Part shown: one piece after another, positions 1-64,000 of the stretch
How the letters are laid out: each line of letters opens with the position of its first letter
How positions within the stretch are numbered: the stretch's first letter is position 1
DNA from: Antedon mediterranea
Lineage: Eukaryota; Echinodermata; Crinoidea; Comatulida; Antedonidae
Direction of reading: 5' to 3'
Assembly: GCF_964355755.1 (NCBI RefSeq)
Contig: NC_092670.1
Location: 15,251,201-15,315,200 of the forward strand
Length of the DNA: 64,000 nucleotides
The notes under the pieces: model-generated
Databases searched by the model: none
What the model was told of the DNA's origin: nothing
The model's input: the letters and a program-made list of their open reading frames with translations, nothing else
Translations under genes and position numbers: made by a program

Positions 1-141
1 CATAGTAGGTAATTGCAATTATAATGCCAACATGAATATTTCTTCGTATAGCGCTCGTAACGAAAGCAATGAACTTTCTATTTCCAACAAGATCAGATAG
101 ATGTAAACACCAAGTCATGTTAATAAAAATAAACTACTTAC

Positions 142-1558
142 GCCATAATGAATTCTTTACGGTCTGCCGTATAATCCACGTATCCATCTAGAAGACTCCA
201 TCCCATTTCTTGTGAAATGGAAGTACATTCAAGTTTTAGTGGGGTTAAGATGGTCTGGTTGGTACCACAATCGATACATGTTAAAGCAAGAAGGTTTTCG
301 GCAATCAGGTTGTCTCCTATTTCGTTGCAATAGTATTCTGGGTAATAGTTAATCAACTGGAAAGATAGACGCCAGAAAACACGTACCTATTGAAAACAAA
401 TTCACATCATAATCAGGAATTATAACAAAATGATAATACTCTTTACTTTGGACGCAAGTAATTTGACCAATCACAACGTGATGGAGCATCCGAATTGTGG
501 ATTGTGATTGATTAAATAACTTGCGTTTATACTACTATTATTATTACTATTTAGGCGTACATAAGAAAATGAATATTTAAGTCCAACAGAAATAACATTG
601 AACTAAGATTATAAATGATAACAATGTCCAATGTTCAAATCCTACATACAGTGAACTTTTATATCGATTCGTGTTTCATTCATTCATTTATTCAATAGTA
701 TGTAGGCCACTGCCACAAATACAATAAGAGTTAATAATACATAATAATTACATTTAAGGAAGCCTAATAGTAATAGCAACATAATTATTAGTTCTCTTTT
801 TATATGCGAGTAAATTATTTTAAAACAATCAATATTTAAAAACAGACTTGAGAATACCACAGGGATACAATATTTTAAAAGCAACATATAAGAACATCAA
901 TAATACTATAAAAATTACTTGATACTGGTTCCAATAATTACTTAAATTATGCAAAAAAAACTGGCTAAAAAAATTTTTTTTCTGACTTTACTATGCTCAA
1001 TTGATTTCAATTAAGATTATTCAGCGTTATACAACCTGATCGAGTAAGGAACAACGGATTTTTTATATCTCTCGGTTCTACATCTGATAGATCATACAGA
1101 TCATTTATCTTGGAGCGCATTTTATGATAATTACTATATAACGGGTGTTTTGCATCTTCCTGATATATTTCTGGTTAAGACCTATAATATTTCATGACTA
1201 AAACCATCTATATCTTAACAAAGAATAAACCTAGTCTAGTCTAGAACTCACAGGTTAAAACCTATCAATGTACGACTTTTATAAACACAAATTATAGCAT
1301 AGGATTTGATCGAGGAATTGGGGAACTTATGAACTTAATTTAACTCACAGTTATTGTCCATACCAATATATAATGGGCAATGGATATACAATACAAAGAA
1401 CTACATAAATTATGCCTGTTCTCGAGTTTGTAAGAAAATCAAGGTACCTTAGCTTTTCCGAGTCTTTCATAGTAGAACGTACCGCCACGGTAGTGAGTAG
1501 CGTACACCTCAGCTACCATAAACACCATCGCTAAGAGCACCAAACTTCTCATGATTAC
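142..1558 (-). CDS. Copy 0: 5' exons of a secreted HYRGG/ZP-family gene (partial)
   Basis: Two coding exons of a gene transcribed right to left that leaves the window. Exon 1 is 1448-1558 with the ATG at 1552; it encodes a hydrophobic signal peptide (MRSLVLLAMVFMVAEVYA) followed by THYRGGTFYYERLGKAK. Exon 2 is 142-386 and encodes a module starting VRVFWRLSF with cysteine pairs (YYCNE, LTCIDCG, ECTS), ending ADRKEFIMA at a GC|GTAAG donor. The acceptor before exon 1 is CAG|GTAATC and the donor after it is AAG|GTACCT. Phases match copies A and B exactly, so this is a further paralogue of the cluster. The remaining exons should lie left of base 1. The role is unknown; by homology with the full copies it should be a secreted ZP-domain protein. 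Confidence 0.85.
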
Positions 1559-1960
1559 CTGTCAAAGGAAACAAACAAACTCTTGCAACTCTTACAAAGA
1601 ATTAACCAGGAGGATGCATTTTACCCTAAATCCAAGACTATCCCAAATAGTTATTATTTTGATTTGATCAGGGAAGAGTGAAATTACAATTATTGTAAGA
1701 AATTTGCACCTAAAAAAAAGAATGAGAATATAATTAAAAGCATCATTGTTACAAGCAGTAAAATTCCTTTTTCAACCTTATTTAAAACAACTTGACTAAT
1801 CAAATAAAAACGGAAAGCAGACAGGGAAAACAGACATAGAAATGCAATGATAGCCCATGAAAGTCAATAGTTAAAGTGGACTTGTTTCCAATGAGGTCCT
1901 TTAGAAAATATAAAAGAATTAAAAGAAACAGAAAAAAAAAACATTGAAGGAAAAACTTAC

Positions 1961-2038
1961 GGATTTGTCGAAACCGTTACCTCCTGTACCACACACACTC
2001 CGCAACTACTGTAGGTGAAATTCATTGGTCCTTTTATA
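1961..2038 (-). promoter_or_regulatory. TATA box and 5' non-coding exon of copy 0
   Basis: On the minus strand TATAAAAG (2031-2038) is followed about 30 nt on by a transcribed leader ending at a clear donor (TCC|GTAAG, exon end 1961). The same arrangement, with the same leader sequence, lies upstream of copy B. I infer a short non-coding first exon of about 45 nt, spliced to the exon carrying the ATG. The exact start site cannot be read from sequence. Confidence 0.6.
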
Positions 2039-3019
2039 CAGTTCATACATTGGTCCATGGGTCATTTAATTTGGTCACGTAATTGGACAAGTAATTAGAA
2101 GTATAATCATTCCATCAATTCTGTTGCGCTTCACAGACTTTTCTCATTTTTAAGTGCTGTTATTCAAAGTTGGGAGGCCTAAATCGATTTTACAGACCAC
2201 ATTTATTAAATAAATATTGAAATTAACTTATTAGCTAAAAGTCAAATTACTATTGGAGGTTAACAAATATGGAATAATTATTATTTTAGCTATGCATGGA
2301 CAGAGATCACAGAATTGAGTTGATGTTAATTCCACGTTGGAATTTCAAATAGCCTAAAAGTAGTTATTAGTTAGTAGCCTAATTTACCTTCAAGCGTATT
2401 AATTTTCTATTTCCAATAAAAAAAATGGGTTCTATGTTTACGAAACGTCAGGCTAGGCCTATAGCTAGTGTACGATGTTCTACGTTACCGATGTAAGGTT
2501 CCGGGGTCTAGGCCTAAGACGGCAAACGAGCGCGGACATTCAACGCGAGCTACTTTAACTTAGGTAGTGCATTACTGGTACTGGTACTGGTTTAAATAAC
2601 CGTCTCACAGAGACATCTGGTAGCCATTGACTTAAAGTTGGCATTTGTATGTGTTACTTTTAAATGTACAGTATGAGAGTGACTACTACCAAATTGCACA
2701 GTCACAAAACAACTTATAAAACAGTTCATATATATAGTTAAAACATTGCTGGGAATTATAAATTTCTGTTGAAGCAGGCTCCAATGAAGTTGCATCTAGT
2801 AAGTTGACTTTGTTGTACAACTCTATCAAGTACTGATGGTATCTTCCGACCTCTTCGTCATTGTTTCTCTCTTCTTATCATAATTTACCATAAAACGTAC
2901 ATTTAAGACAAGGAATGACCATGTTTTTAAAGTAATGTATATCCATTATTTTTTTTTAAACGTCAACAAATTGTAGGGATGGATCTTTAATTATTATTGT
3001 CTTGTTTTGTAGTAAACAT
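2039..3019. other. Gene-free spacer upstream of copy 0
   Basis: No supported gene. The part up to about 2,300 aligns by eye with sequence upstream of copy B; the rest is AT-rich unique-looking sequence with two AGGCCTA words. Short open frames here have no recognisable domain. Confidence 0.5.
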
Positions 3020-3304
3020 TATGGTAAAACAGAAATAATATCACGTTCTTCTTCAAATATAGCGTCTGGAACAGTTACCACTTTTCAATTCAGCACAACT
3101 GGAATTACTTCCGACTTAAGCCGATTTTCCACTAGGCGAATTTGTTCGCGCGAATCGAAGGCGTCAGCTAATACGCATGCGTAGAGAAGGATTTGGAAGA
3201 CGTAAACATGAATACACATGCGTACAAGCGTTCGATTCGCGCGAACAAATTCGCCTAGTGGAAAATCGGCTTTACTTGACACAATCTAAACTCTTACCAA
3301 GCAC
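3020..3304 (-). pseudogene. Relic of a last exon (E14) of another cluster copy
   Basis: Read on the minus strand and skipping 3119-3271, this aligns with exon E14 of copy C: a TTAG|GTG acceptor, then sequence equivalent to KIVSCK, then CAELKSGNCSRR, then a frame break and stop. The furin-like RRRR run is lost to a small deletion and the downstream acidic tail is out of frame. No other exons of this copy are found between here and 7,374, so the rest was deleted. A MITE splits the relic. It marks a former gene between copies 0 and A. Confidence 0.75.
3119..3271. mobile_element. 153-bp MITE with perfect 41-bp terminal inverted repeats
   Basis: Left arm 3119-3159 begins AGCCGATTTTCCACTAGGCG; right arm 3231-3271 is its exact reverse complement over 41 bases. 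It is flanked by TTA (3116-3118) and TTA (3272-3274). A 3-bp TTA/TAA duplication is typical of PIF/Harbinger elements. It has no coding capacity, so it is non-autonomous. A related single arm occurs near 53,090. Confidence 0.85.
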
Positions 3305-3719
3305 CTAACAAAAGAAAATAGGTTACTAGAATCTATCCAATCTATTGTCAGCGAATTGCAAATACTTAACATCCAATGTAAATTCATATTCTTGATCTAT
3401 AAAGAATACATTTTGTATACATTTTGAAATACATTAACATGTAACTTAGGAATGAACAAACCCTGTTATAAATAGGCCAGGAGCCAGTCTACTATTATTT
3501 TTGCAAGTAGGCCTTCTGTAGCTTTAAAAGGTATTTCAAGTTTTATAATACTAAAAGTATAATACTAAGTGCACAAATAAAATGTCTAAAAGCAGTAAAA
3601 AATTGACAATTTCAGAATACTGTACTGGTTCGTTTACTACTACAGTATAGTAACACACCAGTGACATTTTACCTAGAACCAAATTAAACTAATATCCAGA
3701 GCAATTCTGAGGCACCAAA

Positions 3720-4351
3720 TAGTGGGGAACCTAATGTTCCAAATATCAATTCCGTGAGATTTTAATGCTCAAGTTGAGTTCTTGGCAGTTTTGGAATCCT
3801 TAGGACTAGTAGAATTCATTGCAACTGGGGTCAATTTTTCCCGACCCTATTTTGGCCGCCATATTGGATTTCAAAATGGCCCCCATTTTGTACTCAAAAC
3901 TGATAGTAGTTCCTATTTTAAACCACGTACGAACGTAATTTGTGTGACAAATCTTACAATATTATGATAAATCAGTCATATGGTACAATTTATAATAATA
4001 GCATATGGCAACCATATTGGATTCTAAGATGGCCGCTATGAAAAACGTATATAATGTATGCATTTATATATTTAATCATCACATTATGGCTGCCATATGC
4101 TATTATTATAAATTTGACCATTGGACTGATTTATCATAATATTGTAAGATTTGTCACACAAATTACGTTCGTACGTGGTTTAAAATAGGAGCTACTATCA
4201 GTTTTGAGTAAATCTAATATGGTGGCCAAAAAATGGTCAGGAAGAATTGGCCCCAGTTGCAATGGAGTCTACTAGTCCTAATGATTCCAAAACTGCCAAG
4301 AACTCACCTTGAGCATTAAAATATCACGGAATTACATTAGGTTCTCCACTA
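3720..4351. mobile_element. Long foldback MITE, TA-flanked
   Basis: The left end TAGTGGGGAACCTAATGT and the right end ACATTAGGTTCTCCACTA are near-perfect inverted repeats. Pairing continues inward for nearly 300 bases per arm around a centre near 4,030-4,060. No coding capacity. The TA at both ends would fit a Tc1/mariner-type target, which is inference. A copy at the same relative place lies in the right duplication unit. Confidence 0.75.
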
Positions 4352-4647
4352 AAAGATGTATAACGCTCTTGTTTTATTTTTGAACGAAGGTTTGAATGAT
4401 AATATACGGAGAGCCGTGTAATGCTGATTGATTATAAAAAGCTTCGACCTAATTTTTAAACATAGATGAGATCCGTGTATGATTTGTAGAAGCGTTTTTA
4501 GCATTCACTCCGTGTGAAAATTGACCAATATCTATCGTCATGGGCATCACCTAGGCATAGAGGAGTTCCTCAAAGCTCCTGAATGATCGACCCACTTTTG
4601 ATCATCGTCTATATTATCATTATTATTATCATCATCATCATTATTTA

Positions 4648-4880
4648 CCACCTCCGCCAAGGAGGTATATGTAATCGATCGCGTGTGTTTGTTTGTTTGT
4701 TTGTTTGTTGGCAGGATTACTCAAAAAGTAATTACAAGATCTTTCCCAAAATGAAAATACAGATAGATATGCGGTCAAGGACCACTCCATTAAATTTTGG
4801 AAGCAATTATTCTGGACCACTTTTTAGAATTATTTTCATACCTGCTAGTGTTAAAAGATAGTACAGAATTTTCAAAGCTG
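4648..4880. repeat. Dispersed repeat beginning CCTCCGCCAAGGAGG
   Basis: The start CCTCCGCCAAGGAGGT is followed by a GTTT run, GGCAGGATTACTCAAAAAGT and AAGGACCACTCC. Other copies lie at 33,962-34,195 (its duplicate), 23,165-23,392 (reverse orientation) and about 59,137-59,330 (diverged). It is non-coding and interspersed; class unknown. Confidence 0.6.
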
Positions 4881-5283
4881 GTGAGCAGGTAACGAGTAAA
4901 CTCAAATTGCATTTTCTCGAGAACTACTTGTCTGAAAAACTTTTTTGTTCAAGAGGCAAGAATTATAATTTGTGGTTTGTAATTTTAAAACATAATTAGA
5001 TTTAATGTACACGTTTTTCGAGTAGTTTAAAAAAGCTATTTCTTTTCAAATTCATTGTTTGTTTTTCGGGTTGCTGTTCTATTGTTAGTCAGCTGAAGCT
5101 ATTGTTAGTTGAAAGGCTGGTTACATAAAATAACTATCCCACCAAACTCGCATACTGTACACATGCTTGTAGTGAAGTTAGTCTAAATCACACACAATTT
5201 TTCCGGAGACTAAATCTTATGTAGAAGAATGTTACAGTAGGTGGAACTTTGCACTCTCGGAGTGGCTTTCTAGTTATTATTAT

Positions 5284-5371
5284 GAGTGAGTAGAGCAAAG
5301 CGGTTTAAGACAGTGAAACCGTAATACCCTACCATATTAATATCGGCAAGGTTTCGATCCTCACTCGCTCC
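5284..5371 (+). repeat. tRNA-like sequence (SINE head or tRNA pseudogene)
   Basis: A GAGTGAG 5' arm can pair with CTCACTC near the 3' end. GAGCAAAGCGGTTTAAGAC resembles an A box and D arm, and AAGGTTTCGATCC resembles a B box and T loop. The length fits a long-variable-arm tRNA, but no clean anticodon arm folds, so it is probably not functional. Duplicated at 34,600-34,687. Confidence 0.4.
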
Positions 5372-7303
5372 ATGGTTCTGGTGTTAGAACTATAGTTTTC
5401 TCGTGCACTTTAAAGAATCTAGTACATTTTTCGAGACAAGCTACGATGGTGTGTCATCATGCTTCACTTTTTTGCGCGTTTATTAGATCTGTTTATTGAA
5501 TATGGATGTCTTGTCTGGTATACCAGTTTTACTAATGAGTCTAAACAACTTGAAAGGATCAAAATGAAGCTCCCTGCCCCGTCCCGTCTTCAGAGGCCAT
5601 CAATGCTTAGTGCAACATACTTTAATAAAGTATAAAATAACACCGTCTCCGTTCTCTTTTAAAAGTAGCCCCGACTCATAATTATAACTTACGTAGATAT
5701 TTGAAATCTCGTCTGTTGTAACTTCAATCACATACATTTGAGATTGCCGTACAGCTTAATTCAATTGAATTGAAAAACTGGCGTTGCGAGCAAACAGGTC
5801 ATCACCTTTCACTAAGCATATAGATATATCTCTATGCACTAAGAAATGTAGCTCATGCATTCCTAGTTCAAGTGACCGAGGCTCAATCAAAAGAAATGGT
5901 TGAAAGTGATGTATTTTTTTAGAATTATGATTGAAAATGGTTGAAAATATTAAAATATGTTTGTTTTATTTGTTTGGCTTATAATTTACTTTTTCAAAAA
6001 AGGGAAGAAGACAATGATAAAAAAAATACCATTTCTGATCCGAACCTATTCATTTTAACATAAATATGAATATCGGCGTTCTGAACAATTTGATACTATC
6101 AATACTATTTTATGTCAACCTGTTTTTGGATGGGACATCATTTAAATTGAGATCCTAATATGTCAAAATTCCTACTTTCGGTCATTGTTTGCAAAAGGAA
6201 ACTGCTATTAGAGTGAATATAAAAATTCATAAGAGTACGTTCTTTGGCACCAAAATTATATTTCTACATCTGTTAATTATCGAGGACTGCAAATGCACCA
6301 AAATACGGGAACAATTTTGTAAAAATGTAAATGAAATTACGTCAAAGGTCAAAAACTATAATTTCCTGTAAATGTTGGCCAAACTGTCGCATTACCATAT
6401 CAATGTGGTATTCTGCATAATTTCGAAACTAAAGCTTCGATGCCATACCGGTTATTGAGCTATGGATCCCATTTAAAAGCAAGGTAATGTATCAAAAGTC
6501 CTACTTTCGGTCATTTTCTACAAAAAACTTTCTGAGTACTTTGGTACAAAAATTGTATTTCTTCTAGTCCCTGAGAAATGAAATGAATTACTTAACATAG
6601 GCCTACTTAAATCCAACATGGCCGACTAAATGGGTAAAAAAACAACTTGATCTGGTAAATAGACATACTTGGGAATGGAAAAAAACAATATTTAAAATAT
6701 ATACCTCAGGAGTGCATGGGAACCCACATTTCCTACTAGACTAACAGTAGTAGTACAATAAAAATAGTTTAAAATATCAAGAACCGTCGATACACTAGAC
6801 TGCTATTAAAGATGACATTTTATTTTTATTTATTTATTATTGTTTACCCTTTTTTCGTTTCAACATTTTTAAACGCAGAAGAAATACTGTATTTGTTATA
6901 TATATCGGTATATCTTACTGAAATATCAACCATGTTTTACTGTTTGTTATTCATAGTTAAATACAGCTTATAAGAGTGTAATAAAAAAGGAAACGGATTG
7001 AAATTAACCAAATTGCTCAAAAGCCAGAGCTTCCGGGGAATTAATAAATGTCACAATCAACATCTTCGTAACCTTAATTTCGATTTTACCTGCTCTCATT
7101 ATACACTAGAAACTATTTACGTCTTCATTCATAATGAACGGGCACAATTTGTTTTCACAATTGGCAGCGAATTCTAGGTCCAAACAGTATATATGTGTCG
7201 TCAGTCGTAGGTTGCCGAAAATCGTGTTAATCCATATCATTTTCATTGCATTATGTAAATTCAGAAAAAAAACCAAAAAATAACATTTAAACTTTGTAAA
7301 ACA
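5372..7303. other. Gene-free 3' flank of copy A
   Basis: AT-rich sequence with no supported gene, present almost unchanged in the right duplication unit (about 34,690-36,610). It contains only short open frames and simple A/T runs. Confidence 0.5.
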
Positions 7304-7309
7304 TTTATT
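7304..7309 (-). terminator. Polyadenylation signal of copy A
   Basis: AATAAA on the minus strand, about 65 nt past the stop codon at 7374-7376. Duplicated at 36,612-36,617. Confidence 0.6.
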
Positions 7310-7373
7310 TCAGTAAACAGAAGTCATCGGTTATAGGTTATTTATCATTGATCTTTTGGATTTGATTCATATG

Positions 7374-10300
7374 TTACATTCTAAATGTCATAAAGGTATC
7401 GATTTCCTCTTCAAACGTGCTGATACTTCGCCGACGTCTGGAGCAGTTACCACGCTTGATCTCAGCACAACGTGAACTACTTGCTTCAGGTTTACACGAT
7501 ACCATCTTACATTTCAAAAATACCTAGACAAAAAACAAATGTTGTATGAATAAATAGCAAATCTCAACAGTCTCGAATAATACAGTATTAGAAAATATCA
7601 ATGCAATAGTATTTTTTTGTTATGTAATATAACATCCCACTACCCCACACTCTCTCTTTGATTATGGGTTAGTTGCAATATAAAGTGTTTGATGATAGGT
7701 CAGTTTTCATAACAGTAAATGTCATCACTATTTTTAAACAAAGACTCTTACCTCGTTAGTTAAGCCATATTGCAGGAATCCAAATGATTTAATAGAGAAG
7801 CGGTGATCCAAGCCAGAAGGAATAAAACTGACGGATGAGTCTACACCACACCTAAATAATCAAGAAAGAAGATCATTACTTTAATTATAGAAGTCATAGT
7901 CATATATACTTTATTGTCCATTTAAAAAACAGAAATGTGATTTGAAAACTGGCAAAATATAAAAATATAAAATACAATTTCCAAAAACACACACAAAAAG
8001 TTAAGAGGCTAAAAATTGTTAAAATTAGATAAAAATTATCGGTTACATTTTACCTTTGTACGAGTTATATAAGTGTATAGCATTAGGTACAAACGAGCAC
8101 CTAAACCGTTTTGTTTTGGTATTAAGTGCACGTAGTCTTATGCCAGAATTCATGAGAGCAAATTGTTTGTGAAGAGGATGTGTTTCATCATCAATGATAC
8201 TTTTTACTTTTTTTAACACATTTTCTTTATACAAGGATTCAACATCAGGTAAGTGCTCTCCTACTAGTCTAATTGCTCTATTTCCTATTCGATTAAGTTT
8301 AATTTTATCTTTTTGCATTGTATTACCATAAAAACAAACATTACAAAAAAGTATTACACTGAGAATTACAGAGTTATAAAACAATTTAAGTATAGTTTTG
8401 TCAATTTGTAGGTACTTCATTTTTCTTAAAATAAACATCCTTTGGTTGGCTTTGCATGTGGCTTTATTTACATTATTTATCCAATTTAGCTTATTGTCAA
8501 TTATACAACCCAGATATTTGTACTCATTTACTACTTCAATCTCATTTTCATTTATAATCAGAGGTTCTAAGGGTTCTTTAATTTTCCTAAAATCAATTTG
8601 CATTTCTTTTGTTTTCTTTATGTTTAGTTTCAGGTTGTTATTGCAGCACCAGTGATAAAAATCACATCCTAGTTGTCTATAGCTTGTTTCATCATTGCCA
8701 GTAATGTATCCAGTGATGACTGTGTCATCTGCATATTTTACTATACAACATTCATTTGAATTGGCTCTGAAACTGCTGGTGAACAGTGAAAACAACATTG
8801 GGGAGATAACAGACCCTTGTGGCGTGCCAATGCTAACAGAATAATGTGTTCTTATGCACTGTTGAAAATCAAAGTCTTGTCATGTGTCTTTTTGTAATTC
8901 ATTACAAAAAAATATGAAAATTGTTCAACAGAATTCCACAATGGGACACGCAGGGGAAGTTCACGTAAAGAAAATTACATGCCAGAGATGTCCAAATAAT
9001 TATCAAGTCAAATGAAATCAAAATCTTCTTTCTTGTATTACAATTATAATACAATTAATATTCAGTAATAGTATAGTTAATAGATAATAATTATCTGAAA
9101 AAATATATAATACATAATAAGCTAAATGAGTAAAAAATATGAAGACAATTGTAGTAAAAGTATATAAATATAAACACCTTACCCGTTTTCAATGAATGTG
9201 TATTTCTTGTCATTCTCTGTGCATGTTCCAAATTTAGCCATTGCTTTGCAGCTTTCAATGGCAACGTCCTTCGAAGATGTGCTCTGCGCAGAAAAGTACA
9301 AGGTTTCTTTGAGTTCAACTGATGCAGTTCCAGTGATGTCTGTTCTGTAACTTGAGTCTTCATACATCTTAAGATAAGTCTTAAACTCTCCAGTTGCTTT
9401 GTATTTTTCGGGTTTTACTGCTGCCACTGGTTTGAAGAATACGTCATTAACCTTAAGTCCTCTCATTTCACAAATAATTTGCATCTCAACCTTATGCTTT
9501 GCTCGGGTTACTGGTGCACCTGGGAAGATTGGTTTCGGGTCGTCTCTGATTGTGTTGTAGAATTTAGTTTTCGATTTTGATGAACGCTTGAAAAAAAAGC
9601 AAACTGAATATACAGACATGTTTTAAATACATGTATTCCTAATAACATAACTTATACATGTATATAGATATAACTATATCAACTAAAGACAGAGTTAAGT
9701 TCAATTGACGTCGATTTAAAAAAAAGGAAGCTAAGTAGATTCCATATTTTTACGCAATGGCCAATAAAAGACTGTACGCGTAACATATTACAGCATTTTG
9801 ATTGAAAACTAAATATATTGAAATTAAACGTGTATTTCACCAATAAATGCATTACAAGTTGACGCATTCCAATGAGTTTTAGTCCTCTATTATTGTTGCT
9901 CTTTTGGTGCTCCATAGATACAGAAATATTGAACAACTATTATTACTATCTACTAAATATTTTTTTATTTTACGTATCTCCTCCAAAACCACTGAACGGT
10001 ACGTGCTCACATTTGGCACACAGATGTTTATTGATGGACTGCACACGATAGGCTATGTCACTTTCCTGAATTCTAAGGAGAAACGCTAAAAAAGGCAAAA
10101 AATATCAGTAATTTGACGTCTCAGCGACCGTGTTACGTCACTGTAAAAATTACGCAACCTCCTCTTTGTGTAGCGCCATGGCCGGATGGATCTACAAATA
10201 CCATGCCAGGCCGCCAAAACACCACTCTTTAGTCAACCGTATCTAATGATCACGTCGTTGAAGTTTATACACATAGTTTGAACAGAATGATTTTTGTAAA

Positions 10301-13300
10301 TCATGGTATGGCTCAGTAAGTAAATCGCCGTGACCATTGATATCAATGTTTAGTACGTTTGAGTTCGAATCCGCGACATGCTTAAATCTAAAAATCAAAA
10401 CTAGACCTCAATCTAATAATCTAATTACAAAACTAGCAAAACGGATATGAAACCTGACACACAAAAAGCAAAATATAATAAGCCATGAAATTTAAAAAAA
10501 TGTAAATGAACAGAAAAACATTCTGACAAACAAAATATCACAACGAAAAATACATTTGAAATATAGTTTGGTATTTTATAGGCCTACTTTCGTTAGTGTC
10601 CGCGCGCATCATCTTATCATGCATTTTTTGTGTTGATTTCAAGACCGTGGCTGTGGTTTTAGAGGCTGTGGTTTTATTATGCCAACATCTCAATTCTATA
10701 AATTATCAATTCATATCATTGAAATGTTTTCAACTGCCAACTGATTATCAGAGTTCAACCTGCCTCTCATGTACAACGTTGTTACTTTATGATGCGCACC
10801 CTAGATTAATATTCACACCGCACAATTTTTAGCGACTTCCATTTTCATAAAGTCCCATATCCAGTACTGCTTTCATTTTGTAGCTCATAGTTACTTAAAA
10901 GTGAAGGAATACTTGGTGTATAACAAAATCCATCGCTTTTTATGAGGGAAGAGTGAATCTTCATAAAGTAATAACCCAAATTTGGAGTCAAAATGCAAGG
11001 CAGGGAACTAGCGCCGCCGGGGCCTAATAGTACGTACGTGGACAACAATGAAAATCGTTCGTACTACCTAGCCTACTAAAACAGGAATATTGTATGATTA
11101 CACCAATTATTATTATATATTATTATTGATTACTTTATTTTATACATAGGCCTGGCACTTTGTCAACACTCCTCATATGGAAGATACAGGCAACTCAGAT
11201 TTTAATATAGCCTACTAAGCTTTTGTGACGTGACCATATCAATTTTCCTGAAATTCAATAGGCATGTTCTATAAGAATATAATTTTATTAAACCGACAAA
11301 TTCAGAATGATAACTTCAAAATTGTAGACGCTATCGTGCTAACAAACAAACAAAGCAAGTACTATTTCACCAAGTAAAAATCAGCATATTTTTTACCTTG
11401 ATGATGGTTCCACACTCGTCATAATCAAACTCAATCGTGTAGTACATTGGGTCATTATCCTGAATTCTGCATCTTGTGTCGTGAAGGTGAAGCTCACTTG
11501 CTGGAATGTTATTCACGTACGTTTTAGGAATGCGGACATTTATGTATGATTCTCCGCATTCTACTTCTGGTTCTGGTGGCTTAGCTATAAAAAATGAGAA
11601 ATATAACATTGAATAATAAAAGATAGGGGACTAATACATTTTCAGATTTAGGCCTATATTTGGAAATATTATACCTACGTACAATATAACAAGATCCTTT
11701 GGATTGCATAGTTTGCAAGAAGTAGTTTATACAACCGTTTATACAACTTTTAGTATTAAAGTATTATGTATGTAAATTACAAGTGAGTGTAGGCCTACTT
11801 ACCGATTTCAAAGCCATACATCCGTTCATCATTGACAGCCTTGGTACTCAAGCCACATGGAGTTGTCCAGACTCGCTCACTAAAACCTGCCTCAACTTTT
11901 ACAAGATAATCTTTGCCTCCTTCTAGACCAGTAGGTGCAGGGTATTGGACAATCGTGAGATCACTTTTTGGGAACCTTACTACATCTTCAACAGCATTAT
12001 ACTTGGTAATTATATTCTTTTTCGAGTCTAAGATTTTGATGTGTGAATTGTTTGTTGGACGTTGAACCTATAAGTAAAATAATATATTGGCGTATCTTAT
12101 TCTGGTCGAGATTTTATAGGCCTACTGGCTTTATTTTCTACCGCCATGCCCGACTTCTCCGCGGTATATTATGGCGTTTCGTGATCTCATTACAACGAGT
12201 ACAACGTAACAACATCAAATGAAATTAATATGTACTTTTATTCAAAAGAACGATGGCCTCTTACATGTAGTATTCACTGATCCATCAAAACTGAACAATG
12301 GGTACCCAGTTTGCTATGCATTGAACCTACGTCATGTCATAGTAAAGAGCGCCGCCGTACCAATACGTCAGATTTAACTGTGATTACTGTATACTTACGG
12401 GTCCATCAAATGTAATTGTCCAAAGTTCCTCTGTTCCCTCGTACACGGAGTTGGCCACTGGGGTTGATTGGTTTAGTAGAATTACAGGTGGAGCTTGTGT
12501 ATTTTCTAAATTATTGAAACGACCATCGGCTAAACCAACAACAATGTAAAAAACAGCGATAATAAACAATAAACGAGTTTTTGTTTACATATTTTAGATA
12601 TCTTCATGGTAAAATGTCAAATACCCGAAAAGACGAAATATATTTTTTTTATACATTCTTATATGCAAAATGGCTTAAGTCTTTAAAGCACAGATATACC
12701 GCAGTTAGAGACGCAGTCAAATATTGTCAAAATACATAATTTTTGCCAAAAAGGTGACGGTGCACTGCCATTTACCGTACAAACACAAGATGCTCTACAA
12801 AAAGTATTGCATTAGGTATTTGTGAGTGAAATTGAACATGTCGTGAGAATATACCTAATAGCGTTTAAAACCAGTAATAATGAATCAATAGAAAAGGATC
12901 CAAACCCCCAAGTTACAACTCTACTAAATGAATCAATAAAGAAAACATTGGAACAACCCGCTGATGGAATTCTAAGCAGGGTAGTATCATCTGGTCACCT
13001 AAGTGAGCGAGTTGGTTGATCAGATTTAATAATTAAGAATACTCAGATAATAAATGATAAAATGATAAACACGTAACATAAAACACAAATGATAATGTGA
13101 ACTTACCTGATACAATCAAACGTCCAGACATAGGATCATTCTGAACACTGCAAATCAATTAAAAGTATTTTTATATAGAATGATTTAAAATGAAACTACA
13201 TAATATAGACCAACATTAATTTATTGATTTATTCACTGCAAAAGTTTAAAAAAATGCGCATGCGTTGTGACGTTTTTATTCCACTTACCCATTATCATCA

Positions 13301-16300
13301 GTAGCTGTGAAACTGAAAACATAGGTACCTTCTTTTTTAGGTTTGAAGGAAAGTTTGACTTTGACAACCTCCTGGTCTGGTTTTGAACCGCTGACGTATG
13401 TCATTTCCATTCCACTTGGATAACTGCCTTGGATTTCAGTTATACTGAAATTAAATTAAGATCAACATTATTGAGGCATATGCAAATTTCAGAGTTATTC
13501 CAAGACCACGATGTCCAAATGGAGTGGACAAACTTGCACAGACAATAAACCCATTGGGAATTACTACTTAAAACAACAGACCCTTTGGACCTAACATTAG
13601 GTCCTTTGGACCTAACTCCTAGATCAGTAAAAGTCTTCCATTGAATACCTAAATTTAAGTTTCAATATATTAACCTCTATTTGACCTGTTTTTTTTATTT
13701 CTTCATTCCTAAAATGTTTATATCTACCAAGATATCTTATACTCTCTATATTGTCAAAGTACTCTCATGACAATTTACAACCCCACTCCCAGAGAGTTGT
13801 AATAAGACTTTGTTTATGAAGAGCATATTGTATTATGTTTGACTTGTGAATGAGATTGCCATCTTTAAGAAGGATAGTGAATGAATTTTCTTATGGTTAT
13901 CTTGCAATTTGCTTAAATATATAAAAACAAAACAAAACTTGTTGCCCGAAATCTCTACTAATCTTTCTGGCTATTTCACTTTATCGTTTTGACAAACATT
14001 TACATACGTTGATGCATCAGAGCCATTTTGTATTGAAGCAGTAACGAAACTGTTCCAAGTTTTTCCAGGAGCAATTATGCTACAATTTTCTAGATCAATC
14101 CTTGGTCCTACACATGATCCGGCTGGTGAAGAAATGTAATTTTATAATAATACATTTTTATATAATAAATTATAATAATAAGCCTACATTGATTATGAAC
14201 GCATTGACCAATCACAATTTAGATGATTTCTATGACGTCATGATTGGTCAAATTAGTTGCGACGCACTTAGGTCCTTGTGTTTCGTCCAACAATGGGACA
14301 CTACTGTAGCTTTTCTATTCCATAATATTTTAGAGACTTTTCAATTGTAGACACCACTGACATTATTTTTGCATGAGCTCTTTAAAAAAATTCAAATTCA
14401 GAGACAGTGTTTGAGATTTTCCCTCGGATGACACTACCATCAGTTTAGGAGTGTATAGTCAGTGAAACCGTAACCCAACTAGATTTAAACTTACGTGCAG
14501 TTACGTCAAGAAGAAATTGGAATGGAACTGTGCTCTTAGCTTTCCTGTAAGTTTTATCTGGAAAATCTTCGATCATTACAGAAGCGCCATACCACCCTTG
14601 TAAATCATCTTCTCCGGTAATAAACTTGATCTTGCAATCTTTCTAAAATAAGTAAACAATTTAATTTAAAAGTCATGTTTACATTCTATACTGATAACTT
14701 ACTGCTAAACGCTTTTGATTGGTTTAACTTTTCCATAACTTTTCGAACGCAACAATCTCGAAAACCATACATACCTGATAAAGTTTTGTCAATGATGTTG
14801 CTTGTCCACATACACGGCGAACATCGCTACTATCTCGACCCTCTGGACATTCGTCGTTATTTGCCCATCGACATTTTGTCGGGTCTCCGTTTATATCAAT
14901 GGCTGAAAGATTAAGATGATGAAATTAGTGTGTTGAAATATTAAGCATAACCGTTATCTTGTTCTAAAGGACACGTTTATCTTCAAACGAGAGGACAAAT
15001 TGTTCCTTTTTTTGTAAGTTATATCATTGTTTCTACTAGAGGCAATACTACTATAACTTACGGTTAAGGTCGATAAGTCTCTTGCAACCATGTCTGACTC
15101 TATACACTGGTAAACCGGCTGTAACTCTTGGAGAGTCGTTTTTTATTGAAGTGTCAACTTTAGTTAAAAGTGACCAACACTTTCCAGCACCGTAATTTTC
15201 AAGCTTAATCCAGCTACTGTCGGAACACATGCCAGTTGTCTTAAATCTATAAAAAAACAAAAAACAAAAGTATATTTAATTATTTTACATCAAAGTCAAT
15301 ACTATATTATTATAATAATATCAAAATGTTTAGAAAGTCTTCTCAACGTACTTAATGTATATACAGTAGGACAAACATCTGATCAATTGCTCAACTCCTT
15401 ATAGAAAAGATAATGCATAGTATGTAATTGCAATCATCAATGTCAACATGAATATTATTAACAATGAACTTTCTATTTCCAACAAGATTGGATAGATGTA
15501 AACTAAAAGATCAAGTCAAGTTAATAAAAAAAAGTACTTACGCCATAATGAATTCTTTACGGTCTGCCGTATAATCTACGTATCCATCTAGAAGACTCCA
15601 CCCCATTTCTTGTGAAATTGAAGTACATTTAAGTTTTAGTGGGGTTAGAATGGTCTGGTTGGTACCACAATCGATACATGTTAAAGCAAGACGTTTTTCG
15701 GCATTCAGGTTGTCTCCTATTTCGTTACAATAGTATTCTGAGAAATCCGTTGTCCGTTCAAAAGATAGACGCCAGAAAACACGTACCTATTGAAAACAAA
15801 TTCACATCATGTCAGTAATTATTATACCAAACAATAATAATAATTTTAACTTTGGACGCAACGACATAGGCGTGCCGCAAGTAATTTGACAAATCACAAC
15901 GTGATGGAGCATCCGAATTGTCGATTGTAATTGGTTTATTTATTTATTTTTATTTCAACAATATTTTATGAGGGTGATCCATCCAGCATAAGCTGATCAT
16001 TAGGAACCTTCAAACAATACAAGAGAAAATACAAAATAAACTATAAAAATACAAAATTAACAAAGATTTAAAAAATAATAAATATAAAATATGATATGGT
16101 TAAATAACTTGCGTTTATACTACTATATTACTATTTATTACATTTGACTTTGACCCTCTGTTTTAATTCTAGCTCTACCATTTATCTAGTACTAGTGGTA
16201 CAGCGGTACTGTACAGGTCACATTTAGCGAATATGGAACCTCAAAGATCTACCCTAGTTCTTTTAATTTATGTTTTAAAGGGAAAGCGGAATACTAATAC

Positions 16301-19300
16301 AAGTCGATCGTTACTGTGGTCACGCAAACAACAGTACAATACGACTCCAAAAACATGCCAGCCATCGATTCCTAATTCGCTCGTCACTCCGAAATTTAAA
16401 AAAACACATTATCCGAAAGTACTACATCCATAAGAACAATGATCTTGCATTTGTTTCGCTTTTGATTCTCGCACTGTGTGGTGATATAGCATCTAACCCC
16501 GGCCCACCAAGTATCCATGCGGTTTATGTACTAGGTGTGTCAGATCGAATCAACGCGGTATACAATGCGATGATTGCAATTACTGGTTCATCTGAAATGT
16601 ACCAACTTGTTAGAGGAAGAGTTCATATGCTCTCGCGAAATCAGTCGATAACTGGTACTGCTACCCGTGTTTTTTGCCTCAACTCGGTGACTCCTATTTT
16701 GAAACTAAAGATACAGAATCTTTAGACAGTGAATATGCTTCCGATTCTGACTCTCTGGACCATAGTGACCATGTAAACCTCCGAATTTATTTAAATTGTT
16801 TGTATAGTATTGTAGACCCCTGTACAACCAAATTCATTTAATCGGTGACTTTAACCTCCCCCGTGCTAAGGGCTGTATTGGTGAACTAGTTTCACCTGAC
16901 ACCCCCGAGGGTGACTTTACAGACTTTACAAGATAACTTTTTAACTCAAGTTAATGATATTCCATCACGTAATGGTCATGCAAACATACTTGACCTCGTC
17001 GTTACTAGTACACCTGAAGGATTATCCTGTATTTCTGAATCTACCCAGTCTTACCACTCTGATCATAAATTCTTGCAGTTTAAAATAAAGAGCAAAATTG
17101 ACAGGCCTAAAAGCATTAAACGTCAAGTGTATAATTTTAAATCCGCCAACTTTGACAACATTAGAAATGCATTTGATAATGCCTCTTTTGTAGACTTGTA
17201 CCTTGCCACTGATGTAAACACTGCTTGGAATGTTTTTACCTCTGTTATAAACAAAATTCTAAGCAATCATGTGAACAAATTCAATGATTATATCAGTGAC
17301 ATGGGGTCTACAATTGAAAACAATCCAAAAAGATTTTAGTCCTTTATGAGCAACAAAACCAAATCTAAATCTCTTCCCAAAGTAATTAACCATAACGCTG
17401 CTTCGGCTACAGGAGCTAAAGATAGGGCAACTTTATTTAACGACTATGTATTCGATGTTCAGTACACCAAAGGTTTACGATGTTTTACCCGAAGCCAGTA
17501 ACACAAAAAAAAACTATGCCTGATCTAATTAACATAGTTATTGATGAAACTGATGTTTGTGAAATACTTTCGAGCTTGGATACTTCTAAGGCTGTCGGTC
17601 CTGACGAGATCTCACTACGGGTCCTTAAAGATTGCGCTAAACAACTCAGTACACCACTGTGTCACATTTTCAATATTTCAATGTCAACTGGACAACTGCC
17701 TGGTATTTAGCTTAAAGCTAACGTGGTTCCCGTATTTAAAAAGGGCGACAAATACAAATCCTCAAATTACCGACCCATATCCTCACTATGTATCTCAAAC
17801 AAAGTTTTCGAAAGATTAATTTACAACGCTATTTTCCCGCACTTAAAGAATTATTTGGACTAGATGGTACGCTCGCTTCGCTCGCGTACCATCTAGGTCG
17901 TGCCCACAGATGGTTCTCGAATATACAGTAATTTCAGCGTAACAAAACTGGCGATTTCAAATGTACGTACCGCAGGACTATAATACATTGTCGTTTACAG
18001 AAACGAATAAATAGACACGATGATTTATGTAGTCAACTAAAATTAGCACCCTGGGAATTACTTCCGAAGGAGAAACTTATCACAAAATGAGTCAATTTGT
18101 GTTTTGTATGTAACATTAGGGTTGAGGGATGGGAAAGCGGATAGGTACAAAGAGGAACAATTTTTAAATATATTCTTTATCCACTCAGTAACGAAATATT
18201 TTGTTCATGTTTTATAAGCCTATACATAATATACCTCTAAATACAGTAAAACATTTGCGATTTAATACTTTGTTAAAACTGTCACTGTCATAATCGATTG
18301 AAATATTAAAGTACATGTCACGATACACCACTACGACGTTTATATTTTTGGTAATTATTAATTAATACAAACGTTGAGAAGGAACTGTCAGTATAAAGTT
18401 TATTTGTATATAATAATGTGTATTTACAGTATTGTCAAAGTATTGCAAGAAGTTTATTCTTAAAGGGCCCATATATTTACCTACCGTATGTGTTAAACCA
18501 AGGGCTCATAAATTTACCTACTTGTGTTAAACCAAACTCTGGCAGACTGAGAGATTGGGATGTTCCATTCATCGCAAATCAATACATTTGTATAATCTTA
18601 TATTAAATCTATCAAAATAGTATTTTTTAAAGAAAATCGGCCTGTCTTCAACATTATGATGCTGTACTCTAGCTGTTCAACCGGTTTTCAGCTATTAAAA
18701 ACAATTATCGTAGGAGGAGATAGGAAAATGCGAAGCCTCCTCGCATTTTTGTGGCGGGTATTTTTCAAGATGGACATCCATTAAACAGTGTATACCACGA
18801 TCGGAAAACACTCCTATTTGAGGCAAATCGTTGAACCTAAATTCGTTTTAATCGTCAATAACTAATTATCTAACTTAATTTAATTAGTAAACAGGGTTAC
18901 ATCAGGTGGTTAAAATCAGTACCGAAAGTATGAACCAACTTTATATACCATCGAGTAAAAATTCTAGAAGTAAGGCGCGATTTACCGAATTTTGCCCTTA
19001 CGTAAATTTATATATAGATGATCTACAACACGGGTTCATTAAGGACCGTTCTACTGTTTCACAATTATTAACCATTTTTCATACAGCAAGTGAAGTTATG
19101 GACAACGCTGGCCAGGTCGACCTCGTATCTAGATTTTTCTAAAGCGTTCGACAGTGTGTCCCTCCATTTACTTCTGCACAAATTAAAATCATATGGTATT
19201 AGAGGTAATCTCCATCACTGGTTTAGGGCCTATCTTTCCAACAGAACGCAAAAGGTTGTTATCAAAGGATCGTTTTCCGATTGGCTACCTGTGATTACAG

Positions 19301-21069
19301 GGGTGCCACAAGGTTCAATCCTAGGTCCCCTACTCTTCTTATTATACATAAACGACTTGCCCACGTCTACCAGGAATGCAACAATTGCTCTCTTTACAGA
19401 CGATGCAAAAGGCTTGAAATCTATTAATCAAGTGACCGATTGTAATATTTTACAAGACGATATCAATTCGTTGTACAAATGGAGTAAAACAGGGGATCTA
19501 TAATTTAGTCCATCTAAATGTCAAATAATATCCATTACTAGAAAATGAACCCTTTAATATATGACTACAGGATGAATGGTATTTCTCTCGCTAGATCTGA
19601 TTGTATCAATGATCTGGGGATCGAAATATCTAATCATCTGAAATGGAACGAGCACGTCACCAAAGTTGTCTCAAGATGTAATCGCAAACTTGGTGTGATT
19701 AAACGGACTTTGGGCTACAATTCCCCTATCAGTATTACTAGGACGTTATTCACCTCCCTGATTAGAACCAACCTTGAGTATGCTAGCTCATTGTGGAGTG
19801 GCACATCCAAATGTAACATTCGGAAAGTGTACAGCGTAAAGCTACCAAATACATTTTGAATTACCCCGATCAAGATTACAAAGAACGTCTAACCTTGCTT
19901 AATGTACTACCCCTATCATATAGAAGAGAATATGGATGTTAACTTCTTCCATCAATGCTTGCCTTATATGAATGATCTTAATATCAAATATTTCGTTACA
20001 TTTTCCGGAGACAATAATGGTCGTGCAACAAGATCATCTGTTGATGACCTCATTCTTACTGTCAGAAATTGTCATACTGAATCACATAAATCGATGTATT
20101 TCCAACGCATTGTTCCCATGTGGAATCAGTTAGATCAAGATACTAGAGAAGCACCTACGTCTTGCAGGTTTAAACTAGAGACTAAGAAATATTTTAACGA
20201 CTTATTTACCAATACGTATGAAACTGGCAATATGTGCACATGGGTGTCCTGTTGTCGCTGCTGTAAATGTCGGCCAACTTAGTTTAATCTTAAATAATAC
20301 AAATTTATAAATTACTATTATATTTAAATTTTTATTATGATGTTATAAACCTCTTCATTGCTCATTGTGCAATTTGGGATTGGACCGTTGTAGAGGTTTT
20401 TACCTGTTGGTGGTCGAACATCGAACTAAGATTATAAATGATAACAATATCGATTGTTCAAATCATAAATTTTCATATCAATTCGTGTTTCATTCATTCA
20501 TTCAATAGTATGATAGTATGTAGGTCAATGACCCAAATACAATAATAGATAATAACACATATACTTACATTTAAGTAGTAGTAACAGCAACATATTTAGT
20601 TTTTCTTTTTATATGCGATAAAGGCAAATCTTACCAGGTTATTATTACTTTTTTGTTTTTGTTATCCATTAAAAAAATAAATGTTTTAGGCCTATCTGAT
20701 GGTTGATTAAAATAATAAGGTTTTTAAAAGGAGTGTCTAATTTCTTTTCAGTCTATAACCATCTATACCTTAACAAATAAAAACCTAATCTAGTCTAGAA
20801 CTCAAAATACAGCTTAATAACACCTCATCAATGTACGCCTTTTATCAACACAAATTATAGCATAGGATTTGATTGAGGAATTAGGGAACTTATGAACTTA
20901 ATTTACACAAATACAAACTACACAAATTAGGCCTGTTATTGAGTTTGAAAGAAAATCAAGGTACCTTTGCTTTTCCGAGTCTTTCATAGTAAAACGTACC
21001 ACCACGGTAGTGAGTAGCGCACACCTCAGCTACCATCAACGCCATCGAAAAGAGAACCAAACTTCTCAT
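7374..21069 (-). CDS. Copy A: secreted HYRGG-module / ZP-domain protein, 14 coding exons, 786 aa
   Basis: Exons in transcription order: 20965-21069, 15542-15786, 15062-15246, 14775-14902, 14495-14642, 14008-14122, 13289-13444, 13107-13147, 12399-12529, 11803-12067, 11397-11584, 9183-9586, 7752-7851, 7374-7523. All junctions are GT-AG and in phase (2,361 nt). Residues 1-18 are a signal peptide, then THYRGGTFYYE; about 179-221 contains INGDPTKCRWA; 271-374 ends FSFTATDDNG plus a linker; 375-506 is a beta-rich-looking module. The ZP domain runs from 507: VECGESY, LHLHDTRC, DECGTI, ICEMRG (ZP-N cysteines), then ESCKAM, GTCTEN, GCGVDSSVSF, LKCKMVSC, SRCAEI (ZP-C), then RRRR-S and a 17-residue tail without a membrane anchor. 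ZP domains normally polymerise outside the cell; the specific role is unknown. Intron 1 holds about 5 kb of transposons, and the promoter block seen in copies 0 and B is missing. Confidence 0.85.
7895..8970 (-). mobile_element. 5'-truncated LINE, reverse-transcriptase C-terminal part (intron 12 of A)
   Basis: The open frame 8798-8043 continues upstream into GTPQGSVISPMLFSLF and contains the catalytic YADDT motif, then LKLNIKKTKEM and a C-terminal region ending near FVPNAIHLYN. This is the palm/thumb part of an APE-type non-LTR retrotransposon RT. The 5' part, with the endonuclease and first RT motifs, is missing or frameshifted. It sits antisense-free (same strand) in the intron between E12 and E13 of gene A and is duplicated with it at 37,203-38,280, so insertion preceded the duplication. 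Confidence 0.75.
10301..10380 (+). repeat. tRNA-derived SINE-like sequence
   Basis: TGGCTCAGTAAG (10309-10320) fits a pol III A box and GAGTTCGAATCC (10361-10372) fits a B box, about 40 nt apart. No full cloverleaf folds, so this is more likely a SINE head than a tRNA gene. It lies in intron 11 of copy A and is duplicated at 39,612-39,691. Confidence 0.5.
15937..16096 (-). mobile_element. Short LINE/SINE 3'-tail insertion with TGGTT target duplication
   Basis: Compared with intron 1 of copy B, 160 bp are inserted between TGGTT (15932-15936) and TGGTT (16097-16101). On the minus strand the insert contains GATCAGCTTATGCTGGATGG and ends GTTGAAATAAAAATAAATAA, a typical 3' end of a 5'-truncated retroelement. 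Confidence 0.7.
16233..16790 (+). pseudogene. LINE N-terminal ORF remnant: 2A-like motif plus PHD-like finger
   Basis: A frame entered near 16,400 reads a hydrophobic stretch (AFVSLLILAL) followed by CGDIASNPGP (around 16,470-16,505), matching the 2A consensus D-x-E-x-NPGP apart from A for E. 2A peptides cause ribosomal skipping at the G/P junction; APE-type LINEs of sea urchins and other animals are known to carry them. Just downstream CDDCNYWF and, after a frame change, WYCYPC are spaced like a PHD zinc finger. At least two frameshifts and one stop break the ORF, so it is inactive. Confidence 0.65.
16840..17339 (+). pseudogene. LINE endonuclease C-terminal remnant
   Basis: GDFNLPRA (near 16,841) is the conserved GDFN motif of APE-type endonucleases. 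The next frame (16911-17339) reads NILDLVVTSTPEG and SYHSDHKFL, the terminal SDH motif. The N-terminal half with the N and E catalytic motifs is not found, so this is a deleted, inactive copy. Confidence 0.65.
17480..20282 (+). pseudogene. LINE reverse transcriptase, interrupted and frameshifted
   Basis: The N-terminal RT part (17480-17859) has SSLDTSKAVGPDEI and, after a frameshift, motifs matching the YRPIS region. It is cut by 17860-19018 and resumes at 19019 with DDLQHGFIKDRSTV, then LDFSKAFDSV, GVPQGSILGPLLFLLYIND and FTDDA, the catalytic DD box. The C-terminal part (19545-20282) includes DLGIEISNHLKWNEHV and ends in a cysteine-rich CRCCKC. Several stops and frameshifts make it non-functional. 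Confidence 0.75.
17860..19018 (-). mobile_element. Helitron-like non-autonomous element inserted in the LINE
   Basis: On the minus strand the element begins TCTATATATAAATTTACG and ends in a near-palindrome with 13-bp arms (GCGTACCATCTAG) finishing CTAG. It is flanked by A on the 5' side and T on the 3' side. TC...CTRR ends, a 3' hairpin, insertion between A and T and no target duplication are Helitron features. Removing it joins the LINE RT reading frame exactly. It is 1,159 bp with no long open frame. The hairpin reaches the very end instead of stopping about 10 nt short, so a Helitron variant is possible. Confidence 0.7.
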
Positions 21070-21420
21070 GATTACCTGTCAAAAGAAACCAATAAACTTT
21101 TGTTATGCTTACCAAGAATGAACCAGGAGAATGCGATGAATTCTACCTTAAATCCGAGACTTCAATTCAATTGAATTAATGTCTCATCTTATTAATAGTT
21201 ATTAATACAGTCAGTCCGAATTGAAAATTCGAGCCATTACTGATTATGCAAAATTCAAAATACTCGTGGCTTTGATTTGATCTGGGAAGAGTGAAATTAC
21301 ATTGTAAGAAATGATATTTAATTTCAATCTTCCCTGATTTGATTGATTTGCACCTCGATATAATACAATACACAGTAAAAATGTAATTAAAAGCATTTAA
21401 ACCATAGAAATTAAAGAAAC

Positions 21421-21600
21421 ACCTTCGCTCCTCTGTCAAATCATACTATCCGTTTTCGCATTTAGACTCGGGTGGACACACCTTTCCATTTGTCGCATCT
21501 TCTCTTTGGAAGATCCTACCTTTTGTAAAACATTCACTCGCTCTTTGATTCATTTAAGATAAATTTAAAAACTCTTATTTAGCAAATTTCAGGATACAAT
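21421..21600 (+). mobile_element. LINE 3'-end remnant abutting the breakpoint upstream of copy A
   Basis: A plus-strand frame reads HTFPFVASSLWKILPFV, resembling the conserved FxVxxxxLWNSLP segment near the C-terminus of non-LTR retrotransposon RTs, followed by a decayed FKxxLKT-like stretch. It starts right where homology to the upstream region of copy B stops (about 21,421). Confidence 0.45.
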
Positions 21601-23164
21601 ATTGTTTTTAATTGGCGCAATATAAATTGATTATTATATTATAGTTAATGATCATAGTAAAGTCAATGGTAAGACTATAGTCACGACTTGTATCGATCGA
21701 GTATCTAAGTAGCTGATCAGCATGACTTCATCACTGCCTCGCTGCCAATGACTTGAACAATATAATCATCATTTTCCATCAACATTATTTTACTTGTCAC
21801 CGTTATCACAATTGATCATAATATTTAAAGTTATAAGCATTTCAAAATGTCGTCATTCTAATCATTTCACATGTTCGTGGTCATCGTCATTTCATTTCTC
21901 ATATTCATTACGTTTACCCTGTAATTTAGGTGTTAGGATCGTTAGGCCTATACACAGTTACCACAGTTAGTGTACTATATTATTTTAAACATATCCTCTA
22001 TGATGATGATCTGTAGGTAACCACGGCGTTCCATTTTTGACGTATATACACTTAAGCTTGCTGACTGCCAGCGATCTAAACATTAGGTAGACCTACGCGG
22101 TTGTATGGCGGTGTCCTTTGTACAAATCGTGCCCCAGCTGGCTGTATGGGTACGATACATGCGTCAATTATCATGTTACATCCAGGGACCAAAATGTGTT
22201 TATTTTTCAGGTGAAAATGGGCAATTCATTTCACAACTCTTAGAATTTTACAGACAGCTACGGCAATGGTGACCTCTAATAAAAAGTAAATTAGCACGGC
22301 GCTGAAACAATGTGTTTTAATCAAAAGTGAACGTACTTTACTCATACGCTTTTTTCCCCATTTTTTTCCCTTATGGTAGGACATTTTTTTTCAAATTTAT
22401 TGGGGGGAGGGGGAGGGTGCTGAGGCTTCCCAACTGTATCAATACCAAAAAATTGATGTAAATAAATATTGAGATATAATAAGCATGAAATTGTGCGCTT
22501 TTTTCGGGGCTTCCCCTAAATGTACGTTCGCATTGAACTTGAACGCAACGCAATCAAAACTAAATACTGAGTGAATCAAATCGGCAACAAAATGTTATAT
22601 CGTCCTGTAATTAGTCACGTGTGCTTATTGGAAGGAAAAAGTATGATCGTTTTGGTCATTGGTAGAAGCTACATATAAGAGTGTCTTTTCCTGCAAATTA
22701 GAGGTGCCGTTTATCATGAATTTTATGTGCGAGAGTACCATTTCCGGCCATCTGGGGCGTCATTTAACAAAGTTCGCTTCGCCACAGGTCCTGTCAACGT
22801 CCCTGAACAAGCACCTTTTTCCGCCATTTGCAAACGTTAACTTGCGCGAAGTGCCCTGTTGTGACGCTTTTACTCAAAATAGGCCTATAGGAAAAATGTC
22901 ACCCTTTAATAGGCTAGTAGGCCTACATTCAGTTTTCATATTTAAAATATCAATTTTTAATTCATATTAATAACGGTAGAGGGCCATTTCCGACCATCTA
23001 GAGGTGTTATATTTTCAAAATCGCCTCAACTCAGCCTCAACCATGGTGCACGTGGGGCTGAGTTGGTTTTCACTCTCTAGAGTTGCGCCCCCCCCCCCCT
23101 CCCCCCAACTTTCACAAAATCCTGGATCCCCTGAAGACTGCTCGCCGGCTTCTGGAAATTCTCT
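21601..23164. other. Gene-free stretch
   Basis: No supported gene. It has several AGGCCTA words (about 21,944, 22,880, 22,918), a purine-rich GGGGGGAGGGGGAGGG at about 22,400 and a C run at about 23,090. The open frame 22659-22970 has no recognisable domain. Confidence 0.5.
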
Positions 23165-23392
23165 CCTATCTTTTAACACTAGCAGATCTGAAAATAATTA
23201 TAAAAAGTGGTCCAGAATTTGGACCACGGTCCGGACTTCCTCCAAAATTGTGGTGGTCCTTGATCACATATCTATCTGTATTTTGTTTTGGCTAAGATCT
23301 TGTAATTACTTTTTGACTAATCCTGCTAACAAACAAACAGACAGACACACAAACGCGATCGACTAAAATACCTCCTTAGCGGAGGTAAATAA
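23165..23392. repeat. Dispersed CCTCCGCC-type repeat, reverse orientation
   Basis: It contains the reverse complement of the 4,648 repeat: AAGTGGTCCAGAATT, GTAATTACTTTTTGACTAATCC, a CAAACAAACAGACAGAC run and CCTCCTTAGCGGAGGT at the end. Non-coding. Confidence 0.6.
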
Positions 23393-23970
23393 TTTAATTA
23401 AGTAAATTAGCAGCTGGTCCTACTGGTAAAATAAAAATAAAATACCTTTTATTATGTAGACACAAAATTGTTGTTGTTGTTTTCGGTAATGTAGATTATC
23501 AGTCAGTGTTAACACATGAATCCTGAGAACCTATAGGCCTGCCTCTAGATGTGCAATCAAAATGAATAAACCGTGCAGATTTTTTCCCCCTTTTATATTG
23601 TATCAAATCTGTGTAAACGATGTTTCCAAACCTCCATGGTATTAAACAATAATAAATTGAGAATTAAATTAATTTTCCAATTCTCGTTGATATTGATTTA
23701 CATTGAAAACAAGACGATAATGGCAACAATATTGTTTAACAATAATTTTTTTATCAATTCTGATGCGTTTTTAAATTCAAATTAAATGAAATTTGATACG
23801 TCATTTGTATATCAATTATCAGCGTTCCGTATGTTAGGTCTTTAATTTCAATCAAATTTAAACTAACATAAACATGGAAAGTCTAGGTTTATGGTAAAAC
23901 AAGCTGCAAAAACGTATACAGACATCAATTAAAGCGTTACCAACTTGCCGCATTAATATATATTTTTTTT

Positions 23971-24025
23971 CATTTCATTTCATTTATTTCAATATCATTA
24001 TCGCAGCCTTAGCTGAATTACAAAG
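23971..24025 (-). repeat. LINE 3'-tail fragment
   Basis: Minus-strand sequence CAGCTAAGGCTGCGATAATG then ATTGAAATAAATG followed by ATGAA-like repeats matches the 3' end of the plus-strand LINE at 60,300-60,345. Confidence 0.55.
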
Positions 24026-24299
24026 ATTGATTGATTGATTTGATTGATTGATTCTTTTATTTTTCACACAACATTCTTAAAAATATAAATAAAGGATTAA
24101 GTACAATAAAGTGTGAAAAACAGGATAACCACAAGCAAGCAAAGCTTTTAATCTGTGGCACCCTAACTTAAAATATAAATTTACAAATATATTACAAAAA
24201 ATGTTTTCATGTAGTAAATAAATGAAGGAAAATACAACGTACTATAATATAACATATATATATACATCAGTCTCAGAATATATACGAAAATGTAATTAA

Positions 24300-27200
24300 T
24301 TAAGTTAAAGTTAGACATATTTTACAAATGTTGTTTTCGCATAGATATATTGTTTCTTTATAACTATTAATGCATTTATTTAGTAATAGTTTTTTAAATA
24401 TTGATATATTTTCACTCTCTCTTATATTTCTTATAAGTTGATTCCATAGCTTAGGTCCTCTATATGCTATACTTTGCTGACCCATATTAGTTGATTTTAA
24501 TTTTATACAATAATTGTCTTTATTTCGAGTGTTATATGTATGATAATTATCAAATAAACTGAATAAAGAATTAAAACATTTTGGAAGTTGTCCTTTTTGG
24601 TATTTAAACATAAAATTTAAAACACTGTTTTTATACAAATCAAATATATTAAATGTGCCCGTTTTCACAAAGAGCTGAGAAGAGGGATGATGAAAGTCTA
24701 CCTTACAAATGATCCTAAGAGCTTTTTTCTGAAGCAATAGAAGGGGATCCAAATTGTCTTTGTTCCCCGCACCCCATACAATAATACCATATGTCAACAC
24801 TGGTAATATAAGTGTCTTGTATATGGTAAGTAACACTTCAGTAGATACTAATTTTTTTATATGACACATGGCACCAATTATTGAGGATGCTTTACAAGAA
24901 ACTGCATTTGTATGGTGTCTAAAGTTCAGTTTCTCATCAATGACGACACCGAGAAATTTAGTATATGGTACTCTATCTATTGAAACTCTATTTATTGAAA
25001 GTACAAATTGGGATGTGTCAATGTTGGTATTCTTTCCACTAAATAACATATACGTAGTCTTGGTTGTATTAATAGTTAATCTATTAGTTTTACACCATTT
25101 CTCAATTTTATTTAGTTCATTTGTCATTATTGTAAAGGCAGTGACGATATCATTGTGTTGTAAAAACATATTCGTATCATCTGCAAACATTATTAAATCA
25201 ACGACATTACTTACAGAAAACATGTCATTTATGAAAATCAAAAACAGCAGGGGTCCAAGGATTGACCCTTGTGGAACGCCTTGTTTTATTATTTTGGTTA
25301 CAGACTGACACTTCCCAATTTGTACAAATTGTTGTCTTTCTCTAAGGTAGCTTCGGTACCAATCAAGAACCACGCCTCTTATTCCATAATGGGGCAATTT
25401 TGTGAGCAATAATTCATGATCTATCGAATCGAACGCCTTGGATAAATCCAAAAATACGCCAATCATAAATTGCTTGTTGTCAACGGCTGTTGTTATTTTA
25501 TCAAGGACTTGTAGGAGGGCGTGGTTAGTTGAATGACCTGCCCTGAATCTATATTGAGATTCATGTAACATATCATATTTACACAAAAAAGCGATTGTTT
25601 GGTCATATACGACCCTTTCAAATACCTTAGATATACATGGTAATATCGATATCGGTCTATAATTTTCTATGTTCTCCCTTGCTCCTTTTTATACACAGGA
25701 ATTGTTTTAGCAATTTTTAGTTGACAAGGAAATACACCCGATTGAAGGGATACATTGATTATATGAGATAATGGTTTAGCCAGTATATCTGAGTTATTTT
25801 TTATATAAATGGTACCAATGTCATCACAACCACTTGACTTATTTACATTTAAGTCATTAATGTATTTAATGATATCGGACTCAGATACAGCTCTAAAAAA
25901 CATTGAATTCAAAATGTCATGTTGTATTTTATATTTGGTGTTACTATTACGGTTATCATCACCTGTCATTTGGTCACCTATATTTATAAAGTATGTGTTA
26001 AACGCATTGGCTATGGATGTTGGGTCATTAAGTTGATGGGAGTTGATTTTCATTTTTTGAGGCATGTCTTGATGTTTCATCCTACCTAATAATGAGTTTA
26101 TGACACCCCATGTTTTCTTTATATTACTCTTGTGCTTTTCAAATTCATTTTTGTAATAAGTAGTTTTCCTTTCTCTTATTATTGATGTTAACTTATTCTT
26201 ATATTTCTTATATTTAGATTTATTTATATCTGTTGGTTTCTGTTTATATTTGATGTATAATTTATTTTTGGTACAAAGAGATTTTTGAATTCCATATGTT
26301 ATCCACGGGGATTTAATTGTATCTACTTTTAACCTAACTCTTTTTAGTGGGAAATGCTTATCTATCATTGTTTTTAAAGCTCAGGTACAGGCATGAATTT
26401 TAAATATAATATCTGGTTAATTGTACATAAATCAAATATTTGTAACAGAAATCAAGATGAAAAACCATGAATTTCCCCTAATATGGTCAAATACAAAATT
26501 TGGTAAAATTCTGCCAAAAAAACCAGGAAGACTTTTTTCAGTAGTTAGGTAGTTAACCTAATGTAACAGCATGTCTGGTGACTCCCTAGAAGGTGAAAAA
26601 AGATGGTGGATATACGGTGGATAATTTTTGCTATAGCATGAAAATTAAATTCTGAAGTTGAATAAAAATACCAAAAATGTAAAATTCAAGTTATATTACC
26701 TATATTTAGTCATCTGATAACATTTTTTACCACACCGTTTATTTTTCATAGCTTTTTAAAATGCCTCTCTATTTTCAAAATTTGTGTACAAAAGAATAGA
26801 GATTTTACTGTGTAATTTGAACTATCCCCCCACTGATAAGAAAGTGCTAATTTTCAAAAAGCTCCTGTAACACAAATAAAATCTCAAAAATTATGAAACA
26901 TAGGGGAAACTATAGATCGATAATTATTGGAATGTATGATCAATAGAAATTATTTGCCCGCACCTGGCCTTTAAAGAATCTGAGAAACATTTATATGATT
27001 CATTCGAATTTTCAATGCTAGTTACATATTGCCAATCATAGCCCTGTAATTCAAGTCTAAATTGCCGTTTTTGTTGATCAGTATAGCTTCTTTTTATTAT
27101 AAATTTTTCTGATCGTGGTAATGAATAATTTTCTGAATCATCCATGCAGAAAACTGCAAAGTGGTCAGATATGTCGTTAACTAATATCCCTGTGTTAATA

Positions 27201-27931
27201 TTTTGGAATTCCTGATAATTTGTATAAATATTGTCAATTACTGTTGCGGTATCTTTTGTGATTCGGGTGGGTTTATTAACTAGTGGAATGAAAGATTCTG
27301 TTAGCATGTTGTCTACGTGAGTTTGAACATTATTGTCACAGTTATATTTTTGTAGATCTAGGTTAAAGTCACCCATAAGGTATGCCTTTTTATTTTCATT
27401 GTTTATCATGTGCATTAATTCACTAAGTTGATTATTAAATGTTGGAATATGGGCTTTAGGGGGCCTGTAGATTATTCCACATATAATTGATTTATCATTA
27501 TTTTTTAATTCAATTATAATGCACTCTCCCTCGTTTATCATAGCAGACAAGTCATTTCTTATTTGATATGATATATTTGAGTGTATGTACAATGCTACAC
27601 ATCCCCCTGTCTGGGTTTCTCTGTTTTTAAAGATAGGTGTATAGTTTGGAAGTGTATATAAACCAAGGTGATGTTTGCTTGAAAGCCAAGTTTCAGTAAG
27701 TCCTATTACATTAAATTCAAAATCGAGAGAGGATACATAATTTTTAAATTCTTCAAATTTGTTAACAATACTTCTACAGTTTAATGCAAACATAGAAAAA
27801 CTATTAGTTGACGTTTGACTGAACGTGGATTTAAATGTATCAATACTAAAGTAATAGTTTTCCTTATAGTTAAATGCGGTTGTATTTTCGTCTTCATAAT
27901 TAAAATTATCAATATTTAGAATTGAAAACAT
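24300..27931 (-). pseudogene. LINE ORF2: APE endonuclease plus reverse transcriptase, broken twice
   Basis: Endonuclease (27931 to about 26,976): FALNCRSIVNK, GLTETWLSS, GIIYRPPKA, MGDFNLDLQ and NDISDHFAVF are the standard catalytic motifs. A 591-bp insertion follows. RT first part (26368-25667): KHFPLKRVRLK, NKSSGCDDIG and TIPVYKKE, then a one-base deletion near 25,685 changes frame. RT second part (25586-24300): FRAGHSTNHALLQ, FLDLSKAFDSIDH, QGVPQGSILGPLLFLIFIND, FADDT (catalytic), LGVVIDEKLNF and a C-terminal YNTRNKDNY...GPKLWNQL. Both breaks are simple, so the element was probably active recently. It copies its own RNA at nicked target DNA. Confidence 0.85.
26379..26969. mobile_element. 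591-bp MITE-like insertion inside LINE ORF2
   Basis: It is bounded by TTTAAA (26373-26378) and TTTAAA (26970-26975). The ends are imperfect inverted repeats: GCTCAGGTACAGGCA at the left, GGCCAGGTGCGGGCA on the other strand at the right (11 of 15 match). Removing the insert plus one TTTAAA restores the expected ORF2 reading frame. A TTAA core inside the duplication would fit a piggyBac-type target, but the ends do not identify a superfamily. No coding capacity. Confidence 0.75.
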
Positions 27932-28281
27932 ATAATTTCGTTAATATAAATAAATATCAGTTAATTATAGGGCCTAATGACAAAAGAAATATTTGATAAT
28001 AAATATAACCTTATTTGCTATATCTGTACATTAGCTCCCCGTCATAATTTTTTTTATTTTATTTTTTATTTTACCGTGACCCCTTATTAATGAATGTAGT
28101 AATACAAATTTATATACAATTTTATAAACAACCCCAACTTATATGAATGCACTGTATGCAACAGTTCACAGCAATGTGGGGCTGTGTATAATAACAAGAC
28201 ATGGATAGTATTTTGTCCAAATTACATAAATACCATCTCATGTTAAATAAGTGTGTTGCTTACTAACAGAGTGTGGTCTGG

Positions 28282-29097
28282 TCACTTTGTAGGTTCACGG
28301 TATAGTCTCCCATCTATATATAATGATCCATTTCTAAATACAGGATGTCTTCCTTCATTGTATGCTTTCAACATTATGTCTCGGTACTCACGTTTCTTCT
28401 TGGCATCTGATGCTGTAAGGTCCTCCATTGCATAAAAATCTTTATTTTTCAGTGACTTCACCTTCTTAAGAACCTCGTTTCGTTCTGGCCTATAGATAAA
28501 TTTAGCAATTATTTGCCTAGGTTTTTGGTCTCCTCTGGTCTGTTTACCGGTTCTATGGGCGTTTTCAATGTTAATATCCTTCAGGTGTAGTTTATCGCTT
28601 ATAAGTGTATTTAGTTTATCTAGTGTATTTTCGTTCTCATCTTCATTTATTCCTCCAAATCGTAAATTAAATCCTCTTGAATATCTTTCCATTCTATAAA
28701 TATCCACTTCTAGGTTACTAATTTGCTTATTTTTCTCCTTCAGTTCTGTTTCAATGTTGTCAATACGTGTATTTAATCTACTTACACTCGCTTGGGTTTC
28801 CGTAGTGGATGTTGTGTAATATTCCAATGACTGGTCCATAATACGTTGTGTTTCTTCCACTTTTGTTATTCTTTCTATTAGTACTTGTTGATTGGATTTG
28901 ATCGACGATATTCCATCTTCGATTCTTTTATTAATATCAACAAACATCTCTTTTAGATCTTTTCTCAGGGCCTTTATTTCAGAAGATGACGTGTCAGTCC
29001 TCAAGTCAGTAGTCGCGGGAACTTTAAGCTGACGTGGCATAGGCGTTGCCTCAGTAGTTTCAGATATTTGTTTAGATTTCGCTCTAGTAGCACTCAT
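28282..29097 (-). CDS. LINE ORF1 protein (coiled coil plus RNA-binding domain), 271 aa
   Basis: An intact 271-residue frame. Residues about 40-150 are heptad-rich (IKALRKDLKEMF, RLNTRIDNIETELKEKN), predicting a coiled coil for trimer-like assembly. Then ERYSRGFNLRFGGI resembles the start of the RRM-like domain, and ENAHRTGKQ with PRQIIAKFIYRPERNEVL the C-terminal domain, of L1-type ORF1 proteins. These bind element RNA and chaperone it. It lies 350 bp upstream of ORF2 on the same strand. No frameshift is seen. Confidence 0.8.
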   Translation of the reverse strand: MSATRAKSKQISETTEATPMPRQLKVPATTDLRTDTSSSEIKALRKDLKEMFVDINKRIEDGISSIKSNQQVLIERITKVEETQRIMDQSLEYYTTSTTETQASVSRLNTRIDNIETELKEKNKQISNLEVDIYRMERYSRGFNLRFGGINEDENENTLDKLNTLISDKLHLKDINIENAHRTGKQTRGDQKPRQIIAKFIYRPERNEVLKKVKSLKNKDFYAMEDLTASDAKKKREYRDIMLKAYNEGRHPVFRNGSLYIDGRLYREPTK

Positions 29098-29299
29098 TTT
29101 TTACAATCGACTTCTTATTTTACTTTTATTTGATTGTAGAAGCTGTTTAAAACTTACGTTCAGTTTATTTCATCCTTTAACTTACTTTTGGGAGTTCGAT
29201 AAAGTTTTAGCTTTGACGGAGCTCAGTAACTGTACGTCTTCATTACATAGCGCCCTCTTATTTACATTTTCTCAATATTAAAATTTGTATAAAAGTATA

Positions 29300-30060
29300 A
29301 AACCAATGATAATTATATATAAAAAAGGAGGCAATTTACACAAGAAATACAATACAGGAACATTCAAAAAGTTTAGCTTAAAATATTAAAATAGAAAAAA
29401 AAACACCTAAAAGCACCAATAAGAATCGCATAGCTGTACTGGGTGATATATACTGATTATTCATTTAGAAGCGAGATAAGGTATGGTATTGCACTTTTTC
29501 TATATCTTTCAACTCTGCATTTGGGTTGTTGATACTTTACACGTCTTAGTTTCATGTTACTTACATTCTTCACTGGAAACCATTTTCCAAAATGAAATAC
29601 TTTTTGAACAATTCAGAGCAAACTTATAGCATAGATTACGCCTTCTATCAGATAAAGTGTCTAAAGAAAGATCATTGAGTGCTTGGTCATAACATATGTA
29701 GTCATTACACAATATTATTCTGCAAGCCCTTTTTTGGACAGATTCTATCATATCACTTTGTTTCTTAGTGAGACTAGAATGCCATACTGGGACAGCATAT
29801 TCAACACTTAGTCTTATGTAACTCTTAAATACATCTACAAGATCAAATTTCGGAAGATTGAACTTTCTTAATCTACATAATATATGCAGACGTCTGCTGG
29901 CTTTGGATACAATTTCTTTAACATTACGGTCCCATTTGAGGTTAGCTTGTATCCACAAACCTAGTAACTTAGTTTCATTAACGATTTCAATTGTAGCATT
30001 ACCAATCAAAAGGGGTTCATGTTCATATTGATTTCTTTGAAAGTTAAAATACATATATAC
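29300..30060 (-). mobile_element. 5'-truncated LINE, RT C-terminal part
   Basis: The open frame 30054-29557 reads ETKLLGLWIQANLKWDRNV, SYIRLSVEYAVPVWHSSL and IESVQKRACRIILC, the conserved C-terminal part of APE-type LINE reverse transcriptases. The catalytic domain is missing. It is a different family from the LINE at 24-29 kb and is followed by about 250 bp of AT-rich 3' sequence. Confidence 0.7.
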
Positions 30061-30079
30061 ATATATAAAAAAAAATCAA

Positions 30080-31375
30080 GATCAAAAAAGTTAAAACTGC
30101 CTCAATATAGATTTATTTTAACGACATGTTTCGGGCATAGCCCATCATCAGGTGAAAAGAATTGTAACAAAGGATAACATATATAAGTCACAAAATTACA
30201 TAATAAAACAAATCAGCCAATCAAAGATGTTAACAAACAAAAGGCATAGTTATAAAGGCACGCCTCCAAAAGCTATGGTGTACAAAGCAGGAATGGTTGC
30301 TTATAAAGCAGGAAATTTAAAACAAAGACAAAAGCTTCAAGTGTAAATAATTGTTAATATGTGAATGTCTCTGGCAAAATTAATGTTTAAAGGATCTAAA
30401 TTGTACATTTATGCCGGTAGGGGCAAGAGTGCCAAGCTTTACAATTATTCTTTCTTCTATAATTCTACGAGATGTCTCAGAACCATTACATACTTTAACA
30501 CCAGAAATAGTAATATCTGAAAGGGAATGCTCATTATTACAAAAATGGGTGGCTACAGGTAATCCGGGAGTCTTTAGTTTAATAGACCTTAAATGTTCTA
30601 CAAACCTATCACCTAACCTGCGTTTAGTTTCACCAATATAAAGCATATTACATTTAGTACACGAAATACAATAAACTAGATTTCTAGTGGTGCACGTAAT
30701 ACGATCTGTGATAACATAATTACCAGAAGGTCCTACTATTTTGGTTTGAACATGAAACGTAATTACATGTCGAACATCTATTTCTATTACATTTGAATGT
30801 TCCAGTTGATTCATTACCTTTGTTTTGTAATTTAGATTTAACTAAAGTGTCTTTAATGCTTTGATCACGTCTGTAAGCTATCATGGGTGGTTCTTGAAAA
30901 ATATCTTTTGTAGCGGATTTATCTTCAGTCAAAATTGAAAAGTTATCACGGACAATGTTAATAACCTTCTTATTCATAGGATGATACGTGAGGACTAGAG
31001 GTATGCGGTCACAAGCATTTGTATTATGTGTAGGTTGTAATGTGTCCTCGTGCGTTAACTGGCAAACTTTTCTTAGAGATTTCACAGTAATGTCAGATGG
31101 ATATTCGCGTGCATTGAAAAAATCGATCATCTCAGATGCTTTGATGTTAAAGTCATCATCATCGCTACATAAACGTCGAAGTCTAACAAGTTGCGAATAC
31201 GGTATAGCATTCTTACAAGCTGGAGGATGCGAAGAGTTGTAATTTAGATAAGTGTGCGCGTCAGTATCTTTGTAGTGGACGGATGTAGAAAGACCAGGTT
31301 TATCAATAGATAAACTAATATCAAGGAAAGGCACACACTTGTTTGGTTGGGTTGGTTGAAAAAAAAATGGATCGA
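30080..31375 (-). mobile_element. 5'-truncated Penelope-like retroelement
   Basis: Frame 1 (31334-30720) reads PFLDISLSIDKPGL, TYLNYNSSHPPACKNAIPYS and RLRRLCSDDDDF, the C-terminal RT region of Penelope-like elements, then the CNRNRCSTCNYV linker. Frame 2 (30814-30380) carries a GIY-YIG endonuclease: LVYCISCTKCNMLYIGET with RLGDRFVEHL. The two frames overlap, so one frameshift near 30,750-30,815 separates them. A hammerhead ribozyme lies in the 3' non-coding part. The RT catalytic domain is missing, so the copy is dead. Confidence 0.8.
30116..30158 (-). ncRNA. Minimal hammerhead ribozyme of the Penelope-like element
   Basis: On the minus strand: CTGATGA (30151-30145), stem II GGGC-TAT-GCCC, GAAA (30032-offset region 30132-30129), then CATGTC with a GUC cleavage triplet (30125-30123). 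Stem III is only two pairs with a 2-nt loop, and ACATGT is a palindrome, as in known Penelope hammerheads that may act as dimers. Stem I pairs six of seven positions between 30122-30116 and 30152-30158. All core bases are present. Cleavage would fall between 30123 and 30122. Confidence 0.75.
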
Positions 31376-31436
31376 ATTTCTGTTATGAGTATACAGTACT
31401 TGCCTTTACGACGCCTAAGGGAATAGACACTTGTGG

Positions 31437-31921
31437 AACAGATATTGGAATGTTCCATTCATTGCAAATCAATACATTTGTATAAACGTATAGGCCTATT
31501 AAATCTATCAAAATAGTATTTTTTTTTAAAAATCGGCCTGTCTTCAACATTATGATGCTGTACTCGAGCTGTTCAACCGGTTTGCAGCCATTAAAAACAA
31601 TTATCGTAGGAGGAGATAGGAAAATTCGAAGCATCCTCGTATTATTGTCTGCGGGTATTTTTCAAGACGGACATCCATTAGACAGTGTATACCACGATCG
31701 AAAAACACCCCTATTTGGGGCAAATCGTTGAACCTAAATTCGTTTTAATCGTCAATAACAATAACTAATTATCGAACTCAATTTAATTAGTAAACAGGGT
31801 TACATCTGGTGGTTAAAATCAGTACCGAAAGTACGAACCAACTTTATATACCATCGAGTAAACATTCTAGAAATAACGCGCGATTTACCGAATTTTGCCC
31901 TTACGTAAATTTATATATAGA
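31437..31921 (-). mobile_element. Fragment of the Helitron-like element (5' part)
   Basis: It matches about 18,555-19,018 and 56,265-56,734 and keeps the TCTATATATA terminus at 31,921, next to a T on the plus strand. The CTAG hairpin end is missing. It directly abuts the dispersed repeat at 31,922. Confidence 0.65.
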
Positions 31922-32880
31922 TATTATTTTTTTTGTTACAGAAGTGAATACTGAATTTCTGTCACTTTAGTTAATTTTATTGCTAAGGTCAAGTCTTGGG
32001 GTCACTTCATCACCCTAGATATTTCAAGTGTGAAGTATCCTATTACAAACACAAACTTTAATGGACTGTTTCGATAATAATTCAATGAATATCTGACAGT
32101 GAATATACCAGAAATGCTTTGGGATTTGTAATTTTAGCATGACATGTCCTAATAGACTCTTTTTCCAGACGTTTTTTGGGTCTACTGTAGCAGCTGGAAT
32201 CAATAAATTATAGTGGAGTTTCCATTTTCGCAAAACTGTCGTCCTTAGAACTATAACTGCTGCTTGCTTTAGCTTCTGATTGAGTAGTCCTAATGGGACG
32301 TAGCGGGCTAGAGCAGCAGCGTGAAAAGGTGTAGTAGATACCTACATATTTGTACTGAGACTAAATGTATTTTCCTACTTTAGAAGAAAGGAGGAACTGA
32401 TTTGGTGGATGCCTCTATATTTATAGAAAATGCGTCTGAGGTGATTCAATAATTTACACAAGGTAGCCAAGTAAAGTTGCAACACGATTTGTTCCGATTG
32501 GAATCAATTAACAGTTCAATCCTTCTCAGCTAAATTGAGGGACCTTCCTCAAGGACTAACGGGTCTCTGCAAAGTTTAGTATTCTTATAACTACCTATAT
32601 AATTAGAGGCCTTTCGGGCAAAATAATAGGACAATGCTGTAATTTTACTTTTATTTCCTATTGTTTATTTTCTCCCAATAGAATGTTCCTCCGCGGTAAT
32701 GGAGTGCTTGCGTTGTTTGAGAAAGTGCACATAGTATAGTAACACCAATAAACCCACCAATCACATAGTGAATCAAGCTTTAGGCCTACATATATTAAAA
32801 CATGAATCAAAATACTTTAAATGTATTTCACCACAAATAGAAACCAAATTTGTGTTGTCAATATGTTGTTTAAGTCAAGT
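31922..32880. repeat. Dispersed repeat R1, second copy, ending at the duplication breakpoint
   Basis: It matches 62,275-63,220 almost base for base (GTTACAGAAG...CAATATGTTGTTTAAGTCAAGT) and, in reverse orientation, part of 50,316-50,730. No long open frame. It ends two bases before the right segmental duplication unit starts. Confidence 0.7.
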
Positions 32881-33034
32881 CAAGTGCACAAATAAAATGT
32901 CTAAAAGCAGTAAAAAATTGACAATTTCAGAATACTGTACTGGTTCGTTTACTACTACAGTATAGTAACACACCAGTGACATTTTACCTAGAACCAAATT
33001 AAACTAATATCCAGAGCAATTCTGAGGCACCAAA

Positions 33035-33666
33035 TAGTGGGGAACCTAATGTTCCAAATATCAATTCCGTGAGATTTTAATGCTCAAGTTGAGTTCTTGG
33101 CAGTTTTGGAATCCTTAGGACTAGTAGAATTCATTGCAACTGGGGTCAATTTTTCACGACCCTATTTTGGCCGCCATATTGGATTTCAAAATGGCCCCCA
33201 TTTTGTACTCAAAACTGATAGTAGTTCCTATTTTAAACCACGTACGAACGTAATTTGTGTGACAAATCTTACAATATTATGATAAATCAATCATATGGTA
33301 CAATTTATAATAATAGCATATGGCAACCATATTGGATTCTAAGATGGCCGCTATGAAAAACGTATATAATGTATGCATTTATATATTTAATCATCACATT
33401 ATGGCTGCCATATGCTATTATTATAAATTGGACCATTGGACTGATTTATCATAATATTGTAAGATTTGTCACACAAATTACGTTCGTACGTGGTTTAAAA
33501 TAGGAGCTACTATCAGTTTTAAGTAAATCTAATATGGTGGCCAAAAAATGGTCGGCAAAAATTGGCCCCAGTTGCAATGGAGTCTACTAGTCCTAAGGAT
33601 TCCAAAACTGCCAAGAACTCAACTTGAGCATTAAAATCTCACGGAATTACATTAGGTTCCCCACTA
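33035..33666. mobile_element. Long foldback MITE, duplicate of 3,720-4,351
   Basis: Same ends and same inverted arms as the left-unit copy, with a few substitutions. Confidence 0.75.
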
Positions 33667-33961
33667 AAAGATGTATAACGCTCTTCTTTTATTTTTGAAC
33701 GAAGGTTTGAATGATAATATACGGAGAGCCGTGTACTGCTGATTGATTATAAAAAAAGCTTCGACCTAATTTTTAAACATAGATGAGATCCGTGTATGAT
33801 TTGTAGAAGCGTTTTTAGCATTCACTCCGTGTGAAAATTGACCAATATCTATCGTCATGGGCATCACCTAGGCATAGAGGAGTTCCTCAAAGCTCCTGAA
33901 TGATCGACCCACTTTTGATCATCGTCTATATTATCATTATTATTATCATCATCATCATTAT

Positions 33962-34195
33962 TTACCACCTCCACCAAGGAGATATATTTAATCGATCGCG
34001 TGTGTTTGTTTGTTTGTTTGTTGGCAGGATTACTCAAAAAGTAATTACAAGATCTTTCCCAAAATGAAAATACAGATAGATATGCGGTCAAGGACCACTC
34101 CATTAAATTTTGGAAGCAATTATTCTGGACCACTTTTTAGAATTATTTTCATACCTGCTAGTGTTAAAAGATAGTACAGAATTTTCCAAAAGCGG
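33962..34195. repeat. Dispersed CCTCCGCC-type repeat, duplicate of 4,648
   Basis: Same order of motifs as the left-unit copy; the leading box has decayed to CCTCCACCAAGGAGAT. Confidence 0.6.
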
Positions 34196-34599
34196 GTGAG
34201 CAAGTAACGAGTAAACTCAAATTGCATTTTCTCGAGAACTACTTGTCTGAAAAACTTTTTTGTTCAAGAGGCAAGAATTATAATTTGTGGTTTGTAATTT
34301 TAAAACATAATTAGATTTAATGTACACGTTTTTCGAGTAGTTTAAAAAAGCTATTTCTTTTCAAATTCATTCGTTTGTTTTTCGGGTTGCTGTTCTATTG
34401 TTAGTCAGCTGAAGATATTGTTAGTTGAAAGGCTGGTTACATAATATAACTATCCCACCAAACTCGCATACTGTACACATGCTTGTAGTGAAATTAGTCT
34501 AAATCACACACAATTTTTCCGGAGACTAAATCTTATGTAGAAGAATGTTACAGTAGGTGGAACTATGCACTCTCGGAGTGGCTTTCTAGTTGTCATTAT

Positions 34600-34687
34600 G
34601 AGTGAGTAGAGCAAAGCGGTTTAAGACAGTGAAACCGTAATACCCTGCCATATTAACATCGGCAAGGTTTCGAGCCTCACTCGCTCC
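34600..34687 (+). repeat. tRNA-like sequence, duplicate of 5,284
   Basis: Same paired GAGTGAG/CTCACTC arms; the B-box region has changed to GGTTTCGAGCC. Confidence 0.4.
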
Positions 34688-36611
34688 ATGGTTCTGGTGG
34701 TAGAACTAGTTTTCTCGTGCACTTTAAAGAATCTAGTACATTTTTCGAGACGAGCTACGACGGTGTGTCATCATGCTTCACTTGTTTGCGCGTTTGTTAG
34801 ATCTGTTTATTGAATATGGATGTCTTGTCTGGTATACCAGTTTTACTAATGAGACTAAACAACTTGAAAGGATCAAAATGAAGCTCCCTGCCCCGTCCCG
34901 TCTTCAGAGGCCATCAATGCTTAGTGCAACATACTTTAATAAAATATAAAAAAAACACCGTCTCCGTTCTCTTTTCTTTTAAAAGTAGCCCCGACTCATA
35001 ATTATAACTTACGCAGATATTTGAAATCTCGTCTGTTGTAACTTCAATCACATATATTTTAGATTGCCGTACAGCTTAATTCAATTGAATTGAACAACTG
35101 GCGTTGCGAGCAAACAGGTCATCACCTTGCACTAAGCATATAGATATATATCTATGCACTAAGAAATGTAGCTCATGCATTCCTAGTTCAAGTGACCGAA
35201 GCTCAATCAAAAGAAATAGTTGAAAGTATTTTTTTAGAATTATGATTGAAAATGGTTAAAAATATTAAAATATGTTTGTTTTATTTGTTTGGCTTATAAT
35301 TTACTTTTTCAAAAAAGGGAAGAAGACAATGATAACAAAATACCATTTCTGATCCGAACCTATTCATTTTAACATAAATATAAATATGGGCATTCTGAAC
35401 AATTTGATACTATCAATACTATTTTATGTCAACCTGTTTTGGGATGGGACATCATTTAAAATTGAGATCCTAATATGTCAAAATTCCTACTTTCGGTCAT
35501 TGTTTGCAAAAGGAAACTGCTATTAGAGTGAATATAAAAATTCATAAGAGTACGTTCTTTGGCACCCAAATTATATTTCTACATCTGTTAATTATCGAGA
35601 ACTGCAAATGTACCAAAATACGGGAACAATTTTGTAAAAATTGTAAATGAAATTACGTCAAAGGTCAAAACTATAATTTCCTGTAAATGTTGGCCAAACT
35701 GTCGCATTACCATATCAATGTGGGTATTCTGCATAATTTCGAAACTAAAGCTTCGATGCCATACCGGTTATTGAGCTATGGATCCCATTTAAAGGTAATA
35801 TATCAAAAGTCCTACTTTCGGTCATGTACTACAAAAAACTTTCTGAGTACTTTGGTACAAAAATTGTATTTCTTCTAGTCCCTGAGAAATGAAAATGAAT
35901 TACTTAACATAGGCCTACTTAAATCCAACATGGCCGACTAAATGGGTAAAAACTTGATCTGGTAAATAGACATACTTGGGAATGGAAAAAAAACAATATT
36001 TAAAATATATACCTCAGGAGTGCATGGGAACCCACATTTCCTACTAGACTAACAGTAGTAGTACAATAAAAATAGTTTAAAATATCAAGAACCGTCGATA
36101 CACTAGACTGCTATTAAAGATGACATTTTATTTTTATTTATTTATTATTGTTTACCCTTTTTTCGTTTCAACATTTTTAAACGCAGAAGAAATACTGTAT
36201 TTGTTATATATATCGGTATATCTTACTGAAATATCAACCATGTTTTACTGTTTGTTATTCATAGTTAAATACAGCTTATAAGAGTGTAATAAAAAAGGAA
36301 ACGGATTGAAATTAACCAAATTGCTCAAAAGCCAGAGCTTCCGGGGAATTAATAAATGTCACAATCAACATCTTCGTAACCTTAATTTCGATTTTACCTG
36401 CTCTCATTATACACTAGAAACTATTTACGTCTTCATTCATAATGAACGGGCACAATTTGTTTTCACAATTGGCAGCGAATTCTAGGTCCAAACAGTATAT
36501 ATGTGTCGTCAGTCGTAGGTTGCCGAAAATCGTGTTAATCCATATCATTTTCATTGCATTATGTAAATTCAGAAAAAAAACCAAAAAATAACATTTAAAC
36601 TTTGTAAAACA

Positions 36612-36617
36612 TTTATT
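36612..36617 (-). terminator. Polyadenylation signal of copy B
   Basis: AATAAA on the minus strand about 65 nt past the stop codon, as in copy A. Confidence 0.6.
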
Positions 36618-36681
36618 TCAGTAAACAGAAGTCATCGGTTATAGGTTATTTATCATTGATCTTTTGGATTTGATTCATATG

Positions 36682-39600
36682 TTACATTCTAAATGTCATA
36701 AAGGTATCGATTTCCTCTTCAAACGTGCTGATACTTCGCCGACGTCTGGAGCAGTTACCACGCTTGATCTCAGCACAACGTGAACTACTTGCTTCAGGTT
36801 TACACGATACCATCTTACATTTCAAAAATACCTAGACAAAAAACAAATGTTGTATGAATAAATAGCAAATCTCAACAGTCTCGAATAATACAGTATTAGA
36901 AAATATCAATGCAATAGTATTTTTTTGTTATGTAATATAACATCCCACTACCCCACACTCTCTCTTTGATTATGGGTTAGTTGCAATATAAAGTGTTTGA
37001 TGATAGGTCAGTTTTCATAACAGTAAATGTCATCACTATTTTTAAACAAAGACTCTTACCTCGTTAGTTAAGCCATATTGCAGGAATCCAAATGATTTAA
37101 TAGAGAAGCGGTGATCCAAGCCAGAAGGAATAAAACTGACGGATGAGTCTACACCACACCTAAATAATCAAGAAAGAAGATCATTACTTTAATTATAGAA
37201 GTCATAGTCATATATACTTTATTGTCCATTTAAAAAACAGAAATGTGATTTGAAAACTGGCAAAATATAAAAATATAAAATACAATTTACAAAAACACAC
37301 ACAAAAAGTTAAGAGGCTAAAAATTGTTAAAATTAGATAAAAATTATCGGTTACATTTTACCTTTGTACGAGTTATATAAGTGTATAGCATTAGGTACAA
37401 ACGAGCACCTAAACCGTTTTGTTTTGGTATTAAGTGCACGTAGTCTTATGCCAGAATTCATGAGAGCAAATTGTTTGTGAAGAGGATGTGTTTCATCATC
37501 AATGATACTTTTTACTTTTTTTAACACATTTTCTTTATACAAGGATTCAACATCAGGTAAGTGCTCTCCTACTAGTCTAATTGCTCTATTTCCTATTCGA
37601 TTAAGTTTAATTTTATCTTTTTGCATTGTATTACCATAAAAACAAACATTACAAAAAAGTATTACACTGAGAATTACAGAGTTATAAAACAATTTAAGTA
37701 TAGTTTTGTCAATTTGTAGGTACTTCATTTTTCTTAAAATAAACATCCTTTGGTTGGCTTTGCATGTGGCTTTATTTACATTATTTATCCAATTTAGCTT
37801 ATTGTCAATTATACAACCCAGATATTTGTACTCATTTACTACTTCAATCTCATTTTCATTTATAATCAGAGGTTCTAAGGGTTCTTTAATTTTCCTAAAA
37901 TCAATTTGCATTTCTTTTGTTTTCTTTATGTTTAGTTTCAGGTTGTTATTGCAGCACCAGTGATAAAAATCACATCCTAGTTGTCTATAGCTTGTTTCAT
38001 CATTGCCAGTAATGTATCCAGTGATGACTGTGTCATCTGCATATTTTACTATACAACATTCATTTGAATTGGCTCTGAAACTGCTGGTGAACAGTGAAAA
38101 CAACATTGGGGAGATAACAGACCCTTGTGGCGTGCCAATGCTAACAGAATAATGTGTTCTTATGCACTGTTGAAAATCAAAGTCTTGTCCTGTGTCTTTT
38201 TGTAATTCATTACAAAAAAATATGAAAATTGTTCAACAGAATTCCACAATGGGACACGCAGGGGAAGTTCACGTAAAGAAAATTACATGCCAGAGATGTC
38301 CAAATAATTATCAAGTCAAATGAAATCAAAATCTTCTTTCTTGTATTACAATTATAATACAATTAATATTCAGTAATAGTATAGTTAATAGATAATAATT
38401 ATCTGAAAAAATATATAATACATAATAAGCTAAATGAGTAAAAAATATGAAGACAATTGTAGTAAAAGTATATAAATATAAACACCTTACCCGTTTTCAA
38501 TGAATGTGTATTTCTTGTCATTCTCTGTGCATGTTCCAAATTTAGCCATTGCTTTGCAGCTTTCAATGGCAACGTCCTTCGAAGATGTGCTCTGCGCAGA
38601 AAAGTACAAGGTTTCTTTGAGTTCAACTGATGCAGTTCCAGTGATGTCTGTTCTGTAACTTGAGTCTTCATACATCTTAAGATAAGTCTTAAACTCTCCA
38701 GTTGCTTTGTATTTTTCGGGTTTTACTGCTGCCACTGGTTTGAAGAATACGTCATTAACCTTAAGTCCTCTCATTTCACAAATAATTTGCATCTCAACCT
38801 TATGCTTTGCTCGGGTTACTGGTGCACCTGGGAAGATTGGTTTCGGGTCGTCTCTGATTGTGTTGTAGAATTTAGTTTTCGATTTTGATGAACGCTTGAA
38901 AAAAAAGCAAACTGAATATACAGACATGTTTTAAATACATGTATTCCTAATAACATAACTTATACATGTATATAGATATAACTATATCAACTAAAGACAG
39001 AGTTAAGTTCAATTGACGTCGATTTAAAAAAAAGGAAGCTAAGTAGATTCAATATTTTTACGCAATGGCCAATAAAAGACTGTACGCGTAACATATTACA
39101 GCATTTTGATTGAAAACTAAATATATTGAAATTAAACGTGTATTTCACCAATAAATGCATTACAAGTTGACGCATTCCAATGAGTTTTAGTCCTCTATTA
39201 TTGTTGCTCTTTTGGTGCTCCATAGATACAGAAATATTGAACAACTATTATTACTATCTACTAAATATTTTTTTATTTTACGTATCTCCTCCAAAACCAC
39301 TGAACGGTACGTGCTCACATTTGGCACACAGATGTTTATTGATGGACTGCACACGATAGGCTATGTCACTTTCCTGAATTCTAAGGAGAAACGCTAAAAA
39401 AGGCAAAAAATATCAGTAATTTGACGTCTCAGCGACCGTGTTACGTCACTGTAAAAATTACGCAACCTCCTCTTTGTGTACCGCCATGGCCGGATGGGTC
39501 TACAAATACCATGCCAGGCCGCCAAAACACCACTCTTTAGTCAACCGTATCTAATGATCACGTCGTTGAAGTTAATTATACACATAGTTTGAACAGAATG

Positions 39601-42600
39601 ATTTTTGTAAATCATGGTATGGCTCAGTAAGTAAATCGCCGTGACCATTGATATCAATGTTTAGTACGTTTGAGTTCGAATCCGCGACATGCTTAAATCT
39701 AAAAATCAAAACTAGACCTCAATCTAATAATCTAATTACAAAACTAGCAAAACGGATATGAAACCTGACACACAAAAAGCAAAATATAATAAGCCATGAA
39801 ATTTAAAAAAATGTAAATGAACAGAAAAACATTCTGACAAACAAAATATCACAACGAAAAATACATTTGAAATATAGTTTGGTATTTTATAGGCCTACTT
39901 TCGTTAGTGTCCGCGCGCATCATCTTATGCATTTTTTGTGTTGATTTCAAGACCGTGGCTGTGGTTTTAGAGGCTGTGGTTTTATTATGCCAACATCTCA
40001 ATTCTATAAATTATCAATTCATATCATTGAAATGTTTTCAACTGCCAACTGATTATCAGAGTTCAACCTGCCTCTCATGTACAACGTTGTTACTTTATGA
40101 TGCGCACCCTAGATTAATATTCACACCGCACAATTTTTAGCGACTTCCATTTTCATAAAGTCCCATATCCAGTACTGCTTTCATTTTGTAGCTCATAGTT
40201 ACTTAAAAGTGAAGGAATACTTGGTGTATAACAAAATCCATCGCTTTTTATGAGGGAAGAGTGAATCTTCATAAAGTAATAACCCAAATTTGGAGTCAAA
40301 ATGCAAGGCAGGGAACTAGCGCCGCCGGGGCCTAATAGTACGTACGTGGACAACAATGAAAATCGTTCGTACTACCTAGCCTACTAAAACAGGAATATTG
40401 TATGATTATACCAATTATTATTATATATTATTATTGATTACTTTATTTTATACATAGGCCTGGCACTTTGTCAACACTCCTCATATGGAAGATACAGGCA
40501 ACTCAGATTTTAATATAGCCTACTATAAGCTTTTGTGACGTGACCATATCAATTTTCCTGAAATTCAATAGGCATGTTCTATAAGAATATAATTTTATTA
40601 AACCGACAAATTCAGAATGATAACTTCAAAATTGTAGACGCTATCGTGCTAACAAACAAACAAAGCAAGTACTATTTCACCAAGTAAAAATCAGCATATT
40701 TTTTACCTTGATGATGGTTCCACACTCGTCATAACCAAACTCAATCGTGTAGTACATTGGGTCATTATCCTGAATTCTGCATCTTGTGTCGTGAAGGTGA
40801 AGCTCACTTGCTGGAATGTTATTCACGTACGTTTTAGGAATGCGGACATTTATGTATGATTCTCCGCATTCTACTTCTGGTTCTGGTGGCTTAGCTATAA
40901 AAAATGAGAAATATAACATTGAATAATAAAAGATAGGGGACTAATACATTTTCAGATTTAGGCCTATATTTGGAAATATTATACCTACGTACAATATAAC
41001 AAGATCCTTTGGATTGCATAGTTTGCAAGAAGTAGTTTATACAACCGTTTATACAACTTTTAGTATTAAAGTATTATGTATGTAAATTACAAGTGAGTGT
41101 AGGCCTACTTACCGATTTCAAAGCCATACATCCGTTCATCATTGACAGCCTTGGTACTCAAGCCACATGGAGTTGTCCAGACTCGCTCACTAAAACCTGC
41201 CTCAACTTTTACAAGATAATCTTTGCCTCCTTCTAGACCAGTAGGTGCAGGGTATTGGACAATCGTTGGATCACTTTTTGGGAACCTTACTACATCTTCA
41301 ACAGCATTATACTTGGTAATTATATTCTTTTTCGAGTCTAAGATTTTGATGTGTGAATTGTTTGTTGGACGTTGAACCTATAAGTAAAATAATATATTGG
41401 CGTATCTTATTCTGGTCGAGATTTTATAGGCCTACTGGCTTTATTTTCTACCGCCATGCCCGACTTCTCCGCGGTATATTATGGCGTTTCGTGATCTCAT
41501 TACAACGAGTACAACGTAACAACATCAAATGAAATTAATATGTACTTTATTCAAAAGAACGATGGCCTCTTACATGTAGTATTCACTGATCCATCAAAAC
41601 TGAACAATGGGTACCCAGTTTGCTATGCATTGAACCTACGTCATGTCATAGTAAAGAGCGCCGCCGTACCAATACGTCAGATTTAACTGTGATTACTGTA
41701 TACTTACGGGTCCATCAAATGTAATTGTCCAAAGTTCCTCTGTTCCCTCGTACACGGAGTTGGCCACTGGGGTTGATTGGTTTAGTAGAATTACAGGTGG
41801 AGCTTGTGTATTTTCTAAATTATTGAAACGACCATCGGCTAAACCAACAACAATGTAAAAAACAGCGATAATAAACAATAAACGAGTTTTTGTTTACATA
41901 TTTCAGATATCTTCATGGTAAAATGTCAAATACCCGAAAAGACGAAATATATTTTTTTTATACATTCTTATATGCAAAATGGCTTAAGGCTTTAAAGCAC
42001 AGATATACCGCAGTTAGAGACGCAGTCAAATATTGTCAAAATACATAATTTTTGCCAAAAAGGTGACGGTGCACTGCCATTTACCGTACAAACACAAGAT
42101 GCTCTACAAAAAGTATTGCATTAGGTATTTGGGAGTGAAATTGAACATGTCGTGAGAATATACCTAATAGCGTTTAAAACCAGTAATCATGAATCAATAG
42201 AAAAGGATCCAAACCCCCAAGTTACAACTCTACTAAATGAATCAATAAAGAAAACATTGGAACAACCCGCTGATGGAATTCTAAGCAGGGTAGTATCATC
42301 TGGTCACCTAAGTGAGCGAGTTGGTTGATCAGATTTAATAATTAAGAATACTCAGATAATAAATGATAAAATGATAAACACGTAACATAAAACACAAATG
42401 ATAATGTGAACTTACCTGATACAATCAAACGTCCAGACATAGGATCATTCTGAACACTGCAAATCAATTAAAAGTATTTTTATATAGAATGATTTAAAAT
42501 GAAACTACATAATATAGACCAACATTAATTTATTGATTTATTCACTGCAAAAGTTTTAAAAAATGCGCATGCGTTGTGACGTTTTTATTCCACTTACCCA

Positions 42601-45600
42601 TTATCATCAGTAGCTGTGAAACTGAAAACATAGGTACCTTCTTTTTTAGGTTTGAAGGAAAGTTTGACTTTGACAACCTCCTGGTCTGGTTTTGAACCGC
42701 TGACGTATGTCATTTCCATTCCACTTGGATAACTGCCTTGGATTTCAGTTATACTGAAATTAAATTAAGATCAACATTATTGAGGCATATGCAAATTTCA
42801 GAGTTATTCCAAGACCACGATGTCCAAATGGAGTGGACAAACTTGCACAGACAATAAACCCATTGGGAATTACTACTTAAAACAACAGACCCTTTGGACC
42901 TAACATTAGGTCCTTTGGACCTAACTCCTAGATCAGTAAAAGTCTTCCATTGAATACCTAAATTTAAGTTTCAATATATTAACCTCTATTTGACCTGTTT
43001 TTTTTATTTCTTCATTCCTAAAATGTTTATATCTACCAAGATATCTTATACTCTCTATATTGTCAAAGTACTCTCATGACAATTTACAACCCCACTCGCA
43101 GAGAGTTGTAATAAGACTTTGTTTATGAAGAGCATATTGTATTATGTTTGACTTGTGAATGAGATTGCCATCTTTAAGAAGGATAGTGAATGAATTTTCT
43201 TATGGTTATCTTGCAATTTGCTTAAATATATAAAAACAAAACAAAACTTGTTGCCCGAAATCTCTACTAATCTTTCTGGCTATTTCACTTTATCGTTTTG
43301 ACAAACATTTACATACGTTGATGCATCAGAGCCATTTTGTATTGAAGCAGTAACGAAACTGTTCCAAGTTTTTCCAGGAGCAATTATGCTACAATTTTCT
43401 AGATCAATCCTTGGTCCTACACATGATCCGGCTGGTGAAGAAATGTAATTTTATAATAATACATTTTTATATAATAAATTAAAATAATAAGCCTACATTG
43501 ATTATGAACGCATTGACCAATCACAATTTAGATGATTTCTATGACGTCATGATTGGTCAAATTAGTTGCGACGCACTTAGGTCCTTGTGTTTCGTCCAAC
43601 AATGGGACACTACTGTAGCTTTTCTATTCCATAATATTTTAGAGACTTTTCAATTGTAGACACCACTGACATTATTTTTGCATGAGCTCTTTAAAAAAAT
43701 TCAAATTCAGAGACAGTGTTTGAGATTTTCCCTCGGATGACACTACCATCAGTTTAGGAGTGTATAGTCAGTGAAACCGTAACCCAACTAGATTTAAACT
43801 TACGTGCAGTTACGTCAAGAAGAAATTGGAATGGAACTGTGCTCTTAGCTTTCCTGTAAGTTTTATCTGGAAAATCTTCGATCATTACAGAAGCGCCATA
43901 CCACCCTTGTAAATCATCTTCTCCGGTAATAAACTTGATCTTGCAATCTTTCTAAAATAAGTAAACAATTTAATTTAAAAGTCATGTTTACATTCTATAC
44001 TGATAACTTACTGCTAAACGCTTTTGATTGGTTTAACTTTTCCATAACTTTTCGAACGCAACAATCTCGAAAACCATACATACCTGATAAAGTTTTGTCA
44101 ATGATGTTGCTTGTCCACATACACGGCGAACATCGCTACTATCTCGACCCTCTGGACATTCGTCGTTACTTGCCCATCGACATTTTGTCGGGTCTCCGTT
44201 TATATCAATGGCTGAAAGATTAAGATGATGAAATTAGTGTGTTGAAATATTAAGCATAACCGTTATCTTGTTCTAAAGGACACGTTTATCTTCAAACGAG
44301 AGGACAAATTGTTCCTTTTTTTTTGTAAGTTATATCATTGTTTCTACTAGAGGCAATACTACTATAACTTACGGTTAAGGTCGATAAGTCTCTTGCAACC
44401 ATGTCTGACTCTATACACTGGTAAACCGGCTGTAACTCTTGGAGAGTCGTTTTTTATTGAAGTGTCAACTTTAGTTAAAAGTGACCAACACTTTCCAGCA
44501 CCGTAATTTTCAAGCTTAATCCAGCTACTGTCGGAACACATGCCAGTTGTCTTAAATCTATAAAAAAACAAAAAACAAAAGTATATTTAATTATTTTACA
44601 TCAAAGTCAATACTATATTATTATAATAATATCAAAATGTTTAGAAAGTCTTCTCAACGTACTTAATGTATATACAGTAGGACAAACATCTGATCAATTG
44701 CTCAACTCCTTATAGAAAAGATAATGCATAGTATGTAATTGCAATCGTCAATGTCAACATGAATATTATTAACAATGAACTTTCTATTTCCAACAAGATT
44801 GGATAGATGTAAACTAAAAGATCAAGTCAAGTTAATAAAAAAAGTACTTACGCCATAATGAATTCTTTACGGTCTGCCGTATAATCTACGTATCCATCTA
44901 GAAGACTCCATCCCATTTCTTGTGAAATTGAAGTACATTTAAGTTTTAGTGGGGTTAGGATGGTCTGGTTGGTACCACAATCAATACATGTTAAAGCAAG
45001 AAGTTTTTCGGCAATCAGGTTTTCTCCTACTTTGTTGCAATAGTATTCTGGGTAAGAGTCAATCAACTGGAAAGATAGACGCCAGAAAACACGTACCTAT
45101 TGAAAACAAATTCACAACATGTCAGGAATTATTAGAGCAAACAAAAATAATAATTTTAGACGCAACGACATAGGCGTATCACAAGTAATTTGACCAATCA
45201 CAATGTGATGGAGCATCCGAATTGTCGATTGTGATTGGTTAAATAACATGTGTTTATACTATATTAACATTTATAAAACATAAGAACATGAATATTTAAC
45301 GCCAACAGAAGTAACATCGAACTAAGATTATAAATAATAACGATATCGATTGTTCAAATCATACATACTGTTAACTTTTATATCGATTCTTGTTTTATTC
45401 ATTCATCAATGGCCCGAATACAATAATAGATAATAATACGAATAGTTTTTACATTTTTTTTATCTTTTGTGGTTCACCACTTAATTTCTAAACATTTTAA
45501 GTAGTATAACAGCAAAATATTTAGTTCTCGTTTTACGCGAAAAGGCAAATCTTACCAGGTCACAATTATTAATGGGCAATGGATATACAATGAAACGAAC

Positions 45601-45751
45601 TACACAAATTAGGCCTGTTATTGAGTTTGAAAGAAAATCAAGGTACCTTTGCTTTTCCGAGTCTTTCATAGTAAAACGTACCACCACGGTAGTGAGTAGC
45701 GCACACCTCAGCTACCATCAACGCCATCGAAAAGAGAACCAAACTTCTCAT
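36682..45751 (-). CDS. Copy B: secreted HYRGG-module / ZP-domain protein, 14 coding exons, 786 aa
   Basis: Exons in transcription order: 45647-45751, 44852-45096, 44373-44557, 44084-44211, 43804-43951, 43317-43431, 42598-42753, 42416-42456, 41708-41838, 41113-41377, 40707-40894, 38491-38894, 37060-37159, 36682-36831. Lengths and phases equal those of copy A. From E3 to E14 I see only three residue differences from A: A-to-B N/S in E4 (RWANN/RWASN), L/P in E10 (SDLTI/SDPTI) and D/G in E11 (EFDYDEC/EFGYDEC). At the latter two, copy C shares the B residue. E2 differs strongly in its first half (SFQLIDSYPEYYCNKVGENL). Intron 1 is only 550 bp. A TATA box and non-coding exon are present, so this copy looks intact and expressible. 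Role as for copy A. Confidence 0.87.
37203..38280 (-). mobile_element. 5'-truncated LINE RT fragment, duplicate of 7,895-8,970
   Basis: The open frame 38106-37351 is identical in protein sequence to the left-unit copy, with the same YADDT motif. One upstream in-frame stop in the left copy is a sense codon here (near 38,190), so this copy is slightly better preserved. Confidence 0.75.
39612..39691 (+). repeat. tRNA-derived SINE-like sequence, duplicate of 10,301
   Basis: Same A box (39620-39631) and B box (39672-39683), in intron 11 of copy B. Confidence 0.5.
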
Positions 45752-46294
45752 GATTACCTGTCAAAAGAAACCAATAAACTCGTGTTATGCTTACCAAGAA
45801 TGAACCAGGAGAATGCGATGAATTCTACCTTAAATCCGAGACTTCAATTCAATTGAATTAATGTCTCATCCTAATAGTTATTAGTACAGTCAGTCCGAAT
45901 TGGAAATTCTGATGTTATGTATGCAACATTCAAATACTCGATTTGATCAGGGAAGAGTGAAATTACAATTTTAAGAATTGACATTTAATTTCAATCTTCC
46001 CTGATTTGATTGATTTGCACTGAATATAATACAATACACAGTAAAAATGTAATTAACATTTAAAAGTACTTAAAATTATTTTCATTTCATAATATAATTA
46101 TTATACGGTACATTACTACTATTTCTTTTTTATTGAATCTACTTTATGTAAAACATCTTATTATATAAAAGTCATAGAAATGCAAAGATAGTCCATGAAA
46201 GTCAATAGTTAAAAGGGACTGAGGTCCTTTTGAAAATATAACAGAATTAAAACAGAAGACAAACAAAACCATAGAAATTGAAGGAACAACTTAC

Positions 46295-46373
46295 TGATTT
46301 GTTGAAACCGTTACCTCCTGTACCTCACAAACTCTGCAACTGCTGTAGGTGAAATACATATGTTCTTTATATA
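46295..46373 (-). promoter_or_regulatory. TATA box and 5' non-coding exon of copy B
   Basis: TATATAAAG on the minus strand (46365-46373), then a leader sharing GTTTCAACAAATCA-type sequence with copy 0 and ending at a GTAAG donor (exon end 46295). The splice would join the CAG acceptor at 45758-45759 before the ATG exon. Confidence 0.6.
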
Positions 46374-47370
46374 CAATTTATACATTGGTCCATAGGTCAT
46401 TTAATTCGGTCACGTAATTGAACAAGTAATTAAAAGTACAATCAATTTATCAATTATGTTCTGCTTCATATACTTAGGAGGCCTAAATCGATTTTACAGA
46501 ACAATAGTTATTAAATAAAATATTGAAATTAACTTATTATTAACTAAAATTCAAATTACTTTGGAGGTTAACACATATGGAATAATTATTATTTGAGGTC
46601 ACATAATAAAAAAACTCTTTACAATAACAACTGAATTCCTAGAAAGTAGACTCACAATGGTCTCCTTTCGAAAGATACTATAATAAACTGCGGTAATCTG
46701 CAGTTTCTTTTGTCCTACATTAGCCTTTCTCCCTCTGTAGGCGTACACTATAAATTGACAAAATACAAAGCCCTTCTTCTGCAAGTCAGTTGTCTGCCAG
46801 AATTGGTAATACTTTAGCTTCTCATTCTTGAAGTCAATGGTTCGGCTTGTATTTTTAACTTAACGAATCAATTATGGTAAGGTTCCATGAGATTTTACGT
46901 CGTTGATTGTTTTCTTCTGTTCCATACATTATTGTCACAAACACACTGGTACCAAAGATCAAGATACTTCGAAAAAAAAAAACGCGTTTTGAAAAACATT
47001 TTTCGTTGAAAGGATATTAAAAAGGAATTGCGTTGATTTTTACGTTTTGAATTGATTTTTACGATTTGCGGCTTTACACGTTTCGAAGAATATTTCGTTA
47101 TAAAAATATTTACGTATTGCGTTGATTTTATGATTTGCGGCTATACACGCGTATGGAAAGGATGTTTTTATGTTATTCGAAATCATTTTACTCGTAAATT
47201 ATTTACTATTTTCGTTCATAATAATTGTTTACCATTTTCGTTTTGGTTGATATGAATTACTTTTAAAACAAAGAAAATTCTTTAAAACATATATGTGCTA
47301 TCATTTACTGTATTTTTTTTTATAATACGACAAATATTAAGAGTACAGTCATCTAATTATAGTATCGTCG
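46374..47370. other. Spacer between copies B and C
   Basis: No supported gene. At about 47,030-47,150 a phrase like GTTGATTTTACG / GATTTGCGGCT / TACACG occurs twice in loose tandem. The rest is AT-rich. Confidence 0.5.
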
Positions 47371-47376
47371 TTTATT
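47371..47376 (-). terminator. Polyadenylation signal of copy C
   Basis: AATAAA on the minus strand only 7 nt past the TAG stop at 47383-47385. Confidence 0.5.
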
Positions 47377-47382
47377 GAATTC

Positions 47383-50300
47383 CTACAGAATTTTAAAAGT
47401 CATAAACGTATCGCTTTCTTCTTCAATTATAGCGCCTCTTCGACGTCTGGAGGAACAGTTGCCACTTTTCAGGTCAGCGCAACGTGAATTACTTGCGGGT
47501 TTACATGACACAATCTTACACTTCATAAACACCTATAATTATAAGACACACTTGATAATGGTGCTATAAACTCAATAGTTACATCGTTATTTGTCTCCAA
47601 AATATATTTAATATTCTCGAAAAATATACTTGTTTAAATAAAAAAAATTAAACACATACCTCGTTTGTCAGGTCATAATGCATGAAACCAAAAGACTTAA
47701 TAGAGAAGCGATGATCCAAACCAGACGAACTAAGACTGACGGCGGATGGACCAACACCACACCTAAATATGAAGTTCAGATTTACCTTTGCAACATTTAG
47801 CATTGTTTATCCTTAATTAACCATTCTTTTTTAATATTAATCTGCACATCTTTTATGTACTTTGCAACTCACTTCATAACAAAAAAAAGCAAAAATATTT
47901 TCTTATTTTTCTATCATTTCAACCTCATTATACGCTTTAGCGTCTCTCATTTTGTTAGTCAAACCGGCCAAGGTTGAAAAATAATTTTACTCCTTATCTC
48001 AAATTTCAGCTTTAAGATTAACTTAACACAATAACATAATTTATGGGATGAAATATGTGAAAGAATATTTTGTGTAAAATCAAATTTCTGCACTAACCCA
48101 TTTTTAATAATGGTGTACACTGTGTTATTGTGTGTGCACGTTCCAAACTTAGGCATTGCTCTACAACTTTCAATGGCAACCTCTTTAGAAGAGGTGCTAT
48201 GAGCAGCGAAGTACAACTTCTCTTTGAGTTCAACTGATGCAGTTCCAGTGATGTCTCTGTTGTAACTTGAGTCTTCATACATCTTACGATAAGTCTTAAA
48301 CTTTCCATTGGCTTTGTATATGTCAGGTTTAACGTCTGCAGCCGTTTTGAAGAATACGTCATTACCACCGAGTCCTCTCATTTCACAAATGATTTGTATT
48401 TCAACATTATGCTTTGCTCGAGTTATTGGAACATCTGGCAAGATTGGCTTAGGATCGTCTCGAATCGTGTTGTAGAATGTAGTCTTTGATTGTGATAAAT
48501 GCTAGAAAAATAGAAATAGAAACTGGACATATCCACGCAATTGAAAACAGGTTAACGAATAGATAATAAAGAAAACTCTATAATACTATAATAATTAAAA
48601 CCTTAATGATAGTTCCGCACTCATCATAACCAAACTCAATCTGGTAGTACATTGGGTGATTGTCCTGGATTCTGCATCTTGTGTCGTGAAGGTGAAGCTC
48701 ACTTGCTGGAATGTTATTCACGTACGTTTTAGGGATGCGGACTTTTATGTATGATTCTCCGCATTCTACTTCTGGTCTCTTAGCTACAGGGAGCGAGAAA
48801 ACAATTATACAACACAATACAAAACTTTGATTCTTTTTTACATACTTTTTTTTTTAAGGAGTGTCGTAGAAATAGTAGTAGGATAATTTTGAGTAATTTT
48901 AAATATTTTTTCTCTCTCTTTCTTTCTCTTTATTAATTACATAAAATGCAATAAAAAATAATCTATGCTTTAGTTACCGAAAATAATTATCAGTGCCTTT
49001 ATTCATGTCCAATTTGTGTAAGATTTCAGTGTAAAAGCTGTAGTACATCGTATATTCTCCTTTGTAATATGTGTTTTATTCTTTGATCGATAGGAAAAAA
49101 AAGATTGAATTATTGAAATATTGAAATGCGTAGACCTACTAGTACTTACATGTTTGAAAGTTATACATGCCGCCTTCACCAACAGCAATGTGGTTACGAC
49201 CACATGGAGTGCCAAAGACTCGGACAACAAATCCTAGATCAACATCCACCCGATATACTCTGTCACCTAGTACTGCAGTCGGTGCAGGGTATTTAACAAT
49301 CGTTGGATCACTGTCTGAAAATCTTACAACATTCATATCAAGAGCATTATACTTGGCTATTACTTTGGTAGTGTTCATGTCTTGAATCTTGATGAATGCC
49401 TTCCATCTTGTTGGACGTGTGACCTTTAGTATAAAAATATTGGTTCAAAGTTTCTAACCAAATACCTTGTTTAAAATAAATCAATCCTCTTTCAATAAAT
49501 ATTTACAATTAAACCTCCTAAACCCATGAAACCACTTTGGCATAATGTAATTAAGACTGACTACACCAATGTGTAATACCATGGACGTGTGGCATGCAAG
49601 AGTCTTCTAAGCAACAGAAGGCCTACTTACGGGTGAATCAAATTTGATTGTCCAAAATTCTTCTCTTCCCTCGTACAAAAAGTTGCAAGACGGGTTCGAA
49701 AATTCTGGCAAAAGAACAGGCGGATCTACATTGACATTCATAGGAAAACCGTAAGCTACACCAGTAACAAGAAAAAACAAACCCGTTATAATAACACAAA
49801 GAAGCATATTTTATGCTCTAAGCATTTTTAAATATTACATTAGCAAATTTAAATGTCGTCCTATTTAATGATTTTTAAAACGTACCAGATACAATCAAAT
49901 ATCCAGCCTTTGGATAACTTTGAGCACTGTAAGAGAATTGGGAAGAAAGAATGTATAGTATCCCTGGTTAACCAGGAAAGAGTGTATTTTCACTCTATAA
50001 CTGGCACACGAGTATATCATACTTAATATTGTTCATACTGTATTATGTCGTTTGGAAATTATGATGAACCTCATAGGCATACTCACCCATTATTATCTGT
50101 AGCCGTAAAGTTGAATATATAGGTGCCTTCTTCATTAGGTCTAAAAGACAGTTTTGCTTTGACGACTTTCTTGCCCGGTTCTGAATCTTTAACGTATGAC
50201 ATTATCATTCCATATGGAAGACTTCCTTGGATTTCAGTTACACTAAAAGAAACTGTTACGATAAAATACTACGACAAAGGCACAGTATTTGTTTTCAAAC

Positions 50301-53300
50301 ATTTCATACCACAATTTTCACGCTGCTGCTCTTGCCCGCTACGTCCCGTTAGGACTACTCAATCAGAAGCTAAAGCAAGCAACAGTTATAGTTCTAATGA
50401 CGACAGTTTTGCGAAAATGGAAACTCCACTATGATTTATTGATTCCAGCTGCTACAGTAGACCCAAAAAAGTCTGGGAAAAGAGTCTATTGGGACATTTC
50501 ATGCTAAAATTACAAATCCCAAAGCATTTCTGGTATATTCACTGTCAGATATTCATTGAATTATTATCGAAACAGTCCATTAAAGTTTGTGTTTGTAATA
50601 GGATACTTCACACTTGAAATATCTAGGGTGATGAAGTGACCCCCAGACTTGACCTTAGCAATAAAATTAACTAAAGTGACAGAAATTGAGTATTCACTTC
50701 TGTAAAAAAAATTTTAATTTACATATAAAAAGAGAAAAGAAACCCCAAAACCATTGTCTGACAGACAATTTAAGTATTTGTTGCTTTAAATTACATTTTT
50801 TCAGGTAAAATAACTATTATGTGACAATAAAATGACACATTCAAAAATTAAAAAATATTTTTCAATAAGCGAGCAGCGTTTTTTGTAAGAAATATTTCTT
50901 GTTTAGTTTGTTACTATCTTTCTCTAGTAAGATAAACTCTGTCGCAAAAAAGGAGGGAACTGTTTTTGTCAGTCTGAGATAGATAAAAATATTCCAGAAA
51001 CAAGTTTCTCAACATGTTTGCAGAAAGAGGGTCACAATCTCATTAAATAATACAATTTGTCTTTATCAATATCTACTGAGACAAAAAAATATATACTTTT
51101 GTGCACCTGATCCCTTTTGTATTGAAGCATCTGAATCCTTCGGTATTAAAGCAGTGACTACACTGTTCCAAGTTTCTCCAGGAGCAATAACACTGCACTC
51201 CTCTAAATCAATTCTTGGTTTTACAACTGCAGTAGTGAAAAATACCATTTGAGTCTAGGGATGATGAGCCCTTGATAAATATTTATATCTTTCAAAATGT
51301 GTTATCTTCACAAAACATAATTTTACATGACGATGTTTTTTGTATTGTTTGAGACCACAAAATAATAATAATAATAATAGTTTTCTCTAATACTTACGAA
51401 TACTGAAAACATATCTGAAAGCAGAGGAGCTGTGTAAGACTTTGCACAACATACACGCATTTAAAGTAACTGAAAAACCTTTATCTAAAGATACCAAATA
51501 TGTTCCAGCTTCCAAGTTTTTTAACGCTTTATACCGAGCTATCGTAGGATCGCCTGCAGGAAATTCTACCTCATCTGGATTTGCAGCATCATATTTGGCG
51601 TATTTTGTTCCGGAACTATCCATTACCATAATATACGCAGATTTTTCTGGTCTGGAAATCTATTGACAAATGTGGTGAAACATAAACTTAAGCTCTGTCT
51701 ACACTAACTAACTCGTTCGACAAAAAAAAAGTGTGATGTGCCCAAATATGGTAGTGATATGAAGACATTATATCTATATGAGCACATCACATATTTTTTT
51801 CACATAAAGTTTGATCGTGTATACAGAGCCTTAGAGTTGGCTACACATTTTAACGTTATTCAACCGCCCGATGGTTCATAGACCCTTTATTTTGTGTAAA
51901 ACGGTTTCTAATAATATTTCACTGTCACTGTTACTCATTTATTCCAGGGTTGTCCTACTTACGGGTGAATCAAATTTGATTGTCCAAAATTCATCTATTT
52001 CTTTGTACAAAGAGTTGCTAGATGGGGTCGAATATTGTGGTAGAATAGCAGGGCTCCTTTCTAAAAATACAAGACCAACCAATGTTAGTTGTGATTTTAT
52101 AAGAGATGTTCACAGATAAGGGTGTATCATTATGGTAACAAAATGAATTATGTTCTGTAAGAAATCACTCATATCATGATATTATAATTTATTACATAAT
52201 ACAATATGCAAATATTTAATGTTTTAACTAACTTGCAATCAAACATCCATTCTTCGGATCACTTTGAACACTGATTAGTATTTTTATGTAGAAAAAAAAA
52301 GAATTAAATTTCATAATTGACATATGTTTACAGCATTAATAAAACATGTAGATTGTTTATAATCGTTATTTTAAAAGGCGCTCTTTAGAATTAGTTTTCA
52401 GTTTCCATATGAAAACTAGGTATGTTTTGTAAACCTACGTAGCTTACCCATTGTTATCAGTAGCTGTAAAGCTGAACACATAGATACCCTCTGCATTAGG
52501 ACTAAACGTCAGGTAAGCCTCTATTCTGCGGTTAGTTATCCGGGTCTGAAAGTATGACATTCCCTTTGGATAACTCCCCTGGAATTCATTTACACTAAAT
52601 CAAAAATTCATAGTTACAGTAAAATAATGGTAAATATAGAATCGGTTTAATAACAAAACAAACGTTTTTAAAATGTTATTCTGTGGGAATTTATTTGAAT
52701 GTTAATGTAGGCCTACGTCTTAAGAAAAACAAAAGGTCTGGAATACATACGTCGATGCACTTGATCCCTTTTGTAATGACGCAGTAGCGATACTGTTCCA
52801 GGTTTCTCCAGGAGCAATCACGCTGCAATCTTCAAGATCAATCTTTGGTCCTATACATGATCCGGCTAAAGAAAAGAAAAAAAAGAGATGCAGATTCGAT
52901 TAGACGATACATTCCTGTGCTCAAAAACACAACTCTCGTCACACAAGTGTTGAGCGAAACATGTCAATTTATTTGTTTTAGCTAGTTATGTGCAGTAAAC
53001 CACTACTTATATTGGCTGGCCTGGCTATTAAAGTTGATTTATTATGTACTTAACTCATATATAACTACATTTTACGACGATAACGGATTTAAAGCCGATT
53101 TTCCACTATTCGAATTATGCGCATGCGTATACCAGTTTCTGTTTGCCATACTCCCTTCTGTGACGAATTCTAGTTCTTTGATTTTTCGCCGCAGCGAAAT
53201 TTACTACTGTAGTTAGTTATCCGCACCTTGGCAGATAACTCCTTGTGATTGTATGAAATCATCATAAACTTTTTTTTGTATTATTAGTTATCCGCTTAAT

Positions 53301-56300
53301 AACTCCAAGTTATTGTAGGCCCCCTATTGGATCATCACTTTTTTCTGTATTATTCTTCTTTCTTTTTTCCCTTTTTGTGAGTCGCGTTTCTCTAAAAAGT
53401 GTAAACATAACATTTCATAACTTTGACAACATGTGGACATTTACGTGAAGTTGTACACCTCCTATTTTTGAAAGACATCAGAGTTGCGCAACGATTTTAT
53501 GAATTTCAATAATTGATCAACAGATTAAACACCAAAAGTCACTTTTAATTTAATTTAAGTCATATCAAGGGCAAACTTTCTATGGAATAAAAATGTCATG
53601 TTTCAAAAGAAGTTAAGATTTCGATTTAGTTTTTTTTTTTAATTGTTTCTACGTTTTGCGAAGCAAAATATTGCGCAACCAATCAGAGCTCAAGAAATGA
53701 GCTATGAAGCTTTCATGCAAATCGAAAACCTCAGCAGTCACAGGAACATGAACGTCGTAGTCTGAGAGATGAGTCGATTTAGTGCACATATTTTACCATT
53801 GGTCTTAATATGATTTTTGTTTGAGACATACATTGGTACATCGGAAAACCCAATTTTTAAGTGATGCACTTTTAGGTCAGAGGTCAATGACCTATTCTTT
53901 CACGTAATTTTACCAATATCTTTATTTTATGGCACAGTATTTGATGAAATGCGTCAATTCTTTTTTAAATTAGGCTCAATTCAAAGCTGATGAATCATAA
54001 AAAGTCATTTTACAAAAAAATAAATGGAAAATAAACTAATTTTATTTTTTTATTTTAATGAATAAATATTTTCACATTGACCTTGTATGTAAATTAGCTA
54101 ATAGTATGGAGCGCCGTCCGCCAATATAACGGTTATTGTTGTTTTTATTAGCACTGTACTATATCTATCTAAATATATTTATCATGCTTATAAAGTTAAG
54201 ATATATATTTTGCTTAGAAAACGAAATTAATTAATTCATTTATCTTGTGACCATAAATTGCTTTATTTGGCAATGTAATTATTATTTTGTTAATAACTAG
54301 GGGCCAGAGGCCTAACGTAAATAAAGTCAGGCGATAAGCCTGAATGAATGTATTATTACGTACATTTCTTTTCCTATAACAATTTATATCAGGCCTAGTT
54401 AATGTTATTATGTTAATGAACTTTTCTCATTACAGAACTATGAAATATAAACTACATTAATATTTGTTTGGAAAGAAGAATATTAGTTTGAAATAGAATA
54501 GTGCAGTAAATTTTATTTTATTTTGATTGTTAATTATTTCATTCACCAGAGGAAAGGCAGATACTAGATGCAGGGGCTGCCATAAGAGTCAGCAATGCTG
54601 ATTTCAAATGCCTAACGGGACCCCAGCTCCATATACAGCACCCGATATTCCCAGATGGTCTCCCATCCAAGCTCTAGCCAGGCCCAACGTTGCTTAACTT
54701 CGGTGATCTGAAGAGAACCGGTGTTTCAACGGTGGTAAAGCCGTATATAGAAATATTGAGGATAAATAAAAAGTACTTATTTTGTTTTTAAAGAAAAAAA
54801 AATGGGCCGTCAACTTTCCAGCTCGATAATACTGGGTCTACCTCCCGATTTGTGTTAATAGATTTCAGCAAAACCAAAAAAATACAATTAATTCAGCAAC
54901 GAAACAAAGCCAGACTAGGTCTAGCTGGTACTATGTTCGTACGTTACAGACGATTTACCAGCAGAATTGAAGTGGGTCCTACGAAACTAAGCCGAGGGAA
55001 GAGAGAAACATTCGGTTATTGATACATGCATTTATCAATCCATAAATGGTCTTAAAAATGATCTTTGACTATGAAAACATGGACCACTTTTCAAAACCTC
55101 TTCTGGCGACTAGAATAGTAGCCGAAATTGTGCTAAATGAGTAAGGTATTATTATACACAGAAGTAAAACACATTATAGCTTGCCCTCAATCGGTCGATA
55201 ATTCTATTCACATATTATATGGCTACTTACGTGACGTAACTTTGAGTAGAAATTGGAATGGAACTGTGCTCTTAGCTTTTTTGTAACTTTTATCTTCAAA
55301 ATCTTCAATCATAATGGAAGCGGCATACCAACCTTCCGCACTATCTTCTCCGGTATTAAACTCGATCGTGCATGATGTCTACAATAATTATATTAACATT
55401 AACAACATATGACATTTTCAGTTGTCTTTTGGTTCATCAGTTATTTATCAAATTCACGTACAAGAGACTATCTGTACATCCTTTAAATGTGTTTTACGTT
55501 ATAGTTGTATTTGTTATGTTTAACCAGTTCATGTTAACTAAAATTATAGATAACTAGATGGTACGCTCGCTTCGCTCGCGTACCATCTAGTTCGTGCCCA
55601 CAGATGGTTCTCGAATACATAGTAATTTCAGCGTAAAAAAACTGGCGATTTCAAATGTACGTACGGCAGGACTATAAAACATTGTCGTTTACAGAAACAA
55701 ATAAATAGACACAATTATTTATGTAGTCAACCAAAATTAGCACCTAGAAACTTGTCACAAAATGAGTCGAAATTTGTTATTTGAACTCATTTAAACAAAC
55801 CCAATTTTGTTAAATTATTCTTTATATTTCTTTATTATCCAATCAGTAACGAAATATTTTTTTTATAGGCCTATAAATAATATACCACTAAATAGAGTAA
55901 AACATTTCCGATTTAATAATTTATTAAAACTGTCACTGTCTCATGGTCGATTGAAATAGTAAAGTACATTTAAAGACCACTAATACGTTTATATTTTTGT
56001 AATTATTAAATAATACAAACGTTGAGAAACAACTGACAGTAATAAAGTATATTATGTGTTTATAATCTAAAAGTAGGAGCTACCCATACTCACAGTGATA
56101 ACGTTTATTAGTATATTTGTTTATATTCTAACAGTACCAACACACTTTTGAATCAAAAGTGGTTAATACCTATTTCCAGTATTGTATAGCATTACAATAC
56201 TATTTCTGTTTATTCTCCAAGGGTCTATAAATTTACCTACTTGTGTTAAACATGGAGGTATGCAATAATTTGGAATGTTCCATTCATTGCAAATCAATAC

Positions 56301-58557
56301 ATTTCTATAAACGTATATTAAATCTATCAAAATAGTATTTTTTAAAGAAAATCGGCCTGTCTTCAACATTATGATGCTGTACTCGAGCTGTTCAACCGGT
56401 TTTCAGTCATTAAAAACAGTTATTTTAGGAGGAGATAGGAAAATGCGAAGCATCCTCGTATTATTGTATGCGGGTATTTTTCACAATGGACATGTATTAG
56501 ACAGTGTATACCACGATCGGAAAACATCCCTATTTGGGGCAAATCGTTGAACCTAAATTCGTTTTAATTGTCAATAACTAATTATCTGACTCAATTTAAT
56601 TAGTAAAAAGGGTTACATCAGGTGGTTAAAATCAGTACCGAAAGTACGAACCAACTTTATATACCATCGAGTAAACATTATAGAAGTAAGGCGCGATTTA
56701 CCGAATTTTGCCCTTACGTAAATTTATATATAGATATCATTATAAATAACGTGAAAGAGGAAAAAGAAGAATATTCTGACAAAATCTTATAGTTTCCGTA
56801 ACTACCGTATTAAGTGTTGTAAAATCTGTGGGACGTCCACACACAGGATCATTATTGTAAAGCGTATCACTTCGTCTCTCTGGGCATTCATTAGTTCTTG
56901 TCCATCGACATTTAACTGGATCTCCGTCTATATCAATAGCTAAAAGATAAACAAGTATGTACCATTAAGAAGGATATACACACATAAATAAACTTTGTCT
57001 ACACTATCAAACTTTATATGACAACAAAATGCGATGTTCTCATATTATATGGATATTTATGATGTCATAATACAATATTTGGGCATATCACTACCATATT
57101 TGGACTAGTTTGACAAAATGGTTAGAGTTATTTGTATTTGGGTAGCTATATCTAAATATAAACAACTCACGGTTAAGATCGATAACTCTGTTACAGCCTT
57201 GTCTGACTCGATGAACTGGTAAACCAGCCATAACTCTTGGAGAATTGTTTTCCAATTTTATTGAAGTGTCAACTTTGGTCAGTAGTGACCAACATTTTCC
57301 ACCGCCGTAGTTTTGAAGGCCAATCCAGCTACTATCAGAACATTCTTCTTTTGTTTTAAAACTGACAAGAAAAATGAAGATAATATAAAACTCTTGTTTT
57401 CAACAAAACTTTCTTCTACATGGCTGCAGGCGCGTGCGCAAATTTGAGTTAAGCTTGGTTCCCACTAGAACGTAACGCAAGGACGTAAACGCAACGCAAA
57501 AGCGTTTTAACCAATGACAAGCGAGGTTATAGGCAGTTAGCCAATCACAAGCGAATAAGCCATCGCTTGTGATTGGTCAATTCACTTGCGTTGCGTTACG
57601 TTCTTGTGTTGCGTCGCCAGTGGGAACCACGCATTAGTGTTTACCGACATTTAGTGTTTACCGTCCGACACAGTGAGCTATTAGAGTCGAGTTGCATGCG
57701 AATTAAAATACTATTTTCTGTGTGTTTGTAAACAATGTCGTTTATGTTTTTTAAATAAAATGTTTGTGTATTTCACTAATACTGATGCTCTAATTAAAAC
57801 AGGATTTTTATAGATGAGTTCAAATTTAAATGTAAAAAAAAAGGCCAATGGAAGAGAAGTGACAAACCAATAATGATATTGTATCAACAGTTATAAAGAC
57901 AATCTGAAAACTGTATATCTACTATAGCAAAGATACACTTGTCGGCCAATGTAAGTAATCGTGGATCTGATACATTGTAGTCTTGAGATTGAAACCTCAG
58001 CCCAATAGTGATTATGAAATTCGGAAAGGAATCATTGGCTGTTTAGCTTAGTTTTAAAAACTGTCAAGATTTTGACTCTTTAAACAAATAAATGTGTATA
58101 GGCACTACTCCTGAAAATATAATTTCATTTAAATGGAGGATACCATCACACTGTCTTCATACTGTCTTATTATGCGTACTAAATGAACACGAGCATGTAG
58201 GCCTACTTACGCAATTGTGAATGCCTCGCGGTCTGCCTTATAATCAACGTATCCATCAAAAAGACTCCATTTCATCTCTTTTGAAGTGAATGCACATTCA
58301 AGATATAGCGGTGAAGAAATTGTTTTATTTTCACGGCAGTCTGTACAGGTCAAAGCAAGAGCTGTTTCTGCTTGCTTTTCTTGTCCAATAAAATTACAAA
58401 AATACTCTTCGAAGTCGTAGTTTTGTTCAAATGCGAGACGCCAAAAAATACGGATATGTTTGTTGCCAAGTCGTTCCCAGTAAAACGTGCCACCACGATA
58501 GTGAGAAGCGTACACCCCAGCTACCACCAAGGCCATAAAGAGTACCAGAGTCCTCAT
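47383..58557 (-). CDS. Copy C: HYRGG-module / ZP-domain protein with duplicated E6-E10 cassette, 18 coding exons, 1,014 aa
   Basis: Exons in transcription order: 58211-58557 (E1+E2 fused), 57171-57361, 56806-56939, 55231-55378; cassette a 52751-52865, 52448-52594, 52233-52270, 51963-52060, 51398-51659; cassette b 51097-51226, 50087-50242, 49886-49926, 49631-49755, 49150-49423; ZP 48602-48783, 48098-48501, 47660-47762, 47383-47532. The sum is 3,045 nt, in phase. The signal peptide MRTLVLFMALVVAGVYA precedes SHYRGGTFYWERLG. Middle modules occupy about 274-493 and 494-735, the ZP domain from 736; RRRR-G precedes the tail. Some donors are weak (GTAGTT after E4, GTTTTA after E11, GTTAGT twice), so transcript evidence matters. 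It is the most diverged copy. The ATG is chosen because an acceptor (CAG|GTCATT) lies just before it. Confidence 0.82.
49150..51226 (-). repeat. Cassette b: second E6-E10 exon set in copy C
   Basis: Five exons matching E6-E10 of copies A/B in order and phase (1-1), encoding LVKPRIDLEECSVIAPGETW, then EEGTYIFNFTATDNNG, GYLIVS, EFWTIKFDSP and DPTIVKYPAPT. It is closer to copies A/B than cassette a is. The first exon is extended by five codons (15 nt), with a repeat-like DSDASIQKGSGA. Confidence 0.8.
50316..50915. repeat. Dispersed repeat R1, third copy (reverse), in an intron of copy C
   Basis: Reverse-oriented match to 62,075-62,680, ending near the palindrome AAGAAATATTTCTT (50,887-50,900). 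It lies in the intron between E6b and E7b. Confidence 0.65.
51398..52865 (-). repeat. Cassette a: first E6-E10 exon set in copy C
   Basis: The five exons encode PGSCIGPKIDLEDCSVIAPG, then AEGIYVFSFTATDNNG, a short linker, EFWTIKFDSP and a diverged E10 with DPTIARYKALKNLEAG. Two exons (E8a, E9a) are shortened in frame. It is clearly paralogous to cassette b. Confidence 0.8.
51691..51830. mobile_element. 140-bp MITE, TTA-flanked, in an intron of copy C
   Basis: Ends AGCTCTGTCTACACT and GTGTATACAGAGCC are imperfect inverted repeats, flanked by TTA at 51688-51690 and 51831-51833. A related but more decayed copy lies at about 56,990-57,130 (TTTGTCTACACTATCAAAC). The target size fits PIF/Harbinger. 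Confidence 0.65.
53090..53130. repeat. Single arm related to the 3,119 MITE
   Basis: AAGCCGATTTTCCACTATTC followed by GCGCATGCGTA matches one end of the 41-bp inverted-repeat MITE. I did not find the second arm nearby. Confidence 0.45.
53221..54560. other. Long intron stretch of copy C without a recognised feature
   Basis: AT-rich intron 5 sequence. Short frames only, two AGGCCTA words near 54,300-54,400. Repeat-derived origin is possible but I see no ends. Confidence 0.4.
54628..54747 (-). repeat. 5S rRNA-derived sequence (5S pseudogene or SINE3-like element)
   Basis: The minus strand reads a full-length 5S-like sequence: ACCGGTTCTC, GATCACCGAAGTTAAGCAAC, GGGCCTGG, TTGGATGGGAGACC (internal control C box), GGGAATATCGGGTGCTGTA. 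Both ends of the 120-nt molecule are degraded (no GCCTAC start, ATATGG in place of AGGCTT), and there is no T-run terminator. About 60-90 nt of unrelated sequence follow, as in 5S-headed SINEs. It lies in intron 5 of copy C. Confidence 0.75.
55554..56734 (-). mobile_element. Helitron-like element, second full copy (intron 4 of copy C)
   Basis: Same termini as 17,860-19,018: TCTATATATA at 56,734 and the GCGTACCATCTAG hairpin end at 55,554. Flanked by A and T on its own strand with no duplication. 1,181 bp, no long open frame; small indels distinguish it from the first copy. Confidence 0.7.
57452..57633. mobile_element. 182-bp MITE with TGGTTCCCACT ends, TTA-flanked
   Basis: Left end AGCTTGGTTCCCACTAGAAC; right end, on the other strand, TGCGTGGTTCCCACTGGCG. 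TTA duplications at 57449-57451 and 57634-57636. Inside are CAATCACAAGCG-type inverted repeats. Fits a PIF/Harbinger-derived MITE. It lies between E3 and the fused E1/E2 of copy C. Confidence 0.75.
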
Positions 58558-58563
58558 AATGAC

Positions 58564-59136
58564 CTGCCAAAAATTAAAATTCATGGCTAACAAGATTGCT
58601 GTGCACCTTATTTCAATAAAAATGTATCTATTAAGGATGCAAGATATGTCGAGGCATATATGTTTAAATTTAATTGTTCGTACTTCTCAAGTATTATTAT
58701 TGAGAAGAAACACTCCCAAAAATGTTTATTATATCAGAACTAATACGACTATGTACTTTTTATTATTGTTACTTCCCAATTTTTTTGACTGAAAATAAAA
58801 TACATATAAACACAACAGGCAAAGAACATTAATTCTAAACCGCCCGGTGATATACTGAAATTTAATTAATTTATTTAAAACGATAAAATGAGGAAATCTC
58901 TGAGAGAAAAACATTTAAATTGATTTTTTAACATATTTTGATCTTCCATAATTTATTATAAAATATTCAGCTTCCTTAAGTTATTACATCCAACATATTT
59001 ACAAATATATTTATTCATCAAATCACAATAAAATAATAGTATGTACTGTCTAATGATTCAAGAAAATGATGAAATGGGGTCGCACTATTTCATTATCAAA
59101 GAATACACATTGACATAATGGTTTCATCTTCTAATT
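58564..59136. other. Upstream region of copy C
   Basis: A splice acceptor at 58564-58565 suggests a non-coding first exon further right, but I see no TATA box and leader like those of copies 0 and B. No other gene. Confidence 0.4.
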
Positions 59137-59330
59137 ACCTCCGCCAAATGTTTTCACCCCTGTATGTTTGTGTGTGTGTCTGAACAGCCTAAGGGCCACC
59201 GTTTTTATCCGATTCTCACAAAATTTGGCCACAATGATTTATGCCTCAAAGGCTCGGACGAGTTCGAATTTACTAACCTTAGCCACAACGATCAATGACT
59301 CATCATATAATTGTGGTTAAATTTTGAAGG
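59137..59330. repeat. Diverged CCTCCGCC-type repeat
   Basis: ACCTCCGCCAAATG, a GTTTGTGTGTGTG run and TTATCCGATTCTCACAAAATT resemble the family at 4,648. Non-coding. Confidence 0.45.
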
Positions 59331-59467
59331 GTCATGGTCAAAGCTCAAGGTCCACAAAAAACGAAAAAAAAAGAAATAAAAAAATAATAATAATAAAAAA
59401 AAAACGTCAGTCTTAATATCATGCCCTCTCTTATTCCAACGGTTTGTAGCTTCCTCTCGCAAAATGT

Positions 59468-60345
59468 GTGCGGTCGGGTGGTTCAGTTTCAGCGCCAGAA
59501 CCAATTACGTGCGGAGTGCCTCATGGTACTAAATTAAATGATTTGCTCAACAATGTACTAGATAGATGGAAATTTGTTGATGACCTGACGATTGGCGAGG
59601 TGATTTCATTACGGGGACCTGAAGATTGTTCGATTCAAAGCAACCTTGATGCTCTTTCCAGCTGGTGTGTGGAGAATTATGCAAAACCAAATCCTGTAAA
59701 GTTTCAAGTGATGCGTGTTATTTTTTTTTTTGTGTAATGTAAAAGTGACCTCAAGTTGGACATGCAGATATAAGTCGTTTCCAAGGCATCACGTCGACTA
59801 TATATGCTATACATTCTGACGCGTTTTGGAGCCCCAAAACGATGACCTGGTTTTTACTTTTACAACATACATTCGTCCTTTACTTGCTTACTTATGCCAG
59901 TCCTCTTTGACATAACTCGATCACCAATAAACAGAGTGATCAACTTATTTTATCCAAAAGCGTGTTGTGAAACTTATTATTGGATATAAAAACTGATTAG
60001 TTAGTTACGCAAAATCACTTGAAACCCTCATAACCCAGCATAGACGTCAGGTTCTCTTTATAACTTTAAGAAGGTTGGTAAACAGCATATGAAATTTGGT
60101 ATTGTAAAAGGAGTCTAAGGAGTGATATATTTTTTAAACAGCATATATGTCTTTATATTCATGCATTAGGTATTCTAGTTGGATAGTGACAGTAGTGATA
60201 CACATTATTACGCAATCAATTTCCTCCTTTTTTATATTTTTTTATCATTGGTTTTATACTTTTTTACAAATTTTAATATTGAACAAATGTAAATATCTTT
60301 GTAATTCAGCTAAGGCTGCGATAATGATATTGAAATAAATGAAAT
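59468..60345 (+). pseudogene. Decayed LINE RT with 3' end
   Basis: The open frame 59468-59737 reads CGVPHGTKLND, then after a deletion RWKFVDDLTIGE (catalytic VDD), and LSSWCVENYAKPNPVKFQVM. Further on NKQSDQLI- and RVVKLIIGY-like fragments occur in shifting frames. The 3' end CAGCTAAGGCTGCGATAATG and ATTGAAATAAATGAAATAAA at 60,305-60,345 matches the tail at 23,971-24,025. The RT has lost the segment between motifs and is dead. Confidence 0.7.
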
Positions 60346-62074
60346 AAAAAAAAAATTAAAAAAAATTATTGAAACTGAAAATTGTTTTTGGTTTTTAGTG
60401 TAAATTTAAAAACATAACAAATGGATCCCTGTTGGTGCTAACCTGATCATAATTTTTACTGTTATTATAAACATTAGCTAAAATGTATTTAAATCATCAT
60501 GGAGGATATTTTTGTCTCAGATACTAATAAAGGTTGTTTGATAAACCATATAGACATCACCACACACACAACAGTGCAATAACTATATGGTAATGAATAA
60601 GTGTATTATTTTTATTTTTTATTTTCCATATAGTATTTTAAAATTAGATTGTTTTAAATAATCATCAAGTTATGAATTATAAATAATATTATATCAAATA
60701 TAGTATATACAACTTTATTGTGATACAAGTTCAGTAGGCCTACCTACACACATATAACATTTAGAATGTTGAATCAGCTTTAAAACTCTTTAAAAAAAAC
60801 TTATCTATCGTATAAAACAGTAAAATATAGCCCAGTACCGTATTGTAAATAAATGTAGGAACCTTTCAGTAAATAGTATGTACAATATTAATGTATTAAT
60901 TTTGTAACTACGGAAGCGTATTGCTGCCAACCAAAACAAATAAATAAATAAAAGTCGGACATTATCTCATAATGTATCATTAATTAGCTTAACATGTCCA
61001 ATATGTGATGCTTTTACTCTACCAATGCTTTTGGTCAAACCATGGATAAGTAGTTCAGATAATTCTCCATAGTCAAAAGCATCCATTTTTAGAAGACTGG
61101 AAATTGACATACTAATTTAAAGACGATAGAAGACACGAAACCATTTTCACATTGTATGCACGATGTTCGGCACAATGCCGTATTTTCAACATTTTGATAA
61201 ATGAGCCAACTTCCAAATATCAAATTAAACTCTATATTTACGGTGGTAAAAAGACAACATTTTGAAGTTTTGTTTTAACATGTGCACACAACCACAACCT
61301 GTTTGACCTACTCTGAAATAATTTTGTTAATAATAATAATAATAACACTAATAATAATAATAATAATAATAATAATATTTATTCGGTCATCAATGTAAAA
61401 ATAACCAGGAATGAATGTTATGTAAAAAGAACGTAACACGATAGTATAGGCATAGACCTACTACTGGTAGGCCAGGTATCAGGTGCTAGCTAACGCTATG
61501 CTAATAACATTGATCACAATTTTACAAAAGTGTAGGCCTACGTACACCACGTATCTTAAAAGTTAGTATTTAGTACCACAGCAAGCGTGACATTAATACT
61601 TACGTTAGCAACGTAACCTCTTACCTCGTAACAATTAAACAAATATCTCAATGAGTTGTTGAGTTGAAATGATATTGTATATTAAGTGGTTGTGATTCTA
61701 TAGTATTTATGATCGTTACACCGAGGGGTGAAGGTAAAACGGCTTATTATGACAACATTTTTATTTAAACAAATCACAACACTCCATGCCCTCGGCCAGG
61801 CCCGGCAAACTCATCATATATGAAAATATATTTCCTCTTCACTAATAAAAGTAAAGTTCGTTGGCTAAATCCAGATGTTATTTTGAATACTATTTAAAAT
61901 GTATGCATTAGTTCTCATTTCAGGCATGTTTATTAAAGAGCTGAGATTCTTTACGGTTTTCCCTTTTTGTTTTATGTTTTAAAGTTCCTTAGAAAATTAA
62001 ACGAATAATTAATAGATGCTTGATTCCAACGATCTATAAAAAGACCAAATCCAATATCAATCTTATATAATAAC
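60346..62074. other. Gene-free AT-rich stretch
   Basis: No supported gene. A (TAA)n microsatellite runs at 61,328-61,378. Two GTAGGCCTAC palindromes at about 60,737 and 61,532. Confidence 0.5.
61328..61378. repeat. (TAA)n microsatellite
   Basis: Tandem TAA/AAT triplets with one interruption (AACACTAA). Confidence 0.8.
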
Positions 62075-63220
62075 AAGAAATATTTCTTACATAAAACGCT
62101 GCTCGCTTATTGAAAAATATTTTTTATTTCAAATGTTTTTGAATGTGTCATTTTATTGTCACATAATAGTTATTTTACCTGAAAAAAATGTAATTTAAAG
62201 CAACAAATACTTAAATTGTCTGTCAGACAATGGTTTTTGGGTTTCTTTTCTCTTTTTATATGTGAATACATTTTAGTTTTTGTTACAGAAGCGAATACTC
62301 AATTTCTGTCACTTTAGTTAATTTTATTGCTAAGGTCAAGTCTGGGGTTCACTTCATAACCCTAGATATTTCAAGTGTGAAGTATCCTATTAAAAACACA
62401 AACTTTAATGGACTGTTTCGATAATAATTCAATGAATATCTGACAGTGAATATACCAGAAATGCTTTGGGATTTGTAATTTTAGCATGACATGTCCTAAT
62501 AGACTCTTTTTCCAGACGTTTTTTTGGGTCTACTGTAGCAGCTGGAATCAATAAATTATAGTGGAGTTTCCATTTTCGCAAAACTGTCGTCCTTAGAACT
62601 ATAACTGCTGCTTGTTTTAGCCTCTGATTGAGTAGTCCTAATGGGACGTAGCTGGCTAGAGCAGCAGCGTGAAAAAGGTGTAGTAGATACCTTCATATTT
62701 GTACTGAGACTAAATGTATTTTCCTACTTTAGAAGAAAGAAGGAACTGATTTGGTGGAGGCCTCTATATTTATAGAAAATGCGTGTGAGGTGATTCAATA
62801 ATTTACACAAGGCAGCCAAGTAAAGTTGCAACACGATTTGTTCCGATTGGAATCAATTAACAGTTCAATCCTTCTCAGCTAAATTGAGGGACCTTCCTCA
62901 AGGACTAAAGGGTCTCTGCCAAGTTTAGTATTCTACTACCTATATAATTAGAGGCCTTTCGGGCAAAATAATAGGACAATGCTGTAATTTTACTTTCCTA
63001 TTGTTTATTTTCTCCCAATAGAATGTTTCTCCACGGTAATGGGGTGCTGCTTGCGTTGTCTGAGAAAGTGCACATAGTAACACCAATAAACCCACCAATC
63101 GCATAGTGAATCAAGCTTTAGGCCTACATATATTAAAAACATGAATCAAAATACTTTAAATGTATTCCACCACAAATAGTAACAAAATTTGTGTTGTCAA
63201 TATGTTGTTTAAGTCAAGTA
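62075..63220. repeat. Dispersed repeat R1, longest copy
   Basis: About 1.15 kb from AAGAAATATTTCTT (a 14-bp palindrome) to TTTAAGTCAAGT. Related copies at 31,922-32,880 and 50,316-50,915. It contains AATTGTCTGTCAGACAAT, another palindrome. No open frame of note; transposon class unknown. Confidence 0.65.
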
Positions 63221-64000
63221 CATGTGTAGTAGACATTCTATGCATTATTTAATATTAGCCCAAAGTAGCCATATATCATACAATGACCGTATAAACAGTG
63301 ATACCTTTCTGCGTCCTACCATCCAATTATTAAATTATTAATAATAATTCAATTCAATTTATTCCGGATTTTACAAAACATACAATAACACATGCACCAC
63401 ACATGCTAGACCCGGGGGACTCCTTCAGCGAACTCAATCGCTTTCGATGGAACGTCTTAGTCTGCAGTGACACACTTTTACAAATTTTAAATAACTAAAA
63501 TTAATATGTCACTTTATTAAGTCCCAGATCCGAGGGAATCTAATTAATGTACTGTTAAAGAAAGCATTAGTTCTAGATTTGGTGTGTGAATTTTAGGTGA
63601 TCAAAACTATATATTAAATCAGGGAGTTGTAAAATAAATTTTTCTTATTTTACAACTCCCTGATTAAATTAACAAAGTATGTCAATAGATTATTCGTAAT
63701 TCGGTTCGTTAAATCATTATTAGGGCCGATTGGCTGAGTTTGTGCGAGTCTCTCGGGGCCGTGTTCACTCGGGCCTTACATAAACTCTCAACCCGATTCC
63801 ACATCATTCAACAGCAATAATAATGCCATAGTATAAGTAATTTTGTATGCCTACGTTCTTTAAATAAAGTGTGATGTTAACATTACGAGAAGGCTACCAG
63901 CAATTAATATTGTATTAGAAAATAATACACTTAGCCTTTTCGCTGTTGTAAAAGATTGCCTTCCGGATCACCTCGTCTTGAAAATGTTGCCAACGTGGTG
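63221..64000. other. Right end of the window, no gene seen
   Basis: AT-rich with a strong hairpin at 63,617-63,665 and TGGCTGAGT/GGGCC-type sequence near 63,730-63,780 that resembles no gene I can name. Confidence 0.4.
63617..63665. repeat. 21-bp perfect hairpin
   Basis: AATCAGGGAGTTGTAAAATA plus A (63617-63637) is perfectly complementary to 63645-63665 across a 7-nt loop. Possibly a tiny foldback element; no target duplication is clear. Confidence 0.7.

Follow-up and report, generated by a model that had tools for sequence, protein, structure and literature searches.

A tandem array of genes for predicted secreted ZP-module proteins in the crinoid Antedon mediterranea

Gene content of the locus

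The window analysed here is a stretch of 64,000 nucleotides from Antedon mediterranea (NCBI RefSeq assembly GCF_964355755.1, contig NC_092670.1, positions 15,251,201 to 15,315,200), and it holds part of an array of real, related animal genes for proteins that are predicted to be secreted. The genes lie head to tail on the minus strand (Table 1), each encoding a hydrophobic start, a module opening with [TS]HYRGGTFY, a middle region, ZP-N and ZP-C, a furin-like site, and a tail of 17-20 residues. When at most one mismatch is allowed, HYRGG occurs at six places in the window, all on the minus strand and five of them exact; the inexact match, at 63027, reads HYRGE. The array extends past the window, with eight copies (six open, two damaged) and two exon-1 relics in the 122 kb examined, and the N-terminal module of about 480 residues is present in about 20 loci of this one genome. 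A let-7 match in the genome fits a bilaterian source, given the distribution of that gene; mollusc haemocyanin, GH6, and bantam gave no match, but neither did the controls, so these blanks carry no weight. An earlier note, made from the sequence of the window, had described at least four copies and one relic, head to tail on the minus strand, across 142-58557. The arrangement was borne out, but there are two relics rather than one; the array does lie in that span, although 142 is merely the end of exon 2 of copy A, which continues outside.

Gene models were built by spliced alignment guided by an intronless retrocopy on another contig (C3:5504589-5506937). The retrocopy has 783 open codons and ends at nine A's; every exon of copy H, as well as each of the two UTRs, has its counterpart in it. 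It can be taken as a natural cDNA and so supports the exon joins, which had first been inferred by reading the sequence, as well as the stop codon and 3'UTR of the array genes. Copies A, B, D, and G, the last just outside the window, each have 14 exons and identical intron phases (0,2,1,0,1,2,2,1,0,1,0,2,0). The 14-exon plan that had been proposed for all full copies thus holds for these four, but exons 1 and 2 are fused in two of the six open array copies. Copy E has 13 exons, or 18 when its second middle block is counted, the 18-exon model giving 1003 aa; in E and C7 the stop lies one codon beyond the model end.

It is very improbable that the array consists mostly of decaying duplicates with few working genes. 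Copy J carries a frameshift, exon 2 of copy I was not found in the search for array models, and the two exon-1 relics and interspersed retroelement frames lie among the copies, all of which would suit decay; against this, six of the eight array models are free of stops and frameshifts, and whole-gene comparisons of A, B, D, and G in pairs give w of 0.22-0.55, indicating purifying selection. The retrocopy likewise remains open throughout, whereas drift at 0.063 substitutions per site predicts about 5.7 stops (P = 0.003 for none).

Table 1. Features of the array, in window coordinates (position 1 is the first letter of the window).
Feature	Position	Strand	Basis or remark
Copy A, exons 1-2	1448-1552, 142-386	-	retrogene-guided open model, 1552 to -5659
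Copy A, exons 3-14	outside window, down to -5659 (C1:15245541)	-	retrogene-guided model
Copy A, variable 22-base patch	339..360	-	
Block near-identical to copy D ~35871-44804	6567..15500		0-2 mismatches per 200 bases
Copy B, 14 exons, 778 aa	7377..21069	-	retrogene-guided model, open
Copy B, exons 1-7	20965-21069, 15542-15786, 15062-15246, 14775-14902, 14495-14642, 14008-14122, 13289-13444	-	
Copy B, exons 8-14	13107-13147, 12399-12505, 11803-12067, 11397-11584, 9183-9586, 7752-7851, 7377-7523	-	
Copy B, variable 22-base patch, exon 2	15739..15760	-	
Relic, exon 1 like that of copies I and J (ALHYRGGTFYWEKINN)	32657..32707	-	further exons not found
Copy D, 14 exons, 778 aa	36685..45751	-	retrogene-guided model, open
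Copy D, exons 1-7	45647-45751, 44852-45096, 44373-44557, 44084-44211, 43804-43951, 43317-43431, 42598-42753	-	
Copy D, exons 8-14	42416-42456, 41708-41814, 41113-41377, 40707-40894, 38491-38894, 37060-37159, 36685-36831	-	
Copy D, ZP-N and most of ZP-C, exons 11-12	38491..40894 (40707-40894, 38491-38894)	-	Pfam
Copy D, ZP-C end, RRRR furin-like site, 17-residue tail, exons 13-14	36685..37159	-	
Copy D, variable 22-base patch	45049..45070	-	
Copy E, mosaic gene	47389..58557	-	open model; exons 1-2 fused, 58211-58557
Copy E, middle block, twice, in frame	51398-52865 and 49150-51226	-	
Copy E, loop, residues 44-50	58408..58428	-	aligned to patch; holds alignment site 47 (retrocopy numbering)
Relic, exon 1 (APHYRGETFYWEK)	62985..63086	-	further exons not found

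The ZP module and the N-terminal module

The earlier note had proposed a ZP domain and had named, beforehand, a Pfam profile search as the test that could refute it. In the spliced D model that search gave matches to both halves, ZP-C at 9.8e-15 (55.3 bits, cut-off 24.6) and ZP-N at 6.9e-11 (42.8 bits, cut-off 24.7), and each was matched in five of the six members scanned, copy J being cut before most of ZP-C. Profile matches in the PDB were to uromodulin (6.1e-13) and GP2 (8.5e-9), and also to TGFBR3. The window was absent from a genome-wide scan with the plain ZP-C profile, in which 20 candidates were scored, an absence that we attribute to the splitting of the domain over exons. Across eight aligned sequences (A, B, D, E, G, H, C7, and the retrocopy), four cysteines in ZP-N and six in ZP-C are invariant; three disulfides, formed by six cysteines, are described for ZP-C (PMC7456536).

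The furin-like site suggested from the sequence was likewise recovered at the level of the motif, with RX[KR]R, a predicted furin-type site, following ZP-C in all eight sequences. Such a site is usual in ZP-module proteins but not universal, and P25, P36a, and P36b, which lie outside the array, have no clear furin site. The motif is followed in all eight by a short C-terminal tail with MT[FL] close to its end, which, judged by its position, may be the external hydrophobic patch (EHP). No hydrophobic window past residue 30 was found in any of the eight, and the array proteins are thus predicted to lack a transmembrane segment or GPI anchor. The signal peptide was called by eye, a hydrophobicity window above 1.6 at residue 1 being present in three of the eight.

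The first 480 or so residues gave nothing significant in Pfam or the PDB. Weak Pfam matches, to Ig_Pom152 (0.034), CopC (0.03), and PKD (0.15), were not used; all three are Ig-like folds. An AlphaFold2 model of exons 1-2 of copy E with three relatives was mostly strands with a pLDDT of 61, and Foldseek returned no match to it at E 0.001, so no fold is claimed for the module. A whole-protein alignment made from exon fragments was rejected as misaligned because identities were low against the 50-90% expected. In the D model and the retrocopy a single ZP-N stretch was found, with no ZP-N repeats ahead of the ZP module at the level of sequence search, which a divergent ZP-N fold could escape. No report of a HYRGG plus ZP architecture was found in the part of the literature covered; the one paper found to contain HYRGG as text, on macaque KIR antibodies, is probably unrelated.

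Selection and proposed exchange among copies

The earlier suggestion of local, diversifying divergence applies to one part of the protein. In the N-terminal module, M2a was favored over M1a with a 2dlnL of 16.6 (sites 47 and 125), where 25 null simulations reached 4.96 at most; exchange between copies is able to inflate such a test. For the ZP module the value was 0.0, and A, B, D, and G alone gave 0.00, with no positive selection. Most of the signal is owed to E, H, and the retrocopy, and the N-terminal 2dlnL falls to 4.98 without copy H. Diversifying selection was thus detected by sequence comparison in the N-terminal module, and none was detected in ZP.

Copies B and D are 98.7% identical over 12.4 kb, about 9 kb of which shows 0-2 mismatches per 200 bases. 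Such near-identity might be expected if two haplotypes had been assembled end to end, with the patch differences being allelic, but this artefact is improbable, as intron 1 is 5.2 kb long in B but 0.55 kb in D, mismatches in the left flank rise to as many as 8 per 200 bases, and further copies lie on both sides. Within exon 2, a 22-base patch that was noticed first and tested afterwards differs between B and D at 14 of 22 positions; copy G has a spare exon-2 fragment, and from this the patch of B differs at 5 of 22. These patches could reflect a ZP coat family with no anchor, in which the exchange of short cassettes diversifies the outward N-terminal module: gene conversion would homogenise copies over kilobases, a loop of about seven codons in exon 2 would be swapped or hypermutated, and spare partial exons in introns would act as templates. 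We consider this doubtful, at a low probability; if true, it would give an array of matrix proteins with differing binding loops.

Proposed function and comparison with known systems

The array probably encodes secreted glycoproteins with a ZP module, a tandem family whose products would polymerise into an extracellular coat and carry an outward module that changes fast. A furin-type cut at the basic site would remove the short C-terminal tail, which would act as the external hydrophobic patch, and the ZP-N/ZP-C module would polymerise once the tail is gone, leaving the HYRGG module and middle region to extend outward from the filament, where they would bind partners. Duplication, retroposition, exchange between copies, and the doubling of a module (as in E) would remodel the array, while the exon-2 loop diversifies. 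The cleavage and EHP mechanism of ZP polymerisation is described in PMC7737619, as is a uromodulin construct that ends after the EHP and is secreted, yet stays uncleaved and unpolymerised; because of this construct, polymerisation may fail in proteins that, like these, have no membrane anchor.

We tentatively favor an egg or embryo envelope as the coat, at somewhat below even probability; egg-coat ZP proteins are duplicated and fast-evolving according to PMC8830517 and PMC3567151. An apical epithelial coat is possible at a slightly lower grade. It is rather unlikely that the proteins are instead soluble or mucus-coat proteins of epithelial defence or adhesion, similar to uromodulin and GP2, with a variable loop that binds microbes and not gametes. 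Uromodulin and GP2 are the closest solved relatives by profile, and the family is multi-copy with a diversifying-selection signal in its N-terminal module, but the match is solely through the ZP module, which is common to egg coats too.

If the coat-forming reading is right, the array is a testable case of matrix-forming ZP genes that combine a conserved polymer part with a single fast-evolving loop, and it would help the study of coats that assemble while their recognition surface changes. A natural intronless copy fixes the gene structure, and the N-terminal module of about 480 residues falls outside Pfam's descriptions.

Uromodulin and GP2 share the ZP-N/ZP-C module with the array proteins, and uromodulin also has a cleavage site with a hydrophobic strand after it. 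Uromodulin differs in its EGF and D8C branch domains and GPI anchor (PMC7737619), where the array proteins have the HYRGG module and no anchor. The abalone proteins VERL and VEZP14 are similarly duplicated; their ZP domain is C-terminal, and the N-terminal part, which serves in binding, evolves fast (PMC3567151), but this N-terminal part is of the ZP-N type, whereas that of the array matches no ZP-N model. The amphioxus egg-coat proteins BbZP1-5 are ZP proteins with signal peptides; four of the five have no detected transmembrane segment, three have a furin site, and two B. floridae orthologues lie in tandem (PMC3543715). BbZP2-5 differ in having LDLa and vWFA domains, none of which were found in the array proteins.

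Extent of the array and the encoded proteins

A scan of the window (C1:15251201-15315200) for the HYRGG motif, allowing at most one mismatch, returned six minus-strand sites. Copies D and E, read on the minus strand, correspond to each other in every exon. Gene models were built by spliced alignment of the protein of the retrocopy, an intronless family member on another contig of the searched genome (354 Mb, 18 contigs). This genome gives a let-7 hit scoring over the cut-off, which suggests a bilaterian animal. In the 122 kb examined, the array comprises eight copies (B, D, E and the first two exons of A in the window; G, H, I and J beyond it), six of them open, and two exon-1 relics; the earlier note's "at least four copies" holds, but it had counted a single relic. 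Its shared 14-exon plan stands for copies G, D, B and A, which have 14 exons in identical phases, but not for E and H, in which exons 1 and 2 are fused. The models of A, B, D, E, G and H contain no stops or frameshifts. The ZP-C exon of copy J is frameshifted, and exon 2 of copy I was not found by spliced alignment of the retrocopy protein. Intron 1 is missing from E, H and the retrocopy; the pattern may reflect either its precise loss or its late gain.

Pfam recognised ZP-N (6.9e-11) and ZP-C (9.8e-15) in a first model of copy D (759 aa), and a PDB search with it hit uromodulin (1.6e-7), so the ZP domain claimed earlier is borne out on a spliced model; ZP-N and ZP-C were each found in five of six members scanned. 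Across eight sequences (A, B, D, E, G, H, the retrocopy and C7, a locus outside the array), four cysteines of ZP-N and six of ZP-C never vary, and neither do 14 more that lie N-terminal to ZP-N. All eight carry RX[KR]R followed by 17–20 residues up to the stop, in agreement with the furin-like site that had been predicted. Past residue 30, no hydrophobicity window above 1.6 occurs in any of the eight; at residue 1 such a window is reached in three, so the predicted signal peptide rests on inspection. The N-terminal part gave no significant Pfam or PDB match. HYRGG-like starts may also occur in other invertebrate predicted proteins. The family is real and mostly open: its members are ZP-module proteins, a familiar type, whose N-terminal module is not catalogued.

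Locations of features in and beyond the array (plain coordinates are counted from the start of the window)
Feature	Location	Strand	Detail
Copy B, near-identical stretch	3567-15936		
Copy D, near-identical stretch	32882-45240		
Reverse-transcriptase frame	8043-8879	minus	B intron 12; Pfam 1.2e-12
Similar-sized frame	37351-38232	minus	D's duplicated intron; matches B intron 12 stretch
Retroelement frames	24303-27940	minus	between B and D; reverse transcriptase Pfam 1.2e-33, endonuclease 7.7e-10
5S rRNA match	54630-54748	minus	83.6 bits; within copy E intron
Spare 5' exon-2 part + acceptor	71120-71218 (L007)		intron 1 of copy G
Retrocopy (L001)	C3:5504589-5506937		one open frame
Sequence 5' of retrocopy	L001 695-1015		resembles sequence upstream of H (-10041 to -10589), partly inverted
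Five further places	C1 near 35.25, 35.28, 35.48, 36.17, 37.73 Mb		exon matches only; 35.25 Mb through ZP part alone
Separate cluster	C10 21.41-21.51 Mb		strong ZP-C matches

The retrocopy and other family members

Genome searches with the N-terminal and ZP parts of copy D gave 61 and 51 matches, respectively, with the retrocopy the top match in both. Its frame stays open for 783 codons, counted from the aligned ATG. By blastn against the array it aligns with copy H in successive blocks of about 85–95% identity, with block edges at most 5 bases from H exon edges wherever an intron is absent; the match reaches 153 bases 5' of the ATG and about 437 bases 3' of the stop, and terminates at a run of nine A. 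We read it as a processed retrogene that can serve as a natural transcript. So read, it supports the exon joins, including the small exon 8, and a stop codon that is not preceded by a membrane anchor. Between H and the retrocopy, dS is 0.126 and dN 0.106 (w 0.85), with 10 synonymous and 51 nonsynonymous changes assignable to the retrocopy side, 14 and 51 to the H side, and 34 and 80 to neither. Drift at 0.063 per site would be expected to leave about 5.7 stops (probability of none, 0.003); at 0.03 per site, the probability of none is 0.062. The retrocopy thus looks maintained, with its protein changing fast.

The same 14-exon phases recur beyond the array in C7, which is open, and in P25, whose doubtful first exon was trimmed. 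Models of M1, M2, P36a and P36b are partial, with stops or a frameshift in the last three. With matches grouped by hand, the family numbers at least about 20 loci, retrocopy included.

Mosaic copies and a signal of diversifying selection

Copy E is nearest H in exons 1–5 (81–94%), nearest A, D and G in exons 11–14 (67–90%) and nearest copy I in exon 10 (56%, versus 35–44% for A, D, G, H and J). Its middle block occurs twice, in phase 1 at entry and exit, and the predicted 18-exon model with both blocks gives 1003 aa without stops; the second block has lost its PGSC start.

Copies B and D are 98.7% identical over 12.4 kb, with 0–2 mismatches per 200 bases at about 6567–15500 (B side), 0–8 in the left flank, and 23 and 11 in two bins at the exon-2 end. 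Within exon 2, bases 1–26 are identical, bases 27–48 (the patch, encoding a variable loop) are mismatched at 14 of 22 and bases 49–93 at 5 of 45. The B patch is mismatched at 5 of 22 bases to the spare exon-2 fragment of G, versus 12–14 to A, D and G. Among 50,000 22-mers drawn at random from the region, not one was as near, a result that shows kinship only and is no proof of exchange, since patch and fragment are both exon-2 copies. Patchy exchange between copies would account for the pattern, but so might hypermutation of the loop or selection on it. The 27 codons around the patch hold 14 nonsynonymous and 3 synonymous B–D changes.

Site models (M0/M1a/M2a, our own code) were fitted to A, B, D, G, E, H, the retrocopy and C7, with the gene split in three parts, although exchange between copies still violates the single-tree assumption. 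For residues 18–275, 2dlnL was 16.6, with about 1.2% of sites at w about 10 and sites 47 (within the loop) and 125 picked out; 25 null simulations of this part reached at most 4.96. Residues 276–498 gave 6.6, and ZP residues 499–783 gave 0.0. Leaving out one sequence at a time gave 4.98 (H), 6.51 (retrocopy), 7.65 (E), 11.20 (B), 14.02 (D), 16.61 (C7), 20.88 (G) and 25.35 (A). A, B, D and G by themselves gave 0.00, and E, H and the retrocopy with A gave 20.06. The diversifying-selection signal is thus located in the E/H/retrocopy group. In a pairwise comparison of exons 1–2, 22 nonsynonymous and 2 synonymous changes separate E from H. In ZP-C, too, w reaches 1.94 between H and the retrocopy, which counts against a simple contrast of N-terminal and ZP parts.

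Comparison with known ZP systems

In uromodulin, a cut after ZP-C frees the EHP strand, so that ZP-C can accommodate segments of the subunits that follow; polymerisation requires membrane anchoring (PMC7737619). By analogy, the array proteins would polymerise after cleavage, and the family may function in matrix formation; the comparison also draws on further ZP literature (PMC8830517, PMC13361971, PMC7456536). The array proteins are without a membrane anchor, a real difference from anchored uromodulin (PMC7737619). Of the five BbZP egg-coat proteins of amphioxus, four are likewise without a detected transmembrane segment (PMC3543715). The pattern can be likened to that of abalone VEZP14, in which a C-terminal ZP domain is combined with a fast-evolving N-terminal binding part (PMC3567151).
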